From positions 358,615 through 422,614 of the forward strand of contig OY253690.1 in assembly GCA_958009085.1 (NCBI GenBank): a stretch of 64,000 bases of DNA, in the 5' to 3' direction. This DNA comes from Protoeuglena noctilucae (lineage: Eukaryota > Chlorophyta > Pedinophyceae > Marsupiomonadales > Marsupiomonadaceae). A program made the translations under genes and the position numbers. The first letter of the stretch is position 1. Every line of letters begins with the position of its first letter. This document shows, in pieces, positions 1 through 64,000 of this stretch. Below the pieces are notes generated by a model. The model did not search any database. It was not told the origin of the DNA and saw only the letters and a program-made list of their open reading frames with translations.

Positions 1-1272
1 CACAGGCCCTGTGTCAGGCGGCCTCACCTGAGGCTTTCGACCGGCGTGACAAGCATTGGCTGAACAACAGACTCGTCTCCTGCGGGTGTGGCGCGGGCCC
101 TGAGCGCGTCTTAGCCGCAATCGCCAGGCCAGCCCCGCCAGCAGCGGCGATGTAGTGCAAGATAGCCGCAATCTTACAGCGCAGTGCATTACTACAAGGA
201 AGTTGAGGTCCATTTCAAGGAACAAGAGCGGCCATGATCGCTGATCGGGGCGCCGGCAAGCCGATGCCCAGAGCCAAACGTCCCTCGCGGCGATGTGGCT
301 CACGGGACCTCGCTAATGACGCAGCTTGCAAAGGATTTAAGTCACCAGTAGCTTGGGGGCGGCGACATACCTCGCGCACGCCGAGAACGGCCCCCGTGAG
401 CCTCCAGAAGGGCACCCTGCACAAGCAGCGCGACGCGGCCGCCCCGAGGTGGGTTGGCGCCCGCTACCCAACGCTTAGTGATGCATCTTACACTGGGAGT
501 CACCGGATCCCCTCGTCTCACACGCCGGGAGCCGGGAGACACGAGCTGCGTTTGAACACGCCGCCCGCCCAAGAGGGCGGGAAGCACGTTGTAAAGTACA
601 TGGCGCTCGAGCAACACCTGCAGAAGTAGATTGTGCGTCCTCAGGGGGGCGCGGCCGGGCCTTTGCGCGCCGCAAACGTCGCGCGCTGGCGCCCGATACG
701 GGCGTCAGGGAACGTCAGGGGGCTTGCTTCCCCCCGAAGCCGAGAGACGACAGGATTGAGGCGTGGACAGCTTGACATTGTTGCATAATAGCCTTGGTGT
801 CTCCTGATTTTTCCCCTAAAGCCCTCCACGGCCCAGCAACATGGTCTAGGCCAAGGTGCAACCGCAGCCACTGAGACCGCTTCACAGCATTTCCCGACGA
901 GTGCGGTCAGGAGACGACATTAAATATGTTCCTGCGAGTCAGGCGGCGGTGCCATCGGGCGCGTATCCTGCTGCCGGAGGGATGCGCACTTTGCGCGGCA
1001 ACGTCTAGCCACAATAAGCTCCCGATGCGGCCCCTTTGTACCGCGATGACTGGAGAAATACGTGGATAATGCGCGAAGACCCAGCATAAGCCCATCGCTG
1101 CCTCCATAGCGGCCCGCGAGCGCCCTTGGCATCCTGCGCTTGCAGCTGACTTTTCCAGCTCCCGGCGCATTTCTGTGACTTTACGCTGATCGATACGCGT
1201 GCTTCGCTTCCTAGTCCTGCGCTCTGCATCGGCGAAATCGACATCGGACCGCCGAGGTGGCGCCCGGGGTTG
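1..1272. other. Left flank, no gene recognised
   Basis: This stretch is host chromosome to the left of the integrated virus. Open frames exist on both strands, but they overlap one another, are rich in Arg, Pro and Gly, and show no domain or motif I recognise. I see no RNA gene, convincing exon or repeat here. The virus-side repeat and its candidate target duplication begin at 1273. Confidence 0.5.
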
Positions 1273-1277
1273 GCGCA
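1273..1277. repeat. Candidate target-site duplication, left copy (GCGCA)
   Basis: GCGCA directly precedes the left terminal repeat, and the same 5-mer directly follows the right one at 24669-24673. Five to six base duplications are usual for retrovirus-type integrases of Polintons and PLVs. In GC-rich DNA a 5-mer match could be chance. Confidence 0.6.
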
Positions 1278-1552
1278 AGCAGCAGTGGTGGGGTAAGACC
1301 AGCGCCAGCGCAAAACTTTTTTGGCCATTTGGAAAGCTAACGGCGAGACTCGAACTTTCGACGCCTGACGAAAAAGCCCTTTGAAACGCGAACTGACAGC
1401 GCCGAAAACGCCAGAAAACAACGAAACGACGAAAATCGCCGTTCGAAAACGCGAAATTTCGAACAAGCGCTTCGCGGGACAGACAGCGGTCGGGGTCGAG
1501 GCCACGACCTGCCGACAGGCCACTCTGGAACGCGAAGGGGCATGCAAATTTC
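1278..1552 (+). repeat. Left terminal inverted repeat
   Basis: The outer part (about 1281-1462) is identical, in reverse complement, to 24487-24668. The inner part to about 1552 aligns less well with the reverse complement of roughly 24340-24437. The extreme end reads AGCAGCAGTGG here against AGCAGTGG on the right, a one-triplet difference. The terminal AG matches what is often seen in Polinton-type elements. Confidence 0.9.
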
Positions 1553-1575
1553 CGAACGACCCTCATCCGAATCGG

Positions 1576-2043
1576 ATGCTCCTGGCTGCGATCATGGGTG
1601 CCGCTCGTGACCGACCCGCCTCGATGCCCTTCCATCACCTCGAGCGGCACATCCTGGGGCAACTCGAGCAGAGGCCGCGCCACGGATACACCATGGAGAG
1701 GGCGCGTGGGTTCCTCGCGTCGGAGCAGGGCCAGGCGTTCATGGCGTACGCGTACTGCCTCGACAGCTGGCACCGGTTCCGGCCCATCGTGGACTACTGC
1801 AGGGGGGTGCGCATCCGGGAGTCCTTGGAGGATCGGGTGGGGCGCGATGGGGACGATGGGTTGGGGTGCATGCTGTGCCATGGAGAGATCGGTCCATCTC
1901 CCGCTGCATTCTTGCCCTGCGGGCACAGGGTCTGCTGCCGCAAGTGCAGGGATGATGTGTACCACTTGATCAAGGCCAGATGCCCGAAGTGCTGCCAGCG
2001 CATCTTCCAGTACGCCATCCGTGTGAAGAATTCACAGATGTAG
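1576..2043 (+). CDS. RING-finger protein (putative E3 ubiquitin ligase)
   Basis: This 155-residue frame ends in a C3HC4-type RING. The pattern begins CMLC, continues with CGHRVCCRKC after 13 residues, and closes with a CPKC pair. RING domains of this kind recruit E2 enzymes for ubiquitin transfer, and large algal viruses often carry them to redirect host proteins. The upstream part (MPFHHLERHILGQLEQRP onward) has no domain I recognise. The frame is open back to 1381, inside the terminal repeat, but that part is a by-product of repeat sequence, so I start at the ATG at 1576; 1624 is an alternative. It is the first gene inside the left repeat and is transcribed inward. Function is inferred from the RING alone. 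Confidence 0.7.
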   Translation: MLLAAIMGAARDRPASMPFHHLERHILGQLEQRPRHGYTMERARGFLASEQGQAFMAYAYCLDSWHRFRPIVDYCRGVRIRESLEDRVGRDGDDGLGCMLCHGEIGPSPAAFLPCGHRVCCRKCRDDVYHLIKARCPKCCQRIFQYAIRVKNSQM

Positions 2044-2113
2044 GTGCCCACCCAGCACTAGGAACATAGCCGTGGCCCGGACCACCTCGAACGCCGCCCA
2101 CTTCCAGTTGGCC

Positions 2114-2581
2114 TCAACCGCAGAGGCGAAAACACCCGGCCACCTTCTCGAACGCCTGCTCCGCCATGTCCTCCAGGTCCTCGGCCGACATCCGCTCGAT
2201 GGCCCGGCGGGCGGCGGGGCCCACGGCCTTGGCCGCTCCCGCCTTCCTCAGCGAGTAGGCCAACCCGGCCGAGTCCCCGGCCCCGGCCTTGACGGCGTGG
2301 GCGAAGGCCGCGACGACCGCCTCGAGCTTCGAGAACGGCCGCAGGCCCCGCACCGCCCGGTGCTGGGACGCCGCCACGAAGGCGTCGTGGCGCGCGTCGA
2401 GTGGGCTCATGTCGTCGTCCGCCAGGGCGCCCAGGAGGCTCGCCAGCGCGGCCGCCCGGGTGTCCTTGTCGGCCGCGGCCCCATGGTACAGCTTGACCAG
2501 CTCGGCGAGGTAGCCGGCCGTCGGCTGGGTCAACTTGGGCGCCAGCTTTTCCTGCCAGTCGAGCGCGAGGAGGTCCGCCAT
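2114..2581 (-). CDS. Hypothetical viral protein, Ala/Asp-rich, helical
   Basis: This 155-residue protein starts MADLLALDWQEKL. It is dominated by Ala, Leu, Asp and Lys, with patterning expected of amphipathic helices, and has no recognised motif or membrane segment. It is the last gene of the leftward block, downstream of the capsid gene, and converges with the RING gene. A T-rich tract (TTTTATTT in the + orientation, 2604-2611) lies upstream of the start and may belong to its promoter. I do not recognise the family. Confidence 0.6.
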   Translation of the reverse strand: MADLLALDWQEKLAPKLTQPTAGYLAELVKLYHGAAADKDTRAAALASLLGALADDDMSPLDARHDAFVAASQHRAVRGLRPFSKLEAVVAAFAHAVKAGAGDSAGLAYSLRKAGAAKAVGPAARRAIERMSAEDLEDMAEQAFEKVAGCFRLCG

Positions 2582-2604
2582 GGTTGATTCTTGACCGCCC
2601 CGTT

Positions 2605-2859
2605 TTATTTCTCGGCGACGGCGTGCCGGGCCGAGGCGGCGGCGATTAAATCCGCGAGCTTCCGCTGTCCCTCGTCCCGCGGCGCCTTGTACTCGACGGG
2701 GTACTTCTTGCCTGGACGCAGGGGTTTCCACAGCGAGAGCCCGCCCGGCTGGTAGGGCCCCCGCACGATCTGGGGGGTCTTGTCGAGGCGGTCCCGCTCC
2801 GAGAGCCGCGGCCACGACACGGCGCCGGTCACTTGGAGTCCGAGCGGCTGTCTCTGCAT
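2605..2859 (-). CDS. Small hypothetical viral protein
   Basis: This 84-residue basic protein (MQRQPLGLQVTGAV start) lies between the capsid gene and the 155-residue gene in the same leftward block. No domain is recognised. An A8 tract on the + strand (about 2875-2882) separates it from the capsid stop. Its position beside the capsid gene suggests a virion-related role, but that is only inference. Confidence 0.5.
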   Translation of the reverse strand: MQRQPLGLQVTGAVSWPRLSERDRLDKTPQIVRGPYQPGGLSLWKPLRPGKKYPVEYKAPRDEGQRKLADLIAAASARHAVAEK

Positions 2860-2893
2860 GACCTCGGGGCGGGGAAAAAAAACGGACGGGCGG

Positions 2894-4054
2894 TCACTCC
2901 GTCTGGGCCAGCTCGCCCGTCTCGGTGTCGATCGAGATGGACTTCGTCACCTCCAACGCCACGAGCAGCATCGAGGCGGCCGTGGTGCCGGCCACGTGGA
3001 TGACCAGGGGCGAGGCGATGTCGTACGTCGACGTCCCGGACACCAGGTTCGTCGCGGCCGCCCCGGGGAGCTGCATGTTGTACACGCTCGCCCAGAACTC
3101 CGACCGCCAGTTGTTCGTCGTGACGTTCAGGCTCTGGATCCCGCCCACGCCGGAGGGACCGTCCTGGGCCAGCGCCATGTCCGTGGCGGTCCGGATCTCG
3201 TGCTTGGCCTCCTGGAGAGCCCACCCGTTCAGCAGCATGCCGCCGAGTTCGGCGTTGATGGTCCCGGCCGTCTCGAAGGTGCTCAGGTAGAACTTGCTGG
3301 TCGTGGTCTGGAACGCTGGGTCCACGCGGAAGGTGATGATCTTGTCCAGGCTCAGAGTCGCCTTCGTCATCGGAAAGTCGATGCTCGTCGTGAAGCTCGG
3401 CGAGACGAAGCTCGAGAAGTGCTTGAAGGGTAGCTTGAACTGCTTCACCGAACGCAGCGCCCGGCGGTACGTGTCCTGGGCGAATTGCACACAGTCCATG
3501 ACCAGGTACGCGTTCGAGACGCCGGCCACCGTGCCGCCCGTCGCCGTGCCGATCACGTTGGGGTCCGCCAGCTGGAGCTGGAGCACTGTGTTTCGGAAGA
3601 GCGAGAAGTCCATGTACCGGTTGTGGCTGCCGGACAGCGCCCCGTAGGCGAATCCCTGGACGACGGCGGGGCCGTTGAAGGCGTCGACGGCGAATGTCTG
3701 CGGCAGCGCCGACTGGCGGTACGTGGGCCAGGTCAGCTGCTTGAGCTGGCTGACCACCTTCCCGTACCGCTGCAGCTGGGTGACCGAGTACCCGGAGACG
3801 GAGACGTCGACCTGCTGGATGATGGCGTCGGCCACGGGGATCGAGTACGCCGTCGTGCCGGCGTTCATCGAGAACTCGAAGTAGATCTTCAGCGAGCGCA
3901 GGTCCGCGATCACGGGGGGGATGTTGAAGACGACCGACTCGCCGGCCGCCTTCACGCCGGACGCCGTCCACGGCACCCGGATCGTGGAGCGGCTGATGTC
4001 GTCCATCAGCCGCTGTGCCCGGAAGCTGAGGACCTTGGGGAGTGCGTCGGACAT
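2894..4054 (-). CDS. Putative major capsid protein (double jelly-roll type)
   Basis: This 386-residue protein starts MSDALPKVLSF. It is rich in alternating hydrophobic strands, with segments such as LRSLKIYFEFSM and IIQQVDVSVSGYSV that resemble the first jelly roll of PLV capsid proteins, where a strand is followed by a V-x-V-x-G turn. There are no transmembrane segments and few charged clusters. The frame runs further upstream, but the ATG at 4054 follows an A/T tract and a perfect hairpin and gives a clean N-terminus. The adjacent integrase (43 bp upstream, same strand) and the packaging ATPase elsewhere in the element support a virion role. The family call is by pattern, not by alignment; a structure prediction showing two jelly rolls would settle it. 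Confidence 0.7.
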   Translation of the reverse strand: MSDALPKVLSFRAQRLMDDISRSTIRVPWTASGVKAAGESVVFNIPPVIADLRSLKIYFEFSMNAGTTAYSIPVADAIIQQVDVSVSGYSVTQLQRYGKVVSQLKQLTWPTYRQSALPQTFAVDAFNGPAVVQGFAYGALSGSHNRYMDFSLFRNTVLQLQLADPNVIGTATGGTVAGVSNAYLVMDCVQFAQDTYRRALRSVKQFKLPFKHFSSFVSPSFTTSIDFPMTKATLSLDKIITFRVDPAFQTTTSKFYLSTFETAGTINAELGGMLLNGWALQEAKHEIRTATDMALAQDGPSGVGGIQSLNVTTNNWRSEFWASVYNMQLPGAAATNLVSGTSTYDIASPLVIHVAGTTAASMLLVALEVTKSISIDTETGELAQTE

Positions 4055-4059
4055 GGGCT

Positions 4060-4076
4060 TCTGCCGGTCCGGCAGA
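4060..4076. promoter_or_regulatory. Perfect 8-bp-stem palindrome plus poly-A/T tract between integrase and capsid genes
   Basis: TCTGCCGG-T-CCGGCAGA is a perfect inverted repeat lying 5 bases upstream of the capsid ATG. On the coding (minus) strand it is preceded by a run of eight T. It could be a 3'-end hairpin for the integrase transcript, as known for some giant-virus mRNAs, or an operator or promoter part for the capsid gene. The T-run followed by CTCTGC also occurs upstream of the integrase start (about 5094-5104). Confidence 0.45.
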
Positions 4077-4097
4077 GAAAAAAAGCGGTGCGACGCG

Positions 4098-5072
4098 TCA
4101 TTCCTTGGCCCGTTTGATCTCGTCACGCCGCAGCAGCCGGCGCGTCCCGGAGACCCGGTAGCTCCCGCCATCCACCTGCTTGACGACCCGCGGCGTGACG
4201 TCCCAGACCCCCTTCGACCGCTTCGACAGCGGCCCCTGCGCGCTCGGGAGCATGACGAGCACGCGGTCGCCCTCGCGGATCGGGTTCTCCTCGGGGGGCC
4301 CTGGCTCGCCGACCCTGCGGTAGGCGCGCAAGATCCGGAGCTCCTCCCCTTGCGCCGCCCTCTGCCAGGTCTTCCCCCACATGGGCGCGTCGGCCGCCTC
4401 GTTCGGCGGCATGCCCGTCGTCGCGTTGTCCCGCTTGTTGTACGCCGTGACGACGTCCGCGAACACCTCCCTCCACGTAGGGTTCTGCTTCAGCTTCTGG
4501 CGCCGCGCCATGACGTGGGCGGTCTTCGTCCGCAGCACTCGGATCATGGCCTCGACCTGCGGCGCGTGCTGCTGGACGATCAGGCGGATGCCCCGCTCCT
4601 TCAGGAACGCCCGCCCCTCGTTCGACGACCACGCCCCCTCGCCGTCCGCGATGATGCAGTCCCACTTGTGTCCCTCGTCCAGGATCTTGCCCAGCCCCTT
4701 CAGCACCTGGTCCCTCTCCTTGGACTGCAGGTCCTCGTAGTACAGCTTGCGGCTGAGGCCGTCGACGACCAGCAGCAGGTACTTGGAAGCCGCGCCCTTC
4801 GTGAAGACCTTGTTCAGGCCCAGGTCCTCGTTGGTCCTCGCGAAGTCGATCAGGTCCATCGACGCCTCGCGGCCGCCGTAGCGGGCGGGGATGATCCTGC
4901 GCGTGGGGGCGTCGGGCTTGTCGAACGGGGTGTCGGTCTTGGCGAGGTGCGCCTCGACGTCCTGCGCGGTCACGTTCCCGTTCAGCCTCTTCTTCGCTTC
5001 CACCAGGAGCTGCTTCTGGCCAGTGACCCCCTCGTCCTGCAGCTTGTTCAGGACCTCCTCGATGCTGGTCAT
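4098..5072 (-). CDS. Retrovirus-like integrase (rve/DDE type)
   Basis: This 324-residue protein is the integrase expected for Polinton-like elements. It cuts and joins element ends into host DNA and so explains the terminal repeats and short target duplication. The catalytic triad can be placed at Asp73 (SMDLIDF), Asp143 (IIADGEGAW) and Glu174 (APQVEAM). Between the first two is the usual core strand KYLLLVVDGLSRKLYYEDL (97-115). The C-terminal region, about 262-320, has the small beta-barrel/chromo-like pattern GDRVLV...VWDVTPRVV...YRVSG typical of PLV integrases. The N-terminal 60 residues are helical. The start at 5072 lies 53 bp downstream of the replication-gene stop. All three acidic residues are present, so the enzyme may be active. 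Confidence 0.85.
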   Translation of the reverse strand: MTSIEEVLNKLQDEGVTGQKQLLVEAKKRLNGNVTAQDVEAHLAKTDTPFDKPDAPTRRIIPARYGGREASMDLIDFARTNEDLGLNKVFTKGAASKYLLLVVDGLSRKLYYEDLQSKERDQVLKGLGKILDEGHKWDCIIADGEGAWSSNEGRAFLKERGIRLIVQQHAPQVEAMIRVLRTKTAHVMARRQKLKQNPTWREVFADVVTAYNKRDNATTGMPPNEAADAPMWGKTWQRAAQGEELRILRAYRRVGEPGPPEENPIREGDRVLVMLPSAQGPLSKRSKGVWDVTPRVVKQVDGGSYRVSGTRRLLRRDEIKRAKE

Positions 5073-5125
5073 CCGTGTCTCTTCAAGGGAGCGCAGAGAA
5101 AAAGGGGGGTTTGTCTACACAGCGC

Positions 5126-8100
5126 CTAGGACTTCTTCTGCAGCGCACCGAAGGGCGCGTTGCACCCGCGGCACGCCGGGCGCAGGTCGGTCTGGCTCGG
5201 GTCGTGGGCGGCCTGGTCGTCGATGCGGTCGAGCTCGAGCAGGGCGATGTCCGTGCACCCGCACGCCAGGCACCGGAAGCCGTGGCGCTTGAAGAGCTCG
5301 TGGATCTCCGACGCCGTGACGCCGCGTCCGGGGCGCCCCGCGTCCTTGTCCTGCTGGTTCAGCCGCTTAGCCATGGCGTCGAAGTGCTTGTGGAAGCCCC
5401 CGCTGACCTCGGCGTGGTCGATGGCGATCCGGAGCTGGTCCAGGTCCTTGCACCGCGTGATGGCCGTCCACACGAGGCGGTCATTGTTTGGCCAGTCGGC
5501 GCTCCAAGCGAGCACGATGTCCTTCTCGATCGTCGACCCCTGGAGCGCGTGGCTCGTGTAGCCCCCCTCGATGCGGAAGTTGCGCCGCACCTCTTCCATG
5601 CTGCGGAACGTGACCTCGACATCGTCCTCGGCCGCGAACGTCACCTGCCCGGACTCGTCGACGTCGGTGATCTCGTACGTCTCGTTCATGATGAAACTGC
5701 TGAAGCGCTTGGTATCCCCCTTGAACACCCACCTCCCCCCGGTTTGCGCCGCGTCCTTGTCCCTCCGGTTGACGGCGTGGCACGCGTACGCGTTGCTGGC
5801 GGCCACGACGATCTCCTTGGCGGTGTCGATGTTGGCGACCGTGCATGTCGGGATCCCAAACTTCTTGGCGAACGTGACGGGGTCCAGGGTCTGGCCCGAG
5901 TCGATGTGATCCTTCATGGCGAGGAGCTTGGCGTGCTGCTGCTTCGGCAGTCGCTTCATGACCAGGAGGAGGCACTGGACGGGGAAGAGCTGACGCACCG
6001 CGTCCTCGTATAGCGCGTCGTTGTGGGCGTCGTCGATGGGCTTGTTCTGGCGCGGGTCGCCCGTCGCGATGAAGCGGATCTCCGGGTGCTCCTCTATGTC
6101 CCGCTTCAGCACCTCCAGCACGGGCAGCGGCATCATGTAGATCTCGTCGATCATGACGGCCTTGAGCCCCTCGATCTTGTACCCGGGCCGGCGGACCTTC
6201 TGGTCGAAGACGCGCTGGCCGAACCACTTGGTGGCCGTGTACGTACGCCACCCGGCCTTCCGGTGCCCCTTCAGCAGCATGTGGGTGGGGGCCACGACCA
6301 CCGACTCCTCGGGCTTCAGGTTCTTGAGGGCCGTCCACGTCTTGCCGCTCCCGGGCAGGTCCGAGACGATGGCGATACGGTGGTGGGCCGAGAGGTCGAT
6401 GCCCGCCTTTTCCTCGTCTGCCGTGAACGTGAGCCGCTGGACGGGGCTCGGCGCCGGCGCCGCCATCTGGTACAGCCGGGTCGCCGTCGGGTCCATCGTG
6501 TAGCTCTTCGACAGGAGCTGCTGGCGCTTCGTGGGCCAGATGCCGTGGGGGGTCGCCGCCCGCCGCGTGGGGGGCTTGAAGGACCCGATGTCGCGGACGG
6601 ACGGGTGGGGGTCATCCGGCTCTGTCACGGGCTCCATCGTGGGCGTCGCGGGCGGCGGCTGGACGGGCACCGCGATCCACGGCGTCCGGGTGAGCATGTC
6701 TGGGTCGGCGATGAACTCGTCGCCCGGCTCGGTGCAATCGTCGTCGTCGTCCTCGTCGGCCTCCGCTGCCCCGCCCATGTCGAGGGGGAGGTCTCGCACG
6801 TACAGCTCGTCGACATTGACCCCGAGGACCCCGTAGGCCTGGAGGTCGAAGGCCTTCTCCGCGAGCAGGGTCTGGGCCATGCAATAGACGGCGTCCTGGA
6901 CCAGCGTCCACCCGTTGTTCGCCGGGACGCTCTTGTGGAACGCCATCAGCGTCCACCTCTTGTCGACCTGGGTCTTGTCGCCGCTGAGGAGGTCCTCCAG
7001 CATCAGCTGGCCCAGCTTGGGCATTTCTGCCCGCTTGCCCTTGGCGGCGTGCCCGACCTTGACGACGTGGCCCCCGTCCTTGGCGTGGTCGCGGGCGGCA
7101 TACGCCTGCCGCGGGACCGTGCAGAGGAAGCCCTTGGTGACCTTCGACGCCTTGCGCCCCGACGTCCCGATGGCGGCGTTGACCATGTGCTTCTTCTGCC
7201 CGTCGGTCAGCCCGTCGCTCGTGAGGACGGCGTCGACGTGGCGGCGGGCGCGGAGCACGAGCGTCTCCTTCGGGCACAGCTCTACCACGGGCGTGGCGGT
7301 CTCGCCCGTCTTGTCCCTCCAACGCTTGAGCTGCCACCCCATCTTGCGGCTGACCTTCCCGCGCCAGAACAGCTTCCCGTGTGGCGTGTCGAGGTGCTCG
7401 AGCGGGACGTCGACGATGTAGGCGGTGTCCTCGAGGATCTCCGCGTCGGGCTGCACGAGCGTGGGGAGGCAGAAGGTCGACAGCACCATGACGGGCAGGG
7501 GCTCGCGGAGGATGGACGTGTAGAAGCGACGGATGTCCAGCGCGTAGAAGCGGTCGGGGATCTCGTCTACGAGCTCGATCCGAGCGGCGGGGACGGGCTG
7601 GGCCGCGTCGACGACGTTGAAGAGCATCGCGCCGGCTGCCTCGCACCACTCTGAGTAGGCCCTCGGTGGGCACACCGCCTTGAGCAGTCGCGTGTTGAGC
7701 TCCTCGTACAGGTACCCGTTCTCGGCGCCCTTGAGCTGGAGGGCGTCCTCGAACACCTCGTCGCTCCTCTCCGGCAGCGTCACCGTCACGCGGGCGCGCT
7801 CCTTGCGGTCGTCGCCGACGGCGTACTGGATCCACCACGTGAAGCCCGTCACCCGCTCGCCCTTGTGGTGTACCTCGAGGACCTGGTGACCCAGCTCCCG
7901 CAGGCGGTGAATCATGGCCATCAGGTGCTCGAACGACGGGCACAGGTAGCGGCCCGGCGCCTTGACGGCGAGGAGCTCCTCGGCGGTCTCGAGGCGGCCG
8001 TGGAGGATCGAAGCCCCCCGCGGAGGCGCGATGGCCCGAGGCGGCTCGGGGAGCACCGACTCGGGGACCGTCCGCAGTGGCACCACCTTGTCGCCCTGGA

Positions 8101-9614
8101 CGCGGAAGCGGCGGGCCACGCTCATGCGGACGACGGGCCACGCGTGGTTGTCGTGCACGAGGATGACGACCATCCTGGGGGCGGCCCTGTCCGACTTCTC
8201 CGACATCGTCACCTTGACCTTGCCCCGCTTCGTGCACGTCATGGACACCGTCACGGCCTTGCGCACGCCCGAGTCGAGGACGAGGCCGCTCCACGCCTCG
8301 ACGACGGCCACGTTGCAGACGCCCTGGAACGCGGGCACGATCTTGTCCCCCGGGATGGCCTTGCCCTTGAGCGTCTCGAGGACGGCGAGGTACTCCGTGT
8401 GCCGCTCCTCGCACTGCATCCTGGCCGCCTCGTAGACGCACCCCTCCGACGGGCACGCCTTGGCCACGGGCGGTTTCTCCACGTCGTATGGGGTCAGCTC
8501 GCAGTTGAGCCACGACTTGTCGGGGTCCGCGACGACCATGTTGCGGAGCCCGAAGCCCACGTACCACGGCCCGATGGCCTCGATCCTGATGCACGCGCCG
8601 TCCGAGCTCGACCCCGAGTCGTGGTGCTTGTAGCGGTCCAGCCGCTCGAGCAGGTCGGGCGCCACCGTCTTGAGCGTCGTCGACAGCTCGGACGACGTCT
8701 CGGCCTCGAAGGCGGGCTGGTCGGCCTCGTCGGTCGGGACGGGAGATCTTGTACACGTGGCCGACCTGGAGCCCCAGCTCCTCGATGCGTTTGGTCACGG
8801 GCACCTCGGCCGCCCCCGACTTCCACCGCCACGCGCACAGGTGCTCGCCGTCGACGACAAGGAGCTCGACCGTCTCGATGTTCCTGTCGACGACCTGCAT
8901 CCAGTCCTGTCGCATCAGGGCCGCCGCGTTCTTGTGTCCGAGCGCCTCGCGGAGCTCCTCCGTCGTCTGGGGGTTGCCGAGGACCGCGTACGCCGTGGCG
9001 TCGCCCCGCCGCCCCGAGACCACGTGGGCGTCGAGGTTGACGAACCCGTAGACCTGGAAGCCCACGCCGCGGATCTTCGACTCCGTCTCGGCCCGCGCCC
9101 GCGCCCGCTTCGCCGACTCGAGCTCGAGGACCACGTAGCGACCCGGCCCCTTGCGGTTGACCGTGTAGCCGGCGGGGAGCTCGAGGACGGCCTTGGCCTC
9201 GTCGAGCGTCTGGGGGTCGGCCTGGCGGAGCGCCGCGTTGGCGCCGCGGACGTCGAGGGGCTGCCGCGCCTCGTCGCCCTTGCGGTAGAAGACGGGCCCC
9301 TGCTCTTGCGGCTGGTCCGGCTCGTGGGCCTGGATCCTCCCCCCCTCGAAGACCTGCCGCGCCTGCTCCTGGAAGCGCTCGACGCGCTTCTCGCGGACGG
9401 TCGGCTTCCGCACGCGCCACGGCGCGCCGTCGCCTTCTCGAGCCACCGTGTAGCCCTCGGGCAGGCCGTCCGGAAAGCGCGCGAGGACGGCCTCCCGCGT
9501 CGTGTCGGGTGGCAAGCGCTCGAGGTCCCGGTTGATCGTGTCGAGCGATCGGGATTCGACCTGGCCGATCGTCCGGCCGGTCACGCGCTGGAATCTCGTC
9601 GACGGCTTGGGCAT
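5126..9614 (-). CDS. Replication protein: polymerase-like domain + SF1 helicase + HNH-like zinc domain, one frameshift
   Basis: Reading starts at 9614 (MPKPSTRF) and continues in frame for about 293 residues to VYKISRP. A one-base shift near 8731-8740 is needed to enter the 1,179-residue frame ending at 5126; both sides are coding-like. In the long part, DIRRFYTSIL (7510-7540), MVNAAIGTSG (7161-7189) and GVNVDELYV (6798-6823) are spaced like DNA polymerase motifs A, B and C, although C is atypical. Then comes an SF1 helicase: Walker A DLPGSGKT (6338-6361), PTHMLLKG, Walker B MIDEI (6140-6154), GDPRQNKP and the C-terminal TSHALQGST. The end holds CLACGC...CRGCN, an HNH-like zinc site with DR where DH is usual. 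Role: copying and unwinding viral DNA. Helicase is certain; polymerase is inference. The shift may be a sequencing error or a disabling mutation. Confidence 0.75.
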
Positions 9615-9862
9615 GGCTCCTCGACCTCAACTCCACGCAATGCGTTGATTTTCTGCGCTACAGCGAGGGCCGAAAATTCTCGCGGGGGCCGGCCGCGGGG
9701 CACGGGGCCCACCACGCCCTCCCCGAGCATCTCGCGCGCCCGCTTCCGGAGGCGGTACAGCCGCTGCGCCACGCGCTTGTACTCGTCCCGCCCCGCCTCG
9801 CCGGCCTGCCGCATCAGGGCGGCCTCCAGGTGGAGGAAGGCGCCGAGCGTTAGCGTCAGCAT
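9581..9862 (-). CDS. Small basic viral protein overlapping the replication gene start
   Basis: This 93-residue frame starts MLTLTLGAFLHLEAAL and contains a helical, Arg/Glu-rich middle (YKRVAQRLYRLRKRAREML). Its last 34 bp overlap the start of the replication gene in another frame. The first 60 residues look protein-like, while the tail, which is the overlap, may not be selected. No family is recognised. It lies between the coiled-coil gene and the replication gene in the leftward block. Confidence 0.4.
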   Translation of the reverse strand: MLTLTLGAFLHLEAALMRQAGEAGRDEYKRVAQRLYRLRKRAREMLGEGVVGPVPRGRPPREFSALAVAQKINALRGVEVEEPCPSRRRDSSA

Positions 9863-9934
9863 GTCGTTCGTCTCACCAGATACACGTTGTCTTGGAAAAA
9901 AGAACTCGTTCGCCGGGGGCGCCTTTTCCGGGGT

Positions 9935-10447
9935 TCACCAGTCGCCGTACGCGGTCCGGATGTACAGCCGGGGGTCGTCGCGCCGGGCGGCCTCCTGCAG
10001 GCGGTGGATCACCTTGGGGCGGTCCTCCGGGGCGGCCTCTGCGTACACCGGGTCCTCGCGGATCGCGGGGACCTTGCGCTCCCGGATCGCCGCGAGCCGG
10101 GCCCGGGCCTCCGTCAGCCGCTTCTCGACGTCGTGCTCGCGCGCCCTCACCTCGAGCTCTCGGGCCTCCAGCTCGTTTTTAAGCACGTTAAGCTCCGCGA
10201 TGGTGACGTTTCGAGACTGTTCCGACAGAGCCTTCCGGACCGTCGACGGGGGCGGCCCTGACCCCGACTGAGCCTTCTTCGCCGCCAGCGCCTCGCGGGC
10301 CTTCGCCGCTCGCTCGCGCATGAGCGCCAACTGGGCCGCGTCCCGCTTCGGCTCGTCGGTTGGCTCGGGGGCCGCGGCGTCGTCAGAAACATCTGGCGTT
10401 TCAGGCTCGGGCGCGGGGGCCGGGGGCGCTGACTTCTTTATCGCCAT
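9935..10447 (-). CDS. Coiled-coil viral protein
   Basis: This 170-residue protein has an N-terminal Pro/Ala/Glu-rich linker (1-35). A long charged helix follows, about 40-135, with heptad-like spacing (LNVLKNELEARELEVRARE, RLTEARARLAAIRERK), and then a conserved-looking tail ending TAYGDW. Such proteins in small DNA viruses are often virion scaffolds or core components, but no family is recognised. It is preceded on its strand by an AT-rich tract just upstream of the ATG and sits between the small beta-rich gene and the 93-residue gene. Confidence 0.65.
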   Translation of the reverse strand: MAIKKSAPPAPAPEPETPDVSDDAAAPEPTDEPKRDAAQLALMRERAAKAREALAAKKAQSGSGPPPSTVRKALSEQSRNVTIAELNVLKNELEARELEVRAREHDVEKRLTEARARLAAIRERKVPAIREDPVYAEAAPEDRPKVIHRLQEAARRDDPRLYIRTAYGDW

Positions 10448-10465
10448 CTGTCCCTGACTTAGAAT

Positions 10466-10858
10466 TTAATCCAGGAACACCTCCCGGATCGTCAACAAGA
10501 TGATCGTGTCGGCCGTCCGGTTCGCGGCGACCCCGTCGACGTCGACGAAGCTCAGCGTCAGCGTCGTGCCCCCAGTGAAGCGGCAGATGTACGGGAGGGT
10601 CGGCCTGGTGATCTGGCCCCCCGCGATGACCCTCCGCCCGCCCCCGGTCCGCAGGTCGTTGCTCACGTTGGGCACCAGGTCGTAGCTGACGAGCAGGTCC
10701 GTGGCCCGGGTGTCCCCGACGACCGTCTCGATGATGACCTGCAGCTGGCTCCGGCGCGCCTCGAAGCGGCTCACGGGGTCGTACGGAAGGACGCACGCGT
10801 TCGAGCCGCTCGGGACGTACCCGGCGTAGCTGTAGGTAGCGATGGGGCCGCCGTCCAT
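10466..10858 (-). CDS. Small beta-rich viral protein (possible virion protein)
   Basis: This 130-residue protein starts MDGGPIATYSYAGYV. Strand-like segments (LQVIIETVVG, LLVSYDLVPN, TTLTLSFVDVDG, TIILLTIREVFLD) suggest a single beta-sandwich. There is no signal peptide or membrane helix. It is divergently arranged with the giant fibre gene: the two start codons are only 23 bp apart, so they probably share a promoter and may act together in the particle, for example as fibre base and fibre. That pairing is inference. Confidence 0.6.
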   Translation of the reverse strand: MDGGPIATYSYAGYVPSGSNACVLPYDPVSRFEARRSQLQVIIETVVGDTRATDLLVSYDLVPNVSNDLRTGGGRRVIAGGQITRPTLPYICRFTGGTTLTLSFVDVDGVAANRTADTIILLTIREVFLD

Positions 10859-10881
10859 TTTCCCTGGCGCTAGAGAATAAG
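10859..10881. promoter_or_regulatory. 23-bp divergent promoter region
   Basis: Only 23 bases separate the ATG of the leftward beta-rich gene (10858) from the ATG of the rightward fibre gene (10882). The gap contains the AT-rich core GAGAATAAG, in minus orientation CTTATTCTC, in otherwise GC-rich DNA. A shared bidirectional promoter is the simplest reading. Confidence 0.4.
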
Positions 10882-13800
10882 ATGGCGGCGTGGAACGGCG
10901 TCTACGCGCGCCAGCTGGTCGTCGACGACGCGGGCGCCGCGGACGGCGACTACTTCAAGTACCAGGCCGCCACGCGCAAGCTCGTCACCGACAAGGGCGC
11001 GCTCTCCGGGCGCGTGATGGCCCTCGAGACGGCCATGTCGACCGTGGGCTCGAGCGGCGGGACGGTGACGCAGGGCCCCGCGGGGACCGTCGCAGTGGGC
11101 TCCGTGACGACGGGCTCGAGCGCCAGCGTGACGAACTCCGGGACCCCCACCAGCGCAGTGCTGGACTTCGTGCTGCCCCGCGGCGCTCCAGGCGCCTCGG
11201 CGACGATCGCCGTCAGCTCGACGACGACGTACGGGAACGCGGCCACGCCGGTGGCCGTGGTCAACGCGGGCACGCCGCAGGCGGCCGAGCTCCAGTTCAC
11301 CTTCCCGGACCTGAACGCGCTCGTCAACCCGGACGAGTCGGTGCAGGCGTACCACGACCAGCTCGTCACGGACCTGAACGTGCAGATCAACGAGAGTTTC
11401 TTCGGCCCGATCTGGGACGCCATCCCCGGGTCCGAGACGCTCCCGCAGAACATGACGGACGGCGAGCTCATCTCGGCCATCCAGGCGGTGCGGCTGGCCA
11501 ACTACTTGTACGGGAAGCTGAAGGGGATGCTCAACGCCCGCAAGGAGCTCGAGGCGCAGATGTCGGCTTTGTCGGAGTTCTTCGTCAAGTTCGACGCCCC
11601 GCCCGGGGCCTTCGCCCTCTTCAAAGGGTACCAGACGGGCACGTGCGACGGCGCCTTCTACTGGCAGCGGACCCAGCGCTTCCAGGACCCCGTCGCCCCG
11701 CTCCGCTGCCTGGCCGACAACGGCGACGTCCTCGTCGAGATGACGAAGCAGCCGAGCTACAGCTTCTCGCTGTACGGTCCCCCCCTCGAGCTCGCCTCCA
11801 CGCAGGCCGGCGCCAGCTCCAGCTACACCAGCCTCAGCCACCCCGCGACGCTCCGGACGACGGGCGACACGGTGACGGTGAAGTCGGCGGCGGGGCAGCT
11901 CCTCGTGACGGACACGGGCGTCGTGGCGAGCGACAAGCTGACCGTGTCGGGGGCTTCCCCCAGCCTGGTGGTGGCGGGCGCGGACCAGGCCCCGCTGCTG
12001 ACGGCGTCGGCGACGGCGGCCACGTCGACCGTCGAGAGCCTCGTGCCGCTCACGATCAAGTCGACGGCGTCGCCGACGCTGACCGTCGCGAGCGAGGACC
12101 CCCTCGTCGACCCGCTGCTGAAGGTGGCGGCCACGGACGGGGTGAACTCCCTGTCGCTCAGCTCGAGCGCCGTGGCGGGCTACATCGAGTCGTCGAACGA
12201 CCTGTCCGTCAAGTGCGGCGGGACCGTCGTCATGACGGCGGGGCCCACGGGCGTCAGCATGCTGGGGTCCACGCTCAGCACCGAGGAGACGACGATGATC
12301 ATCCACTCGGCGGACGCCGACTGCGTCAGCTTCACGCCGACCGAGACGGTCTTCTCGGCCGCGCCGATCGTGTGCCAGTCGGCGTACTACGTCTCGGTCG
12401 ACCCCGCCAGCAAGCTGGTGACCCAGGCCCAGCTCGACGAGCAGAAGGCCAAGACGAGCACGACGACGGGCTCGGACGTCGCGTCGTCGGCCGCCAACCT
12501 GGGCGGCGACCTCGGCACGCTCTTCGGCTCGAGCTTCGACTCGCTCGGGGCCGCCGCCGTCGGCGCCATGGGGGGCGCCATGGCGGCCGTGGGGCTCAGC
12601 ATCCGCAGCGGCACGGACCCGGGGACGGGGGCCACCACGTACCAGGTGGTCCAGCAGCCCGTGTCGGGCGGCATCGCCGTCGAGCGCATCCTGATGTTCG
12701 ACACGAACCCGCTGGCCCCCTCGCTCGTGTACGTCATGGACGCCACGGGCCTGGACTGGGCGTACGTCAAGAACGTTCCGGCCGCCATCGCGGGGTACAC
12801 GGGGACGATCGCGGAGTCGCAGGTCACCGGGCTGGTCGCGGACCTCGCGGCCAAGCTCGACGCCTCCACGGGGGTGATAGCGCAGAGCCAGGTGACGGGC
12901 CTCACGTCCGCATTAGCCGGCAAGCTCGACGCGGCAACGGGCACGATCGCGGAGTCGCAGGTCACGGGACTGGTCGCGGACCTGGCCTCCAAGCTCGACG
13001 CCTCCACGGGGACCATCGCCCAGAGCCAGGTCACGGGGCTGACGGCCGCCTTGGCGGGGTACACGGGGACGATCGCGGAGTCGCAGGTCACCGGGCTTGT
13101 CGCGGACCTGGCCTCCAAGCTCGACGCCTCCACGGGGACCATTGCCCAGAGCCAGGTCACGGGGCTGACGGCCGCCTTGGCCGGCAAGCTCGACGCGGCC
13201 ACGGGCACGATCGCGGAGTCGCAGGTGACGGGGTTGACGAGCGATCTCCAGGGCATCAACAGCCAGCTAGCCAGCCTGGGGGCCAGCTCGGCGGGCGTGG
13301 GGGTCAGCAAGCTGGACGTCGAGACGGTCACGACGAACGGAGCGACGCTGAGCCTGACGAAGTCGAGCTACTTCGCGCCCGGTATCGTCACGCCCACGGG
13401 CTTCTTCCCCGGCGTGCACGGGTTCGCCATGACCTACCCCGCGAACCTGGCCCAAAACAACGGGGGCCAGATCAACGCCTCGGCCGTCGACGCATCGGGC
13501 AACTTGTATGTGTGCGTGTACACCGCGATGGGCTCCTCGACGACGACGAACTACATCAAGAGCCTCAACGGGGACACGAGCCTCCAGGTCGCGGTGAACG
13601 ACGCCAACTCTTCGGGCGCCGCGCCGTACGTGGCCAAGTTCGACCCGACCGGCACCCTCTTGTGGGCGTGGAAGCCCCTCGACAACCACTCGACCGTCTC
13701 CTCGAACAACGCCACATGCGTCGGCGTGGAGGTGCAGTCCAACGGGCACATCCAGTATGTCTTCAGCCTCCACTTCGGGGACTTCGACTCGTTCAACCCG

Positions 13801-16272
13801 GACGGGACTCTTCGGACGTCCGGCTTCGTCAGCGACCGATGCATCGATTACGTGCAGCTCACCGTGAATAGCGCGGGGGCCATCGTGTCCTTCACCACGC
13901 CGGTCTCGACGAACGTCGGGGCGGCCACGGGATACAACGCCTGGTTCCCCGAGACGATGGCGTGGAACGGCAAGACCCTCATGAGCATCACCACGGCGTG
14001 GGGACCCAACGCGTACACGACCTCGCCCACCCGGCTCTACTTCGGCAACACGGGGCCAATCGGCTACTACAACGCCGCCTTCGTGTACCTGAACGATGAC
14101 GCCGTCGCCATGATGGCCAACCCGATCCAGCTCACGGCGTCGAGCGAGCAGCTCGAGGTGGCCGGGATGACCACCGACTCGTCCAACAACCTCTTCGTCA
14201 GCCTGCTGTACTACGGCGGCGGGGGCTCCCGCACCATCAACAACCTCTCGAGCAACTCGTCCTCTGGGCACACCGTCACCCTCCCGGCCGCGTGGTGCAA
14301 CGTCGTCCTCTGGTACAATTCGTCCGGCGTGTACGTGGGCACGCCGCTCATGATCACCACCAACGCGAACGCCATGCTCGACATCGAGTGCGACGGCTCC
14401 GGAAACATCTACGGCTATTGGGCCACGTCGGACGCGAGCGTCACCGTCGGCGGCGTCACCGCCACCAGCAAGTACACGCCGTCCGGGTGGCTGGTCAAGT
14501 TCACGCCGACGGGCACCGTGAGCAAGCTCGCCTCGTGCATCGACGCCTCCGCCCTGAGCAGCACGTGGTTGGACTACAACCGGCGGCTCATGTTCGACGC
14601 CACCAACGGCCTCATGTTCCTCTGCCTCCAATGGGGCGGGACGGCGACGGGGACGGCCCTCACCAACCTCGACGGCTCCGCGAGCTCCGTCGTGAGCCCC
14701 AACCGTCCCGGCGGGACCGGCGCGAGCATCTTCGCCCTCAACTGCTCCACCGACAAGTGGGTTTTCGCCTTCACGCCGCTCGGGGTGGCGACCGGCCACC
14801 TCACGTCCGTGTACCAGAGCTACCGCGCGGCCCACGGCAAGCTCCTCGTCAACGGCTACGTCTCGACGGACCAGACGTCCTTGCAGGTGTACAACGGAGA
14901 CAAGACGTCCACCACCTCCCTCACGACGGACTCGGCCGCGTACGGCAACTCGACGTACCAGCCCCTCCTCCTCGCCTACTCGTACAACGCCACGCCCATG
15001 TCGGCCACGCTCCCGCTCCCGTCGCCGTCGTCGGGCAACTTCCTCGAGAAGACGCTGATCATGCAGCCGGGGCTGTCGTACGTGCTGACGGAGCAGAACA
15101 ACGCGGGCGACAACACCCGGACCATCCCCACGGCGGCGACGGGCCTCACGGTCGTCCAGTACTACTACGCCGGCGACGCGTGGAGCCCCGACTTCTCCAC
15201 CGTCGACCTCGTCAACACCGTCGTCTACGACAGCTCCTCCACCACCACAACCGTCTCCAACACGGACGCCGCCACGCTCAACGGCCTCGCCTCGAGCCAG
15301 TTCGTGAGGTCCGACGTGGCGTCGGGCGTGTCGTGCGCCTCGTCGACCCGGGCCTTCGCCGTAAACAACCAGGCGGGCGGTTTCCAGGTGGCGAGCTTCC
15401 AGTCGGCCGGGACCGAGGTCCTCGGCGTCTCGCCGGGCGCCGTCGCCGTCGCGGGGAGCCTGACCGTGTCGGGCGGGATCTCCGGCTCCCTCCCATGGTC
15501 GGGCGTCACGGGCATGCCGACGTACATCGGCTACGTGTCCACCCTCACGTCCGACTGCCAGAGCCAGCTCGACGCCCTCCGCACGTCATCGTTCCTCAGC
15601 CTCTCGGGCGGGACGGTCAGCGGCACGGTGACGGCGACGTCCTTCATCGCCGACGGGAGCATCACGTGCCAGAGCCTCTCGACGTCGGGCGCGGTGCGGA
15701 TCGACGCGTCCAACCCGGGCCCGCTCGTGTACACGCAGTATCCCGCGGGGGTCTCGGACTCGTACGGGCTCGCCCAGGAGTCGAGCGGGAGGTTGTACCT
15801 GTACGCCTCGAGCTACTACGCGAGCTCGACAATCCAGCTCGGGTTCGTGACGGGGGCGGGGACGTACGCGTCCAAGGTCGTCGTGTCGCAGGGGAGCCCC
15901 GAGGTGGCCGTGTCGGGGAGCGTGAAGGCGTCGGGGAGCCTCAACTTCGACAGCGGGGTGATCCCGAGCGTGGGGCCGAGCTCCTCCGTCATCGTGGCGG
16001 GGACGGCCGCCGTCGTCGGCGCCGACCACCAGGCCATGACGCCGGGTCTCTACCGCTGCACGCTGGTGGGGTACAACAACGTGGTGCCCAGCTTCTCCGA
16101 GGTCGTGATCCACGCCCAGGACGCGGGGTCCGGGAACCTGACGATGTACATGTCGGGCCAGGACGCGAACGTCTACCTGCTGTGGTCGTACGCCAACAAC
16201 GAGATCCAGATCAACAACACCTCCGGCGTCACCTACGCCAACGTCGCGTGGAGCGTTCAGAAGATCGGGTAG
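10882..16272 (+). CDS. Giant phage-tail-fibre-like attachment protein (1,796 aa)
   Basis: This is the largest gene of the element. Residues about 50-150 carry the GPAG-T-V-V-G-V-T...NSGTPTSAVLDF...PRGAPG pattern known from phage tail fibres. Residues about 630-795 hold alternating repeats of the type GTIAESQVTGLVADLASKL and GTIAQSQVTGL, also fibre-like. The middle, about 840-1370, looks like a beta-propeller, with units such as AVDASGNLYVCVY and YVAKFDPTGTLLWAW. The C-terminus contains SLSGGTVSGTV motifs and a compact beta-rich end. There is no signal peptide and no transmembrane segment. The likely role is a trimeric host-binding fibre on the virion, with the propeller or C-terminal domain contacting algal glycans; this is inference from pattern. 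The ATG sits 23 bp from a divergent start, and no internal stop or frameshift is seen. Confidence 0.75.
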   Translation: MAAWNGVYARQLVVDDAGAADGDYFKYQAATRKLVTDKGALSGRVMALETAMSTVGSSGGTVTQGPAGTVAVGSVTTGSSASVTNSGTPTSAVLDFVLPRGAPGASATIAVSSTTTYGNAATPVAVVNAGTPQAAELQFTFPDLNALVNPDESVQAYHDQLVTDLNVQINESFFGPIWDAIPGSETLPQNMTDGELISAIQAVRLANYLYGKLKGMLNARKELEAQMSALSEFFVKFDAPPGAFALFKGYQTGTCDGAFYWQRTQRFQDPVAPLRCLADNGDVLVEMTKQPSYSFSLYGPPLELASTQAGASSSYTSLSHPATLRTTGDTVTVKSAAGQLLVTDTGVVASDKLTVSGASPSLVVAGADQAPLLTASATAATSTVESLVPLTIKSTASPTLTVASEDPLVDPLLKVAATDGVNSLSLSSSAVAGYIESSNDLSVKCGGTVVMTAGPTGVSMLGSTLSTEETTMIIHSADADCVSFTPTETVFSAAPIVCQSAYYVSVDPASKLVTQAQLDEQKAKTSTTTGSDVASSAANLGGDLGTLFGSSFDSLGAAAVGAMGGAMAAVGLSIRSGTDPGTGATTYQVVQQPVSGGIAVERILMFDTNPLAPSLVYVMDATGLDWAYVKNVPAAIAGYTGTIAESQVTGLVADLAAKLDASTGVIAQSQVTGLTSALAGKLDAATGTIAESQVTGLVADLASKLDASTGTIAQSQVTGLTAALAGYTGTIAESQVTGLVADLASKLDASTGTIAQSQVTGLTAALAGKLDAATGTIAESQVTGLTSDLQGINSQLASLGASSAGVGVSKLDVETVTTNGATLSLTKSSYFAPGIVTPTGFFPGVHGFAMTYPANLAQNNGGQINASAVDASGNLYVCVYTAMGSSTTTNYIKSLNGDTSLQVAVNDANSSGAAPYVAKFDPTGTLLWAWKPLDNHSTVSSNNATCVGVEVQSNGHIQYVFSLHFGDFDSFNPDGTLRTSGFVSDRCIDYVQLTVNSAGAIVSFTTPVSTNVGAATGYNAWFPETMAWNGKTLMSITTAWGPNAYTTSPTRLYFGNTGPIGYYNAAFVYLNDDAVAMMANPIQLTASSEQLEVAGMTTDSSNNLFVSLLYYGGGGSRTINNLSSNSSSGHTVTLPAAWCNVVLWYNSSGVYVGTPLMITTNANAMLDIECDGSGNIYGYWATSDASVTVGGVTATSKYTPSGWLVKFTPTGTVSKLASCIDASALSSTWLDYNRRLMFDATNGLMFLCLQWGGTATGTALTNLDGSASSVVSPNRPGGTGASIFALNCSTDKWVFAFTPLGVATGHLTSVYQSYRAAHGKLLVNGYVSTDQTSLQVYNGDKTSTTSLTTDSAAYGNSTYQPLLLAYSYNATPMSATLPLPSPSSGNFLEKTLIMQPGLSYVLTEQNNAGDNTRTIPTAATGLTVVQYYYAGDAWSPDFSTVDLVNTVVYDSSSTTTTVSNTDAATLNGLASSQFVRSDVASGVSCASSTRAFAVNNQAGGFQVASFQSAGTEVLGVSPGAVAVAGSLTVSGGISGSLPWSGVTGMPTYIGYVSTLTSDCQSQLDALRTSSFLSLSGGTVSGTVTATSFIADGSITCQSLSTSGAVRIDASNPGPLVYTQYPAGVSDSYGLAQESSGRLYLYASSYYASSTIQLGFVTGAGTYASKVVVSQGSPEVAVSGSVKASGSLNFDSGVIPSVGPSSSVIVAGTAAVVGADHQAMTPGLYRCTLVGYNNVVPSFSEVVIHAQDAGSGNLTMYMSGQDANVYLLWSYANNEIQINNTSGVTYANVAWSVQKIG
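12780..13260 (+). repeat. Tandem AESQVTGL/AQSQVTGL repeats inside the fibre gene
   Basis: At least seven copies of a unit encoding (G)TIAxSQVTGLxxxLA follow one another, alternating ESQ and QSQ versions. Some DNA copies, for example around 12955-13060 and 13075-13180, are almost identical. The units probably form a trimeric coiled or triple-beta shaft, and their number could change by recombination. Confidence 0.8.
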
Positions 16273-16378
16273 CGTCGCCCGACGAGATGAGGGTAAACGC
16301 CGTCATGGTATGCCCGGAAGTGTGTGACTAGAATCGGCCCCGACCCATTCGCGCCCTTCCCTCCGTACAACAATCAAG

Positions 16379-16831
16379 ATGACCGACCTGCACCCTCTGA
16401 TCGTGGCCGAGGCCGACGATGTCATCACCGCCGTCCGGGCGAATCCGGACTTCAAGTACGTCCGGTTCAGCGCCTACGGCCCCCCCGAGCAGCCCCTCGA
16501 CGAACTCATTCGGCGCGGGAACGACGGCGTCCTCCCGGAAAGCGACGTCGAGCTTCACATGCGGATCTACGGCGACTTCGAGGAGCGCCACTCGGCCGGT
16601 GGCGAGGTCTGCTTCTGGAGAATCCAGTACCGGGGCCACCGGATCGCGAGCCGGCGCGAACGCGCCAAGGAGCTCGCCATCGCCGACATGAGGCGGCTCG
16701 AGAAAGTCGTCTCGTACCACCACCCGGACGTGGGCGTCATGAAGCGGGGCCTCACGAAGAGAGAGTTCCGGGAGTTCTTCGATGATCAGGGTGAGCCGAT
16801 CACGAACGCCTCGTCGAGGTTCCTCCGGTAG
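16379..16831 (+). CDS. Hypothetical viral protein (150 aa)
   Basis: This mixed alpha/beta soluble protein starts MTDLHPLIVAEADDVI, with a charged middle (RRGNDGVLPESDVELHMRIYG) and a basic helical end. No catalytic motif is recognised. It lies 106 bp after the fibre gene on the same strand and overlaps the 3' end of the convergent ATPase gene by about 46 bp. Nothing in the sequence indicates its role. Confidence 0.6.
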   Translation: MTDLHPLIVAEADDVITAVRANPDFKYVRFSAYGPPEQPLDELIRRGNDGVLPESDVELHMRIYGDFEERHSAGGEVCFWRIQYRGHRIASRRERAKELAIADMRRLEKVVSYHHPDVGVMKRGLTKREFREFFDDQGEPITNASSRFLR

Positions 16832-17688
16832 CGCTCCGGGAGCGGGAGGAGCTTCAGCCCGACGAAGCAGTCGTGGCTGCCCACCGTGGCCTGGTCCCAC
16901 ATCGCGATGAACTGCTCGGGCGTGATGTCGTCGTCACACAGCGACGCCGCGATGTCCTTCTTGACCTTCATGTTCGAGCACTTGTACAAGGCGAAGGTGT
17001 TCACCATGCTCCGCAGGCTGAGCGGCAGCGTCTGCGTCCAGCTCTGACTCGAGATGAAAACGGAGCAGCGTCGGTGCCGGCACAGGATCACGAAGCGGTT
17101 CAGCGGCCCGCTCATCCACCGGCTGAAGACGGTGTTGTCCCCGAGGTGGTCGTCGATGACCAGGCATGCCGTGGGCTTGCCGCGGGGGTACCTCGGGGCC
17201 GGCTTCCAGTCGAAGAAGTCGAGCAGGTCGAGCTCCTCGCCGGTCAGCCTCTCGATCTCGGGCTGGCCGAACTCGTTCGACGGCAGCCGCCTGAACTTCT
17301 GGTACACGGGCGCGTAGGACTCGCCCAGCTCGTGGCGGCTGAGGTGGTGCTCGATCACGTCCGTCACGTGGTCCATGTCGAAGTGGTCGAGGTACTCGAT
17401 GTCGACGCCGAGCGCCCTGAACGCATTCAGGGTGCCCTTCACCTTCTTGTCGCGGCCGCTCGTCGGCGAGCACCAGAAGACCCGGTCCCACGCCTTGGCC
17501 TCCAGGTACATCTTGAGGAAGTTGAGGAGGAACGTCGACTTGCCGCGGCCGATCCCGCCGACGACGTAGCCGAACAGCACCTGGTTGTCCTTCCCCACGT
17601 CGGGGAGGCCCTCGGGCCCCTCGCGCACGTGGTCCTCGTCGCCCGACAGCGGCACGAGCCGCGGCACAGAGACCTTCGAGAACTGCAT
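16786..17688 (-). CDS. Genome-packaging ATPase (FtsK/HerA, A32-like)
   Basis: This 300-residue protein carries Walker A GGIGRGKS (44-51), Walker B CLVIDD (175-180) and an SSQSW segment that fits the sensor region of A32-type ATPases. This family pumps viral DNA into preformed capsids and is a core gene of Polintons, PLVs, virophages and nucleocytoplasmic viruses. The frame is open upstream through an A8 tract (in-frame Lys-Lys), but the ATG at 17688 gives the normal family length. The opposite-strand gene begins 42 bp away at 17731, so a bidirectional promoter with the T8 run (17704-17711) is likely. All nucleotide-binding residues are intact. Confidence 0.85.
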   Translation of the reverse strand: MQFSKVSVPRLVPLSGDEDHVREGPEGLPDVGKDNQVLFGYVVGGIGRGKSTFLLNFLKMYLEAKAWDRVFWCSPTSGRDKKVKGTLNAFRALGVDIEYLDHFDMDHVTDVIEHHLSRHELGESYAPVYQKFRRLPSNEFGQPEIERLTGEELDLLDFFDWKPAPRYPRGKPTACLVIDDHLGDNTVFSRWMSGPLNRFVILCRHRRCSVFISSQSWTQTLPLSLRSMVNTFALYKCSNMKVKKDIAASLCDDDITPEQFIAMWDQATVGSHDCFVGLKLLPLPERYRRNLDEAFVIGSP

Positions 17689-17730
17689 GCAGAAAGAGGC
17701 GGCTTTTTTTTCGAGCGTTCCCGCAAAAGC
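17689..17730. promoter_or_regulatory. Bidirectional promoter region with T8 tract
   Basis: These 42 bp lie between the ATPase start (minus) and the next start (plus). They contain CTTTTTTTTCG, one of many A/T runs of five or more bases that recur at gene boundaries of this GC-rich element. Confidence 0.4.
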
Positions 17731-18069
17731 ATGTCCACGTACACGATGGCTGACGTCCGCGCCCTCGAGCGGGAGATCCAGCGCGCTCACCCGGGCCTCG
17801 ACTCGTGGTTCGCCCAGGTCCTCGCCCACCAGCACCTCCGCGACGACCTCGGCCGGGAATTTCAGGACCAGGAGCATGCGCCGCTGCTTTGTTCTCCAAT
17901 CGAGGCACTCCCTGACGAGCGGGGTGCTGACGTGGGCGACGGGGAGCCTGAGCTTCCCGACCGAGACGCTGCGGGTCCGCCTGGCGGCGGTCCTGATGCC
18001 GGCGGTGAGCTTCCAGGCGCGGGCGCCCATCACGCTGACGCTGAACGGGGCGGCGACCAGCCTGCCTGA
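17731..18069 (+). CDS. Short ORF overlapping the next gene; possibly its shifted 5' part
   Basis: The first 45 residues or so (MSTYTMADVRALEREIQ start, WFAQVLAHQHL middle) look like a real helical N-terminus. The rest is Gly/Pro/Glu-rich and antisense-like, and overlaps the beta-rich gene starting at 17876 in the +1 frame. Two readings are possible: a short separate protein with an overlapping end, or an N-terminal domain of the next protein cut off by a frameshift near 17870. I cannot choose between them. Confidence 0.35.
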   Translation: MSTYTMADVRALEREIQRAHPGLDSWFAQVLAHQHLRDDLGREFQDQEHAPLLCSPIEALPDERGADVGDGEPELPDRDAAGPPGGGPDAGGELPGAGAHHADAERGGDQPA

Positions 18070-18562
18070 CACGACGCTCGCCAGCTACGAGGACACGGCC
18101 GCGTGGCTGACGGCCAACACGACGGGGCTCTCGTGGGACTACATCGAGTCCAGCAACCTCTTCCGCGTGACCAACGCGAGCGGCGCCCCCGCGACGGTCC
18201 AGTGCGACCCGCTCGGCTTCGGGACGGCCGTCGTCGTGCCCGACGGCGCGTCCGTCTCGGGGGAGGTGCAGCCGGTCCTCCAGTGGCTCCACGGCATCGT
18301 GGTCCGATGCAACCTGTTCCGCGGCCTCGCTTCGACGGCCGGCGGCTCCGTCGACGCCGGCGACGTCGCGGGGGTCGTGTCCACGGACGGCGAGACGATC
18401 CGCTGGGAGAACCTGTCGGACGACTACCAGGTGTGCCGCTCGGACGCCGTCCGCTCGGGCATAGAGGTGCGGCTCCAGGACCTCGACGGCAACCTCCTCG
18501 TGCCGACCCGCAACGTCACCGTCGTGCTGTCGATCGCCCCGAATTTTACCGGGGTGGAGTAA
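17876..18562 (+). CDS. Putative minor capsid/penton-like protein (228 aa)
   Basis: Starting MRRCFVLQSRHSLTSG, the protein is beta-rich. The C-terminal pattern IEVRLQDLDGNLLV...VTVVLSI resembles the small virion proteins (penton or minor capsid) that PLVs and Polintons encode next to the ATPase. There are no charged coiled coils or membrane segments. Neighbours are the divergent ATPase upstream and a Pro-rich protein whose ATG lies 2 bp after this stop, so the two are probably co-transcribed. The penton assignment is inference from shape and place. Confidence 0.5.
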   Translation: MRRCFVLQSRHSLTSGVLTWATGSLSFPTETLRVRLAAVLMPAVSFQARAPITLTLNGAATSLPDTTLASYEDTAAWLTANTTGLSWDYIESSNLFRVTNASGAPATVQCDPLGFGTAVVVPDGASVSGEVQPVLQWLHGIVVRCNLFRGLASTAGGSVDAGDVAGVVSTDGETIRWENLSDDYQVCRSDAVRSGIEVRLQDLDGNLLVPTRNVTVVLSIAPNFTGVE

Positions 18563-18564
18563 AC

Positions 18565-20394
18565 ATGGCCGACGACACGCTCTGGATCTGGCATGACGTC
18601 CTCGAGGGGCTCCGCCAGATCCGACCCCGGACGGAGGACGTCGAGCGCCTGCAGGCCGCCGTCGAGCGGGTGCGGGGGATGACGACGAGGGAGAGGCTCG
18701 ACCTCGCCACGCGGCTCTACGTCCACGAGACGGGCTCGCCCGACGTCCACGAGGGCACCGTCGACCTGGTCGACCGCCTCATGCGGCTCGAGGCCGCCAA
18801 CCTCATCGCGGAGATCCGCCCCGGCCCCAACCAGGTCACCCTCCCCGCCTACCACGACCGCCGCCTCACCTTCCGCACCTCCCTTCCGCGCCTCGACTTC
18901 CTCGCCGACATCGACCACCTGGTCGCGGAGCGCAAGTCGTCCCCCCCGCCACTCGTCAACCCCCACAAGCGCGCCGCCGAGCGCGACGCCGTCAACCCCA
19001 ACGCCCCCAAGAGGTTCCGCACGCACGAGCCCGAGGAGTCGGAGACCGCCGCCGTCGCGCCCGTCGCGCCCGAGGAGTCCGAGGAGACGAGGTCAGTGGC
19101 GGTGCGAGCCCCGAAGTGGAAGCGCGACCAGCTCCAGGCGCGCGGCGGGCCGTCGAAGTCGAAGGCTACTTCAAACCACTCGGCGCTCCGCCTCGCGGAC
19201 CTCGAGGGGTACGAGCGGTCGGGCGGGCTGTCCCGCGTGACGGAGGAGCCTGCTGTGTCCGAGTCCGTCGGCGAGAGCCCGTCGACGACGTCGAAGGCGG
19301 CCGGGCCGAGCGAGGCCGGGCCAAGCGAGACGGTCCGCGTCTCCGAGGCGACGAACGCGTACGCCCCCGAACCGGCCTCGCCGGCGTCTCGGCTGCCCGC
19401 GATCACGGAGGAGTCGTCGCGGAGCACGGGCATCGGCGGGGCCGCCCGCACGACGACTGTGTGGGACACCATCAACTCGCTCCGCAAGCGGGTGGGGCTC
19501 CCGCGGATGCGATTCGACGCCGAGATCCAGACCGAGCCCCCCGAGGAGCCCATGCCCGAGCGGCCCCCGTCGCCACACGAGGAAACCGCGATGGCCGAGG
19601 TGCCGCCGTCGCCGCGGTTCGAGCGCGTGGACAACCCGGAGATCGCGATGTACGAGCTGCCCGACATCGTCCCCAAGGGCACCAAGACCGGCCGCGGCGT
19701 CCGGAAGGGGAAGTCGAAGCCGACCAAGGTGGTGGTCTTCCGGGACGGCCCGGGCGGGCCGCCCGGACCTCCGGGAGCCGGACCCGGGACCGCCATCATG
19801 GAGCCGGAGGAGCCGGAGGAGCCATCCGGTGCGGGGCCGTCGACGGCGGGGGCAGGGGGCGGCGCACCTCCTCCCGGACCGCCTCCGGGCGCTGTCGAGG
19901 ACGACAACGGCGTCCCGGACCACGCCGTGATCCGGCTGGCCGAGCTGACGCAGGGTCCGGGGTACTCCGTGGCTGCAGGAGGGGGCGGGGAGCCCCCGGG
20001 CGGTCCCGGACCCGACGGCGGGGACGTGTACGAGGACGAGCCGATGGGGCCGCCGATGCCGACGGGGACGCACGACGCCGTCGTCGCCGACCCGCCCACG
20101 GCGTCGCAGCCGGCCGCCGAGCCGGAGCCCGACGTCCCCATGGACCCGGAGTTGGGTCAGGAGCCAGCCGCTGGTCCCGTCCCGAAGGAGGAGCCGGACG
20201 ACTACGGGCCCATGCCGGTGGACCACGGCTACCTGGAGGAACACGAGACGAAGTGGCCGCCGTTCGACGGGGGCTCCCCCGAGGACGACGCAGGCGTCGA
20301 CCCTGTGTCGGCGTCGGACGCGGACCCCGAGTGGCCGCGGCTACGCCCGCCGATGCACAGGATGCTCGGCATCTGGTCACGATTTACTATATAG
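18565..20394 (+). CDS. Proline/glutamate-rich viral protein (609 aa)
   Basis: Residues 1-130 are a folded-looking, helical charged domain (MADDTLWIWHDVLEGL start). From about 130 onward the chain is low-complexity: Pro, Glu, Ser, Gly, with acidic blocks and a short collagen-like stretch (GPGGPPGPPGAGPG, about 397-410). A basic nuclear-localisation-like patch (NPHKRAAERDAVNPNAPKRF) lies near 132-151. There is no signal peptide. It may be an internal virion or DNA-associated protein, or an unordered tegument-like factor; I do not recognise it. It starts 2 bp after the preceding gene, and its stop codon overlaps a TATA-like box for the lipase gene. Confidence 0.65.
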   Translation: MADDTLWIWHDVLEGLRQIRPRTEDVERLQAAVERVRGMTTRERLDLATRLYVHETGSPDVHEGTVDLVDRLMRLEAANLIAEIRPGPNQVTLPAYHDRRLTFRTSLPRLDFLADIDHLVAERKSSPPPLVNPHKRAAERDAVNPNAPKRFRTHEPEESETAAVAPVAPEESEETRSVAVRAPKWKRDQLQARGGPSKSKATSNHSALRLADLEGYERSGGLSRVTEEPAVSESVGESPSTTSKAAGPSEAGPSETVRVSEATNAYAPEPASPASRLPAITEESSRSTGIGGAARTTTVWDTINSLRKRVGLPRMRFDAEIQTEPPEEPMPERPPSPHEETAMAEVPPSPRFERVDNPEIAMYELPDIVPKGTKTGRGVRKGKSKPTKVVVFRDGPGGPPGPPGAGPGTAIMEPEEPEEPSGAGPSTAGAGGGAPPPGPPPGAVEDDNGVPDHAVIRLAELTQGPGYSVAAGGGGEPPGGPGPDGGDVYEDEPMGPPMPTGTHDAVVADPPTASQPAAEPEPDVPMDPELGQEPAAGPVPKEEPDDYGPMPVDHGYLEEHETKWPPFDGGSPEDDAGVDPVSASDADPEWPRLRPPMHRMLGIWSRFTI

Positions 20395-20396
20395 GG
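20385..20396 (+). promoter_or_regulatory. TATA-like box before the lipase gene
   Basis: TACTATATAGG overlaps the stop codon of the upstream gene and lies 12 to 23 bases before the lipase ATG. It is a strong AT island in GC-rich sequence. Confidence 0.4.
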
Positions 20397-20407
20397 GGGT
20401 AGACATC

Positions 20408-21034
20408 ATGGACGCCCGCACCATGGCCCTCCTCGCGCAGGGCGCCTACCACTCCGACCCCGTCGTCGGCCCGTGGGTCCGTCGGGGGGGCACGCGGACC
20501 ATCCACGTCTACCGCAGGGCCGACGACCCGGGCGTCGAGGCGATCGCGTACCGCGGCACGGAGGTGTCGGACCTCGACGACGTCATGACGGACCTCGAGC
20601 TCATGGCGGCGGGGGGGATGGGGTCGGGCGCCTTCTGGCTGCCCGTCAACGCCGCCCTCAAGGACCGCGTGCAGGAGGCCGTGGCTTTCGCCCGCACCCG
20701 CGTCAGACCCGGCGTCAGGCTGGTCCACGTCGGCCACTCGCTCGGAGGGACGTGCGCCCTCCGCGCCGCCTACGTGGCGGGGGGGATCGCCAACGCCTTC
20801 GCCCCGTACGTCCCCGTCCGCCTCCCGTGGAACCAGCTCAGGTACCGCCCGGGCATGACGGTGTACGGCAACCGCGTCGACCCCATCATGTGGGAGACGA
20901 TGCTCGACCGCAACTTCCGCCCGGGCTCGGGGTCCGCGAGGTGGAGGCTGATCAGCGAGGCGGGGCAGGGGCCGACCCGGGCGGACCAGATGGGGCACGG
21001 CCTCGGCCCGTGGACGAGCGGCCGCGCGGCGTGA
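20408..21034 (+). CDS. Class-3 lipase-like hydrolase (208 aa)
   Basis: The protein has the alpha/beta-hydrolase nucleophile elbow VGHSLGGT with Ser111, a candidate acid Asp158 in YGNRVDPI and a candidate His197 in QMGHGLG. The strand AYRGTEVSDLDDVMTDLEL (48-65) matches the region before the lid in class-3 lipases. It would cleave acyl esters of lipids. Lipase or phospholipase genes are recurrent in PLVs and could serve membrane breach during entry or exit. It has no signal peptide. The TATA-like box upstream suggests its own promoter. Catalytic residues look complete; substrate is unknown. Confidence 0.8.
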   Translation: MDARTMALLAQGAYHSDPVVGPWVRRGGTRTIHVYRRADDPGVEAIAYRGTEVSDLDDVMTDLELMAAGGMGSGAFWLPVNAALKDRVQEAVAFARTRVRPGVRLVHVGHSLGGTCALRAAYVAGGIANAFAPYVPVRLPWNQLRYRPGMTVYGNRVDPIMWETMLDRNFRPGSGSARWRLISEAGQGPTRADQMGHGLGPWTSGRAA

Positions 21035-21065
21035 ACGTCGTGAAAAAATAATCGCCCGCGGGGCA

Positions 21066-22052
21066 ATGACGAAGCTCCGCGTCGCCGACCTCTTCTGTGG
21101 CCTCGGGTCCTTCCACCGCGCCGCCAAGGCGCTCGGCCACGAGGTCGTCTTCGCCGCCGACCTGGACCCGCGGGTCCGAGAGGTGTACCGCGAGACGCAC
21201 GGCCTCGAGCCCGCGGGGGACATCGGGACTGTCGACTGGGGCGCCGTCCCCGACTTCGACGTGCTGTGCGCGGGGCCCCCCTGCCAGAGCTTCTCCACGG
21301 CGGGGCGGCGGGGCGGCCTGGGCGACGCCCGCGGCGACCTCATCCTCAAGATCGCCGACGTCCTGCGCGCGAAGCGGCCGCGGTGGTTCGTCGTCGAGAA
21401 CGTCCCCGGCCTCGTCACCATCGACGCGGGCGAGGCCTTCCGCACCGTCCTGCGGACGTACAAGGACGCGGGCTACCGGGTCAAGTGGGCCATCCTCCGC
21501 AGCCACGAGCACGGCCTCCCGCTCTTCCGCAGACGCGTCTTCGTCGTCGGCTCCCGCGACGGCGAGCCGTGGACGCCGCCGCCGCCGATGCCCTTCGCCT
21601 CGCGCCCCACGCTGTCGGAGGCGCTCGGGAGGCCGTTCAAGGCGAGGATCTCGCGGTCGCCCAAGACGACGTACAACTCGACGGCCACCGACAAGCGGCA
21701 GTGGGCCCGCCTCGCCCTCGAGGACGGCTCGAGCTACTGCCTCACCGCCGACGACGTCCAGAGGCTCATGGGGTGGGGGCCCGACGAGATCGATTGGGGC
21801 CGCTGGAGCTCGAGGGCCGCGAGGATCCGGATGCTGGGCAACAGCATCCCGACGTGCCTCAGCCACGCGGTCCTCGCCGGCCTAGGCGTAGAGCCGGTCG
21901 AGGGCGCGGGCCGCGCGGAGGACGAGGGCGGGGTCGGTCCCGAGCTTGAAGGAGACGGAGCGGTGCCGCTTGGAGAGCTCGAGCTCGACGGCGGCGGAGT
22001 CGGAGCCGTCGAGCAGGAGCTCCGAGCCGATCTGCTCGAGCAGAGCGCCTAG
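21066..22052 (+). CDS. DNA (cytosine-5) methyltransferase
   Basis: This is a C5-methyltransferase transferring methyl from S-adenosylmethionine to cytosine. Motifs in order: FCGLG (10-14, motif I), PPCQSFS with catalytic Cys73 (motif IV), VVENV (109-113, motif VI), FRRRVFVVG (154-162, motif VIII) and LGNSI (257-261, motif X). The target-recognition region is short, so this is a compact enzyme of bacterial/viral style. The last 55 or so residues, after motif X, are Glu/Gly-rich and lie antisense to the convergent 93-residue gene, so the natural end may be nearer 21900. It may mark viral DNA against host or viral nucleases, or act on the host genome. No restriction partner is seen. Confidence 0.88.
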   Translation: MTKLRVADLFCGLGSFHRAAKALGHEVVFAADLDPRVREVYRETHGLEPAGDIGTVDWGAVPDFDVLCAGPPCQSFSTAGRRGGLGDARGDLILKIADVLRAKRPRWFVVENVPGLVTIDAGEAFRTVLRTYKDAGYRVKWAILRSHEHGLPLFRRRVFVVGSRDGEPWTPPPPMPFASRPTLSEALGRPFKARISRSPKTTYNSTATDKRQWARLALEDGSSYCLTADDVQRLMGWGPDEIDWGRWSSRAARIRMLGNSIPTCLSHAVLAGLGVEPVEGAGRAEDEGGVGPELEGDGAVPLGELELDGGGVGAVEQELRADLLEQSA

Positions 22053-22163
22053 GTCCACCTTGATCCTCGAGGCGTCGACGACCTCGACCACGTCCACCGC
22101 CGTGCAGTCGAGCGTCGCCAGGAGCTGGCCGCCGCAGCTGAGAACCACCATCGTTATCTGCAT
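21882..22163 (-). CDS. Small hypothetical viral protein (93 aa)
   Basis: Starting MQITMVVLSCGGQLLATLDC, it looks like a compact alpha/beta domain, with an acidic Leu-rich middle (LGALLEQIGSELLLDG) and a basic end. No motif is recognised. It converges with and overlaps the tail of the methyltransferase gene by about 170 bp. An A6 tract (22172-22177 in + orientation) lies just upstream of its ATG. The frame is open further upstream only with non-ATG starts, so 22163 is chosen. Confidence 0.55.
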   Translation of the reverse strand: MQITMVVLSCGGQLLATLDCTAVDVVEVVDASRIKVDLGALLEQIGSELLLDGSDSAAVELELSKRHRSVSFKLGTDPALVLRAARALDRLYA

Positions 22164-22245
22164 GCCCCGCGGAAAAAACGGCCCAAGGGGATCGGCGCCA
22201 GGCGTTGAATTAAAAGGGGGAGAGCAACACCAGCAACCAGCGAAG

Positions 22246-22581
22246 ATGATGCGGGAGAAGCGCGAAGACATGGCGCGGGCCCTGTCCCTGCCCTGTTGGT
22301 ACCTGGAGTCGCGGCTCTTCCGCGACGGGCTGTTCCCCCAGATCGAGCGGCTCGACGACGCGAGGGACTTCGACGCCATCCTCGACCTGGTCGGCGGCGA
22401 CGAGGACAACGCGCTGGCCCTCCGGTACCACATGGCGGCGACGCAGGGGCTGTACAAGTGGAACATGGCCCAGGAGAGGGTGCTCGTGCCCTTCAAGCTA
22501 CGCGATCTCGACGACGCCTACGTCGACCTCTACATCGCCATGTCCCGCACCACGGCGGGGGGGACGGTCGTCCTCGTGTGA
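22246..22581 (+). CDS. Small hypothetical viral protein (111 aa)
   Basis: Starting MMREKREDMARALSLP, the protein is acidic and helical, ending SRTTAGGTVVLV. No family is recognised. It is preceded by an AT island (GAATTAAAAGG, 22207-22217) that is a good promoter candidate. A possible 34-bp intron (22578-22611) would join it in phase to a further 55-codon frame ending at 22777, but that length is very short for an intron, so I keep the simple stop. Confidence 0.5.
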   Translation: MMREKREDMARALSLPCWYLESRLFRDGLFPQIERLDDARDFDAILDLVGGDEDNALALRYHMAATQGLYKWNMAQERVLVPFKLRDLDDAYVDLYIAMSRTTAGGTVVLV

Positions 22582-22821
22582 GCAGGTGACAATTCGACTA
22601 TTTTTTCGCAGGAAGCCCACAAGGATCTGGGAACCCGGGGAGTCGGCGAGAATCGCCAGGGTCCAGGCCGCGCGGGCGAGAAACAACCTTGCACCAGGTC
22701 CATGTACCCGGATTAATTTTATCCGGGACCCGCGCGCCGGTCTCGAAGCCCGAGAAGCCCCGGCGCTGGATGTCTGACCAGGTTCTAGAACATGGGTAAA
22801 TACCCTAGCCCTGGCGAAGCG

Positions 22822-22829
22822 CATAAAAG
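22822..22829 (+). promoter_or_regulatory. TATA-like box (CATAAAAG) of the spliced viral gene
   Basis: It lies 54 bp upstream of the ATG at 22884 in GC-rich sequence, a normal distance for a TATA box plus a short leader. Confidence 0.4.
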
Positions 22830-22883
22830 TTCGCGCGCGCGTGGTTTCGCGGACACTTTCTGCGCTTCCGACTCCGATCGAAG

Positions 22884-23597
22884 ATGCCGAAGGCCCCGAT
22901 CAAGAAAGGCGAGCCCTACGAGGAGCGCGCGCGCGCGCTCCTTGCGCGAGTGAGGCTCGATAGGTGCATCGTGCCCTTCAACAACAAGGGGGTGCCGAAG
23001 CGCTGCGGCAACAAGCCGCATATGACCATCGCGAACACGAGGCTGCACCTCAACTGCGTCGAGCTTGCGTGCGAGAGGCACCGCGGGTGAGGGGTCCGGG
23101 CGACGAATCCCCCGCAACCTTGCGCGCGCTTCCGGGCCCCACCGGCATCACCCGACGCCCTTGCAGGGTCGTGGAAGAGCTCCTGAGGGAGTACATCATT
23201 AACAACGGCGGAAACCCCACCTGGTGAGGGGCCTGGACTGGTCCGGACAACGGCGTGTGCTCCCGGAAACCGAGTCTCAGTCTCTGTCGTCTCCGAGTCC
23301 ACAGGGTCCACCAAACGGACATGCACTTCGAGGCACTCAAGATCGCCGCGAGGGCCAACCCGGGCGACGACACATACGAGATCCCCCTCTGGCTCCCGTG
23401 CACTGTCGGGGAGACGACGGCAGGCAGCACCCACGCCCCCGCAGATCACCCACAAGCGCCGCAAGGTGGTCTCCGGGACGGGTGCCGCGTCTGGAGCCAG
23501 GTGCGTGTGTGTCAGTGCGTCGCTGCACACGGGGTGTCCGGGACGGGCCGCTGATGACACCTCTCGCCTGGTCCGCAGTAACGAGATGACCGGCTAG
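22884..23597 (+). CDS. Spliced small zinc-finger-like viral gene (4 exons, 123 aa)
   Basis: Proposed exons are 22884-23086, 23167-23223, 23305-23397 and 23579-23597. The first three junctions are GTGAGG...CAG, GTGAGG...CAG and GTGCAC...CAG, all in phase 2, and the joined frame stays open to TAG at 23595-23597. Exon 1 alone also gives a 68-residue frame. The protein has Cys pairs and a His suggestive of one zinc site: RCIVPFNNKGVPKRCGNKP then LNCVELACERH. Exons 2 and 3 contain helix-like VVEELLREYIINNGG and MHFEALKIAARANPGDD. A TATA-like box precedes it. Introns are 80, 81 and 181 bp, similar in size to host introns. The last small exon is the least certain. It may be a gene taken from the host. 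Confidence 0.55.
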
Positions 23598-23811
23598 AGA
23601 CGACGCAGGCGGCCGCAGTGTGGACGACACGGCCCCGACCTGGTGCGTGCCTGCGCCGCGTCACGGGGGGCATTACGCAGGCAGGCCGGGGGGCTGGGCT
23701 CAGACCGAGACGCTTGTTCGGTGTGCCCGCAGATCCATGCAAGTAGACTTTCGCTGGTCGCTGTTGCTGGTCGCCTGGCGCTGTCGTTGCTCCCCCCCGC
23801 TGATCCCCCCC

Positions 23812-23970
23812 TACCAGCGCAAGCTGGTGACCCACCCCCGGGTCGTTAATCTGGGATACGCCCGCCCGGCGTGTAACAAGTGGGTAGCCACTACCAGCGG
23901 AGGCTGGTGACCCCACCCTGGGTCGTTAATCTGGGATACGCCTGCCCGGCGTGTAACAAGTGGGCATGGC
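23812..23970 (+). repeat. Tandem repeat, 79-bp period, two copies
   Basis: The unit starts TACCAGCG at 23812 and again at 23891 and includes GGGTCGTTAATCTGGGATACG. The two copies differ at a few bases. A third degenerate start (TACCCAGCG) occurs near 23993. Confidence 0.8.
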
Positions 23971-24066
23971 GGCAGCCAACCAAACATGCACTACCCAGCG
24001 GGGGGGCCTTGATCTGTCAGCTCACCCCTGGGCGGGCACCCAGTTGAAGAAGAACCAGCGAGCCGG

Positions 24067-24330
24067 TGATCAAAGAACCCTCTGGCCGTTCCACCGGTCC
24101 AATTTTTTTTTGACAGATTTTGGGGAAATCTTTTTCGGTCTCCCCGAGCCGGCCATTGTCCGTTGTCCCCCGTTGTGATCAAAGAATCCCCTCGCATGGC
24201 CGTTCCACTGGTCCAATTTTTTTTTGACAGATTTTCGGAAATCTTTTTCGGTCTTCCCGGGCCGGCCGTTGTCCGTTGTCCGTTGTCCGTTGTGGTCAGC
24301 CCCCGCATGGCCGGTCCACCGGTCCAGTTT
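24067..24330 (+). repeat. Tandem repeat, about 109-bp period, two and a half copies
   Basis: The unit starts TGATCAAAGAA at 24067 and 24176, with a partial third copy from about 24295. Each full copy contains a T9 run followed by GACAGATTTT and CTTTTTCGGTCT. The end of copy two carries a small CCGTTGT expansion. Confidence 0.8.
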
Positions 24331-24339
24331 CTGACATAT

Positions 24340-24668
24340 GGGGGAAAACCCTTCGCGTTTCAGAGTGGCCTCCCGCCTGGTCAGGGCCTCTACCCTGACC
24401 GCTGTCTGTCACGCGAAGTGTGTCCCCGAAATTCTGGCGTTTTCGGCGCTGTCAGTTCGCGTTTCAAAGGGCTTTTTCGTCAGGCGTCGAAATTTCGCGT
24501 TTTCGAACGGCGATTTTCGTCGTTTCGTTGTTTTCTGGCGTTTTCGGCGCTGTCAGTTCGCGTTTCAAAGGGCTTTTTCGTCAGGCGTCGAAAGTTCGAG
24601 TCTCGCCGTTAGCTTTCCAAATGGCCAAAAAAGTTTTGCGCTGGCGCTGGTCTTACCCCACCACTGCT
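24340..24668 (-). repeat. Right terminal inverted repeat with internal duplication
   Basis: This is the inverted partner of the left repeat. It is longer because a segment of 101 bp is partly duplicated: the motif TTCTGGCGTTTTCGGCGCTG starts at 24432 and again at 24533. The outer 182 bp match the left repeat base for base by eye. Confidence 0.9.
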
Positions 24669-24673
24669 GCGCA
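24669..24673. repeat. Candidate target-site duplication, right copy (GCGCA)
   Basis: This pairs with 1273-1277 and marks the right virus/host junction. Host sequence continues with GGCCACCATGAGC. Confidence 0.6.
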
Positions 24674-26249
24674 GGCCACCATGAGCATATCGGGCTGTCG
24701 ATATATGGGCATAACTGGGCATGCAACGGAGTGGTTACGAGAGACGTAGTGCATATAGGTAGCCCATAGTTTTCCAGAAGCCCTGGCCGATGCCGTGCTT
24801 GGCGTCAAAGGGGCCGCAACTCTGCACGCTTTTCGCGTCTGGGCGGCCCCCTCTGTACCGTATCGGGTACAGCGAAGGCTAGCAACGATGAACACCAACC
24901 CCAATATGCTGCTCTGCGCCGCCCCCGGATTGTTTGGAAGCAGCGCGGGCACTTTCAAAATCCACGCAGTGCATGCCTGCCCTAAGTTGCTCCTGACGAT
25001 GTCTTACTCTCCACTTCTCTTCCCAACGTGTTGCTTTAGTGCCACGTAGCATTCAAACACCATCTATATGTCCATCGCCGTCCCCTCGAGGGCGTGATTC
25101 TCTCCGAGCAGCGCAATGCTTGATGGAGACTAGCATTGCATTCCTCCTTAATCGTACTTTTCTCCCTGTTAGCAACGAGGCTGCACATCAAGCATCGAGA
25201 CGCGCAGAGGGCGCACAGTGCGAGAAAAATGCGCGCGACCCAATGGCATCGGAATCTCTGCGACATCGTCGCGATCGAATCTTTATTGATGTCTGAAAGC
25301 ATCGCAGCCGGCCATCGCTCGGATAGCTCCCCGGGCAGCGCTGGCCAGCTCCCACAGCAGCAACGCCTGGCCGCCCTTGCCGCGCCCCGTCGCGCCAGCC
25401 GTTCCGTCGGAGTGGCGCCTTGCCCCAGCCAGCGCACGCACACACAGCCAGACCATCTCGTCCGCACACTCCGCGCCGCTTCCGCAGCCCCAGAAAACCG
25501 CGGGGTGGCTTTGATCCGCTCGCCCCGCACGTTCGCGCCCCTTGCCGTCGTCACAGCGCCCCGATGATCTCCGTCACCGACTCTCTGCTTCAATGCGATT
25601 ATCGACCACGCGATTGCAACGCAGGAGGTCCCCGATACGGCCTCCTTGACGCTCCGCGTGTCGCGCACGCGTGCGATCACCGGACCCGACCCCGGCGCGC
25701 CGGCGGCTCCGGCCCGGACGATGCGCCCCACGTTACCGGAGATAGTCCCTCTACCGATCGCGACCGACGTTGCGGCCGCAGGACGCCGTCGCTGCCGCGA
25801 CTGGCACTGCCCACGCCGCCAGCCGCGCCTCAGCCCGGCGGGTTCCGCCCGAACACGGCGGACGCCTAATGTCCGCCGGCGGGTTCCAGCCTGGAACCCG
25901 CCCCGGAACCCGCCCGGGCCCCGGAACCCGCCCTGAGTCCTCCCAGTGCCCCCAAGCGACACCCAGGGGGAGCCGGGCTGAGGGGCTGGGCTGGGTGTGG
26001 CTCTTCTTCTCTGCAGCTGGGTTTTGGTCTATGCGGCTCCTCCTACTCCTCCTCATATTTCCCCTTCTAGGTCTCTTCTTCTTCTTCATCGCCTCCCTTG
26101 AAGGACCTTCTGGCTGCTAGGGTTTTTTAGGGTACCCTACCCGCTTAGCCTAGTAGTAGTAGCCTCTTGAATTCCACAGTGGTAAAAAAAGCGCGCAGGG
26201 GGGCTGTTCGCGAATCTTGACACCCCAAGATAAGAAGCAAGCATGCATC
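24674..26249. other. Intergenic host region, no gene recognised
   Basis: Open frames here are short or Arg/Pro-rich and do not resemble exons. The part from about 25566 to 25950 belongs to a dispersed repeat shared with 28482-28750. Confidence 0.5.
25566..25950 (+). repeat. Dispersed repeat, copy 1
   Basis: This shares with 28482-28750 the landmarks ACCGA-CTCTGCTTCAA, GCGGCCGCAGGACGC, GCGACTGGCA, GTTCCGCCC-AACACGG and GCGGGTTCCAGCC in the same order and orientation. It ends with several G+C-rich GGAACCCGCC units. No coding potential or terminal repeats are visible, so its type is unknown. Confidence 0.65.
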
Positions 26250-28015
26250 ATGCGTCACGTGCTGGGGCTGACCGTGTGGTGGCTCTTGGGGTAAGTCCAG
26301 GCACGCATGCGTGTCTCATCGTCCCGACGTCACATTATGGCATGCTTTGAGCCCTCCGTGGCCCGCATGCCCCTGCAGGGTGTGCACGGCGGAGGCTGCC
26401 CTCCATGTACGCTTTGCGGGGGCCGACTGCCCGAGTATCGATGGCGATGTGTCGCTGGATATCCCCTTCTTGACGCACCCGCACGACGCCCTTCGCTTCG
26501 TGCTGACGAAGTACCCAGCCTTGCACTCCATAGAGTTCGCGGTCATGTCCCTGCTTGACATCATCGTCTATAGCACCGCCCACCACCCGATCGTGAGCTA
26601 CCAGGTTGCTGTGGATGGTGCTCCGGAGGGCCGCGCCGTCCTTCGGGTCTGGGCTCACGAAGATGTGGATGCAGCTGTTGCAGCATTCGCACAGCGCTGG
26701 GAGCTCTCCGAGAGCGACAGGGCGGAACTGGAACGCAAGTCGGTAAACATCATACATGTAGTTGCCGACAACGACCCCGCCGTGCTCACGTTCGCGTTTC
26801 CGGACCAAAGTATGTTCGGCAATCTTCGAGCGGTGCGGGGCGCGTATCTTGGCCTCGCCCGTGGCATGTTCGCTGGACTCGTTATTTGTAGGCTGATGTG
26901 GTGGCTACATTGTTGGCCGCAGGACGCCGGGCTGAGCAAGTTCACGGCACAGGGCCCTGCCCGCGTGGACTCGACGGCATTCAGCCCATCCGTGGCGGGG
27001 CAGATCTTCCACGCGCTGAAAGGAACGCTCGGCGCGTCACACTGTGGGGAGGAAGATACCAAAATATGTTTTCTCCTGACCGACCACCCTCATGTGCGTG
27101 CGACGGCAGCGTGGTTCCCCGACCCCGTCCAGTGGGCGGTGGGGCCCCTCCTGGAGCCCTTCCAGCCCGCCCTCGTCTCCGATGCTCCGGTCATGCGCGC
27201 CCTGCTGCAGTGCCGCGCATCGCCGTTGCCGCGGAGGGCCTGCGAGGCGAGCCCTTGCTGGCCGGTGGCCTTCACGGGGTGCGGCTACTCGGGCACAGGA
27301 CTGCTGGAGCGGCTTTTCCGCTCGGGCCTAGGAGTGGATTTGCGGCACGAGGAGCTGGGGGACGACGGCACGTCGTCCTGGCCGGTGGCATTCAGCGCAG
27401 CAGATGCGGCGTTCGAGCGCGTCATGGTTCAGGTGCGGCACCCGCTGGCGGTGGTGCGGTCGCATCAAAACACGGCATTCGCGTTCAATCTCGAGCGAGA
27501 ACTCGAGGCGGCGGGCGTCAAGGACTTTGTCTACGCGGACGACGTCCTCCCTCCCTGGGCAGGGGCGGCGATGGGGCCCCCGTTCCAGGCGCTGGCGTGG
27601 TGGCTGTCGGCGAACGTGCTGGCCTTGGAGCACGCGGACTGCTGGTGGCGTCTGGAGGACCTGGTGGCGCACCCGCGCATGGCCGTGGAGATCTGTGCAC
27701 GGGCGTGGCCGGGGCGGTGCGGGTGCGAGGACGTGGACTGGGCGGCCGTGCTGCAGGCGACGGGGCGATCCAACCGGCACGCGGTCGACGAGGCGAGTCA
27801 CCCGGGGCGCGCGGCATGGGATGTTAGCGCCGAGGCTTGGCACGCTGCATGCCTCTTGGCAAGACAATGAACTTGACAGCCTCCCGGGTCCCCACGGCAC
27901 GCAGGCGGTGTGGACGTGGCGGCTTTTGGGGTACTTGTCGCAGACGTCGGAGGAGCGGCAGGTGCTGCTCGAGGCCAGGCTTATGTGCGGGCTGCTGGGG
28001 TACGAGGACTGTTGA
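26250..28015 (+). CDS. Sulfotransferase-like protein, 3 exons (531 aa)
   Basis: Exons 26250-26290, 26379-27822 and 27905-28015 join in phase (GTAAGT...CAG, then GTTAGC...CAG). The first exon gives a hydrophobic start MRHVLGLTVWWLLG, a signal or anchor, as expected for a Golgi-route enzyme. The C-terminal half has the PAPS-binding 5' loop PVAFTGCGYSGTGLLERLF (27262-27318) and the 3'-phosphate motif QVRHPLAVVRSHQN (27430-27471) of the sulfotransferase fold. It would move sulfate from PAPS to a glycan or protein. The last exon ends with LMCGLLGYEDC. Residues 30-280 have no recognised domain. Neighbouring glycosyltransferase genes support a surface-glycan role. Confidence 0.75.
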
Positions 28016-28249
28016 TGATCAGAGGCGGTCGCTGTCTACGCTCCAGGCTTGAGGTATTTCAAGTCCTTGCAGTGCTAGAGGCCTCCTCTACGCCTGTTTA
28101 TTTCCCAGAAGTCGAGGCCCAGTATACTGTTCTGCTGCGGATCCTGCCCTTGGTGCACAATGCCCAGCATCACAGGCTCACCATGAAGAGGTTGGGGCAT
28201 GCGTCCTCCGCGACTTCATAATCCCTGTCGTACTGCAAGCAGCAGCCAA

Positions 28250-28433
28250 AACAGACGCTGCAGTCCCTGCATGTGTCACTTGCTGCAGGGGTGCCAGCTC
28301 CCAAATGGCCAGCCCCTGACCTTCCGCCTGTGGGAGGGCGAGTGGATGGCCGAGGCTGTGCCGGCCTTCCTGGCTGGGGCAGGGGCCGACACTGCTACAG
28401 CAGACAAGGTGGCGCTCCGTCGTCGTGCAGGTG
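28250..28433 (+). pseudogene. GT61-type gene fragment (N-terminal exon remnant)
   Basis: The translated stretch WEGEWMAEAVPAFLAGAGA...ALRRRAG matches exon 3 of the intact gene at 34.0-35.9 kb (WEGERLRDKLPPFLADAGV...ALLRRAG), including the splice donor right after AG. The matching C-terminal exon lies only at 31.3 kb, beyond a repeat and an opposite-strand gene, so this looks like a broken copy. Confidence 0.6.
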
Positions 28434-28481
28434 CGGACCAGGGGCGGGTTCCATGTGTATGTGTGTCGACACAGCGCCCGA

Positions 28482-28750
28482 TGCTCTATGTTACCGACCC
28501 TCTGCTTCAAAACGATTATGTACCACATGCATGCGAGGCTTTGGCCCGGCCGATGCTCCACGCGTCACCAAAGATGGTCCCCTTACCCATCGCGGCCGCA
28601 GGACGCGGTCGCTGCTGCGACTGGCAGCGCACATGCCCAAAGCTGCGGCCCACTACGGCGCGTTCCGCCCAAACACGGCCGACGCCCAGTGTCGCCCAGC
28701 GGGTTCCAGCCCTGGAGCCCGCCCGGAATCCGCTTTAATTCCTCCCAGTG
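28482..28750 (+). repeat. Dispersed repeat, copy 2
   Basis: This is a diverged second copy of the repeat at 25566-25950, in the same orientation. It lies inside the stretch that separates two fragments of a broken GT61-type gene. Confidence 0.65.
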
Positions 28751-28909
28751 TTGTGCGCGCCTAGTATGCCTCCTTTAAGGCAACATGAGGCAGTACTTCC
28801 CGAGCTGTGCTTGCGTTGTATGACAGCGGGTCGTAGATAGTAAGTAGCCCTGGGAGGCCGTCAAAGAAGGCCCTGTCGGCGGCAAGTGAATGGCAAGTCA
28901 GGATAATGC

Positions 28910-30190
28910 TCAGAGCTTTGCTGCCGACGAGGACGAGTGCGTGTCCATCCTCAGCACTCGCCTGGAGTTAATGGACAGCCTCCCCGTGTGCCCCACTACG
29001 CGAGTGGTGTCCGCCCAGATGTCCCAGCCCAAGGCCCGGACGCGCTCGGCAAAAGCTATGTAGTCAGTCGGGGACTGTGGAGCAGCAAAAGAAGCTTGGA
29101 GCATGTGCAAGAGCAATAAGCTGTTGCGGATCGAAACGGGGGTGGGGGTATAACGCCCGTTTTCACCTGCTCTAACAACCCTTCGAGCCCCTGCGTGCAA
29201 AACATGCAGGGGATTGCCCCAAACAGCTGGTTTTCAACCCATGTCTCTGGGAAGAAGGCCACGAGCTCCTCCACGACGTGCCGCTTGATGAGGACGAGCC
29301 CTGCGACGTCAGGCGCGTGCAGAGCCGTTGCGGCGTCGCATCCATCCTGTCGGGTGAGTCACAGGCGGAGACATGAGCGCAAGCACCTGTCGCACCACTC
29401 ACCAAACCCGACGCTCTTGACCCGGATGAAGCCGTCCACGACACGTCCGGGATCCGGCACGTCATCCTGCTCTAGAAGTTTGACGTTCTCCTCAAATGCC
29501 AGCCCAGGCAACACCGCCGCTGCTGTGCCCTGCGGGTGTAGATGCCATCCTCTCGCACGCCGTGCATGGCTGGCCATCAGCAGCGAACAGTGACAAGCGT
29601 GATTCTCGCCTGCAAGACCCTACCGAAGTTGGGTCGGGAGCGGTGCAGCAGGGCAGGGATGGCCGCCACGTCGGCGTCGAATGCCAACAGTCGCTCCACG
29701 TCCGCTGAGCGGGGCGACAAGGGCCGGGACTGAGCGAAGCGAGCACGCAACAAAGCCAGAGCTCGCAATAGGCCACAAATCCCCTCACATGCCCTAAAAT
29801 CGATGTCCACATCGGCAAGCAGAACGTGGGTCATCGTAGGGTCCTGAAGACTGGAGTACATGGACCACGAGCGCGAAAGGTAGGTCTCCGCAATATTTTT
29901 GGCGAAGCTCAGCTGCGAGCGCAATGTCGGGCTCTGGTATTTGATATTTGCGCCACAGCGAGGCATGACTCCGAAACTCCTCGCCACAGCGAGGAACTGC
30001 GACCCGCCTGGATCTTCACGCCCTTGTCAGGACGAATCATGTGGAAATGGTGCGCCAGGTGAAATGCCGATATGTAGCCATCACTGGTAACAGCCATGCT
30101 GCTGCCGATCGTAGACAGCGTGACCACAGCGGCGAGAGCAGCCTCGTGCAGCGTGAGAAGAACCACGATAGCGGCTAGCATGACCAACAT
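28910..30190 (-). CDS. GT-A-type glycosyltransferase, paralog A (multi-exon)
   Basis: At least five exons can be followed from 30190: a hydrophobic anchor (MLVMLAAIVVLLTLHEAAL); an exon with the DxD-like metal site HVLLADVDIDF; LAFEENVKLL...DGFIRVKSVGFGE; KRHVVEELVAFFPETW...PCMFCTQGLEG; and SPTDYIAFAERVRALGWDIWADTTRVVGHTG. The order of a DxD motif, a hydrophobic GLVLIKRHVVEEL segment and a late W-D-T...GH-G motif is that of GT-A glycosyltransferases. The sister gene at 45.3-46.6 kb has the same exons. The last exon differs here and ends early (SSSSAAKL), so this copy may be decaying. Donor sugar is unknown. Exact exon ends are approximate. Confidence 0.6.
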
Positions 30191-31309
30191 GCTCGCGGTA
30201 GATAGTGTAAAATGAAGTCTTGCGATGACTTTATTCCTTAAGGGAACGTCGAGCTTAGAAGCTGGCAATGAGGACGTCAACTCACAACGCGGCACAACGC
30301 ATCGAGCTAAAGGCCCTGGGGGTTTCAGAGGTCGAGGTAGTCCTGTAAGTCTTGGGGCGGTGTCAAGTCTTTCCCGGAGCTCAGGGGCCACCTTGGGCGC
30401 TACTTTCCTACTCCACGCATAGAAATAGTAAAAGACAGACGGGTCAGAAAAGATCGGGAGCGCCGGTGAGCGCGCGGGCCAGAATCGCCTCTGAAATGAG
30501 GCATCTGCGCAAATTCTTTCCTTTGAAGAATCCAGGACATATTTGGAAACGCCTCTTCGTCATGGTCCCCATTTGCTCCTGTGCATCCAAGGGTGCGCAT
30601 TTCTCGATAGATAAGCTTGTCGTTTGGCGCGAGCGCTGGGTCCCAAGTTGGGGTGGCACACGTCTTTCCTGGCGACATCAGTGGCTTTGTGACAAAGCTG
30701 CCAATGCCATCTGCTTGTTATGAATGTAGTTAAGCTCCCTGCACCGGCGTGTTGGGTGTTCAGCCAGTCGGCGCTGCCTGTTTAGGCTTCTCCCGCCACA
30801 CCCTGTATAATTCTCTCCCCCCGCTTCAGATGCCCTTCTGAGACCGCGCCAGAGGCAGGAGATGGCGGATAGGGTCAGATGAAAGAGTTCGGCGGGATGG
30901 GGTTGGAGGCAGGACCCCAAACGCCGGAGCGGGGGGAGGAGACCTCAGGCCCCATCCCCACACTGGTGGGAGATTCGGCGGGTGCCGGGAGCCGGCTTTC
31001 CGCGAGTACGCCAGAACAGGGCCGGAACTGGGAGCGGAACTCTCCCGGTACGCGGTTTCCGGGTCCGCGGCCGCGTACCGCGGGTACTGTGTCGGTACCG
31101 CCCTGGTACGCCCTTTTGGCGGCCCCGCTCTCCAGAGGCCTCTCGCCCCGCGCGTGCGCTCGCTAGGGGCTTGAAGAATGTAGATGTCGGCGCGCGAAGC
31201 GGGACGGTCGCCGGGCGACTCGGGAGACGGGGACACTGGTTGCGCGGGCGTGCGCGTTCCCGACCGCGACGCCGGCGTCCGCAGGGTCGGCTGCGGGTTC
31301 ATTGGATAC

Positions 31310-31805
31310 CGCGAGCCCCAGCGAGGTGCGCGCCGTGTACGTGCGGCGCGCCATGAGCCTGCGGGAGCTGGGCGACGAGGACCTGGCGCGGCTGGCGTCG
31401 GTGATACTGGAGGAGCACGGGGTGGCGCTTGAGGTGGTGCGGGTCGAGGCCATGACGGTGGAGGAGCAGGTGCGGCTGTCGGCCAGGGTCGACCTCATGG
31501 TGGGCGTGCACGGCAACGGCCTGACCAACCTGCTGTGGATGCCGCCGCACGGGGCGGTGCTGGAGCTGTTTGCGGCCGACTGGCACTTCTACGATTATCA
31601 GATGCTGAGCGAGATCAGCGGGCACCTGTACAGCGGGGTGCAGGAGGGCAACCCGCATCCGTACCGGCGGGGGTCGCGGCGAGAGTCTGTCTACGGTATG
31701 CAAACATTTGGCCCAACCTCGCTGGACTGGGAGCTTGTGAGCCACGAGTTAGCCTTCCTGCTGGCGCGCATCATGGCATGTTGTGGTGGCCCAAATGAGC
31801 ACTAG
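31310..31805 (+). pseudogene. Partial GT61-type gene (C-terminal exon copy)
   Basis: From about 31318 to 31690 the DNA is nearly identical to 35478-35850 of the intact gene; I count about six differences. It encodes the conserved GVHGNGLTNLLWMPPHGAV core. The downstream end is different (LLARIMACCGGPNEH) and open to a stop at 31803-31805. The upstream exons of the family are missing here, although an exon-like fragment lies at 28.3 kb. A functional short protein cannot be excluded, but a broken duplicate is more likely. Confidence 0.65.
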
Positions 31806-32000
31806 CTAAACCCTATGTCCAGCGGCTTTAGTGATGTGGAAGCACTTGGTGATGATGTGAGCACGCGGATGTGCCTTCAAGGATCTGGCGTAACCACGGC
31901 TTGCGGCAGCCCTTTTGTCCCCGACACGCCTCAGCGTTGCATTCGTCACAACCCTCACTCACACGCAAACCGAGGGGCTTCTAAGTCACACATCCTCACG

Positions 32001-33470
32001 CTAGCACGCAGTTATCGTGATGGGGAACCCGTCTCCTGGTCCGCTGGGCTCCGACCCCCATTGGACCCCCATGTCTCGCAGGACGCAGCACAGCTGCTGG
32101 TTGCGGACGTGGAAGTCGGCGGTGAAGTGCAGCTGCGTCGACGTCTTCTCCTTGTCCTCCCCGTAGAACTGCCACCTCTGTCGGGACACCCGCCCCAGCT
32201 CCTCCGGGACGAGTCTCACCACGCGGCGCTCCACCCCCGCCATGGCCAGCCAGCCCGACAGTAGCACGTCGTCCACGAAGCGATACTCCCACAGCTCTTG
32301 CAGCCACGCCTCCAGCGCGTCCCCGGCCCCCAGCCACTGCTTCCGGAACAGCACGCCCCTGTACCCCTCGACGATGTCCACGTCCGCCCACTGCACCTTG
32401 GACGGCTGTTCTTGCAGGATCATGTTGTAGCCCCTCCCGGCCATGAGGGGCGCGGCGGTCCACCCGCTGAACGCCACGGCAACATTCCCCCACGCCGACG
32501 CCCATGCCGCAGCGTGGTCCAGCAGGTGCCGGTCGTACCCCATGTCGTCGTCCACGATCAGGATCCATGCCCCGGAAGGCACGCTTGCGTCCAGGAACGG
32601 CGCCACCCACCTGCACGGCAAGAGCACATCCGCAGTTGCGTCCGGGCCTCCCTCACAGCGACGGACCCACCACGCCGCACTCCCGCACGCTCACTTGGTC
32701 CCCGGCCCATAGTCCTCCACCTCTCAGACCTCCCACGTCGCCCGCACCTCCTCGGGCACCTGGTCCGCCGACCCCGCCAGGCCAAGCCGGTCCACCCACT
32801 TCGGCACCCACAGCATCCACCGCACGTCCCACCCCTCCAGGCCCTCCGTGCTCAGCCGCTGCAGCATGGGTGCCGTCACGACCACCAGCGCCATGTTGGG
32901 CGGGATGGTTCCCATGCTCACCACCAGCGTCGGCCTCTCAGCATTGGCTCCCCCCCAGCCCCAGCTCGGCGCCTGCTGCAGCGCCCAGCGCACCGACGGG
33001 CTCGGGGACGACCCGCCAGTGGGGCACGCGCGCAGGGGGCCGACGGCATCCCCCGCCACCCACAGGCCGGGCCGCGTGCTGGGCGCGTTGCCCTCGAGGC
33101 CCCAGACGCGCTTAGCCTGCTCCGGGCGGCCCAGCACCGGCAGCCACCCGTCCGAGGCCTCGAGGTCGACGCGGGACTCGAAGCTCCCGACGCCCCCGCC
33201 GAAGGAGAAGGCGTCTGAGGGGTGCACCACCAAGTGGACCTCGCCCGGTGCCGGCGAGGGCTCAAACGACCCGCCCGGTCCCAAGTCGCGCCACTCCGCG
33301 ACCCAGGGGAACCATTCGAGGGGCCGTGTATCGTCTACCGCCCGCCACCCCACCCACGCGTGTGCGCGCACGTCGCTGGGCCAACCAGGATTTGCACCTG
33401 TTGACGCCCTTGCGACGCATGCCAAGACGACCAGCACAAAGATGGAACACCAGGCCTGCACAAGAGGCAC
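32001..33470 (-). CDS. Glycosyltransferase with N-terminal signal, 2 exons (447 aa)
   Basis: Exon 1 (33470-32737) begins MPLVQAWCSIFVLVVLACVA, a clear signal or anchor. Exon 2 is 32610-32001. A donor AC|GTGGGA and acceptor GCAG|GTGGGT join them in phase, giving VRATWVAPFLDAS. The catalytic-type part shows ILIVDDDMGYD (metal-binding DDD), then DVDIVEGYRGVLFRKQW and FVDDVLLSGWLAMAGV, a layout typical of GT-A sugar transferases acting in the secretory route. I do not recognise the precise family. It is divergent from the GT61-type gene starting at 34.0 kb and may share regulation with it. Confidence 0.65.
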
Positions 33471-34008
33471 CTCAGTTGTACTCTAATTGGCAATACAACG
33501 GCAGAGATGGCGCGTCAGGCGGGGCAGAGAGGGCGGCACACCTTCATGATAGCAAAAAGGCTCGTCCGTGGCCCTGTGCGGCCCAAGGGAGTCGCTGTCA
33601 ACGAATGCCCGTCAGATGATGAACAGAGGCGACAGCGTCACACGAGTTTCCTCATTGAAAGGAGCGGAAAGACCCAACGCATGCGAGTGCAGGCGCCACT
33701 ACTGAGAACGGCCCACTTTTCGGAACGCCATGTGATTCCGTGCTGCGAGTGACGACTATCAAACTCGTTCCTCCGCTCGTGCACCTCCACCAAAAGGGAC
33801 ACCACTGTGTGTCTGTCACTGCTTTTGAATATTGTGGCACATTCGTGCACAAGTGTGACATGTGGATCAATCCTGCCTGCGCGAGGTTTGCGTGGGTCGC
33901 GGGCATCGCGCCTGAGCCAGCGGATCCGCGCAGATTTTCCATGCTGTGATGGTGGAGCCTGGATGCCGGCGAGCGGCAGCAGTTTCTTGGCGCGGTCGCC
34001 ACGCGTAT
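33471..34008. other. Intergenic region between divergent glycosyltransferase genes
   Basis: No exon-like frame is seen. It must hold the promoters of both flanking genes; I recognise no specific box. Confidence 0.4.
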
Positions 34009-35941
34009 ATGCACATCCTCTTCCTCGCGTGGTGCATCCTTGTATGGACGCTGAGGTGACTTCCTCACGTCGGGACCCTGGCCGGAAAGCGTGCGTGGGT
34101 CCGGCAACGAGAGGATACGCGTATTTGCAGGACTGGAGCCGCGCAGGAGAAAAAAGGAGAGATCCACACACTCATCGCGGTGGCTGGAGAGAAGTATGAG
34201 CTCCACTTCAAGCCCAACGAGCTGCTAGATGATGCCTTCGTGCGCTTTCTCCGCGACACGCCGTGGCCCTTCTCCCGACATCTGCTCGAGTCGCTCGCTC
34301 GGACAGCGTTTCGTCAGGTGGGCTCGTGCGCGGAACAGCTCGGTGGCTGGGGCCCACGGATGTGGGGAATCAACGCGCTGCCGCCGGATGCAGGCCGTGG
34401 AGGAGCGGAGCGTCCCCCGCGTCCGTCTCGTGATCAGGCATCCTCGTGCGCCGGGCGTAGAGTGCCTCCTGGACTCCTACTCCGGAGATGACTTCCAAGA
34501 AACGCTGCGCGGAATGCTGGCCCAGGTGGGGGCACGCGGGTCGCATCTGGGGCAGCTGGGGCGATGTGGGGAGCGGCTCGACGTTCCAGACCTCGCCTTC
34601 GCCGCGCCCAGTGCGGGATGGAAGCTGGGGACGGCGAAGGCCTCGGGACAGCGACGCACTGGCGCCTGGTGTCGGTCCTGTCGATGGACGGGGGGGAAGA
34701 CCTCAACCTCAGCTCGCCAGATCCGGGAAAGTTCCGAGTGTGGGAGGGCGAGCGCCTGCGCGACAAGCTCCCGCCCTTCCTCGCCGACGCGGGCGTCGCG
34801 GATGCCAGTCACACAGGCGCGCTCCTGCGTCGCGCAGGTGGGTGCTGAGCTCAAGAAACATCTCAACGCCAGAGGACATCACTAGCCAGGCATCTTGTGG
34901 TATCGCTGGCTTCGACCCACGCCCGCAGAGGAGAGGCTGAGGGAGACCCTGCTGGGCAGTGACGTGGCACCCGCCCTGTGGAGCATGCCACCCCAGGCGA
35001 CGGCGGCCGGCTACGAGCCGGACCAGGCATTCGCCCTCCGCCGCGGCGGCAGCGCACCGGCGTGGGCGGTGGACTACGGCGTCGTCCAGATTCCGAGCAC
35101 TGGCTTCTGCAACAACCACTACTATCACGTCGTCGAGTGCTTCCTGGGACTCTTCGCCTGGTCCCGGGAGCACCGCGTGCCGGGCAGGGAGGTGGTGCAG
35201 GTGGTCGTCGTACACCCTGCCATGCGCATGCCGACCCACGATTTCTTCGCCTCAGCGTTGTTCCCTGAGGCAAGCATTGCCCCTGAGACCCCGGCCAGCC
35301 TGTCCGTTGCGGTGGTGGCTGCGAAGGCTGGTCTGGGAGACAACATCCCCCAGCGACCCATCGACACCAACCGAGCACTGGAGCACTCCGCGGTCGTCGA
35401 GTCCTTTTGGTTCCCGGAGTTCCTGGCCGCCGTGTACGCTGCTGCTGGCGCGTCCCCCCGGCCCCGGCCCGCGAGCCCCGGCGAGGTGCGCGCCGTGTAC
35501 GTGCGGCGCGCCATGAGCCTGCGGGAGCTGGGCGACGAGGACCTGGCGCGGCTGGCGTCGGTGATGCTGGAGGAGCACGGGGTGGCGCTTGAGGTGGTGC
35601 GGTTCGAGGCCATGACGGTGGAGGAGCAGGTGCGGCTGTCGGCCAGGGTCGATCTCATGGTGGGCGTGCACGGCAACGGCCTGACCAACCTGCTGTGGAT
35701 GCCGCCGCACGGGGCGGTGCTGGAGCTGTTTGCGGCCGACTGGCACTTCTACGATTATCAGATGCTGAGCGAGATCAGCGGGCACCTGTACAGCGGGGTG
35801 CAGGAGGGCAACCCGCATCCGTACCGGCGGGGGTCGCAGCGAGAGTCCGCGTACGGCTTCCCAGTCTTTGCCCCAGGCGCGATCGACTGGGTCCTCGTTA
35901 GCTCGGAGCTGAGGTTCCTGCTAAGCTGGATGATGGGCTAG
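34009..35941 (+). CDS. GT61-type (DUF563) glycosyltransferase, 5 exons (537 aa)
   Basis: Exons: 34009-34041 (tentative; MHILFLAWCIL, signal or anchor), 34147-34317, 34394-34525, 34612-34837 and 34890-35941. All later junctions are GT...AG and keep phase. The last exon carries the GT61 pattern: an N-terminal conserved NHYYHVVECFLGLFAW, then VYVRRAMSLREL, and the hallmark VGVHGNGLTNLLWMPPHGAVLELF. GT61 enzymes move xylose, GlcNAc or arabinose onto glycans or proteins in the secretory pathway of plants, animals and algae. The protein is probably a Golgi type II membrane enzyme. Exon 5 has a near-identical partial copy at 31.3 kb. The first exon is the weakest part: its GTATGG donor is unusual but in phase. 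Confidence 0.75.
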
Positions 35942-36044
35942 GAAGCTTTTAAACACGCAGACTTCCAGTCCTGTGGTGTTTATAAACACCGGTTTGGGTT
36001 GTGAGGGCCCGTGGTGGCCAATGCGTGGCGGGTGCGGCCCCCGC

Positions 36045-37210
36045 TCAGATCTGCCCCGTGCCTTCGGCCGGGGCGGGGGCGTCGGTCACCGGGGTCTTGT
36101 CCTTGGCCGCCCTCTTCTTGGAGCCCTTGGCTGCAGCGGCCTTCTTGGCTCCCTCCGGCTTGGCCTTGGCGCCAGCCTTGGGGGCTGCGGCAGAAGGCAG
36201 GGGCAGGGAGCGGCAGTGAGAGCGGTCTGGTGCGTGCGGCGCCGGCGCGTGGATTCCAGCTCTCGGCACTCACCGGCCTTCTTCACCCCCGAAACCCTGG
36301 GCTTGGTCGCCTTCTTGGCCGAGGCCGCCTTCTTGGCCGGGGTGGCCTTCTTGGCCTTGGACGGGGTGCCCTGCGAAGGTGTGGTGGGAGGCGTCGCCGC
36401 GGGCTAGCGTCGCACCGTAAAAGGGCAAGTGCGTGCCGCCATTCCAGGGCCTAACCCTAGCCCAGCCCATGCCACGCCCCTCGCCTGCGCCTTGGCCTCC
36501 GGGTCCTTGGCCGCCGCCCTCTTCTTGAGCGTTGCCTTCCTCGCCGCCCTCGCTGCGATTAAAGAAGGCGCGGAGTTTGTGAACGCCGCGGGCGCGCCGT
36601 GGCAAGGGCTGGCGGGCTCCCCACCACCGCACGCACCGACGCCGTCCGTTGCCTTGGCTGCCACCTTGCGGGGCTTGGGGGCCGCCTTGGCCTCCGCGGA
36701 GCCGTGCGCCTCTTCGGCGTCCTTGGCCTTGGAAGCGCGCTTGCGGGGCTTCTTGTCCTCCTTCTTCAGCTCGTCGCCCAGGCGGTAGGACGCCTGCGGC
36801 CGCATCACCAGACCGGCCCTGGCCACAAGCCCGCGCTGCCCCCGCCCCGCCACTGCGCTCAGATAACAGACAGCGCGCGGCCTCGCGCCAGACCCCTTGC
36901 CTTCTCCTTCGTCAGCTTCCCGGCCTCCACGAGCTTCCGGAGCTGCACCAACAGCTGCTTGTGGAAGTGCTCGCCGACCTGGAAGTTGGCGCCGATGTAC
37001 TTGGCAATGGCCGCGGAGGACTGCGCCTTCCGGGTGCCGAGGGCCTTGATGGCTGCGTGGGGGGCGGGGCCGGCTCACGCGTGCAACCACCCCACGCGCG
37101 ACATGACCCGCCGGGCCGCCGTGCGCGCGCCGCGCCTCACCCCGGGCCACCATGACCTCGTACTTGGGGTGGGAGGGGGCGGGCTTGCCCGCCGTCTTCG
37201 TCTTCGCCAT
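36045..37210 (-). CDS. Histone H1 (linker histone), 6 exons (227 aa)
   Basis: Exons (minus): 37210-37141, 37052-36901, 36793-36637, 36552-36485, 36370-36274, 36184-36045; summed length is exactly 228 codons. Exons 1-3 give the winged-helix globular domain: HPKYEVMV, AIKALGTRKAQSSAAIAKYI, LRKLVEAGKLTKEKASYRLGDELKKE. The remainder is the Lys/Ala/Pro tail (KKATPAKKAASAKKATKPR) that binds linker DNA. It compacts chromatin in the nucleus. Introns 2 and 4 must use GC donors (AAG|GCAAGG and CAG|GCGAGG) because nearby GT sites are out of phase. The many introns mark it as a replication-independent type of H1 gene, unlike intronless core histones. Confidence 0.9.
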
Positions 37211-38060
37211 GTCGCGCGCGTTCTGCAGGCGCCAGCGAGGGGGGCGCCCGTCGACCGCTCCGGGCCGTCCCGCCGCTCGCAAAAGGACCCAAACCCCCCG
37301 AAAGCGGCGCCATGGAATGTTCTGCGCCAGCGGCACTGCTCCCGCGGGGAGCGCGGGGCCCGGCGCGGCCCGGGCGGGGCCCCAAAGCAGCGGGGGCGAG
37401 AATCCCGAGGGACCCCTGGCCACGGCCTCAATCCCTCGTTTCCTGAAGAAACCCCGCCCTCCTTGCGGCCTCGCCAAGTCAAAAGGAAGGGCCTATGGAG
37501 CGGAAGGCGAGCGGGGTGGGCGGAGAGCGCGGGCGGGTTTTGAAAAAAGGCCCAGAAAGCGACCCCCCCCGGCCACCCGCCGCCCCCGGGCGGGCAGACG
37601 CGACGGAGGACCGTCCAGTTGCCTGCCCTTCGCGAGAAAAGGGCACAGGCGGGGAGGCGGGGGCAGCCGCGGACGCGCGACGCGGGAGGAGCGGGGTTGC
37701 CTCGGGCTCGGTGCCGGGCAACAACGCCGCCGCATGCGGCCCGGCGAGGCCGCCCCCGGGGCTTGGATGCTCGGCACGCATCCACCAAAGGCCATGGACG
37801 AGCCGGGTGCGGGGGCGCGGGCCTCCGAGCGACGACGTGACCCGAGACGGGCGGGACGCAGGGACGCACCTTGTCGCTCGATACGAGAGATGTGGCGCAG
37901 ATGGAGCCGAGGTGCCGCCTCTAGTAGCAAGCTCGCGCTGTGGTTTTGCCCGCTTGTTTGAAACTGCAGGCGGCAGGGAGTCGATATCGACGCCCAGGAA
38001 GCCCGAAAAGCAAGATCACGACGCGTTCGGCGTGCTGAACGACATCCATCACGCCCCGCA
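37211..38060. other. Intergenic region upstream of H1, GC-rich
   Basis: No exon is recognised. It separates the H1 promoter from the 3' end of the first GATA gene, both on the minus strand. Poly-C/G runs are common (for example 37565-37571). Confidence 0.4.
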
Positions 38061-40021
38061 TCAGCTGCTGCTAGGGACACGCGGCCGCGGTGGGCCATGC
38101 AGCGCGGTGGGCTGGGGCGGGAGCGGACCCCCGGGCGGCTGAACCCCGCGCGAATCTGGGAGGGCCAGGACGATGTCGGGCATGCCCGGGTGGCCCGCCC
38201 CCGGCTCCTCCGGCGCGTGGCCCCAGAGCGCGGCAGCGGGCACGACAGCGTCCTCGATGAAAGGGCTGTGCCCGGGTGCGGTCAGGTCGTCCGTGTCCAT
38301 GGGAGGCGCGGCTGGGGTGGGCGTGGTGGCGATGTTGGCCTTGTTCATGATGTTGGCGATGTCGAGCGACCGGTCCGTGCCGTTTGTCTCCACGGACGAC
38401 TGCGGGACGAGTGGGCTCCCCATCGACACGGCGGGGCTGTCGCCGATGCGCCGCCGCTTGACAACGCCCGGAGCGGCGGACGGCCCCGGGTGGGGGCCGC
38501 GTTGCATCTGGGCCGGCAGGTTCTCGTGGCTGATGGCCAGCACGTGCGGGTGCAGGAAGCTGTGGGGCGGCAGGGCGTTGAGCGTGTGTCGCCGGTCGAG
38601 GCCCTGCGCACAGGGGGGCAAGCGGCCGCGCATGAGCGGGGCGAGGTGGGATGAGAGTGGTTGGCAGGAGGAGCGGCGCAGGAGCGGCACAGGAGCGGCG
38701 CAGTGACCTGCGCAGCCCTCACCCACCGTGTCGCGCCCTCCACCATGCTCGCCGACCCGGGCAGACCCTCGTGCGGAGCGCGGCTCTGAGGCCAATTTAC
38801 GGGCCCCGTGGCCCGCGGTGCGCGAATGGCCTCTCCGCTGCGGCGCCCTGTGGGGCCCACCCGTGCGCCCGCGGAGCCGTCCCGCGGGGGCAGCGCGTGC
38901 GGAGGGAGGAGGGCCACCGGGGTCGCCCCTCGCATCCCCAAGCCCCCGGCCGCCGTGAAGAAAGCCGAGCCGGCCGGCGCCGACCCGGCGGTGCCCCCCC
39001 GCGGCAGGTCCCCGAAGGGGGTGCCGGACGCGTCCGACAGCTTGGCGTGCGCAGCGCCCGGGATGTCCAGGGCAGGCGTGGCGGCCGGGGTGCCCTCGAG
39101 GGGCCGCGGGCGCCCGTGAGTTTTGGCGTAGATGCCGCATGCGTTGCAGAGCAGCTGGCCCGACGCCTTGTCCTTGCGCCACTGCAAAGAGGGCAGACAC
39201 GGGCGAGTATTAGGACAAACGTGACGTGGGGAAGGAGTCCTTCAGGCAGGCATGCTGCCAAAGACGAAACGCCCTGCGCCACTTGCCAGGGGCGTGCTGG
39301 TCGTGCCGCAGTTGGCGCACGCGTTGGAGCCCGGGGCGCCCGACGCAGCCGTGAGGGGTGACGATGGCGTGGGGGACGCCGTCGTGGCGAAAGGTGCCGC
39401 CCCAATGCTGGTGCGCCCCGGCGGGTGTCGCGGCACCATGCTCGTGACCCCGGGGCCAGAGGCCAGGACTGTGGCGCAGCGAGGATCGGGGCGCGGCAGT
39501 GAGGCAGTCCTTGTGTACTCTCCGGACTGACAGGCCCGAGGGCCGCGGGACTCACCGGGCGTGCCGTAGGGCGTGTTGTGGGTCGTGTGCACCCCCGCGA
39601 CCCCGCGGCCCGCCCGCCCGTGCGGGGGGGCCCCCCGCCCCGGCCCCGCGTGCTCCGGCATGGCCCACCCGGCCCCCAGCGCCGGCGACCGCTCCCAGAC
39701 CCCGACCTTGTCCTCCCGCCCCTCGGGCCCCGAGGCATATCCCGCCTCCCGCTTGTGCCCCGCCGCCTGCGCCGAGCCCGCGAATTCAAAGATGACCTCT
39801 GCCGCCACCTGCTCGCTCATCTGGCCCCCCGAGTTGCTCTCCAGCAGGGAGCGGATCAAGCTCTCGCGCCGCGGCGTCTCCACGCCCATCCTGCAGGGGC
39901 CACGGGCGGGCCCGGCGTCAGCGTAAGCGGCCGCGGGGCTGACTGACGAATGCGCCCCTCCACCCTCGCCCTCGCTCACCCATCCAGTGGGTTGCCGTTG
40001 TCCGCTGGCACAGCGACTCTC
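38061..40021 (-). CDS. GATA-type zinc-finger protein 1
   Basis: Exons (minus): 40021-39980, 39890-39556, 39468-39287, 39181-38723, 38603-38061; the 5' end beyond 40021 is unresolved. All junctions keep phase. The finger is split by an intron: CANCGTTSTPL then WRKDKASGQLLCNACGIYAKTHGRPRP, giving C-x2-C-x18-C-x2-C. GATA factors bind (A/T)GATA(A/G) in promoters. An acidic-amphipathic stretch (SLIRSLLESNSGGQMSEQV) precedes the finger. The C-terminal exon holds a basic patch VVKRRRIGD, a nuclear signal. The intron inside the finger has a GC donor, CTG|GCAAGT. It is a tandem paralog of the next gene. Targets are unknown. Confidence 0.8.
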
Positions 40022-40285
40022 CTGCAGGAACCGAACGAACGAGCTCTGCAGTGTGCACAGTCATCCGCGCGGCGGGGGGAAGCGCGACGCAGGCGAGGCG
40101 CGCAGCACGCACCACGCCAACCCCGGGTCGTGGGGTCCCCTCGACGCTTCACTCGGCCCGCTGCCCAGGTAGGCGCCCTCCCCGTCCTCCCCGTCGCTGC
40201 TGTCCTCGCCGGGGTAAAGCAGGTGACGATTCGCCACGCGGCGGCGCAGTCGGGACTTGAGCGGCCCCGGCGCGTCGCCCCTGCA

Positions 40286-40844
40286 TCACACAGCGACAGA
40301 TGCAGCATGGAACCTGCGCAGAACTGATGCACCCTCAGTCAGGGCACCCTCCCAGGTGCTCCGCTCACCTCGGCTCGTCGTCCATTGCTGTCGCGGGCGG
40401 GAGCCCACCCCCGACGTCCGCCCTCCTGTTGGCCTGCGGGCCCTGGGCCAGCTCCACCGGCCGATGCTTGCCGTGGTTCTGCGGGCGCTGGGGAGGGCAG
40501 GGCCGGTGTGACGGCGAGGCTCGCGCCCCCCGGGCGACGCGGCCTGCGCATCGCGCGCTCGCCTTGAAGTAGATTCCGCACGCATTGCACAGGACCATGC
40601 CGGATGTCTGGGGGCAGGGGGGGGGCATGTTGGCCGCCCTCCCTGCGGGCGGGGACCCTCCCCGGCGCGCCAGCGGCTTCGCTGGACTCGCCTTGTCCTT
40701 CCTCCATAGCGGCGTCACGCTCGTCCCGCAATTCCCGCACGTTTTGGCCCCGCCGTGGCCCGCCGTGCCCGCGGGGAGGCCCCCCGGGCTCGCGGACGAC
40801 ATGCTCCCCCGCCCGCCCTGCGATTCGAGGAGGGCGCGCGTCAT
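40286..40844 (-). CDS. GATA-type zinc-finger protein 2
   Basis: Exons (minus): 40844-40692, 40607-40563, 40478-40369, 40313-40286, giving 111 residues if the ATG at 40844 is the start; the frame is open upstream, so a longer N-terminus is possible. The finger CGNCGTSVTPLWRKDK | TSGMVLCNACGIYFK | NHGKHRPVEL is cut by two introns, both with GC donors (AAG|GCGAGT and AAG|GCGAGC), each 84 bp. The N-terminal stretch MTRALLESQGGRGS parallels the first GATA gene. The protein is probably a nuclear transcription factor. The last 9-codon exon is tentative. Confidence 0.75.
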
Positions 40845-41795
40845 CGCCGGACCGAGAGCGCGCGGGGCGGGGGACGAGACCGGCATCGCGTCCCGGAGCG
40901 CGCCCCAGGAGGACGTGGACGGGGAGGGCCCGGGCGCGCCCCGTCGGCGCACGGGACCGCGGCGAGAGCGCACAGAGCGCGCTGAAAAAGTCAAGCGAGC
41001 CATCCGCTTCGGCGAGGGCCGGCTCGGTGCGCTCCGGCGCGGGCAAGGGCGCGGTCCCGCCCGAAAAAGATGCCGGGCGCGGACGGCCCTCAGAACCCGC
41101 GCGGCATGCGTCCGCAGCATAGATGCGCCCATCGCGGAGCAAGCGAGCGCGGCTGGAGGGCCCGGCGCGCGGGAGGCAAGGCTAGGGAAGGCCGAAAGAC
41201 TCCGGGGGACAAATCGACTCCCGCCGAAACTAGGTGCTATTCCAGGAGCGAATAATGCAACGGGAGGAGTCTCGGTCCCATCGCGACGCGCGCCGGGTCG
41301 CTTCTGCGAGTCCCAGGCCCATCGGGCCCCGAACGGGCCCACGGGACGGCGTCAGCACGCGTGCGATTGACTCGCGAAGGACCATCGCGGGCGTCGGGAC
41401 GTGGGATCCCCGGCATCGGCCTCGCAGATGCCCTGCTCACCCGCTCGAGGTCCGCGCGCGCGTTCCGCTTCAGATTAGGGCGCAGCGCCGACGTCTTAAG
41501 CCGCAAGATGGCCGGGGTCGCCCGCGAACCTCCACGCGCGCAGTGGCTCGCCCTAGGGTTCGGCGCTCGCGAGAGCCGAATCGTCCCTAAAACTCGCGTC
41601 GCGATTATCAGGTGATAATGACGAACGTAATTGGTGGGCGTGCCGACGCCAGGCTCGCGCTTCTGCACTCCGACTCTGACCGTCGGACCTGACTCGACCT
41701 GAGGGGCGCCAAGGGGAACGCCTCCGCCTCCCCCGCCGCAGAAAACAGCTGCCTATTGACGATTTAGATCCCTCGAGCTGCCCTGGCGCGCAACC
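40845..41795. other. Divergent region between GATA gene 2 and HSP70
   Basis: It may contain further 5' exons of the GATA gene up to about 41.1 kb. The rest is promoter space for both genes. No clear heat-shock element was identified by eye. Confidence 0.35.
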
Positions 41796-45189
<3,394 letters not shown>

Positions 45190-45324
45190 AACGTAGGGCA
45201 GGCGCGATGACGCCCGCCAGTTGCCTTCAACTCTTGGACATCTAGTCAGCTCGTGAGGGAGCTGAGGTTGCGCGTGCCTCTTGAACAGTTCCGGGGCTAT
45301 TCGAAACTCAAGCTACGCCTGTTT

Positions 45325-46645
45325 CTAGTAGAAATCTGGAAGAGCTTTGCGGGCTGCGGAGACGTCACCCCATGGCATGAAGCCCACCGCCACGGGAGGG
45401 AGGCCGCTGTAGAAAGACCGGGAGTCAAAGGAAAGCCTCCCCGTGTGCCCCACCACGCGTGTGGTGTCCGCCCATATGTCCCAGCCCAGCGCCCGCACGC
45501 GCTCGGCAAAGGCCGTGTAGTCGTTCGGGGACTGCGGCACGGCAGAGGGGCATGGTACGTCGTTCCGTGCAGGCCGCCGGCTGCTACAAATGGAAGCCGG
45601 TGTTTGGGACCACCCGCGCAAGGGACGCACCTGTGCGCCCCCCCCCTCGAGTCCCTGCATGCAGAAGACGCAGGGAACCACTCCCTGGGCCGCATCGGCG
45701 ATCCACGTGTCGGGGAAGAAGGCCAGGAGCTCTTCCGCCACGTGTCGCTTCGCGAGGACGAGGCCTGTGGCGAGCCAGGGCCCCGCACTTCTTGACAGTC
45801 ACTGCGGCAGCGACGCCCGGTGCACTGAGCGTAGCCTCACCGAAGCCGACGCTCTTGACGCGGATGAAGCCGTCAACTGCGCGATCGTGATCCTTCAGCT
45901 CAACCGAGGAGAACAGGTGGACGTTCCTCTCAAACGCCAGGCCCGGTAAGACGACGCCAGCCGTGGTCGCCTGCATCTCAGAAGTGTGCATCTCAGAAGC
46001 GCGGCACCCAGCCGCCGGCCGGCAGAGCGTGGCAGGACTGCGGGGAGCTGCCCACCTCCATGACGTCCTCGTATTCGGGCTTGAAGCGGTGCAGGAGCGC
46101 GGGCACCGACGCAACGTCCGCGTCGAACGCCAGCAAGCGCTCCACGTCCGCTGCGGACGCGAGGGGCCTCACGCGCGAATCCGCAAGCGTGCGCGCAAAG
46201 TCGGCTTCAAAGATTGCGCGATGATTTCCCAGTGGTGCTCTCTCACTGGGTTTGAACTCGATGTCCCCGTCGGCGAACAGGAGATGCGTTACGGAGGGGT
46301 CGCGCAGGGCCATGGACAGGGATCTCGATCGCAGAATGGGAATTTCTGATGTACCAGTTTGAAGGAACAGCTGCGGAGCGGGGAACGCTCGCGAACGTGA
46401 GGTGGCAGACTGCGAAAACATGCGCATGCTTCCACAGCCCGCAGGCCCTCGCTCACGCGCAGTTGCACCCTCCCCGATCGATCCAGGACATTATAGTAAT
46501 TCATGAGGTCGAGGGCAGACGTGTAGCCCCAGTCAGTGAAGGACAGGCCATTGCCGATGGATGCCAGCGCCACGACCGCCTGCGCCGCGCGGGCCACTCC
46601 CTGCAGCGCAAGGACGGCCGCGACGGCCACAACCAGAGCAATCAT
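45325..46645 (-). CDS. GT-A-type glycosyltransferase, paralog B (5 exons)
   Basis: Exon 1 starts MIALVVAVAAVLALQGVARA, a signal anchor, and ends before a GTGAGC donor; exon 2 opens after CGCAG near 46420 (SATSRSRAFPAPQ). Exon 2 has the metal site HLLFADGDIEF. Exon 3 has LAFERNVHLFSSVELKDHD and FIRVKSVGFG. Exon 4 has VAEELLAFFPDTWIADAAQ and VPCVFCMQG. Exon 5 has SPNDYTAFAERVRALGWDI, WADTTRVVGHTG and ends ARKALPDFY. The layout matches paralog A at 28.9-30.2 kb, but here the last exon is full, so this is the better-preserved copy. It is probably a Golgi glycosyltransferase of unknown donor. It converges with HSP70, 135 bp between stops. Confidence 0.65.
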
Positions 46646-46863
46646 GGCCGCAAAGCCTCGCGGCGAGGCCCTGGAAATCCGTGTACGGGCCAGCAGGCGA
46701 ACCGCAACTCGCTGCCGCTAGAGCTGCTTATAGCAAGAACGGCGATGCGATCGCCGATCCGCAGCGACACTGCGAGCGGCAAAACATGCCGATGCCAGCT
46801 CCACCCAGTGAAACCAGACCGGGACCTGAGACCCCGCCCTCTGTGTCAGGGAACAAGTTTCCC

Positions 46864-49711
46864 TCATCGGACGCCCATCTTCCTCAGGCCCAGCCGCACT
46901 CGGGCGATCTCCTTGTTCAGCACTTCCAGTCTCGCTTCCACTTCCGCCTGCGAGCCTCGGGTTCGTGAGCTCGCGCTCTCCAGATGCGCGCCCACCTCAC
47001 CCAACTTGCATGAGCACGTCACGCACCTTGCGCTCCCGCTCCCTCCTTGTCTTCCCGGCAGTTCCCGCGGGCATCTTCGCGTACTCGGCCTCCAAAGCGC
47101 TTTTCTCCACGGAGAGCCCCAGGAGCTCGCGCTCCAACGCATCGATGTCACCCGTTGTGTCGGCACCTCCGCTCTGGGGGGTGGAGCTAGTCGGCTCAGG
47201 AAGGGGCCGGGGGGCGGGTGCCGAGTTCAGGGAACTGAGGACGTCCGCGGGCCTTACAGCAGGCCTGCGGGAGGGAGATGTTGGTCCAACGTTTCTGCCG
47301 CAGCTGAGGACGACACGCCCATGCAGCGTGCGACAACACGCATCACCTTCCCATCTGCGCGTGAGGCCGGACGGGCTCGGACGGCGCAGCGGCCGTGGAC
47401 TCCACTGGGCGGCTCCACCGACTCAGTCGCGTGTTGGCGGCCCGTGTCCCTGCCCCCTGATCGGCCTCTCTCTCCACGGGTCCTCGGGGGCCAGCAGAGC
47501 CTTGAAATCCGCCGCGACGCTCAGGCGCGGGCTCGACTGCCGCGGAGAAGACTGGCGGCGGAAGGCGGGACGGGGCAGGCACCCGTGGCCCACGCACCTC
47601 TGTAGGCCCTGCTTCCTCGCGCCTCCCTGGCAGAGGACCGGGAGGCAGGGGCAGGGACTCCATCACGCGCCGCGCCACGCTGTCAGACAAGAAGTGCATG
47701 AAGGCGTCCCTGCAGGGACAGCCAGGACAGGCAGGGTGTCAACTCGCTGGACAGAACGGGGCCCAGGCGCCCAGGTCCCCCCCCCGCCTGCAGTGCACCT
47801 CCGCGCCCGGACTTCCGGATCCATGGCCGCGCCCGGGAGGAAGAGGTCCTCGACGCTCAATAGCCGCCCCCCCGACCCCGGCCGGTCCAGGGAGGGGGCC
47901 CCTCCCTGCCCGGCAGCCGCCACCGACGCCCGCACTGCCTCCGCTGCCAGCTGCCGCAGTAGATCCACGGAGAGCGGACCCTGCCCCGGATCTTGCTCGC
48001 GCGCCGCGGGCTGGCCGCGCCAGGACAGCTCGCCCCGCAGCCACGCCACCTCGGCCCTTGCATCGGCCAGCGCGCCATCCAGGGCAGACGCCTGGCCCCG
48101 CAGCGCGCGCAGCTGCGATTCCAGTCCGGCGGCATGGGCCGATGCGCGCTGCGCTTCCCCCGCCAGCGCCGCCCGCTCCGTGGACAGGCCCTGGTGCGCT
48201 GCAGCCGCATCCGCCAGCGCCGCCCGCAGCCGGGCACACTCGGATTCGAATGCAGCCGCGGCCTGGCGAAAGGAGGATCGCTCCTGCAGCAGTCTTTCCA
48301 CTGAAAGGGGGCAGGAAACGCGGCAAGAGTTACGGCACGAGGTCGCCAGAAATGCCTCATACCTGCATCCCGCGTCTCACCCGAGTGTTCCGTGCGCCTC
48401 TCTGCCTCCAAGGCCTCCTCCGCCCTCCGCCGCTCTCCGCCCGCCTCGGCCTGCAGCTCCGCGCACCGCCGGCTGAGCGTCTCCGCCTGCCGCGCAGCCT
48501 CACGCCAGGCCTCCGTCGCCCGGCCCAAGTCCGTCTCGCGGGCCGCCACGGCCCGGCTGGCGGCAAAGATCTCGCCCTCCAGGTGCTGGGCGCGCTGGGA
48601 AAGCTCCTGCAGCTGCCACTGCGAGCGGGGCAAGACCGGCTTCAGTCACGGACTCCTCGCAGCCCCCTGGAAGCGCCGCTCATCCCCGACGTACCCTACT
48701 CCGGGACTCCTTCTCGAGCATGCCCCGCAGCGCCAGGGCCAGGCGGTCCCGATCCTCCACGCTGGCACGCATCGCAAGCTGCATGCGGCGAGCCAGGCCC
48801 GTGACCTCCTCAGCTGCTCGCTCCGCGGCAGCCGCGGACGCGAGCGCGGCCGCCGCCCTGGCGCGCTCCTGCAAGCGATGAGGTACAACAGCTGTTCGCA
48901 CTCCTCGACGCGCCTTGGGTCAGGGTGGTGGCCGCGCACGCTGGACCCCCACCTGCTCCAGCTCCTCCGCCATGCCCTTCATGGCTGAATGGGCGTGAGC
49001 AAGACGCCGCTCGAGATCGTGGGCGCGCTCCACCCACACCTCCGCTGCCTCCGGCAGAGCCCCGGGGCCGTCCCGGTCCGACGCAGGGGGTGGCGAGGCC
49101 CACGCTGGGCGACCCTCGGGAACAGCTGTCGGGGGGAACAGCTGTCGGGGCCCCGCCTGGCCCACTGGGGACTGATACTGAACACTGTTGTACAGCTTTC
49201 GCGTCCCGGGCCCGCCCTTCGCCTCCCCGCTCCAGGGCCCCGGGGCAGACCGCCGGAGCTCGTCCCATGGCACGGCCCTCCCCGCATCGGCGGCAAGAGG
49301 GAGGGCAACGGGCGCATCGAGGGCGACGAAGGACGTCTCCGCTGGCAGGAACACCAGGCCTGCGTCCCTGTCACCCTCCACATCCTGTGCCAAAAAGCTG
49401 CCCGCCTGAGCTCGCCCTTCCAACCACTCCACGGACTCCGCAATCAGTCGCGGTTGCGGCGGCGTTCGGGGAACGACCGGCGAGGCGTCCAGCGCTGCCG
49501 GCGGTGGCGGGGCGACCTGGCCGGGGGCCCCCTCCCGCAACTCTGGCCCCTCAGCCTTCGCGGCGAGCCGCAAGGGCTCCCGAGCGTGGGCCGCGTCGCC
49601 TGGACTCGGAACGGGGCTGCGACGGATCTTTGTGGATGCGGGAGAGGGGCCCGGGCTCCGCTCCGAGTCCGTGCTGCGCCGCAGCCGGTGCTTCGCGGCG
49701 AATGGAGACAT
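46864..49711 (-). CDS. Coiled-coil protein (multi-exon)
   Basis: The gene reads leftward from about 49711 (MSPFAAKHRLRRST; an upstream exon is possible to 49855). A Pro/Ser-rich, low-complexity N-terminal part is followed by coiled-coil exons: EVWVERAHDLERRLAHAHSA, then alanine/glutamate heptads near 48.9-48.4 kb and ERAALAGEAQRASAHAAGLE near 48.1 kb. After a low-complexity linker the last exon (to 46864) has IDALERELLGLSVEKSALE, EYAKMPAGTAGKTRRER and EVLNKEIARVRLGLRKMGV. This C-terminal pattern resembles centriole/cilium-type coiled-coil proteins, but I cannot name one. Exon borders were not all resolved. No membrane segment is seen. It is probably a cytoskeletal or basal-body component. Confidence 0.5.
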
Positions 49712-49855
49712 GTCGGCCAGAAGAGCTTGATCTGCGTTCTCGCTGCTGGGGGGCAGGAACAGGGACGCTTCAGGAGGGCTGTATCCATGCAGAAGACAGC
49801 CGCTGCAGAGCGCGCCGCACTCGCACACGAGCCCACCTCTGCTGGACGCGCGCAT

Positions 49856-51266
49856 TGCCCCCTCCCGGCGCCGAGGCGGTCGACTCGCCCGGAGTCAAAG
49901 CGGGGCCGGGCTCGGCCGGCCCGTCATCTCCTGCGCAGAACCAGCAGCGTCGAAGGTCGGAAGGGCACACTGACCATTGGTGAAACATTGAAAGGTCGCA
50001 CTACGCTGCGCGGCCCATGCTCAACTTGTTTGAACCCTAGCTGAAGCCAGGAGCGATGGAGGGACCTGTGTGATGGCCTCCAGGTCGACTTCGCTTGGCG
50101 CACTGCGGGTGAGGGGATCGCCCTTTTAAAATCGGAGGGGTTACCCACTTCCGGCTTGGCACGGAGACAGAGGTGGCCCTCACCGCGTGCTCGCGTACTC
50201 CGATATCGCGTGCGCGTGGATGGACATGCCCCTCCGCGGGGCCGACGGGCCTGTCTCCGTCATCGGGGTCTCCCAGCGCTCCCGGCGGGAGCGTGAGTCA
50301 CTCCGCAGCCGCTGGAAGTGCGAGAGGTCCACGAAAGCCCGTCAAAGGCTTTGGGTTGAAGAAAGGAGGACCTCTGGCAAGAGGGTCTCCCCCAATTCCC
50401 GCCTCGCCGCGCTCTCCTGCCGGGCAGCGCTCCTGGGACGCCCATGCTGCTTGTTGCGTCCTTGCCGTTAGATCAACCGGGTTTGCCGGCCGTTAGCGTT
50501 AGCGTTCATAAGTTAGCAAGTTGTCGAGGCGGTGGTGGTGGTAGCTTTAGAGCGGGTTTCCTTAGTATTTCTCTAGTGCTCGCAGGTACGTCAACAGGGA
50601 GGAGGCGGTGGTACTAGTGGATCCACGACCGGTGAGGACTTCCCCTGCGAAAACGTGGCAGCCTCTGCAATCGCGATTCCTCTCGAGTGCCTCTGAGGTG
50701 CAGCGAGTACCGGGACGCTGTCAGGCGCTCTGCCTGGCCGTCCCGCGTGCCCGAGGGTGGACCGCCGTTCGTACCCGCCGACGTGCGGCCCGTGCGCTTT
50801 CCGTGTCGCTTGCTGCTTGACAGAGCGCTCGGGGGCCAGCTTTCAGGTCACCTGGGTCTTGGAATGGGGAGTCGAGTTTGGTTGCCCCGCGCCGCTCCTA
50901 GGACCGTCTTCTCCCCCCTTTGGTAGACACAGCGGGTGGTGTTTTTCCAAAGTCATGTGCTGGCAGCACAGACGTGCCCGGAGATCGCACCGGGAGGTCG
51001 CCGCGCCCTTTTCTCCCCCAAACATTTGGCGCCCAGGCCCGCCGCGCATGACGACTTATGGGCGTGGATCGCTACGTGCGTCGATCGCAATCGCGTTCAC
51101 TGGCACATGCACTAGCTCTTTTGCTGCGTTGCCGGGTTCGGCGGGGCGCGCGCGCTGGCACACTCGCGCCATGGAGGGAGGGAGCCCCGCGCGCCCACCC
51201 GATGTCGTCTCTCTTCCCTGCCGCGCAGGCAAGTCGAGGATTTCTCTGCGGCTCTCTCGCGGAGGC
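49856..51266. other. Intergenic region, no gene recognised
   Basis: Frames here are short and show no exon-like signal. The region is less uniformly GC-rich near 50500-50600, where GTTAGCGTT-type sequence occurs. It includes the promoter of the giant gene at its right end. Confidence 0.4.
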
Positions 51267-54200
51267 ATGGCGGCCAGGCGACGCCCGCCGCGGCGGGCCT
51301 CGCCGTCCGTCATGGGGTGGGGCCTCCTGCTGCTGGCCCTGGCCGTGGCGCTCGCGCTCTTCGTCCCCGCCAGCTCTTGGGTGACTGTGGACAGCGGTCA
51401 CACCATCACGCTGCACGGGGACACGAGCGTCGGGCCCAAGCTGGCGGCCGGCAAGTACGACCTCACGGTCATGGGCGACTCGAGGGTCGGGGACATCGAC
51501 AAGGCGCGTTGCGGTCGCGTCTGCTGCGCGTGCTGCCCGTCCGCGTGACATCCCTGCATTCTCTTGCTACTGATACCTCCCCGGGCTCCCCGCCCTCCGC
51601 AGGTGGACCCGTACTCTTCCAACTACAACCTCGACGTCCAAGGCGCTGTCTCGGCCGCCCAGGTCATCTTCCGCGAGCCCACGGGGCTCGGGAACGGGAC
51701 CACGGGCACCACGAGGTGAGAATCTGCCTCGGTGGTGACGGCCAGGCCTCGCGCCGACCGCGGCCGTGCAAGGACCCCCGCGTTCCTCCCCTGCAGCCGG
51801 GACGTCCTGGTGCTGGAGAGCGCCGGGGTCAAGGACGGTTCCAACAACATCACGTCGCACATGGTGCGCTTCAAGCGGCAGACGGCCACGGTCAACTCCA
51901 CGGGGACGACCTGGTCATCGCCGCAGACGCCCTTCCAGCTGACCCTGTACGTCAGCGGCGCGTCGTCCGGCAACACAGGCGAGCGACAGCCGCGAGCAAC
52001 CGGGGGCTATCTCGTCGGCTCTCTGCTCTGTCGCTGAACGGTCGTCGCCTTCCGCGATCCGCAGCGGGTCTCCTGCAAGCCGACAACAGCGCGTCGTTCA
52101 CCATCCAGTCGCTGGACAACGCGGCGACCAGCGCCTCGCTGGTGCTCACTGGCCGGGACGTGAACAACAATGTGGTGTCCGTCTACACCATGCGAAACCA
52201 GGTTTGGGGCCAGCGCTGCCGCGCACATCCACGACGGCGCATGCCAACGTGGGGTCGCGAACGCTGCACTGAGACCAGCCCACGCCCGCGTTCGCAGCAA
52301 GCCGTCCTGAGCATCTCGGCCACGGACAAGAGCGACTCTACGACGCCCAAGACGTCGTACGACTCGTTCTCCATCCAGGACCAGCGCATGGACCTGTCCG
52401 GGGCCAACCCGAACGTCCTGCCCAACCTCAAGGCAAGCAAGCCGGGTTAACGTGGGCATGCCCGCGCCCGACGGAACTCCCTATGACTGTCAGCGGATGC
52501 CGAACCGCCCATCCACTCCCGCAGACGACGTGGCTGGCCGACCCTCGGATGCGCTTGCAAATCACAACGGGCGGGGACACGGTCCTGCAAGTGCGTGGCG
52601 GGCAGACGCAGTCTCTCGGGTCGGGCGTCTTCCAGGCTGGCATGGCCCGGGCCGAGGTGGCCCTCTACCAGGGCAACTCCATCCTGAGCATCGTGAACGA
52701 GCCGCTTGGCAACACGGCGGGTGCATACACGGACACGCTCGCCATTCGCAAGACGGTCGTGGATGGGAGCGGCAACAAGACGTTGTACAACCTCGTGCAG
52801 ATGCTGGACGCCGAGATCCGGCTCGTCCCGCAGCTCAGCACGGGCATGGTGCGCGTGGGCTACCAAGTGGGCACGATCACCGCCCAGAACAACGAGCCCA
52901 ACTTCTACGGCGCCAACTTCCAGGCGAGCTGGTGGCGGGGGCTTCACGGCGGGTGCGAGCACCAGCACGGGCGCATGTGCTGTCATGGCACCGACGCTCT
53001 TAGGCCGGCCCTCGCAGGTCGGCGACATGAACGTGCACTTCTACAACTCCAACGTGACGCCGCACCAGGCGCTCTTCCCCGGGGCCGCTTCCTCCGTGCC
53101 GCTCCCTGGCACGGAGATCAACGTCCACGGCTACGCGGAGAGCAGCACGTACGCCGACTACAGCCTGTTCCTCAGCTCGAGGAAGCTCATCAAGGCAGAC
53201 ACGCCGTCCCTGTACGTCGGATCGGGCAGCATCGGCAACGCCCCCACCCAGTCGTCCGCACAGCAGACGGCCAATGCCCTCTCGCCCCAGGTGCGCGCTT
53301 CAGCCATGCCTCCAGCGCCGCGACGGGCTGCTGAAGCCGGCTGCCACCGGAAGCACGCTGGCCCTTCCTGCCTCGCAGGATACATGGGACGGCGGGTGGA
53401 CGGGCGGTGCCGTCATGGTCAACGGCACGGGCCTGACGCAAACGGCCGTGGACTTCCCCCTCATGCTGAGCACGTCGCATACCACGGCCAACCTGGCCAA
53501 CGGCGGCAAGGCCGGCGTCAAGATCATGGGCGCGTACAAGCTCGACGTGGGGGGCATCTCGCTCTCGGACACGGCCGACGGCCGCGCCCCGGCCAACGAC
53601 AAGAGGTGGGGCAGACGTCGCCTGCCGGCGAGGGACGGGAGTCACGTGTATAACATTCGCCGCAGCCCTCGTGCGCGTGGGACCTGCCACTGCCCCTTGA
53701 TGCAGGTCGACGCGGCGCCTCACGAGCGTCGGATCGCTCCGCCTCTCTGCCTTTGACGCCAACACCAACTACGGGGTCTTCCCCGCGTACGGCACCGGCC
53801 TGGGCCTGCAGGCCACGTCGGAGGTTTACGTGGACGGGAACGAGAAGAAGGGCCAGGCGCGCCTGCGCGTTGGCAACGCCGTCATCCACGATGCGTGGTC
53901 GGACGCCACCCCCTACACCACGCCGGGTGAGGGGCGCGGGGAGCTGGGGTGTAGCGGTCTGCCACTGAGCTAGTGGCGGGAAGCGAGAACGCCGACGCCT
54001 TGCCCCGCGCAGTGATGGACGGCGTGCATGTGACGTCCACGACCAACCTCGACGCGGCGCTGCTGATGGCCGTCTCGTCCTACATTTCCGGGACGGAGAA
54101 GGCGGCGCCCGGCGCCCCGGCCACCACCGATGCCCTGAACCCGGCCCTGACCTCGACGGCCCACTCGGGCCTGATCGTCATCCGCTCCGAGCTCGAGGTC

Positions 54201-57200
54201 CGCATCGACGAGGCGTCGCTGCTGCGCGTTGGCTCCCCCGGGGCGTCCGTCCGCACGACGGCGTCGACGCAGTCGGTGGCCGCTGACAGCGAGCAGTTGC
54301 CTCTGCGCATGGACGCCCCTCTCGGTTTGGAGGTCGGGTACCGGCCGGGGTACGAGAACCGCGGCAAGACTCGCAAGAGGTGAGCCCGTCTCCGCTTGTC
54401 CCGGCGATCTGAGGCGATAGGCCGGCCGCATACTGGTCAACTGTTCATTGCAACACGACGCGCAGGCCAATCTACACGTCCAACGACCCCAATTACCTGG
54501 GGAGCAGCGGGCGGCCGACGGTGTTTATGCGGGACCTCGAGATGGACGGGTGCTCCATTCCCGAGGCGTCCTCGGCCGCGCTGCCGAACGACTCGTACAC
54601 GGCCGCCATCTACGCCGCGCGCTCGTCGGGCGAGTGCGTCACCCGCATCGGCATCATGACCCCGCCAACGTCGGACCTGTCGGCTTTCGCCCAGGCGATC
54701 GGCAAGTACACCACGGTGCGTGGCACGTGCGCTGAGCGTCAATTTACGCCTCTGCGCTTCGCTCTTCGCCATCCTGCCGAGGCCGACCCCAGTCGCTGAG
54801 TGCTGGCATCCCTGAAACCTCCCGCAGGGGTCTCAGGAGGCCAAGGAGCTCTACGTGTCGAGCGACAACTACGTGGACTTTGACCGCCGGAGTCGCGTCA
54901 AGATTGGCGGCATCTTCTTCGACGGCAAGGGCATGCAGGCCACGGACCCCTTCAACGCCTTCAGCGAGTCCTCGACGGGCCTGCCGACGTCAGGGACGTG
55001 GTCTAGCCTGGCCGGCACGTCGGGCGACGCCAAGAACACCATCCGGGGCGACTCGGGCCTCATCCTCAACGGCGGGCGCCAGTCGGGCCCCGTCCAAGTG
55101 GTGGGCGGCACGAGCCGCGTGAATGGCACGGCCGGCGGCAACGTGACGGTCCTTACGGGGGGCTCCGGGGCCACGGGCTGGACGGGCGACTCGGGCGTCC
55201 TCACGCTGGCGTCGGCGGCGGGCGGCACAACGGGCAACTCGGGCAACGTGAAGCTCCAGTCCGGGACCATCACGGGCGGAGCGTCCAACACGTCGGGGAC
55301 CGTGACGGTTTCGACGGGCGCCGCGACGGTGGGACGCTCGGGAGACGTGAAAGTGGCCACGGGCACCACGCAGTCCACCAGCACGTCGGGCAACGTGACG
55401 CTCGCCACGGGCAACGCGGCCGGCGCTGGGGCCGGGGACATCCGCGTCACGGTGAGCGAATAAGCGGTTTCACCAGGCCGGTTACGGCAGGAGAGGAACC
55501 GCAGACATACTGCAAACAAGCAATCTTCCACTGTCCCCACGCAGGGTGGCTCAAGCGGTGGCGCAGTGGGCGGCAATGTTCAGATCACGGCTGGGCAGTC
55601 GACGGGCGCAACGGGCACGATCCCCGGCGGTGCCGTGACCGTCACGGGTGGGGCGGCCAGTGCGGGTGTCGGCGGCAGCGTGACGGTGGCTGGCGGGGCG
55701 TCCACGGGTGCGGTCGGCGGAGGAGTCACCATCGTGTCTGGCGCGACGTCCGCGGCCTCCAGCCCCAACCGCTCGGGAGACGTATCCATCCTGACAGCCG
55801 ACTCGGCGGCCAGCGCCTCCACGGCCACCGGCACCATCACGGTGCGCACGGGCAACTCTGCCACCGGGACCGCCGGGAACCTGGTCCTCGCGACGGGCAG
55901 TGGCCTGTCCACGGGGGCGTCCGTGTCCCTGACGGCGGGGACAGCGACGCAGACCGCCAGCGCCCCGACGTCAACGCCTCAGGTACGTTCCTGGCTGCAG
56001 CTGCTCGCCTTTGCCGCCACGGTACTCCCTGCACGCGCTGCCAGCGCCTTTTCTTCATGTCGCGACCGCTCGCAATTCGCGCGCAGGGCGGCAACGTCAA
56101 CATCGCCGCGGGGAGCGCCTTCGCGGCTGGCAACAGCGGCGTGGGCGGGGGCGTCAGCGTCACGGGTGGCACGGGCTTCACCACGGGCGGCAACGTCAGC
56201 ATCACGGGCGGCCGCGTGGTCACGTCCGCCGACACCAACAACGGCACCACGTACACCTACACGGACAACACCTATCGTGACGGAGGGTCGATCGTGCTGA
56301 CGTCCGGCGCCGGAGCCACGCGCAACTCGGGCAACGTGGTCATCTCCACCGCCGCCTCCGGGGCCACGGGTGGCGCGGGCCAGGTCCGCATCACCACCGG
56401 CGACTCGAGCGCCACGACCTCCTGCTCCTCCGCTCCATGTCAGAACGAGGTGACAGCATGGCGTCGACCCTGGGGAGCCCATGCTGCGCTATGTATTGTT
56501 AAGTCATCATCGAGGGCCACCTGTTGCAATTGCAGGGTGCCATCGTCATCGCGGCGGGCAAGTCCTCGGTGACGACCGGCCCCGCCGTGAGCGTTACCGC
56601 CGGGGGGGCGACTGCCACGAACCAGCGCGGTGGCAACGTGGCCATTACTGCCGGCGTGGGGCAGGCGGGGCCGGGCGGTCACGTCGTCATCACGGGCGGA
56701 CAGGGCCAGGGCTCGAACACCGGGTTTGGGAACGGCGGGGACGTGATCCTGTCGGGAGGCACAGCGCAGGCGACGGGCGCCACGGGCGGGAACGTCACCA
56801 TCGCGTCCGGCAAGCCCCTCTCGTCGACGTCATCCAACAGCGGTGCCATCACCCTCACCACGCCGTCGCCGACCAGCCAAGGTGTCTCAGGAGACATCGG
56901 AGTCACGACTGGGGACGCCTCTTCTGCATCCGGCAACGTCACAGTGCAGACAGGGGCGGTGAGCGTGGGGCCCAATTCGTCGGGGAACATCTCCTTAATG
57001 ACTGGCAAAACGACCAATCAAAATGCTGGAGGCATCAGCCTCAAGACTGGCTCGAGCACGCTGACCGGGGGGGCTGTGAGCATCCAGACTGGCAGTGGAC
57101 AACAGGGAGGAGACTTAACAGCCACCACCGGCAGCGCAACGACAACGCGCGGAGGCAGCATGACCCTAACGACCGGTTCAGGGGTTACGGGCGGGTCCGT

Positions 57201-60200
57201 AAGAGTGTCGACCGGCAGCGGGGCGGCGGGCGCCGGCGGGGCGTTCACGCTGACCGCAGGGAGCTCGACCAGCGCAGCCGGCGGGGGTCTGACCGCAACG
57301 CTTGGGTCAGGCAGCACGCTGGGCGGCGGGATGACGGTGACAGCAGGAAGCGCGACGATGGGGACGGGCGGGGCGTTCTCGCTGACGGCAGGGTCGGGGG
57401 TGACGGGCGGGGCGGTGAGCCTGGAGGCGGGCAGCGGGACGACGGGGGTCGGCGGGGCGTTCTCGCTGCTGGCAGGGAGCTCCACGTCGGCGACGGGCGG
57501 GGCGTTCACGGTGGCGTCCGGGTCCGGGGTGACGGGCGGGGCGCTGAGCGTGTCGACCGGCAGCGCGACGACGGGGACGGGCGGGGCGTTCTCGCTGACG
57601 GCAGGGTCGGGGGTGACGGGCGGGGCGGTGAGCCTGGAGGCGGGCAGCGGGACGACGGGGGTCGGCGGGGCGTTCTCGCTGCTGGCAGGGAGCTCCACGT
57701 CGGCGACGGGCGGGGCGTTCACGGTGGCGTCCGGGTCCGGGGTGACGGGCGGGGCGCTGAGCCTGGAGTCGGGCAGCGCGACGACGGGGGCCGGCGGGGC
57801 GTTCACGCTGTCGACGGGCAGCTCCAAGTCGGCGACGGGCGGGGCGTTCTCGGCCACGGCGGGCGCGGGCAGGACGGGCGGCGGGCTGAGCCTGGCGGCC
57901 GGGTCCGGGTCTAGCGGCGCGGGCGGGTCTATGACGCTGACGACGGGGTCGGGGACGACGGCGGGCGGCGGCCTGGCGATCGTGTTCGGCACGGCGACGA
58001 CGGGGACGGGCGGGGCGTTCTCGCTGACGGCAGGGTCGGGGGTGACGGGCGGGGCGGTGAGCCTGGAGGCGGGCAGCGGGACGACGGGGGTCGGCGGGGC
58101 GTTCTCGCTGCTGGCAGGGAGCTCCACGTCGGCGACGGGCGGGGCGTTCACGGTGGCGTCCGGGTCCGGGGTGACGGGCGGGGCGCTGAGCGTGTCGACC
58201 GGCAGCGCGACGACGGGGACGGGCGGGGCGTTCTCGCTGACGGCAGGGTCGGGGGTGACGGGCGGGGCGGTGAGCCTGGAGTCGGGCAGCGCGACGACGG
58301 GGGCCGGCGGGGCGTTCTCGCTGACGGCAGGGTCGGGGGTGACGGGCGGGGCGGTGAGCCTGGAGGCGGGCAGCGGGACGACGGGGGTCGGCGGGGCGTT
58401 CTCGCTGCTGGCAGGGAGCTCCACGTCGGCGACGGGCGGGGCGTTCACGGTGGCGTCCGGGTCCGGGGTGACGGGCGGGGCGCTGAGCGTGTCGACCGGC
58501 AGCGCGACGACGGGGACGGGCGGGGCGTTCTCGCTGACGGCAGGGTCGGGGGTGACGGGCGGGGCGGTGAGCCTGGAGTCGGGCAGCGCGACGACGGGGG
58601 CCGGCGGGGCGTTCACGCTGTCGACGGGCAGCTCCAAGTCGGCGACGGGCGGGGCGTTCTCGGCCACGGCGGGCGCGGGCAGGACGGGCGGCGGGCTGAG
58701 CCTGGCGGCCGGGTCCGGGTCTAGCGGCGCGGGCGGGTCTATGACGCTGACGACGGGGTCGGGGACGACGGCGGGCGGCGGCCTGGCGATCGTGTTCGGC
58801 ACGGCGACGACGGGGACGGGCGGGGCGTTCTCGCTGACGGCAGGGTCGGGGGTGACGGGCGGGGCGGTGAGCCTGGAGGCGGGCAGCGGGACGACGGGGG
58901 TCGGCGGGGCGTTCTCGCTGCTGGCAGGGAGCTCCACGTCGGCGACGGGCGGGGCGTTCACGGTGGCGTCCGGGTCCGGGGTGACGGGCGGGGCGCTGAG
59001 CGTGTCGACCGGCAGCGCGACGACGGGGACGGGCGGGGCGTTCTCGCTGACGGCAGGGTCGGGGGTGACGGGCGGGGCGGTGAGCCTGGAGTCGGGCAGC
59101 GCGACGACGGGGGCCGGCGGGGCGTTCACGCTGTCGACGGGCAGCTCCAAGTCGGCGACGGGCGGGGCGTTCTCGGCCACGGCGGGCGCGGGCAGGACGG
59201 GCGGCGGGCTGAGCCTGGCGGCCGGGTCCGGGTCTAGCGGCGCGGGCGGGTCTATGACGCTGACGACGGGGTCGGGGACGACGGCGGGCGGCGGCCTGGC
59301 GATCGTGTTCGGCACGGCGACGACGGGGACGGGCGGGGCGTTCTCGCTGACGGCAGGGTCGGGGGTGACGGGCGGGGCGGTGAGCCTGGAGGCGGGCAGC
59401 GGGACGACGGGGGTCGGCGGGGCGTTCTCGCTGCTGGCAGGGAGCTCCACGTCGGCGACGGGCGGGGCGTTCACGGTGGCGTCCGGGTCCGGGGTGACGG
59501 GCGGGGCGGTGAGCCTGGAGTCGGGCAGCGCGACGACGGGGGCCGGCGGGGCGTTCTCGCTGACGGCAGGGTCGGGGGTGACGGGCGGGGCGGTGAGCCT
59601 GGAGGCGGGCAGCGGGACGACGGGGGTCGGCGGGGCGTTCTCGCTGCTGGCAGGGAGCTCCACGTCGGCGACGGGCGGGGCGTTCACGGTGGCGTCCGGG
59701 TCCGGGGTGACGGGCGGGGCGCTGAGCGTGTCGACCGGCAGCGCGACGACGGGGACGGGCGGGGCGTTCTCGCTGACGGCAGGGTCGGGGGTGACGGGCG
59801 GGGCGGTGAGCCTGGAGTCGGGCAGCGCGACGACGGGGGCCGGCGGGGCGTTCACGCTGTCGACGGGCAGCTCCAAGTCGGCGACGGGCGGGGCGTTCTC
59901 GGCCACGGCGGGCGCGGGCAGGACGGGCGGCGGGCTGAGCCTGGCGGCCGGGTCCGGGTCTAGCGGCGCGGGCGGGTCTATGACGCTGACGACGGGGTCG
60001 GGGACGACGGCGGGCGGCGGCCTGGCGATCGTGTTCGGCACGGCGACGACGGGGACGGGCGGGGCGTTCTCGCTGACGGCAGGGTCGGGGGTGACGGGCG
60101 GGGCGGTGAGCCTGGAGGCGGGCAGCGGGACGACGGGGGTCGGCGGGGCGTTCTCGCTGCTGGCAGGGAGCTCCACGTCGGCGACGGGCGGGGCGTTCAC

Positions 60201-63200
60201 GGTGGCGTCCGGGTCCGGGGTGACGGGCGGGGCGCTGAGCGTGTCGACCGGCAGCGCGACGACGGGGACGGGCGGGGCGTTCTCGCTGACGGCAGGGTCG
60301 GGGGTGACGGGCGGGGCGGTGAGCCTGGAGTCGGGCAGCGCGACGACGGGGGCCGGCGGGGCGTTCACGCTGTCGACGGGCAGCTCCAAGTCGGCGACGG
60401 GCGGGGCGTTCTCGGCCACGGCGGGCGCGGGCAGGACGGGCGGCGGGCTGAGCCTGGCGGCCGGGTCCGGGTCTAGCGGCGCGGGCGGGTCTATGACGCT
60501 GACGACGGGGTCGGGGACGACGGCGGGCGGCGGCCTGGCGATCGTGTTCGGCACGGCGACGACGGGGACGGGCGGGGCGTTCTCGCTGACGGCAGGGTCG
60601 GGGGTGACGGGCGGGGCGGTGAGCCTGGAGGCGGGCAGCGGGACGACGGGGGTCGGCGGGGCGTTCTCGCTGCTGGCAGGGAGCTCCACGTCGGCGACGG
60701 GCGGGGCGTTCACGGTGGCGTCCGGGTCCGGGGTGACGGGCGGGGCGCTGAGCGTGTCGACCGGCAGCGCGACGACGGGGACGGGCGGGGCGTTCTCGCT
60801 GACGGCAGGGTCGGGGGTGACGGGCGGGGCGGTGAGCCTGGAGTCGGGCAGCGCGACGACGGGGGCCGGCGGGGCGTTCACGCTGTCGACGGGCAGCTCC
60901 AAGTCGGCGACGGGCGGGGCGTTCTCGGCCACGGCGGGCGCGGGCAGGACGGGCGGCGGGCTGAGCCTGGCGGCCGGGTCCGGGTCTAGCGGCGCGGGCG
61001 GGTCTATGACGCTGACGACGGGGTCGGGGACGACGGCGGGCGGCGGCCTGGCGATCGTGTTCGGCACGGCGACGACGGGGACGGGCGGGGCGTTCTCGCT
61101 GACGGCAGGGTCGGGGGTGACGGGCGGGGCGGTGAGCCTGGAGGCGGGCAGCGGGACGACGGGGGTCGGCGGGGCGTTCTCGCTGCTGGCAGGGAGCTCC
61201 ACGTCGGCGACGGGCGGGGCGTTCACGGTGGCGTCCGGGTCCGGGGTGACGGGCGGGGCGCTGAGCGTGTCGACCGGCAGCGCGACGACGGGGACGGGCG
61301 GGGCGTTCTCGCTGACGGCAGGGTCGGGGGTGACGGGCGGGGCGGTGAGCCTGGAGTCGGGCAGCGCGACGACGGGGGCCGGCGGGGCGTTCACGCTGTC
61401 GACGGGCAGCTCCAAGTCGGCGACGGGCGGGGCGTTCTCGGCCACGGCGGGCGCGGGCAGGACGGGCGGCGGGCTGAGCCTGGCGGCCGGGTCCGGGTCT
61501 AGCGGCGCGGGCGGGTCTATGACGCTGACGACGGGGTCGGGGACGACGGCGGGCGGCGGCCTGGCGATCGTGTTCGGCACGGCGACGACGGGGACGGGCG
61601 GGGCGTTCTCGCTGACGGCAGGGTCGGGGGTGACGGGCGGGGCGGTGAGCCTGGAGGCGGGCAGCGGGACGACGGGGGTCGGCGGGGCGTTCTCGCTGCT
61701 GGCAGGGAGCTCCACGTCGGCGACGGGCGGGGCGTTCACGGTGGCGTCCGGGTCCGGGGTGACGGGCGGGGCGCTGAGCCTGGAGTCGGGCAGCGCGACG
61801 ACGGGGACGGGCGGGGCGTTCTCGCTGACGGCAGGGTCGGGGGTGACGGGCGGGGCGGTGAGCCTGGAGTCGGGCAGCGCGACGACGGGGGCCGGCGGGG
61901 CGTTCACGCTGTCGACGGGCAGCTCCAAGTCGGCGACGGGCGGGGCGTTCTCGGCCACGGCGGGCGCGGGCAGGACGGGCGGCGGGCTGAGCCTGGCGGC
62001 CGGGTCCGGGTCTAGCGGCGCGGGCGGGTCTATGACGCTGACGACGGGGTCGGGGACGACGGCGGGCGGCGGCCTGGCGATCGTGTTCGGCACGGCGACG
62101 ACGGGGACGGGCGGGGCGTTCTCGCTGACGGCAGGGTCGGGGGTGACGGGCGGGGCGGTGAGCCTGGAGGCGGGCAGCGGGACGACGGGGGTCGGCGGGG
62201 CGTTCTCGCTGCTGGCAGGGAGCTCCACGTCGGCGACGGGCGGGGCGTTCACGGTGGCGTCCGGGTCCGGGGTGACGGGCGGGGCGCTGAGCGTGTCGAC
62301 TGGGAGCGCGACGACGGGGACGGGCGGGGCGCTGAGCGTGTCGACCGGCAGCGCGACGACGGGGACGGGCGGGGCGTTCTCGCTGACGGCAGGGTCGGGG
62401 GTGACGGGCGGGGCGGTGAGCCTGGAGTCGGGCAGCGCGACGACGGGGGCCGGCGGGGCGTTCTCGCTGCTGGCGGGGAGCTCCACGTCGGCGACGGGCG
62501 GGGCGTTCACGGTGGCGTCCGGGTCCGGGGTGACGGGCGGGGCGCTGAGCCTGGAGACGGGCAGCGCGACGACGGGGGCCGGCGGGGCGTTCTCGCTGCT
62601 GGCAGGGAGCTCCACGTCGGCGACGGGCGGGGCGTTCACGGTGGCGTCCGGGTCCGGGGTGACGGGCGGGGCGCTGAGCGTGTCGACTGGGAGCGCGACG
62701 ACGGGGGCCGGTGGTGCGATCACGCTGTCAACGGGCAGCTCGCTGAGTGCTGCTGGTGGGAGTATGTCTGTGACACTGGGCACGGGGGTGATTGGAGGCT
62801 CCTTTTCGCTGACGCCTGGCACCGGGACGACCACCAATGGGTACGTGAATGTTGGTCCACGCCTTAGGGTTTACGATACCTCGGGAGCTGCGCTCGGGGC
62901 TGGGTCGATGGTCTACATCCCGGTGCGTTTCTGCGTTGCGGCTTGCATATTGTCATGTGTCGCGTGTCAGAGAAATTAAACCAAAGCCATCGTAACTGAT
63001 TTGCAGATCAAGGCTGTCTATGGCGTCAGCGTGTCCTTGACAGCAACAGCAACGTGGTCTTCCACCGGAGTGCTGCAACAATCCGTTGCTCTTTCAAATA
63101 TAGTAGCCGGGGACACGCACTTTGCTATCTGCACGTATGCAAGTAAGTCAATCTTTGATTTGGCACTGCTTATCATGGCTTGACTTAGAAATTCTCCCTG

Positions 63201-63522
63201 AAAGTGTTTTTTTTTTTTTGCGCAGCCACCGTTACAATCAACGGAAACGCTTACAGTGCACAGCCCTCGTGCTTCATCAACGTGAGTCATGCGGCGCATT
63301 CAATGGGTGCATGCTTACATCATCTACTGGGCGACGAGCGCGGAGCGAGGAGCACTTTTTTTTTGTTTGTCGCAGGGAACGACGCTCTATATCCAGTTCT
63401 ACGGGTATAACAACGGGACCACGTCGCCCACCATCAGCGTGACGGCGGCCACCCCCAACCTGTACGTGCTTGTGGTTGCCACGGATGGGACAGGCCTTAC
63501 GAGCACCGTGACAGCGGCATAA
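51267..63522 (+). CDS. Giant repetitive surface/adhesin-like protein, about 20 exons
   Basis: Exon 1 starts MAARRRPPRRASPSVMGWG followed by LLLLALAVALALFVPASSW, a basic head plus one hydrophobic anchor, so the protein is secreted or a type II membrane protein. Exons to about 54.8 kb encode beta-rich, Asn/Thr/Ser-rich sequence with many N-glycosylation sites. From 54.9 kb it turns into short Gly/Thr/Ser units (GGNVTVLTGGSG). The largest exon, 56536-62922 (2,129 codons), is made of TGGAFSLTAGSGV-like units in a higher-order array. Three small exons (63007-63142, about 63226-63279, 63377-63522) give a non-repeat C-terminus ending TSTVTAA. It is probably a cell-wall or adhesion protein with a long beta-solenoid shaft. 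The family is unknown. Intermediate exon borders are approximate. Confidence 0.7.
57180..62750 (+). repeat. Higher-order tandem repeat, 513-bp period, in the giant gene
   Basis: The marker ATGACGCTGACGACGGGGTC occurs at 57931, 58741, 59254, 59980, 60493, 61006, 61519 and 62032. Intervals are 810, 513, 726, 513, 513, 513 and 513 bp; all are multiples of three. Longer intervals contain extra 297- or 213-bp blocks built from the same short units. Copies are almost identical at DNA level, including third positions. Confidence 0.92.
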
Positions 63523-63704
63523 AGGCGTCGATACTGCACCTGCTGTGCTTGCCATGCATGAACATGTATGCACTTGCTTGATGTGACCTGGTAATTTTTG
63601 AAGAATGACATGAACGCGCCAGCATCGGCATGCTACCCCAGTAGCCGCCTATTGTCAACAGAGCAATCCAAGCGGTGCTGGACTGACTGACTCGCTTCAA
63701 GGTT

Positions 63705-64000
63705 TAGGGTAAGGGTTGGTTAGGTAGGGTTAGTTTTAGGCAGGTCAGTTTTTTTAGGGTTAGGTTAGGAGGGCAGGGTTAGGGTTAGGGTCAGGGTCAG
63801 GTAGGGTTAGGGTTAGGGTTAGGTAGGTTTAGGTTTTGGGGTAGGGTCAGGGTTAGGGTTAGGGTTAGGGTTAGGGTTAGGGTTAGGGTTAGGGTTAGGG
63901 TTAGGGTTAGGGTTAGGGTTAGGGTTAGGGTTAGGGTTAGGGTTAGGGTTAGGGTTAGGGTTAGGGTTAGGGTTAGGGTTAGGGTTAGGGTTAGGGTAGG
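63705..64000 (+). repeat. Telomere: degenerate then perfect TTAGGG array
   Basis: Degenerate TTAGGG variants (TAGGGTAAGGG, TTAGGTAGGG, TCAGGG) start near 63705. From about 63852 to 63995 the array is perfect TTAGGG. The G-rich strand reads 5' to 3' toward the window end, as expected for a right chromosome end. Confidence 0.97.

What the first reader, a model, noticed from the sequence alone, without database searches (positions are those of the whole stretch)
1273..24673. A near-complete Polinton-like virus sits in the subtelomere of a green alga
The element has both terminal inverted repeats (182 bp identical), a candidate GCGCA target duplication, integrase with full DDE triad, capsid-type protein, packaging ATPase, lipase and methyltransferase. 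Only one frameshift is seen. Identical repeat ends suggest recent integration, so the copy might still be mobile or able to be reactivated, for instance by a co-infecting giant virus, as known for some virophages and PLVs.
Basis: partly seen in the sequence, partly recalled or inferred. Interest (0 to 1): 0.85.

Follow-up and report, generated by a model that had tools for sequence, protein, structure and literature searches.

The report
Integrated Polinton-like virus in green alga
A small DNA virus of a known type (Polinton-like) sits almost whole, but with its copying enzyme gene broken in two, near a chromosome end of an alga of the green lineage, and a shortened twin of it sits inside the integrase gene of a different virus of the same kind elsewhere in that genome.

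Summary
Window 1281-24668 is an endogenous Polinton-like virus (PLV) 39 kb from a TTAGGG telomere: 182-bp identical inverted ends, rve integrase with conserved D-D-E triad, A32-type packaging ATPase, a capsid protein whose homologue's (low-confidence) model matches double-jelly-roll capsids, a fibre-like protein, a lipase-like protein and a C5-methyltransferase. Its frame is the broken one; a relative on contig C21 has it uninterrupted. The GCGCA target duplication is wrong: two paralogous empty sites and five sister insertions point to 4 bp (here AAGC, its right copy read as GCGC). The genome holds at least seven such elements in two groups. A 99.7%-identical copy on C6 lost 7.3 kb and lies inside the integrase gene of a group-B PLV. 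Differences between these two copies cannot be told from neutral drift (pN/pS 0.77, 36 changes), so 'recent and possibly active' is not supported, though not excluded. It is a new member of a known kind. The unusual and unexplained part is the virus-in-virus insertion: the nested copy's own integrase is truncated at the homologous place, to within a base or two.

The parts
1281..1462 (+). left terminal inverted repeat, begins AGCAGTGG
   Evidence: arms 184 nt, 100% complementary (incl. 2 nt outside); ends fixed
24487..24668 (-). right terminal inverted repeat, ends CCACTGCT
1277..1280 (.). left copy of 4-bp target site, AAGC
   Evidence: comparison by eye with empty paralogous sites on C10 and C20
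24669..24672 (.). right copy of target site, reads GCGC: last 2 bases match the target, first 2 (GC) perhaps a retained 2-nt viral end (inference)
   Evidence: same pattern in the C6 copy (left TCGT, right GCGT)
1393..2043 (+). RING-finger protein ORF (from CTG)
   Evidence: Pfam zf-C3HC4_3 28.3 bits (cut-off 27)
2114..2581 (-). small ORF, unknown
   Evidence: 100% in C6 copy
2894..4054 (-). major capsid protein, probable double jelly-roll (386 aa)
   Evidence: 3 database relatives, all near-identical to proteins of this genome; fold matches
4098..5096 (-). retroviral-type (rve) integrase, D81-D151-E182
   Evidence: Pfam rve E 0.0045, below cut-off; triad invariant in 3 of 3
5126..8686 (-). 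polB-like motifs A/B/C + SF1 helicase + C-terminal HNH-like end (main part of split gene)
8691..9614 (-). N-terminal part of the same gene, in another frame
   Evidence: C21 homologue is one open frame over both parts
9935..10447 (-). ORF of unknown function, relative in C21 (35%)
10466..10858 (-). ORF of unknown function, relative in C21 (58%)
10882..16272 (+). about 1800-aa fibre-like protein with tandem repeats (fibre role inferred)
   Evidence: PHROG matches E 2.9e-12 (unknown function) and 2e-9 (minor head protein); repeats; open 1780-aa homologue in C21
16379..16831 (+). ORF of unknown function, relative in C21 (35%)
16786..17688 (-). A32/FtsK-type genome packaging ATPase
17876..18562 (+). 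candidate minor capsid (penton) protein
   Evidence: relatives in C21 (57%), C3, C19; role inferred from place and size
18565..20394 (+). ORF of unknown function between penton candidate and lipase
20408..21034 (+). lipase-like alpha/beta hydrolase
   Evidence: (below cut-offs)
21066..22052 (+). C5-cytosine DNA methyltransferase
   Evidence: Pfam PF00145 E 9.9e-50
22138..22581 (+). small ORF with relatives in C21 (28-39%)
63853..63996 (+). TTAGGG telomere at the contig end

Best explanation
Window 1281-24668 is an endogenous Polinton-like virus, most likely of the Tlr1-like type (rve integrase plus polymerase-helicase-HNH fusion). Shown: virus-type gene set, inverted ends, insertion into a host repeat whose empty paralogues survive on two other contigs, and sister elements with exact 4-bp target duplications. 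Inferred: linear viral DNA with AG...CT ends was joined to a 4-bp staggered target by the integrase, and fill-in gave the 4-bp duplication; in the window copy and its C6 twin a terminal GC dinucleotide seems to have been kept at the right end. Also inferred: the element then stayed as a passive resident. Its polymerase-helicase frame is split, and the C6 twin lost 7.3 kb including the catalytic half of the integrase and the polymerase.
For: TIRs; gene content; capsid fold (37 of 38 PDB chains at E<=1e-3, from 16 entries, are double-jelly-roll viral capsid proteins by their titles and my knowledge; one search includes a protein of the green-algal PLV TvV-S1); empty sites and sister duplications GGGG, CGCC, GTCG, TGTT, TGAC (an exact 4-mer match is expected with 0.0065 per element); copies in the same genome; dN/dS 0.38 (capsid) and 0.30 (ATPase) between window and C21 (computed from dN and dS), so the lineage was under selection before; pN/pS 0.77 between window and C6.
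Against: Capsid models have low confidence (mean pLDDT 35 and 43), TM-scores to the PDB matches are only 0.17-0.29 over the query, and the better model is of a homologue 31% identical to the window protein. Neither polymerase nor helicase gave a PDB hit, and no polymerase profile of Pfam matched. The target duplication of the window copy itself is imperfect (2 of 4 bases). No relatives were found in IMG/VR by short patterns, so no tree was made. pN/pS rests on 36 coding changes.
Confidence: 0.92

Rival explanations
1. An intact, mobile or inducible provirus: recent insertion, released when a giant virus co-infects.
For: Identical 182-bp ends; capsid, ATPase, integrase, fibre and methyltransferase frames open; endogenous virophages of Cafeteria are reported active (start of the abstract of PMC10945749, seen).
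Against: Split polymerase-helicase frame; differences from the C6 twin as in neutral drift; zero differences in 182 bp only bounds divergence to under about 1.6%.
Confidence: 0.1
2. A canonical Polinton/Maverick or a mavirus-like virophage instead of a PLV.
For: Carries rve integrase, packaging ATPase and TIRs; the top PDB capsid match is mavirus.
Against: Polymerase-like motifs are followed by an SF1 helicase and an HNH-like end, the Tlr1-like layout (PMC11071308 passages); 4-bp duplications against 5-6 bp given for mavirus and Mavericks in a PMC8547959 passage - though virophage EMALEs there have mostly 3-5 bp.
Confidence: 0.06
3. Misassembly or contamination: a free virus genome joined to a host contig.
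For: The window copy has an imperfect target duplication.
Against: Both flanks match a repeated host locus at the same point on C10 and C20; six further elements lie elsewhere in the assembly, five of them with exact 4-bp duplications.
Confidence: 0.02

Closest known systems
Tlr1 element of Tetrahymena and other PLVs with pPolB-S1H fusion (PMC11071308 and PMC12721341, passages read)
   Same: rve integrase, TIRs, double-jelly-roll-type capsid, packaging ATPase, polB motifs followed by SF1 helicase and a C-terminal nuclease; motif C lacks its first Asp, as the passage describes for Tlr1-like helicases
   Different: host is a chlorophyll a/b alga; nuclease looks HNH (a known variant) rather than the GIY-YIG of Tlr1; 4-bp target duplication; capsid not alignable by sequence to anything outside this genome in my searches
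PLVs of green algae: Cymbomonas (PMC10675990, passages) and TvV-S1 of Tetraselmis (BFVD hit; named a cultured PLV in PMC11071308)
   Same: PLVs of green algae; a TvV-S1 protein is among the fold matches of the capsid homologue (E 7.9e-6)
   Different: no sequence-level relation was shown; clade not tested
Cryptophyte PLVs (PMC12220804, passages read)
   Same: long phage-fibre-like proteins, rve integrase in some clusters, short target duplications, nested mobile elements inside PLVs
   Different: the nested elements described in the passages are retrotransposons, here a PLV lies inside another PLV; that paper notes absence of lipase genes in cryptophyte PLVs, this has a lipase-like gene
EMALEs, endogenous mavirus-like virophages of Cafeteria (PMC8547959, passages read)
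   Same: duplications mostly 3-5 bp, empty sites used to find them, truncated copies that keep TIRs
   Different: virophages; the nested elements there are Ngaro retrotransposons

Membership tests
Polinton-like virus (PLV) | terminal inverted repeats around a 14-40 kb unit | tested here: met
   184-nt arms 100% complementary, 23,024 nt between them
Polinton-like virus (PLV) | double-jelly-roll major capsid protein | tested here: met
   37 of 38 PDB chains at E<=1e-3 (16 entries); but this is the model of a homologue (31% identity), pLDDT 43, TM 0.17-0.29. Window model weaker: of 10 BFVD matches at E<=1e-3, 3 are named DJR capsids, 5 unnamed, 2 other capsids
Polinton-like virus (PLV) | A32/FtsK-type packaging ATPase | tested here: met
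   Pox_A32 18.5 bits, below cut-off 22.8; nucleotide-binding motifs conserved in 3 of 3
Polinton-like virus (PLV) | minor capsid (penton) protein | tested here: inconclusive
   conserved gene next to the ATPase, no Pfam match of the C21 homologue
Polinton-like virus (PLV) | capsid maturation protease | tested here: inconclusive
   none recognised in the ORFs scanned, not every ORF was scanned
Tlr1-like PLV (pPolB-S1H) | rve integrase with DDE triad | tested here: met
   (below cut-off)
Tlr1-like PLV (pPolB-S1H) | polB palm fused to SF1 helicase | tested here: inconclusive
   helicase AAA_30 24.8 bits, below its cut-off of 27, Dda-like PHROG E 2.1e-4; palm motifs A, B, C seen in 3 of 3 sequences but no polymerase profile or PDB hit
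Tlr1-like PLV (pPolB-S1H) | C-terminal GIY-YIG or HNH nuclease | tested here: inconclusive
   PHROG endonuclease VII E 0.0017 and HNH E 0.039; CxxC...CxxC pairs conserved in the alignments
Tlr1-like PLV (pPolB-S1H) | N-terminal TP/vOTU domains | not tested
   N-terminal part lies in another frame and was not modelled; it has no Pfam or PHROG match
Polinton/Maverick | 5-6 bp target duplication | tested here: not met
   4 bp, exact, in 5 of 7 elements; the other 2 imperfect
Polinton/Maverick | pPolB with exonuclease domain, no helicase fusion | tested here: inconclusive
   helicase follows the palm motifs; exonuclease not searched for by structure
Mavirus-like virophage | separate SF3 helicase and dependence on a giant virus | not testable with these tools
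   no SF3 helicase met in the ORFs scanned; dependence needs experiments

The most novel reading that the evidence does not exclude
PLVs in this alga attack each other's integrase gene at one conserved spot. The C6 group-A copy interrupts the group-B integrase directly after the stretch that aligns with DGExAW at the second catalytic Asp (target 4-mer = codon 157 to codon 158 position 1, window numbering), and the same copy's own integrase is truncated at the homologous place, to within a base or two. A shared cut there, for example by the HNH-like domain of the polymerase-helicase or by integrase targeting, would be a homing-like weapon between rival proviruses. Chance alone can also give it: two breakpoints, one site in about 23 kb, noticed after the fact.
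Probability: 0.07. Interest if true: 0.8.

Novelty: new member of a known kind. Interest (0 to 1): 0.42.

Why it matters
It adds a PLV lineage for which I found no sequence relatives outside this genome, in a compact algal genome. It shows from paralogous empty sites within one assembly how such elements insert (4-bp stagger), and it gives a case of one PLV inside another PLV's integrase gene, a natural test bed for competition between endogenous viruses. It also cautions that identical ends and a full gene list do not make a live provirus.

Tried and rejected
GCGCA as target duplication: rejected, because the two empty paralogues carry four more bases between CA and GGCC. Sequence search for capsid relatives: 2 hits of 7247 candidates, then 3 of 7996 with the alignment: P0001 (2 residues off the window protein) and P0002 (identical to C21), and P0003 (C3 without a 13-residue tandem repeat). 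None in PDB or PHROGs; IMG/VR by short patterns gave 3 and 80 matched stretches, 0 confirmed. ATPase in IMG/VR: 0 and 55 matched stretches, 0 confirmed. Polymerase-helicase relatives: 1, identical to the window and perhaps its own record, so it says nothing about a base-calling error. Polymerase region and whole main part against PDB: none; ATPase profile against PDB: one chance match. NCLDV capsid in the genome: 0, but the controls rang nowhere, so uninformative. Host species: not identified; the 18S family search did not complete, the primer pattern found 0, a paper search for one candidate genome led nowhere. A first pN/pS (0.80) read the fibre gene in the wrong frame; it was redone (0.77). 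The lipase pair was dropped because its C21 piece was in the wrong frame. Literature on PLV-in-PLV nesting: two searches and passages showed only retrotransposons nested in PLVs or virophages; this is no proof that none is in print; one search was a further listing without use.
Full report
What is there. The window is the right end of contig C23 (358615-422614) of a 26.3-Mb, 26-contig genome and ends in a TTAGGG telomere. Light-harvesting genes are present (21 matches to PF00504, exon by exon). The one translated matches PDB chains named chlorophyll a/b binding proteins (the listing shows no organisms; that this is the green LHCII type is my recall). So a chlorophyll a/b alga is supported; species, and primary or secondary plastid, are unknown. 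The element is bounded by inverted arms 1279-1462 / 24487-24670, 184 nt and 100% complementary.

Genes. On the - strand: capsid 2894-4054, integrase 4098-5096, polymerase-helicase 5126-9614 in two frames, small ORFs to 10858, ATPase 16786-17688. On the + strand: RING 1393-2043, fibre-like 10882-16272, penton candidate 17876-18562, an unknown 18565-20394, lipase-like, methyltransferase and a small ORF to 22581. The integrase triad D81, D151, E182 is invariant in the window, C21 and C3. The polymerase-helicase protein has motif A (D..YT.IL), motif B (K..VN.AIG..G) and a motif-C-like site (VDE, TDA) in 3 of 3 sequences, followed by an SF1 helicase and an HNH-like end. That is the Tlr1-like layout described in passages of PMC11071308 and PMC12721341. 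No polymerase profile and no PDB entry recognises it, so this rests on motifs and layout.

Copies and groups. Capsid, integrase, ATPase and end searches of the genome and piecewise comparison show two groups. Group A: window; C6:48372-64626; C21:406762-429856 (capsid 64%, ATPase 73%). Group B: C6:46078-70108, C8 about 151670-170947, C19:118199-146416, C3:1595279-1613690 (capsid matches 28-38% in C3, C8, C19; ATPase matches 35-50%). The C19 element holds about 9 kb of other DNA inside its ATPase gene (ATPase matches break off at 121212 and resume at 130218). GC: window element 68%, C21 68%, C3 and C8 49%, C19 with its insert 56%.

Insertion sites. Five elements have exact 4-bp duplications next to AG...CT ends: C6-B GGGG, C8 CGCC, C19 GTCG, C3 TGTT, C21 TGAC (read by eye); three of these (C6-B, C8, C19) have empty paralogous sites in the same genome. 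For the window, both flanks meet at one point on C10 (43140/43144) and C20 (863597/863596). The sites read CAAGATGGCC and CAAGCTGGCC, which fits a target AAGC (1277-1280) and excludes the GCGCA duplication. On the right the window reads GCGC, and the C6 copy reads GCGT against TCGT on the left: in both near-twins the first two right bases are GC, while group-A C21 is clean. I infer a retained viral-end dinucleotide; a 2-bp duplication with a longer right end, or substitutions, would read the same.

The nested copy. C6:48372-64626 is 99.7% identical to the window (44 substitutions in 14,790 ungapped bases; the last 1.3 kb, with indels, left out), lacks window 4625-11950 and has about 280 bases the window lacks. 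It lies inside the group-B integrase gene: the integrase matches stop at residue 157 on one side and begin at 158 on the other, while C8, C3 and C19 have the uninterrupted site. The nested copy's own integrase is truncated at codon 158, the homologous place; the junction is uncertain by one base and the duplication at the insertion is imperfect. I have no tested explanation.

Age and activity. Window against C6, in 12 genes or gene parts: 11 synonymous and 25 nonsynonymous changes, pN/pS 0.77, binomial p 0.45 against neutrality (replacing the misframed 0.80). Window against C21: dN/dS about 0.38 capsid, 0.30 ATPase, 0.57 methyltransferase, 0.72 fibre (from dN and dS; the lipase pair was dropped as misframed). 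So the lineage was once under selection, and the near-twins show no sign of it since. The polymerase-helicase frame is uninterrupted in C21 and split in the window; the public 1179-aa protein may be the window's own record, so a base-calling error is not excluded. Identical 182-bp ends bound divergence only to about 1.6% (3/182).

Verdict. A real, near-complete, probably inactive endogenous PLV, most likely of the Tlr1-like type; new lineage, known kind. The nested PLV-in-PLV insertion is the part worth following.

Noticed in passing
C6:46078-70108 (L029-L032): A group-B PLV, itself shortened, is interrupted by a group-A copy within its integrase gene; C8, C3 and C19 hold the uninterrupted site.
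   Followed up: partly
window 4624/4625 and C6:51718: The deletion edge in the nested copy's own integrase falls, to within a base or two, at the place homologous to the insertion point in the group-B integrase.
   Followed up: partly
window 56998-62979: A 1993-aa open frame made of Gly/Ser/Thr-rich repeats (periods 129 and 213 bp among others) just before the telomere; no Pfam match.
   Followed up: no
L046, C23:351747-356317: A 2.1-kb inverted repeat (99%) left of the window whose parts match window 28305-35902 at 82-98%.
   Followed up: no
C19:121214-130218 (L042, L043): About 9 kb of other DNA interrupts the ATPase gene of the C19 group-B PLV; part of it (126409-130221) is the same repeat in which the C8 group-B element sits.
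   Followed up: no
C8:147980-150237 and C6, C19 counterparts: The C6 and C19 group-B elements sit in copies of one duplicated locus, which supplies their empty sites.
   Followed up: partly
window 1-1278 and 24669-26668: The insertion locus belongs to repeats with matches on C5, C10, C12, C20, C22 and elsewhere on C23; the two empty sites on C10 and C20 lie 43 and 24 kb from contig ends.
   Followed up: partly
P0003 against L004:1468-2712: The public version of the C3 capsid protein lacks a 13-residue tandem repeat present in this assembly: strain difference or assembly matter.
   Followed up: no
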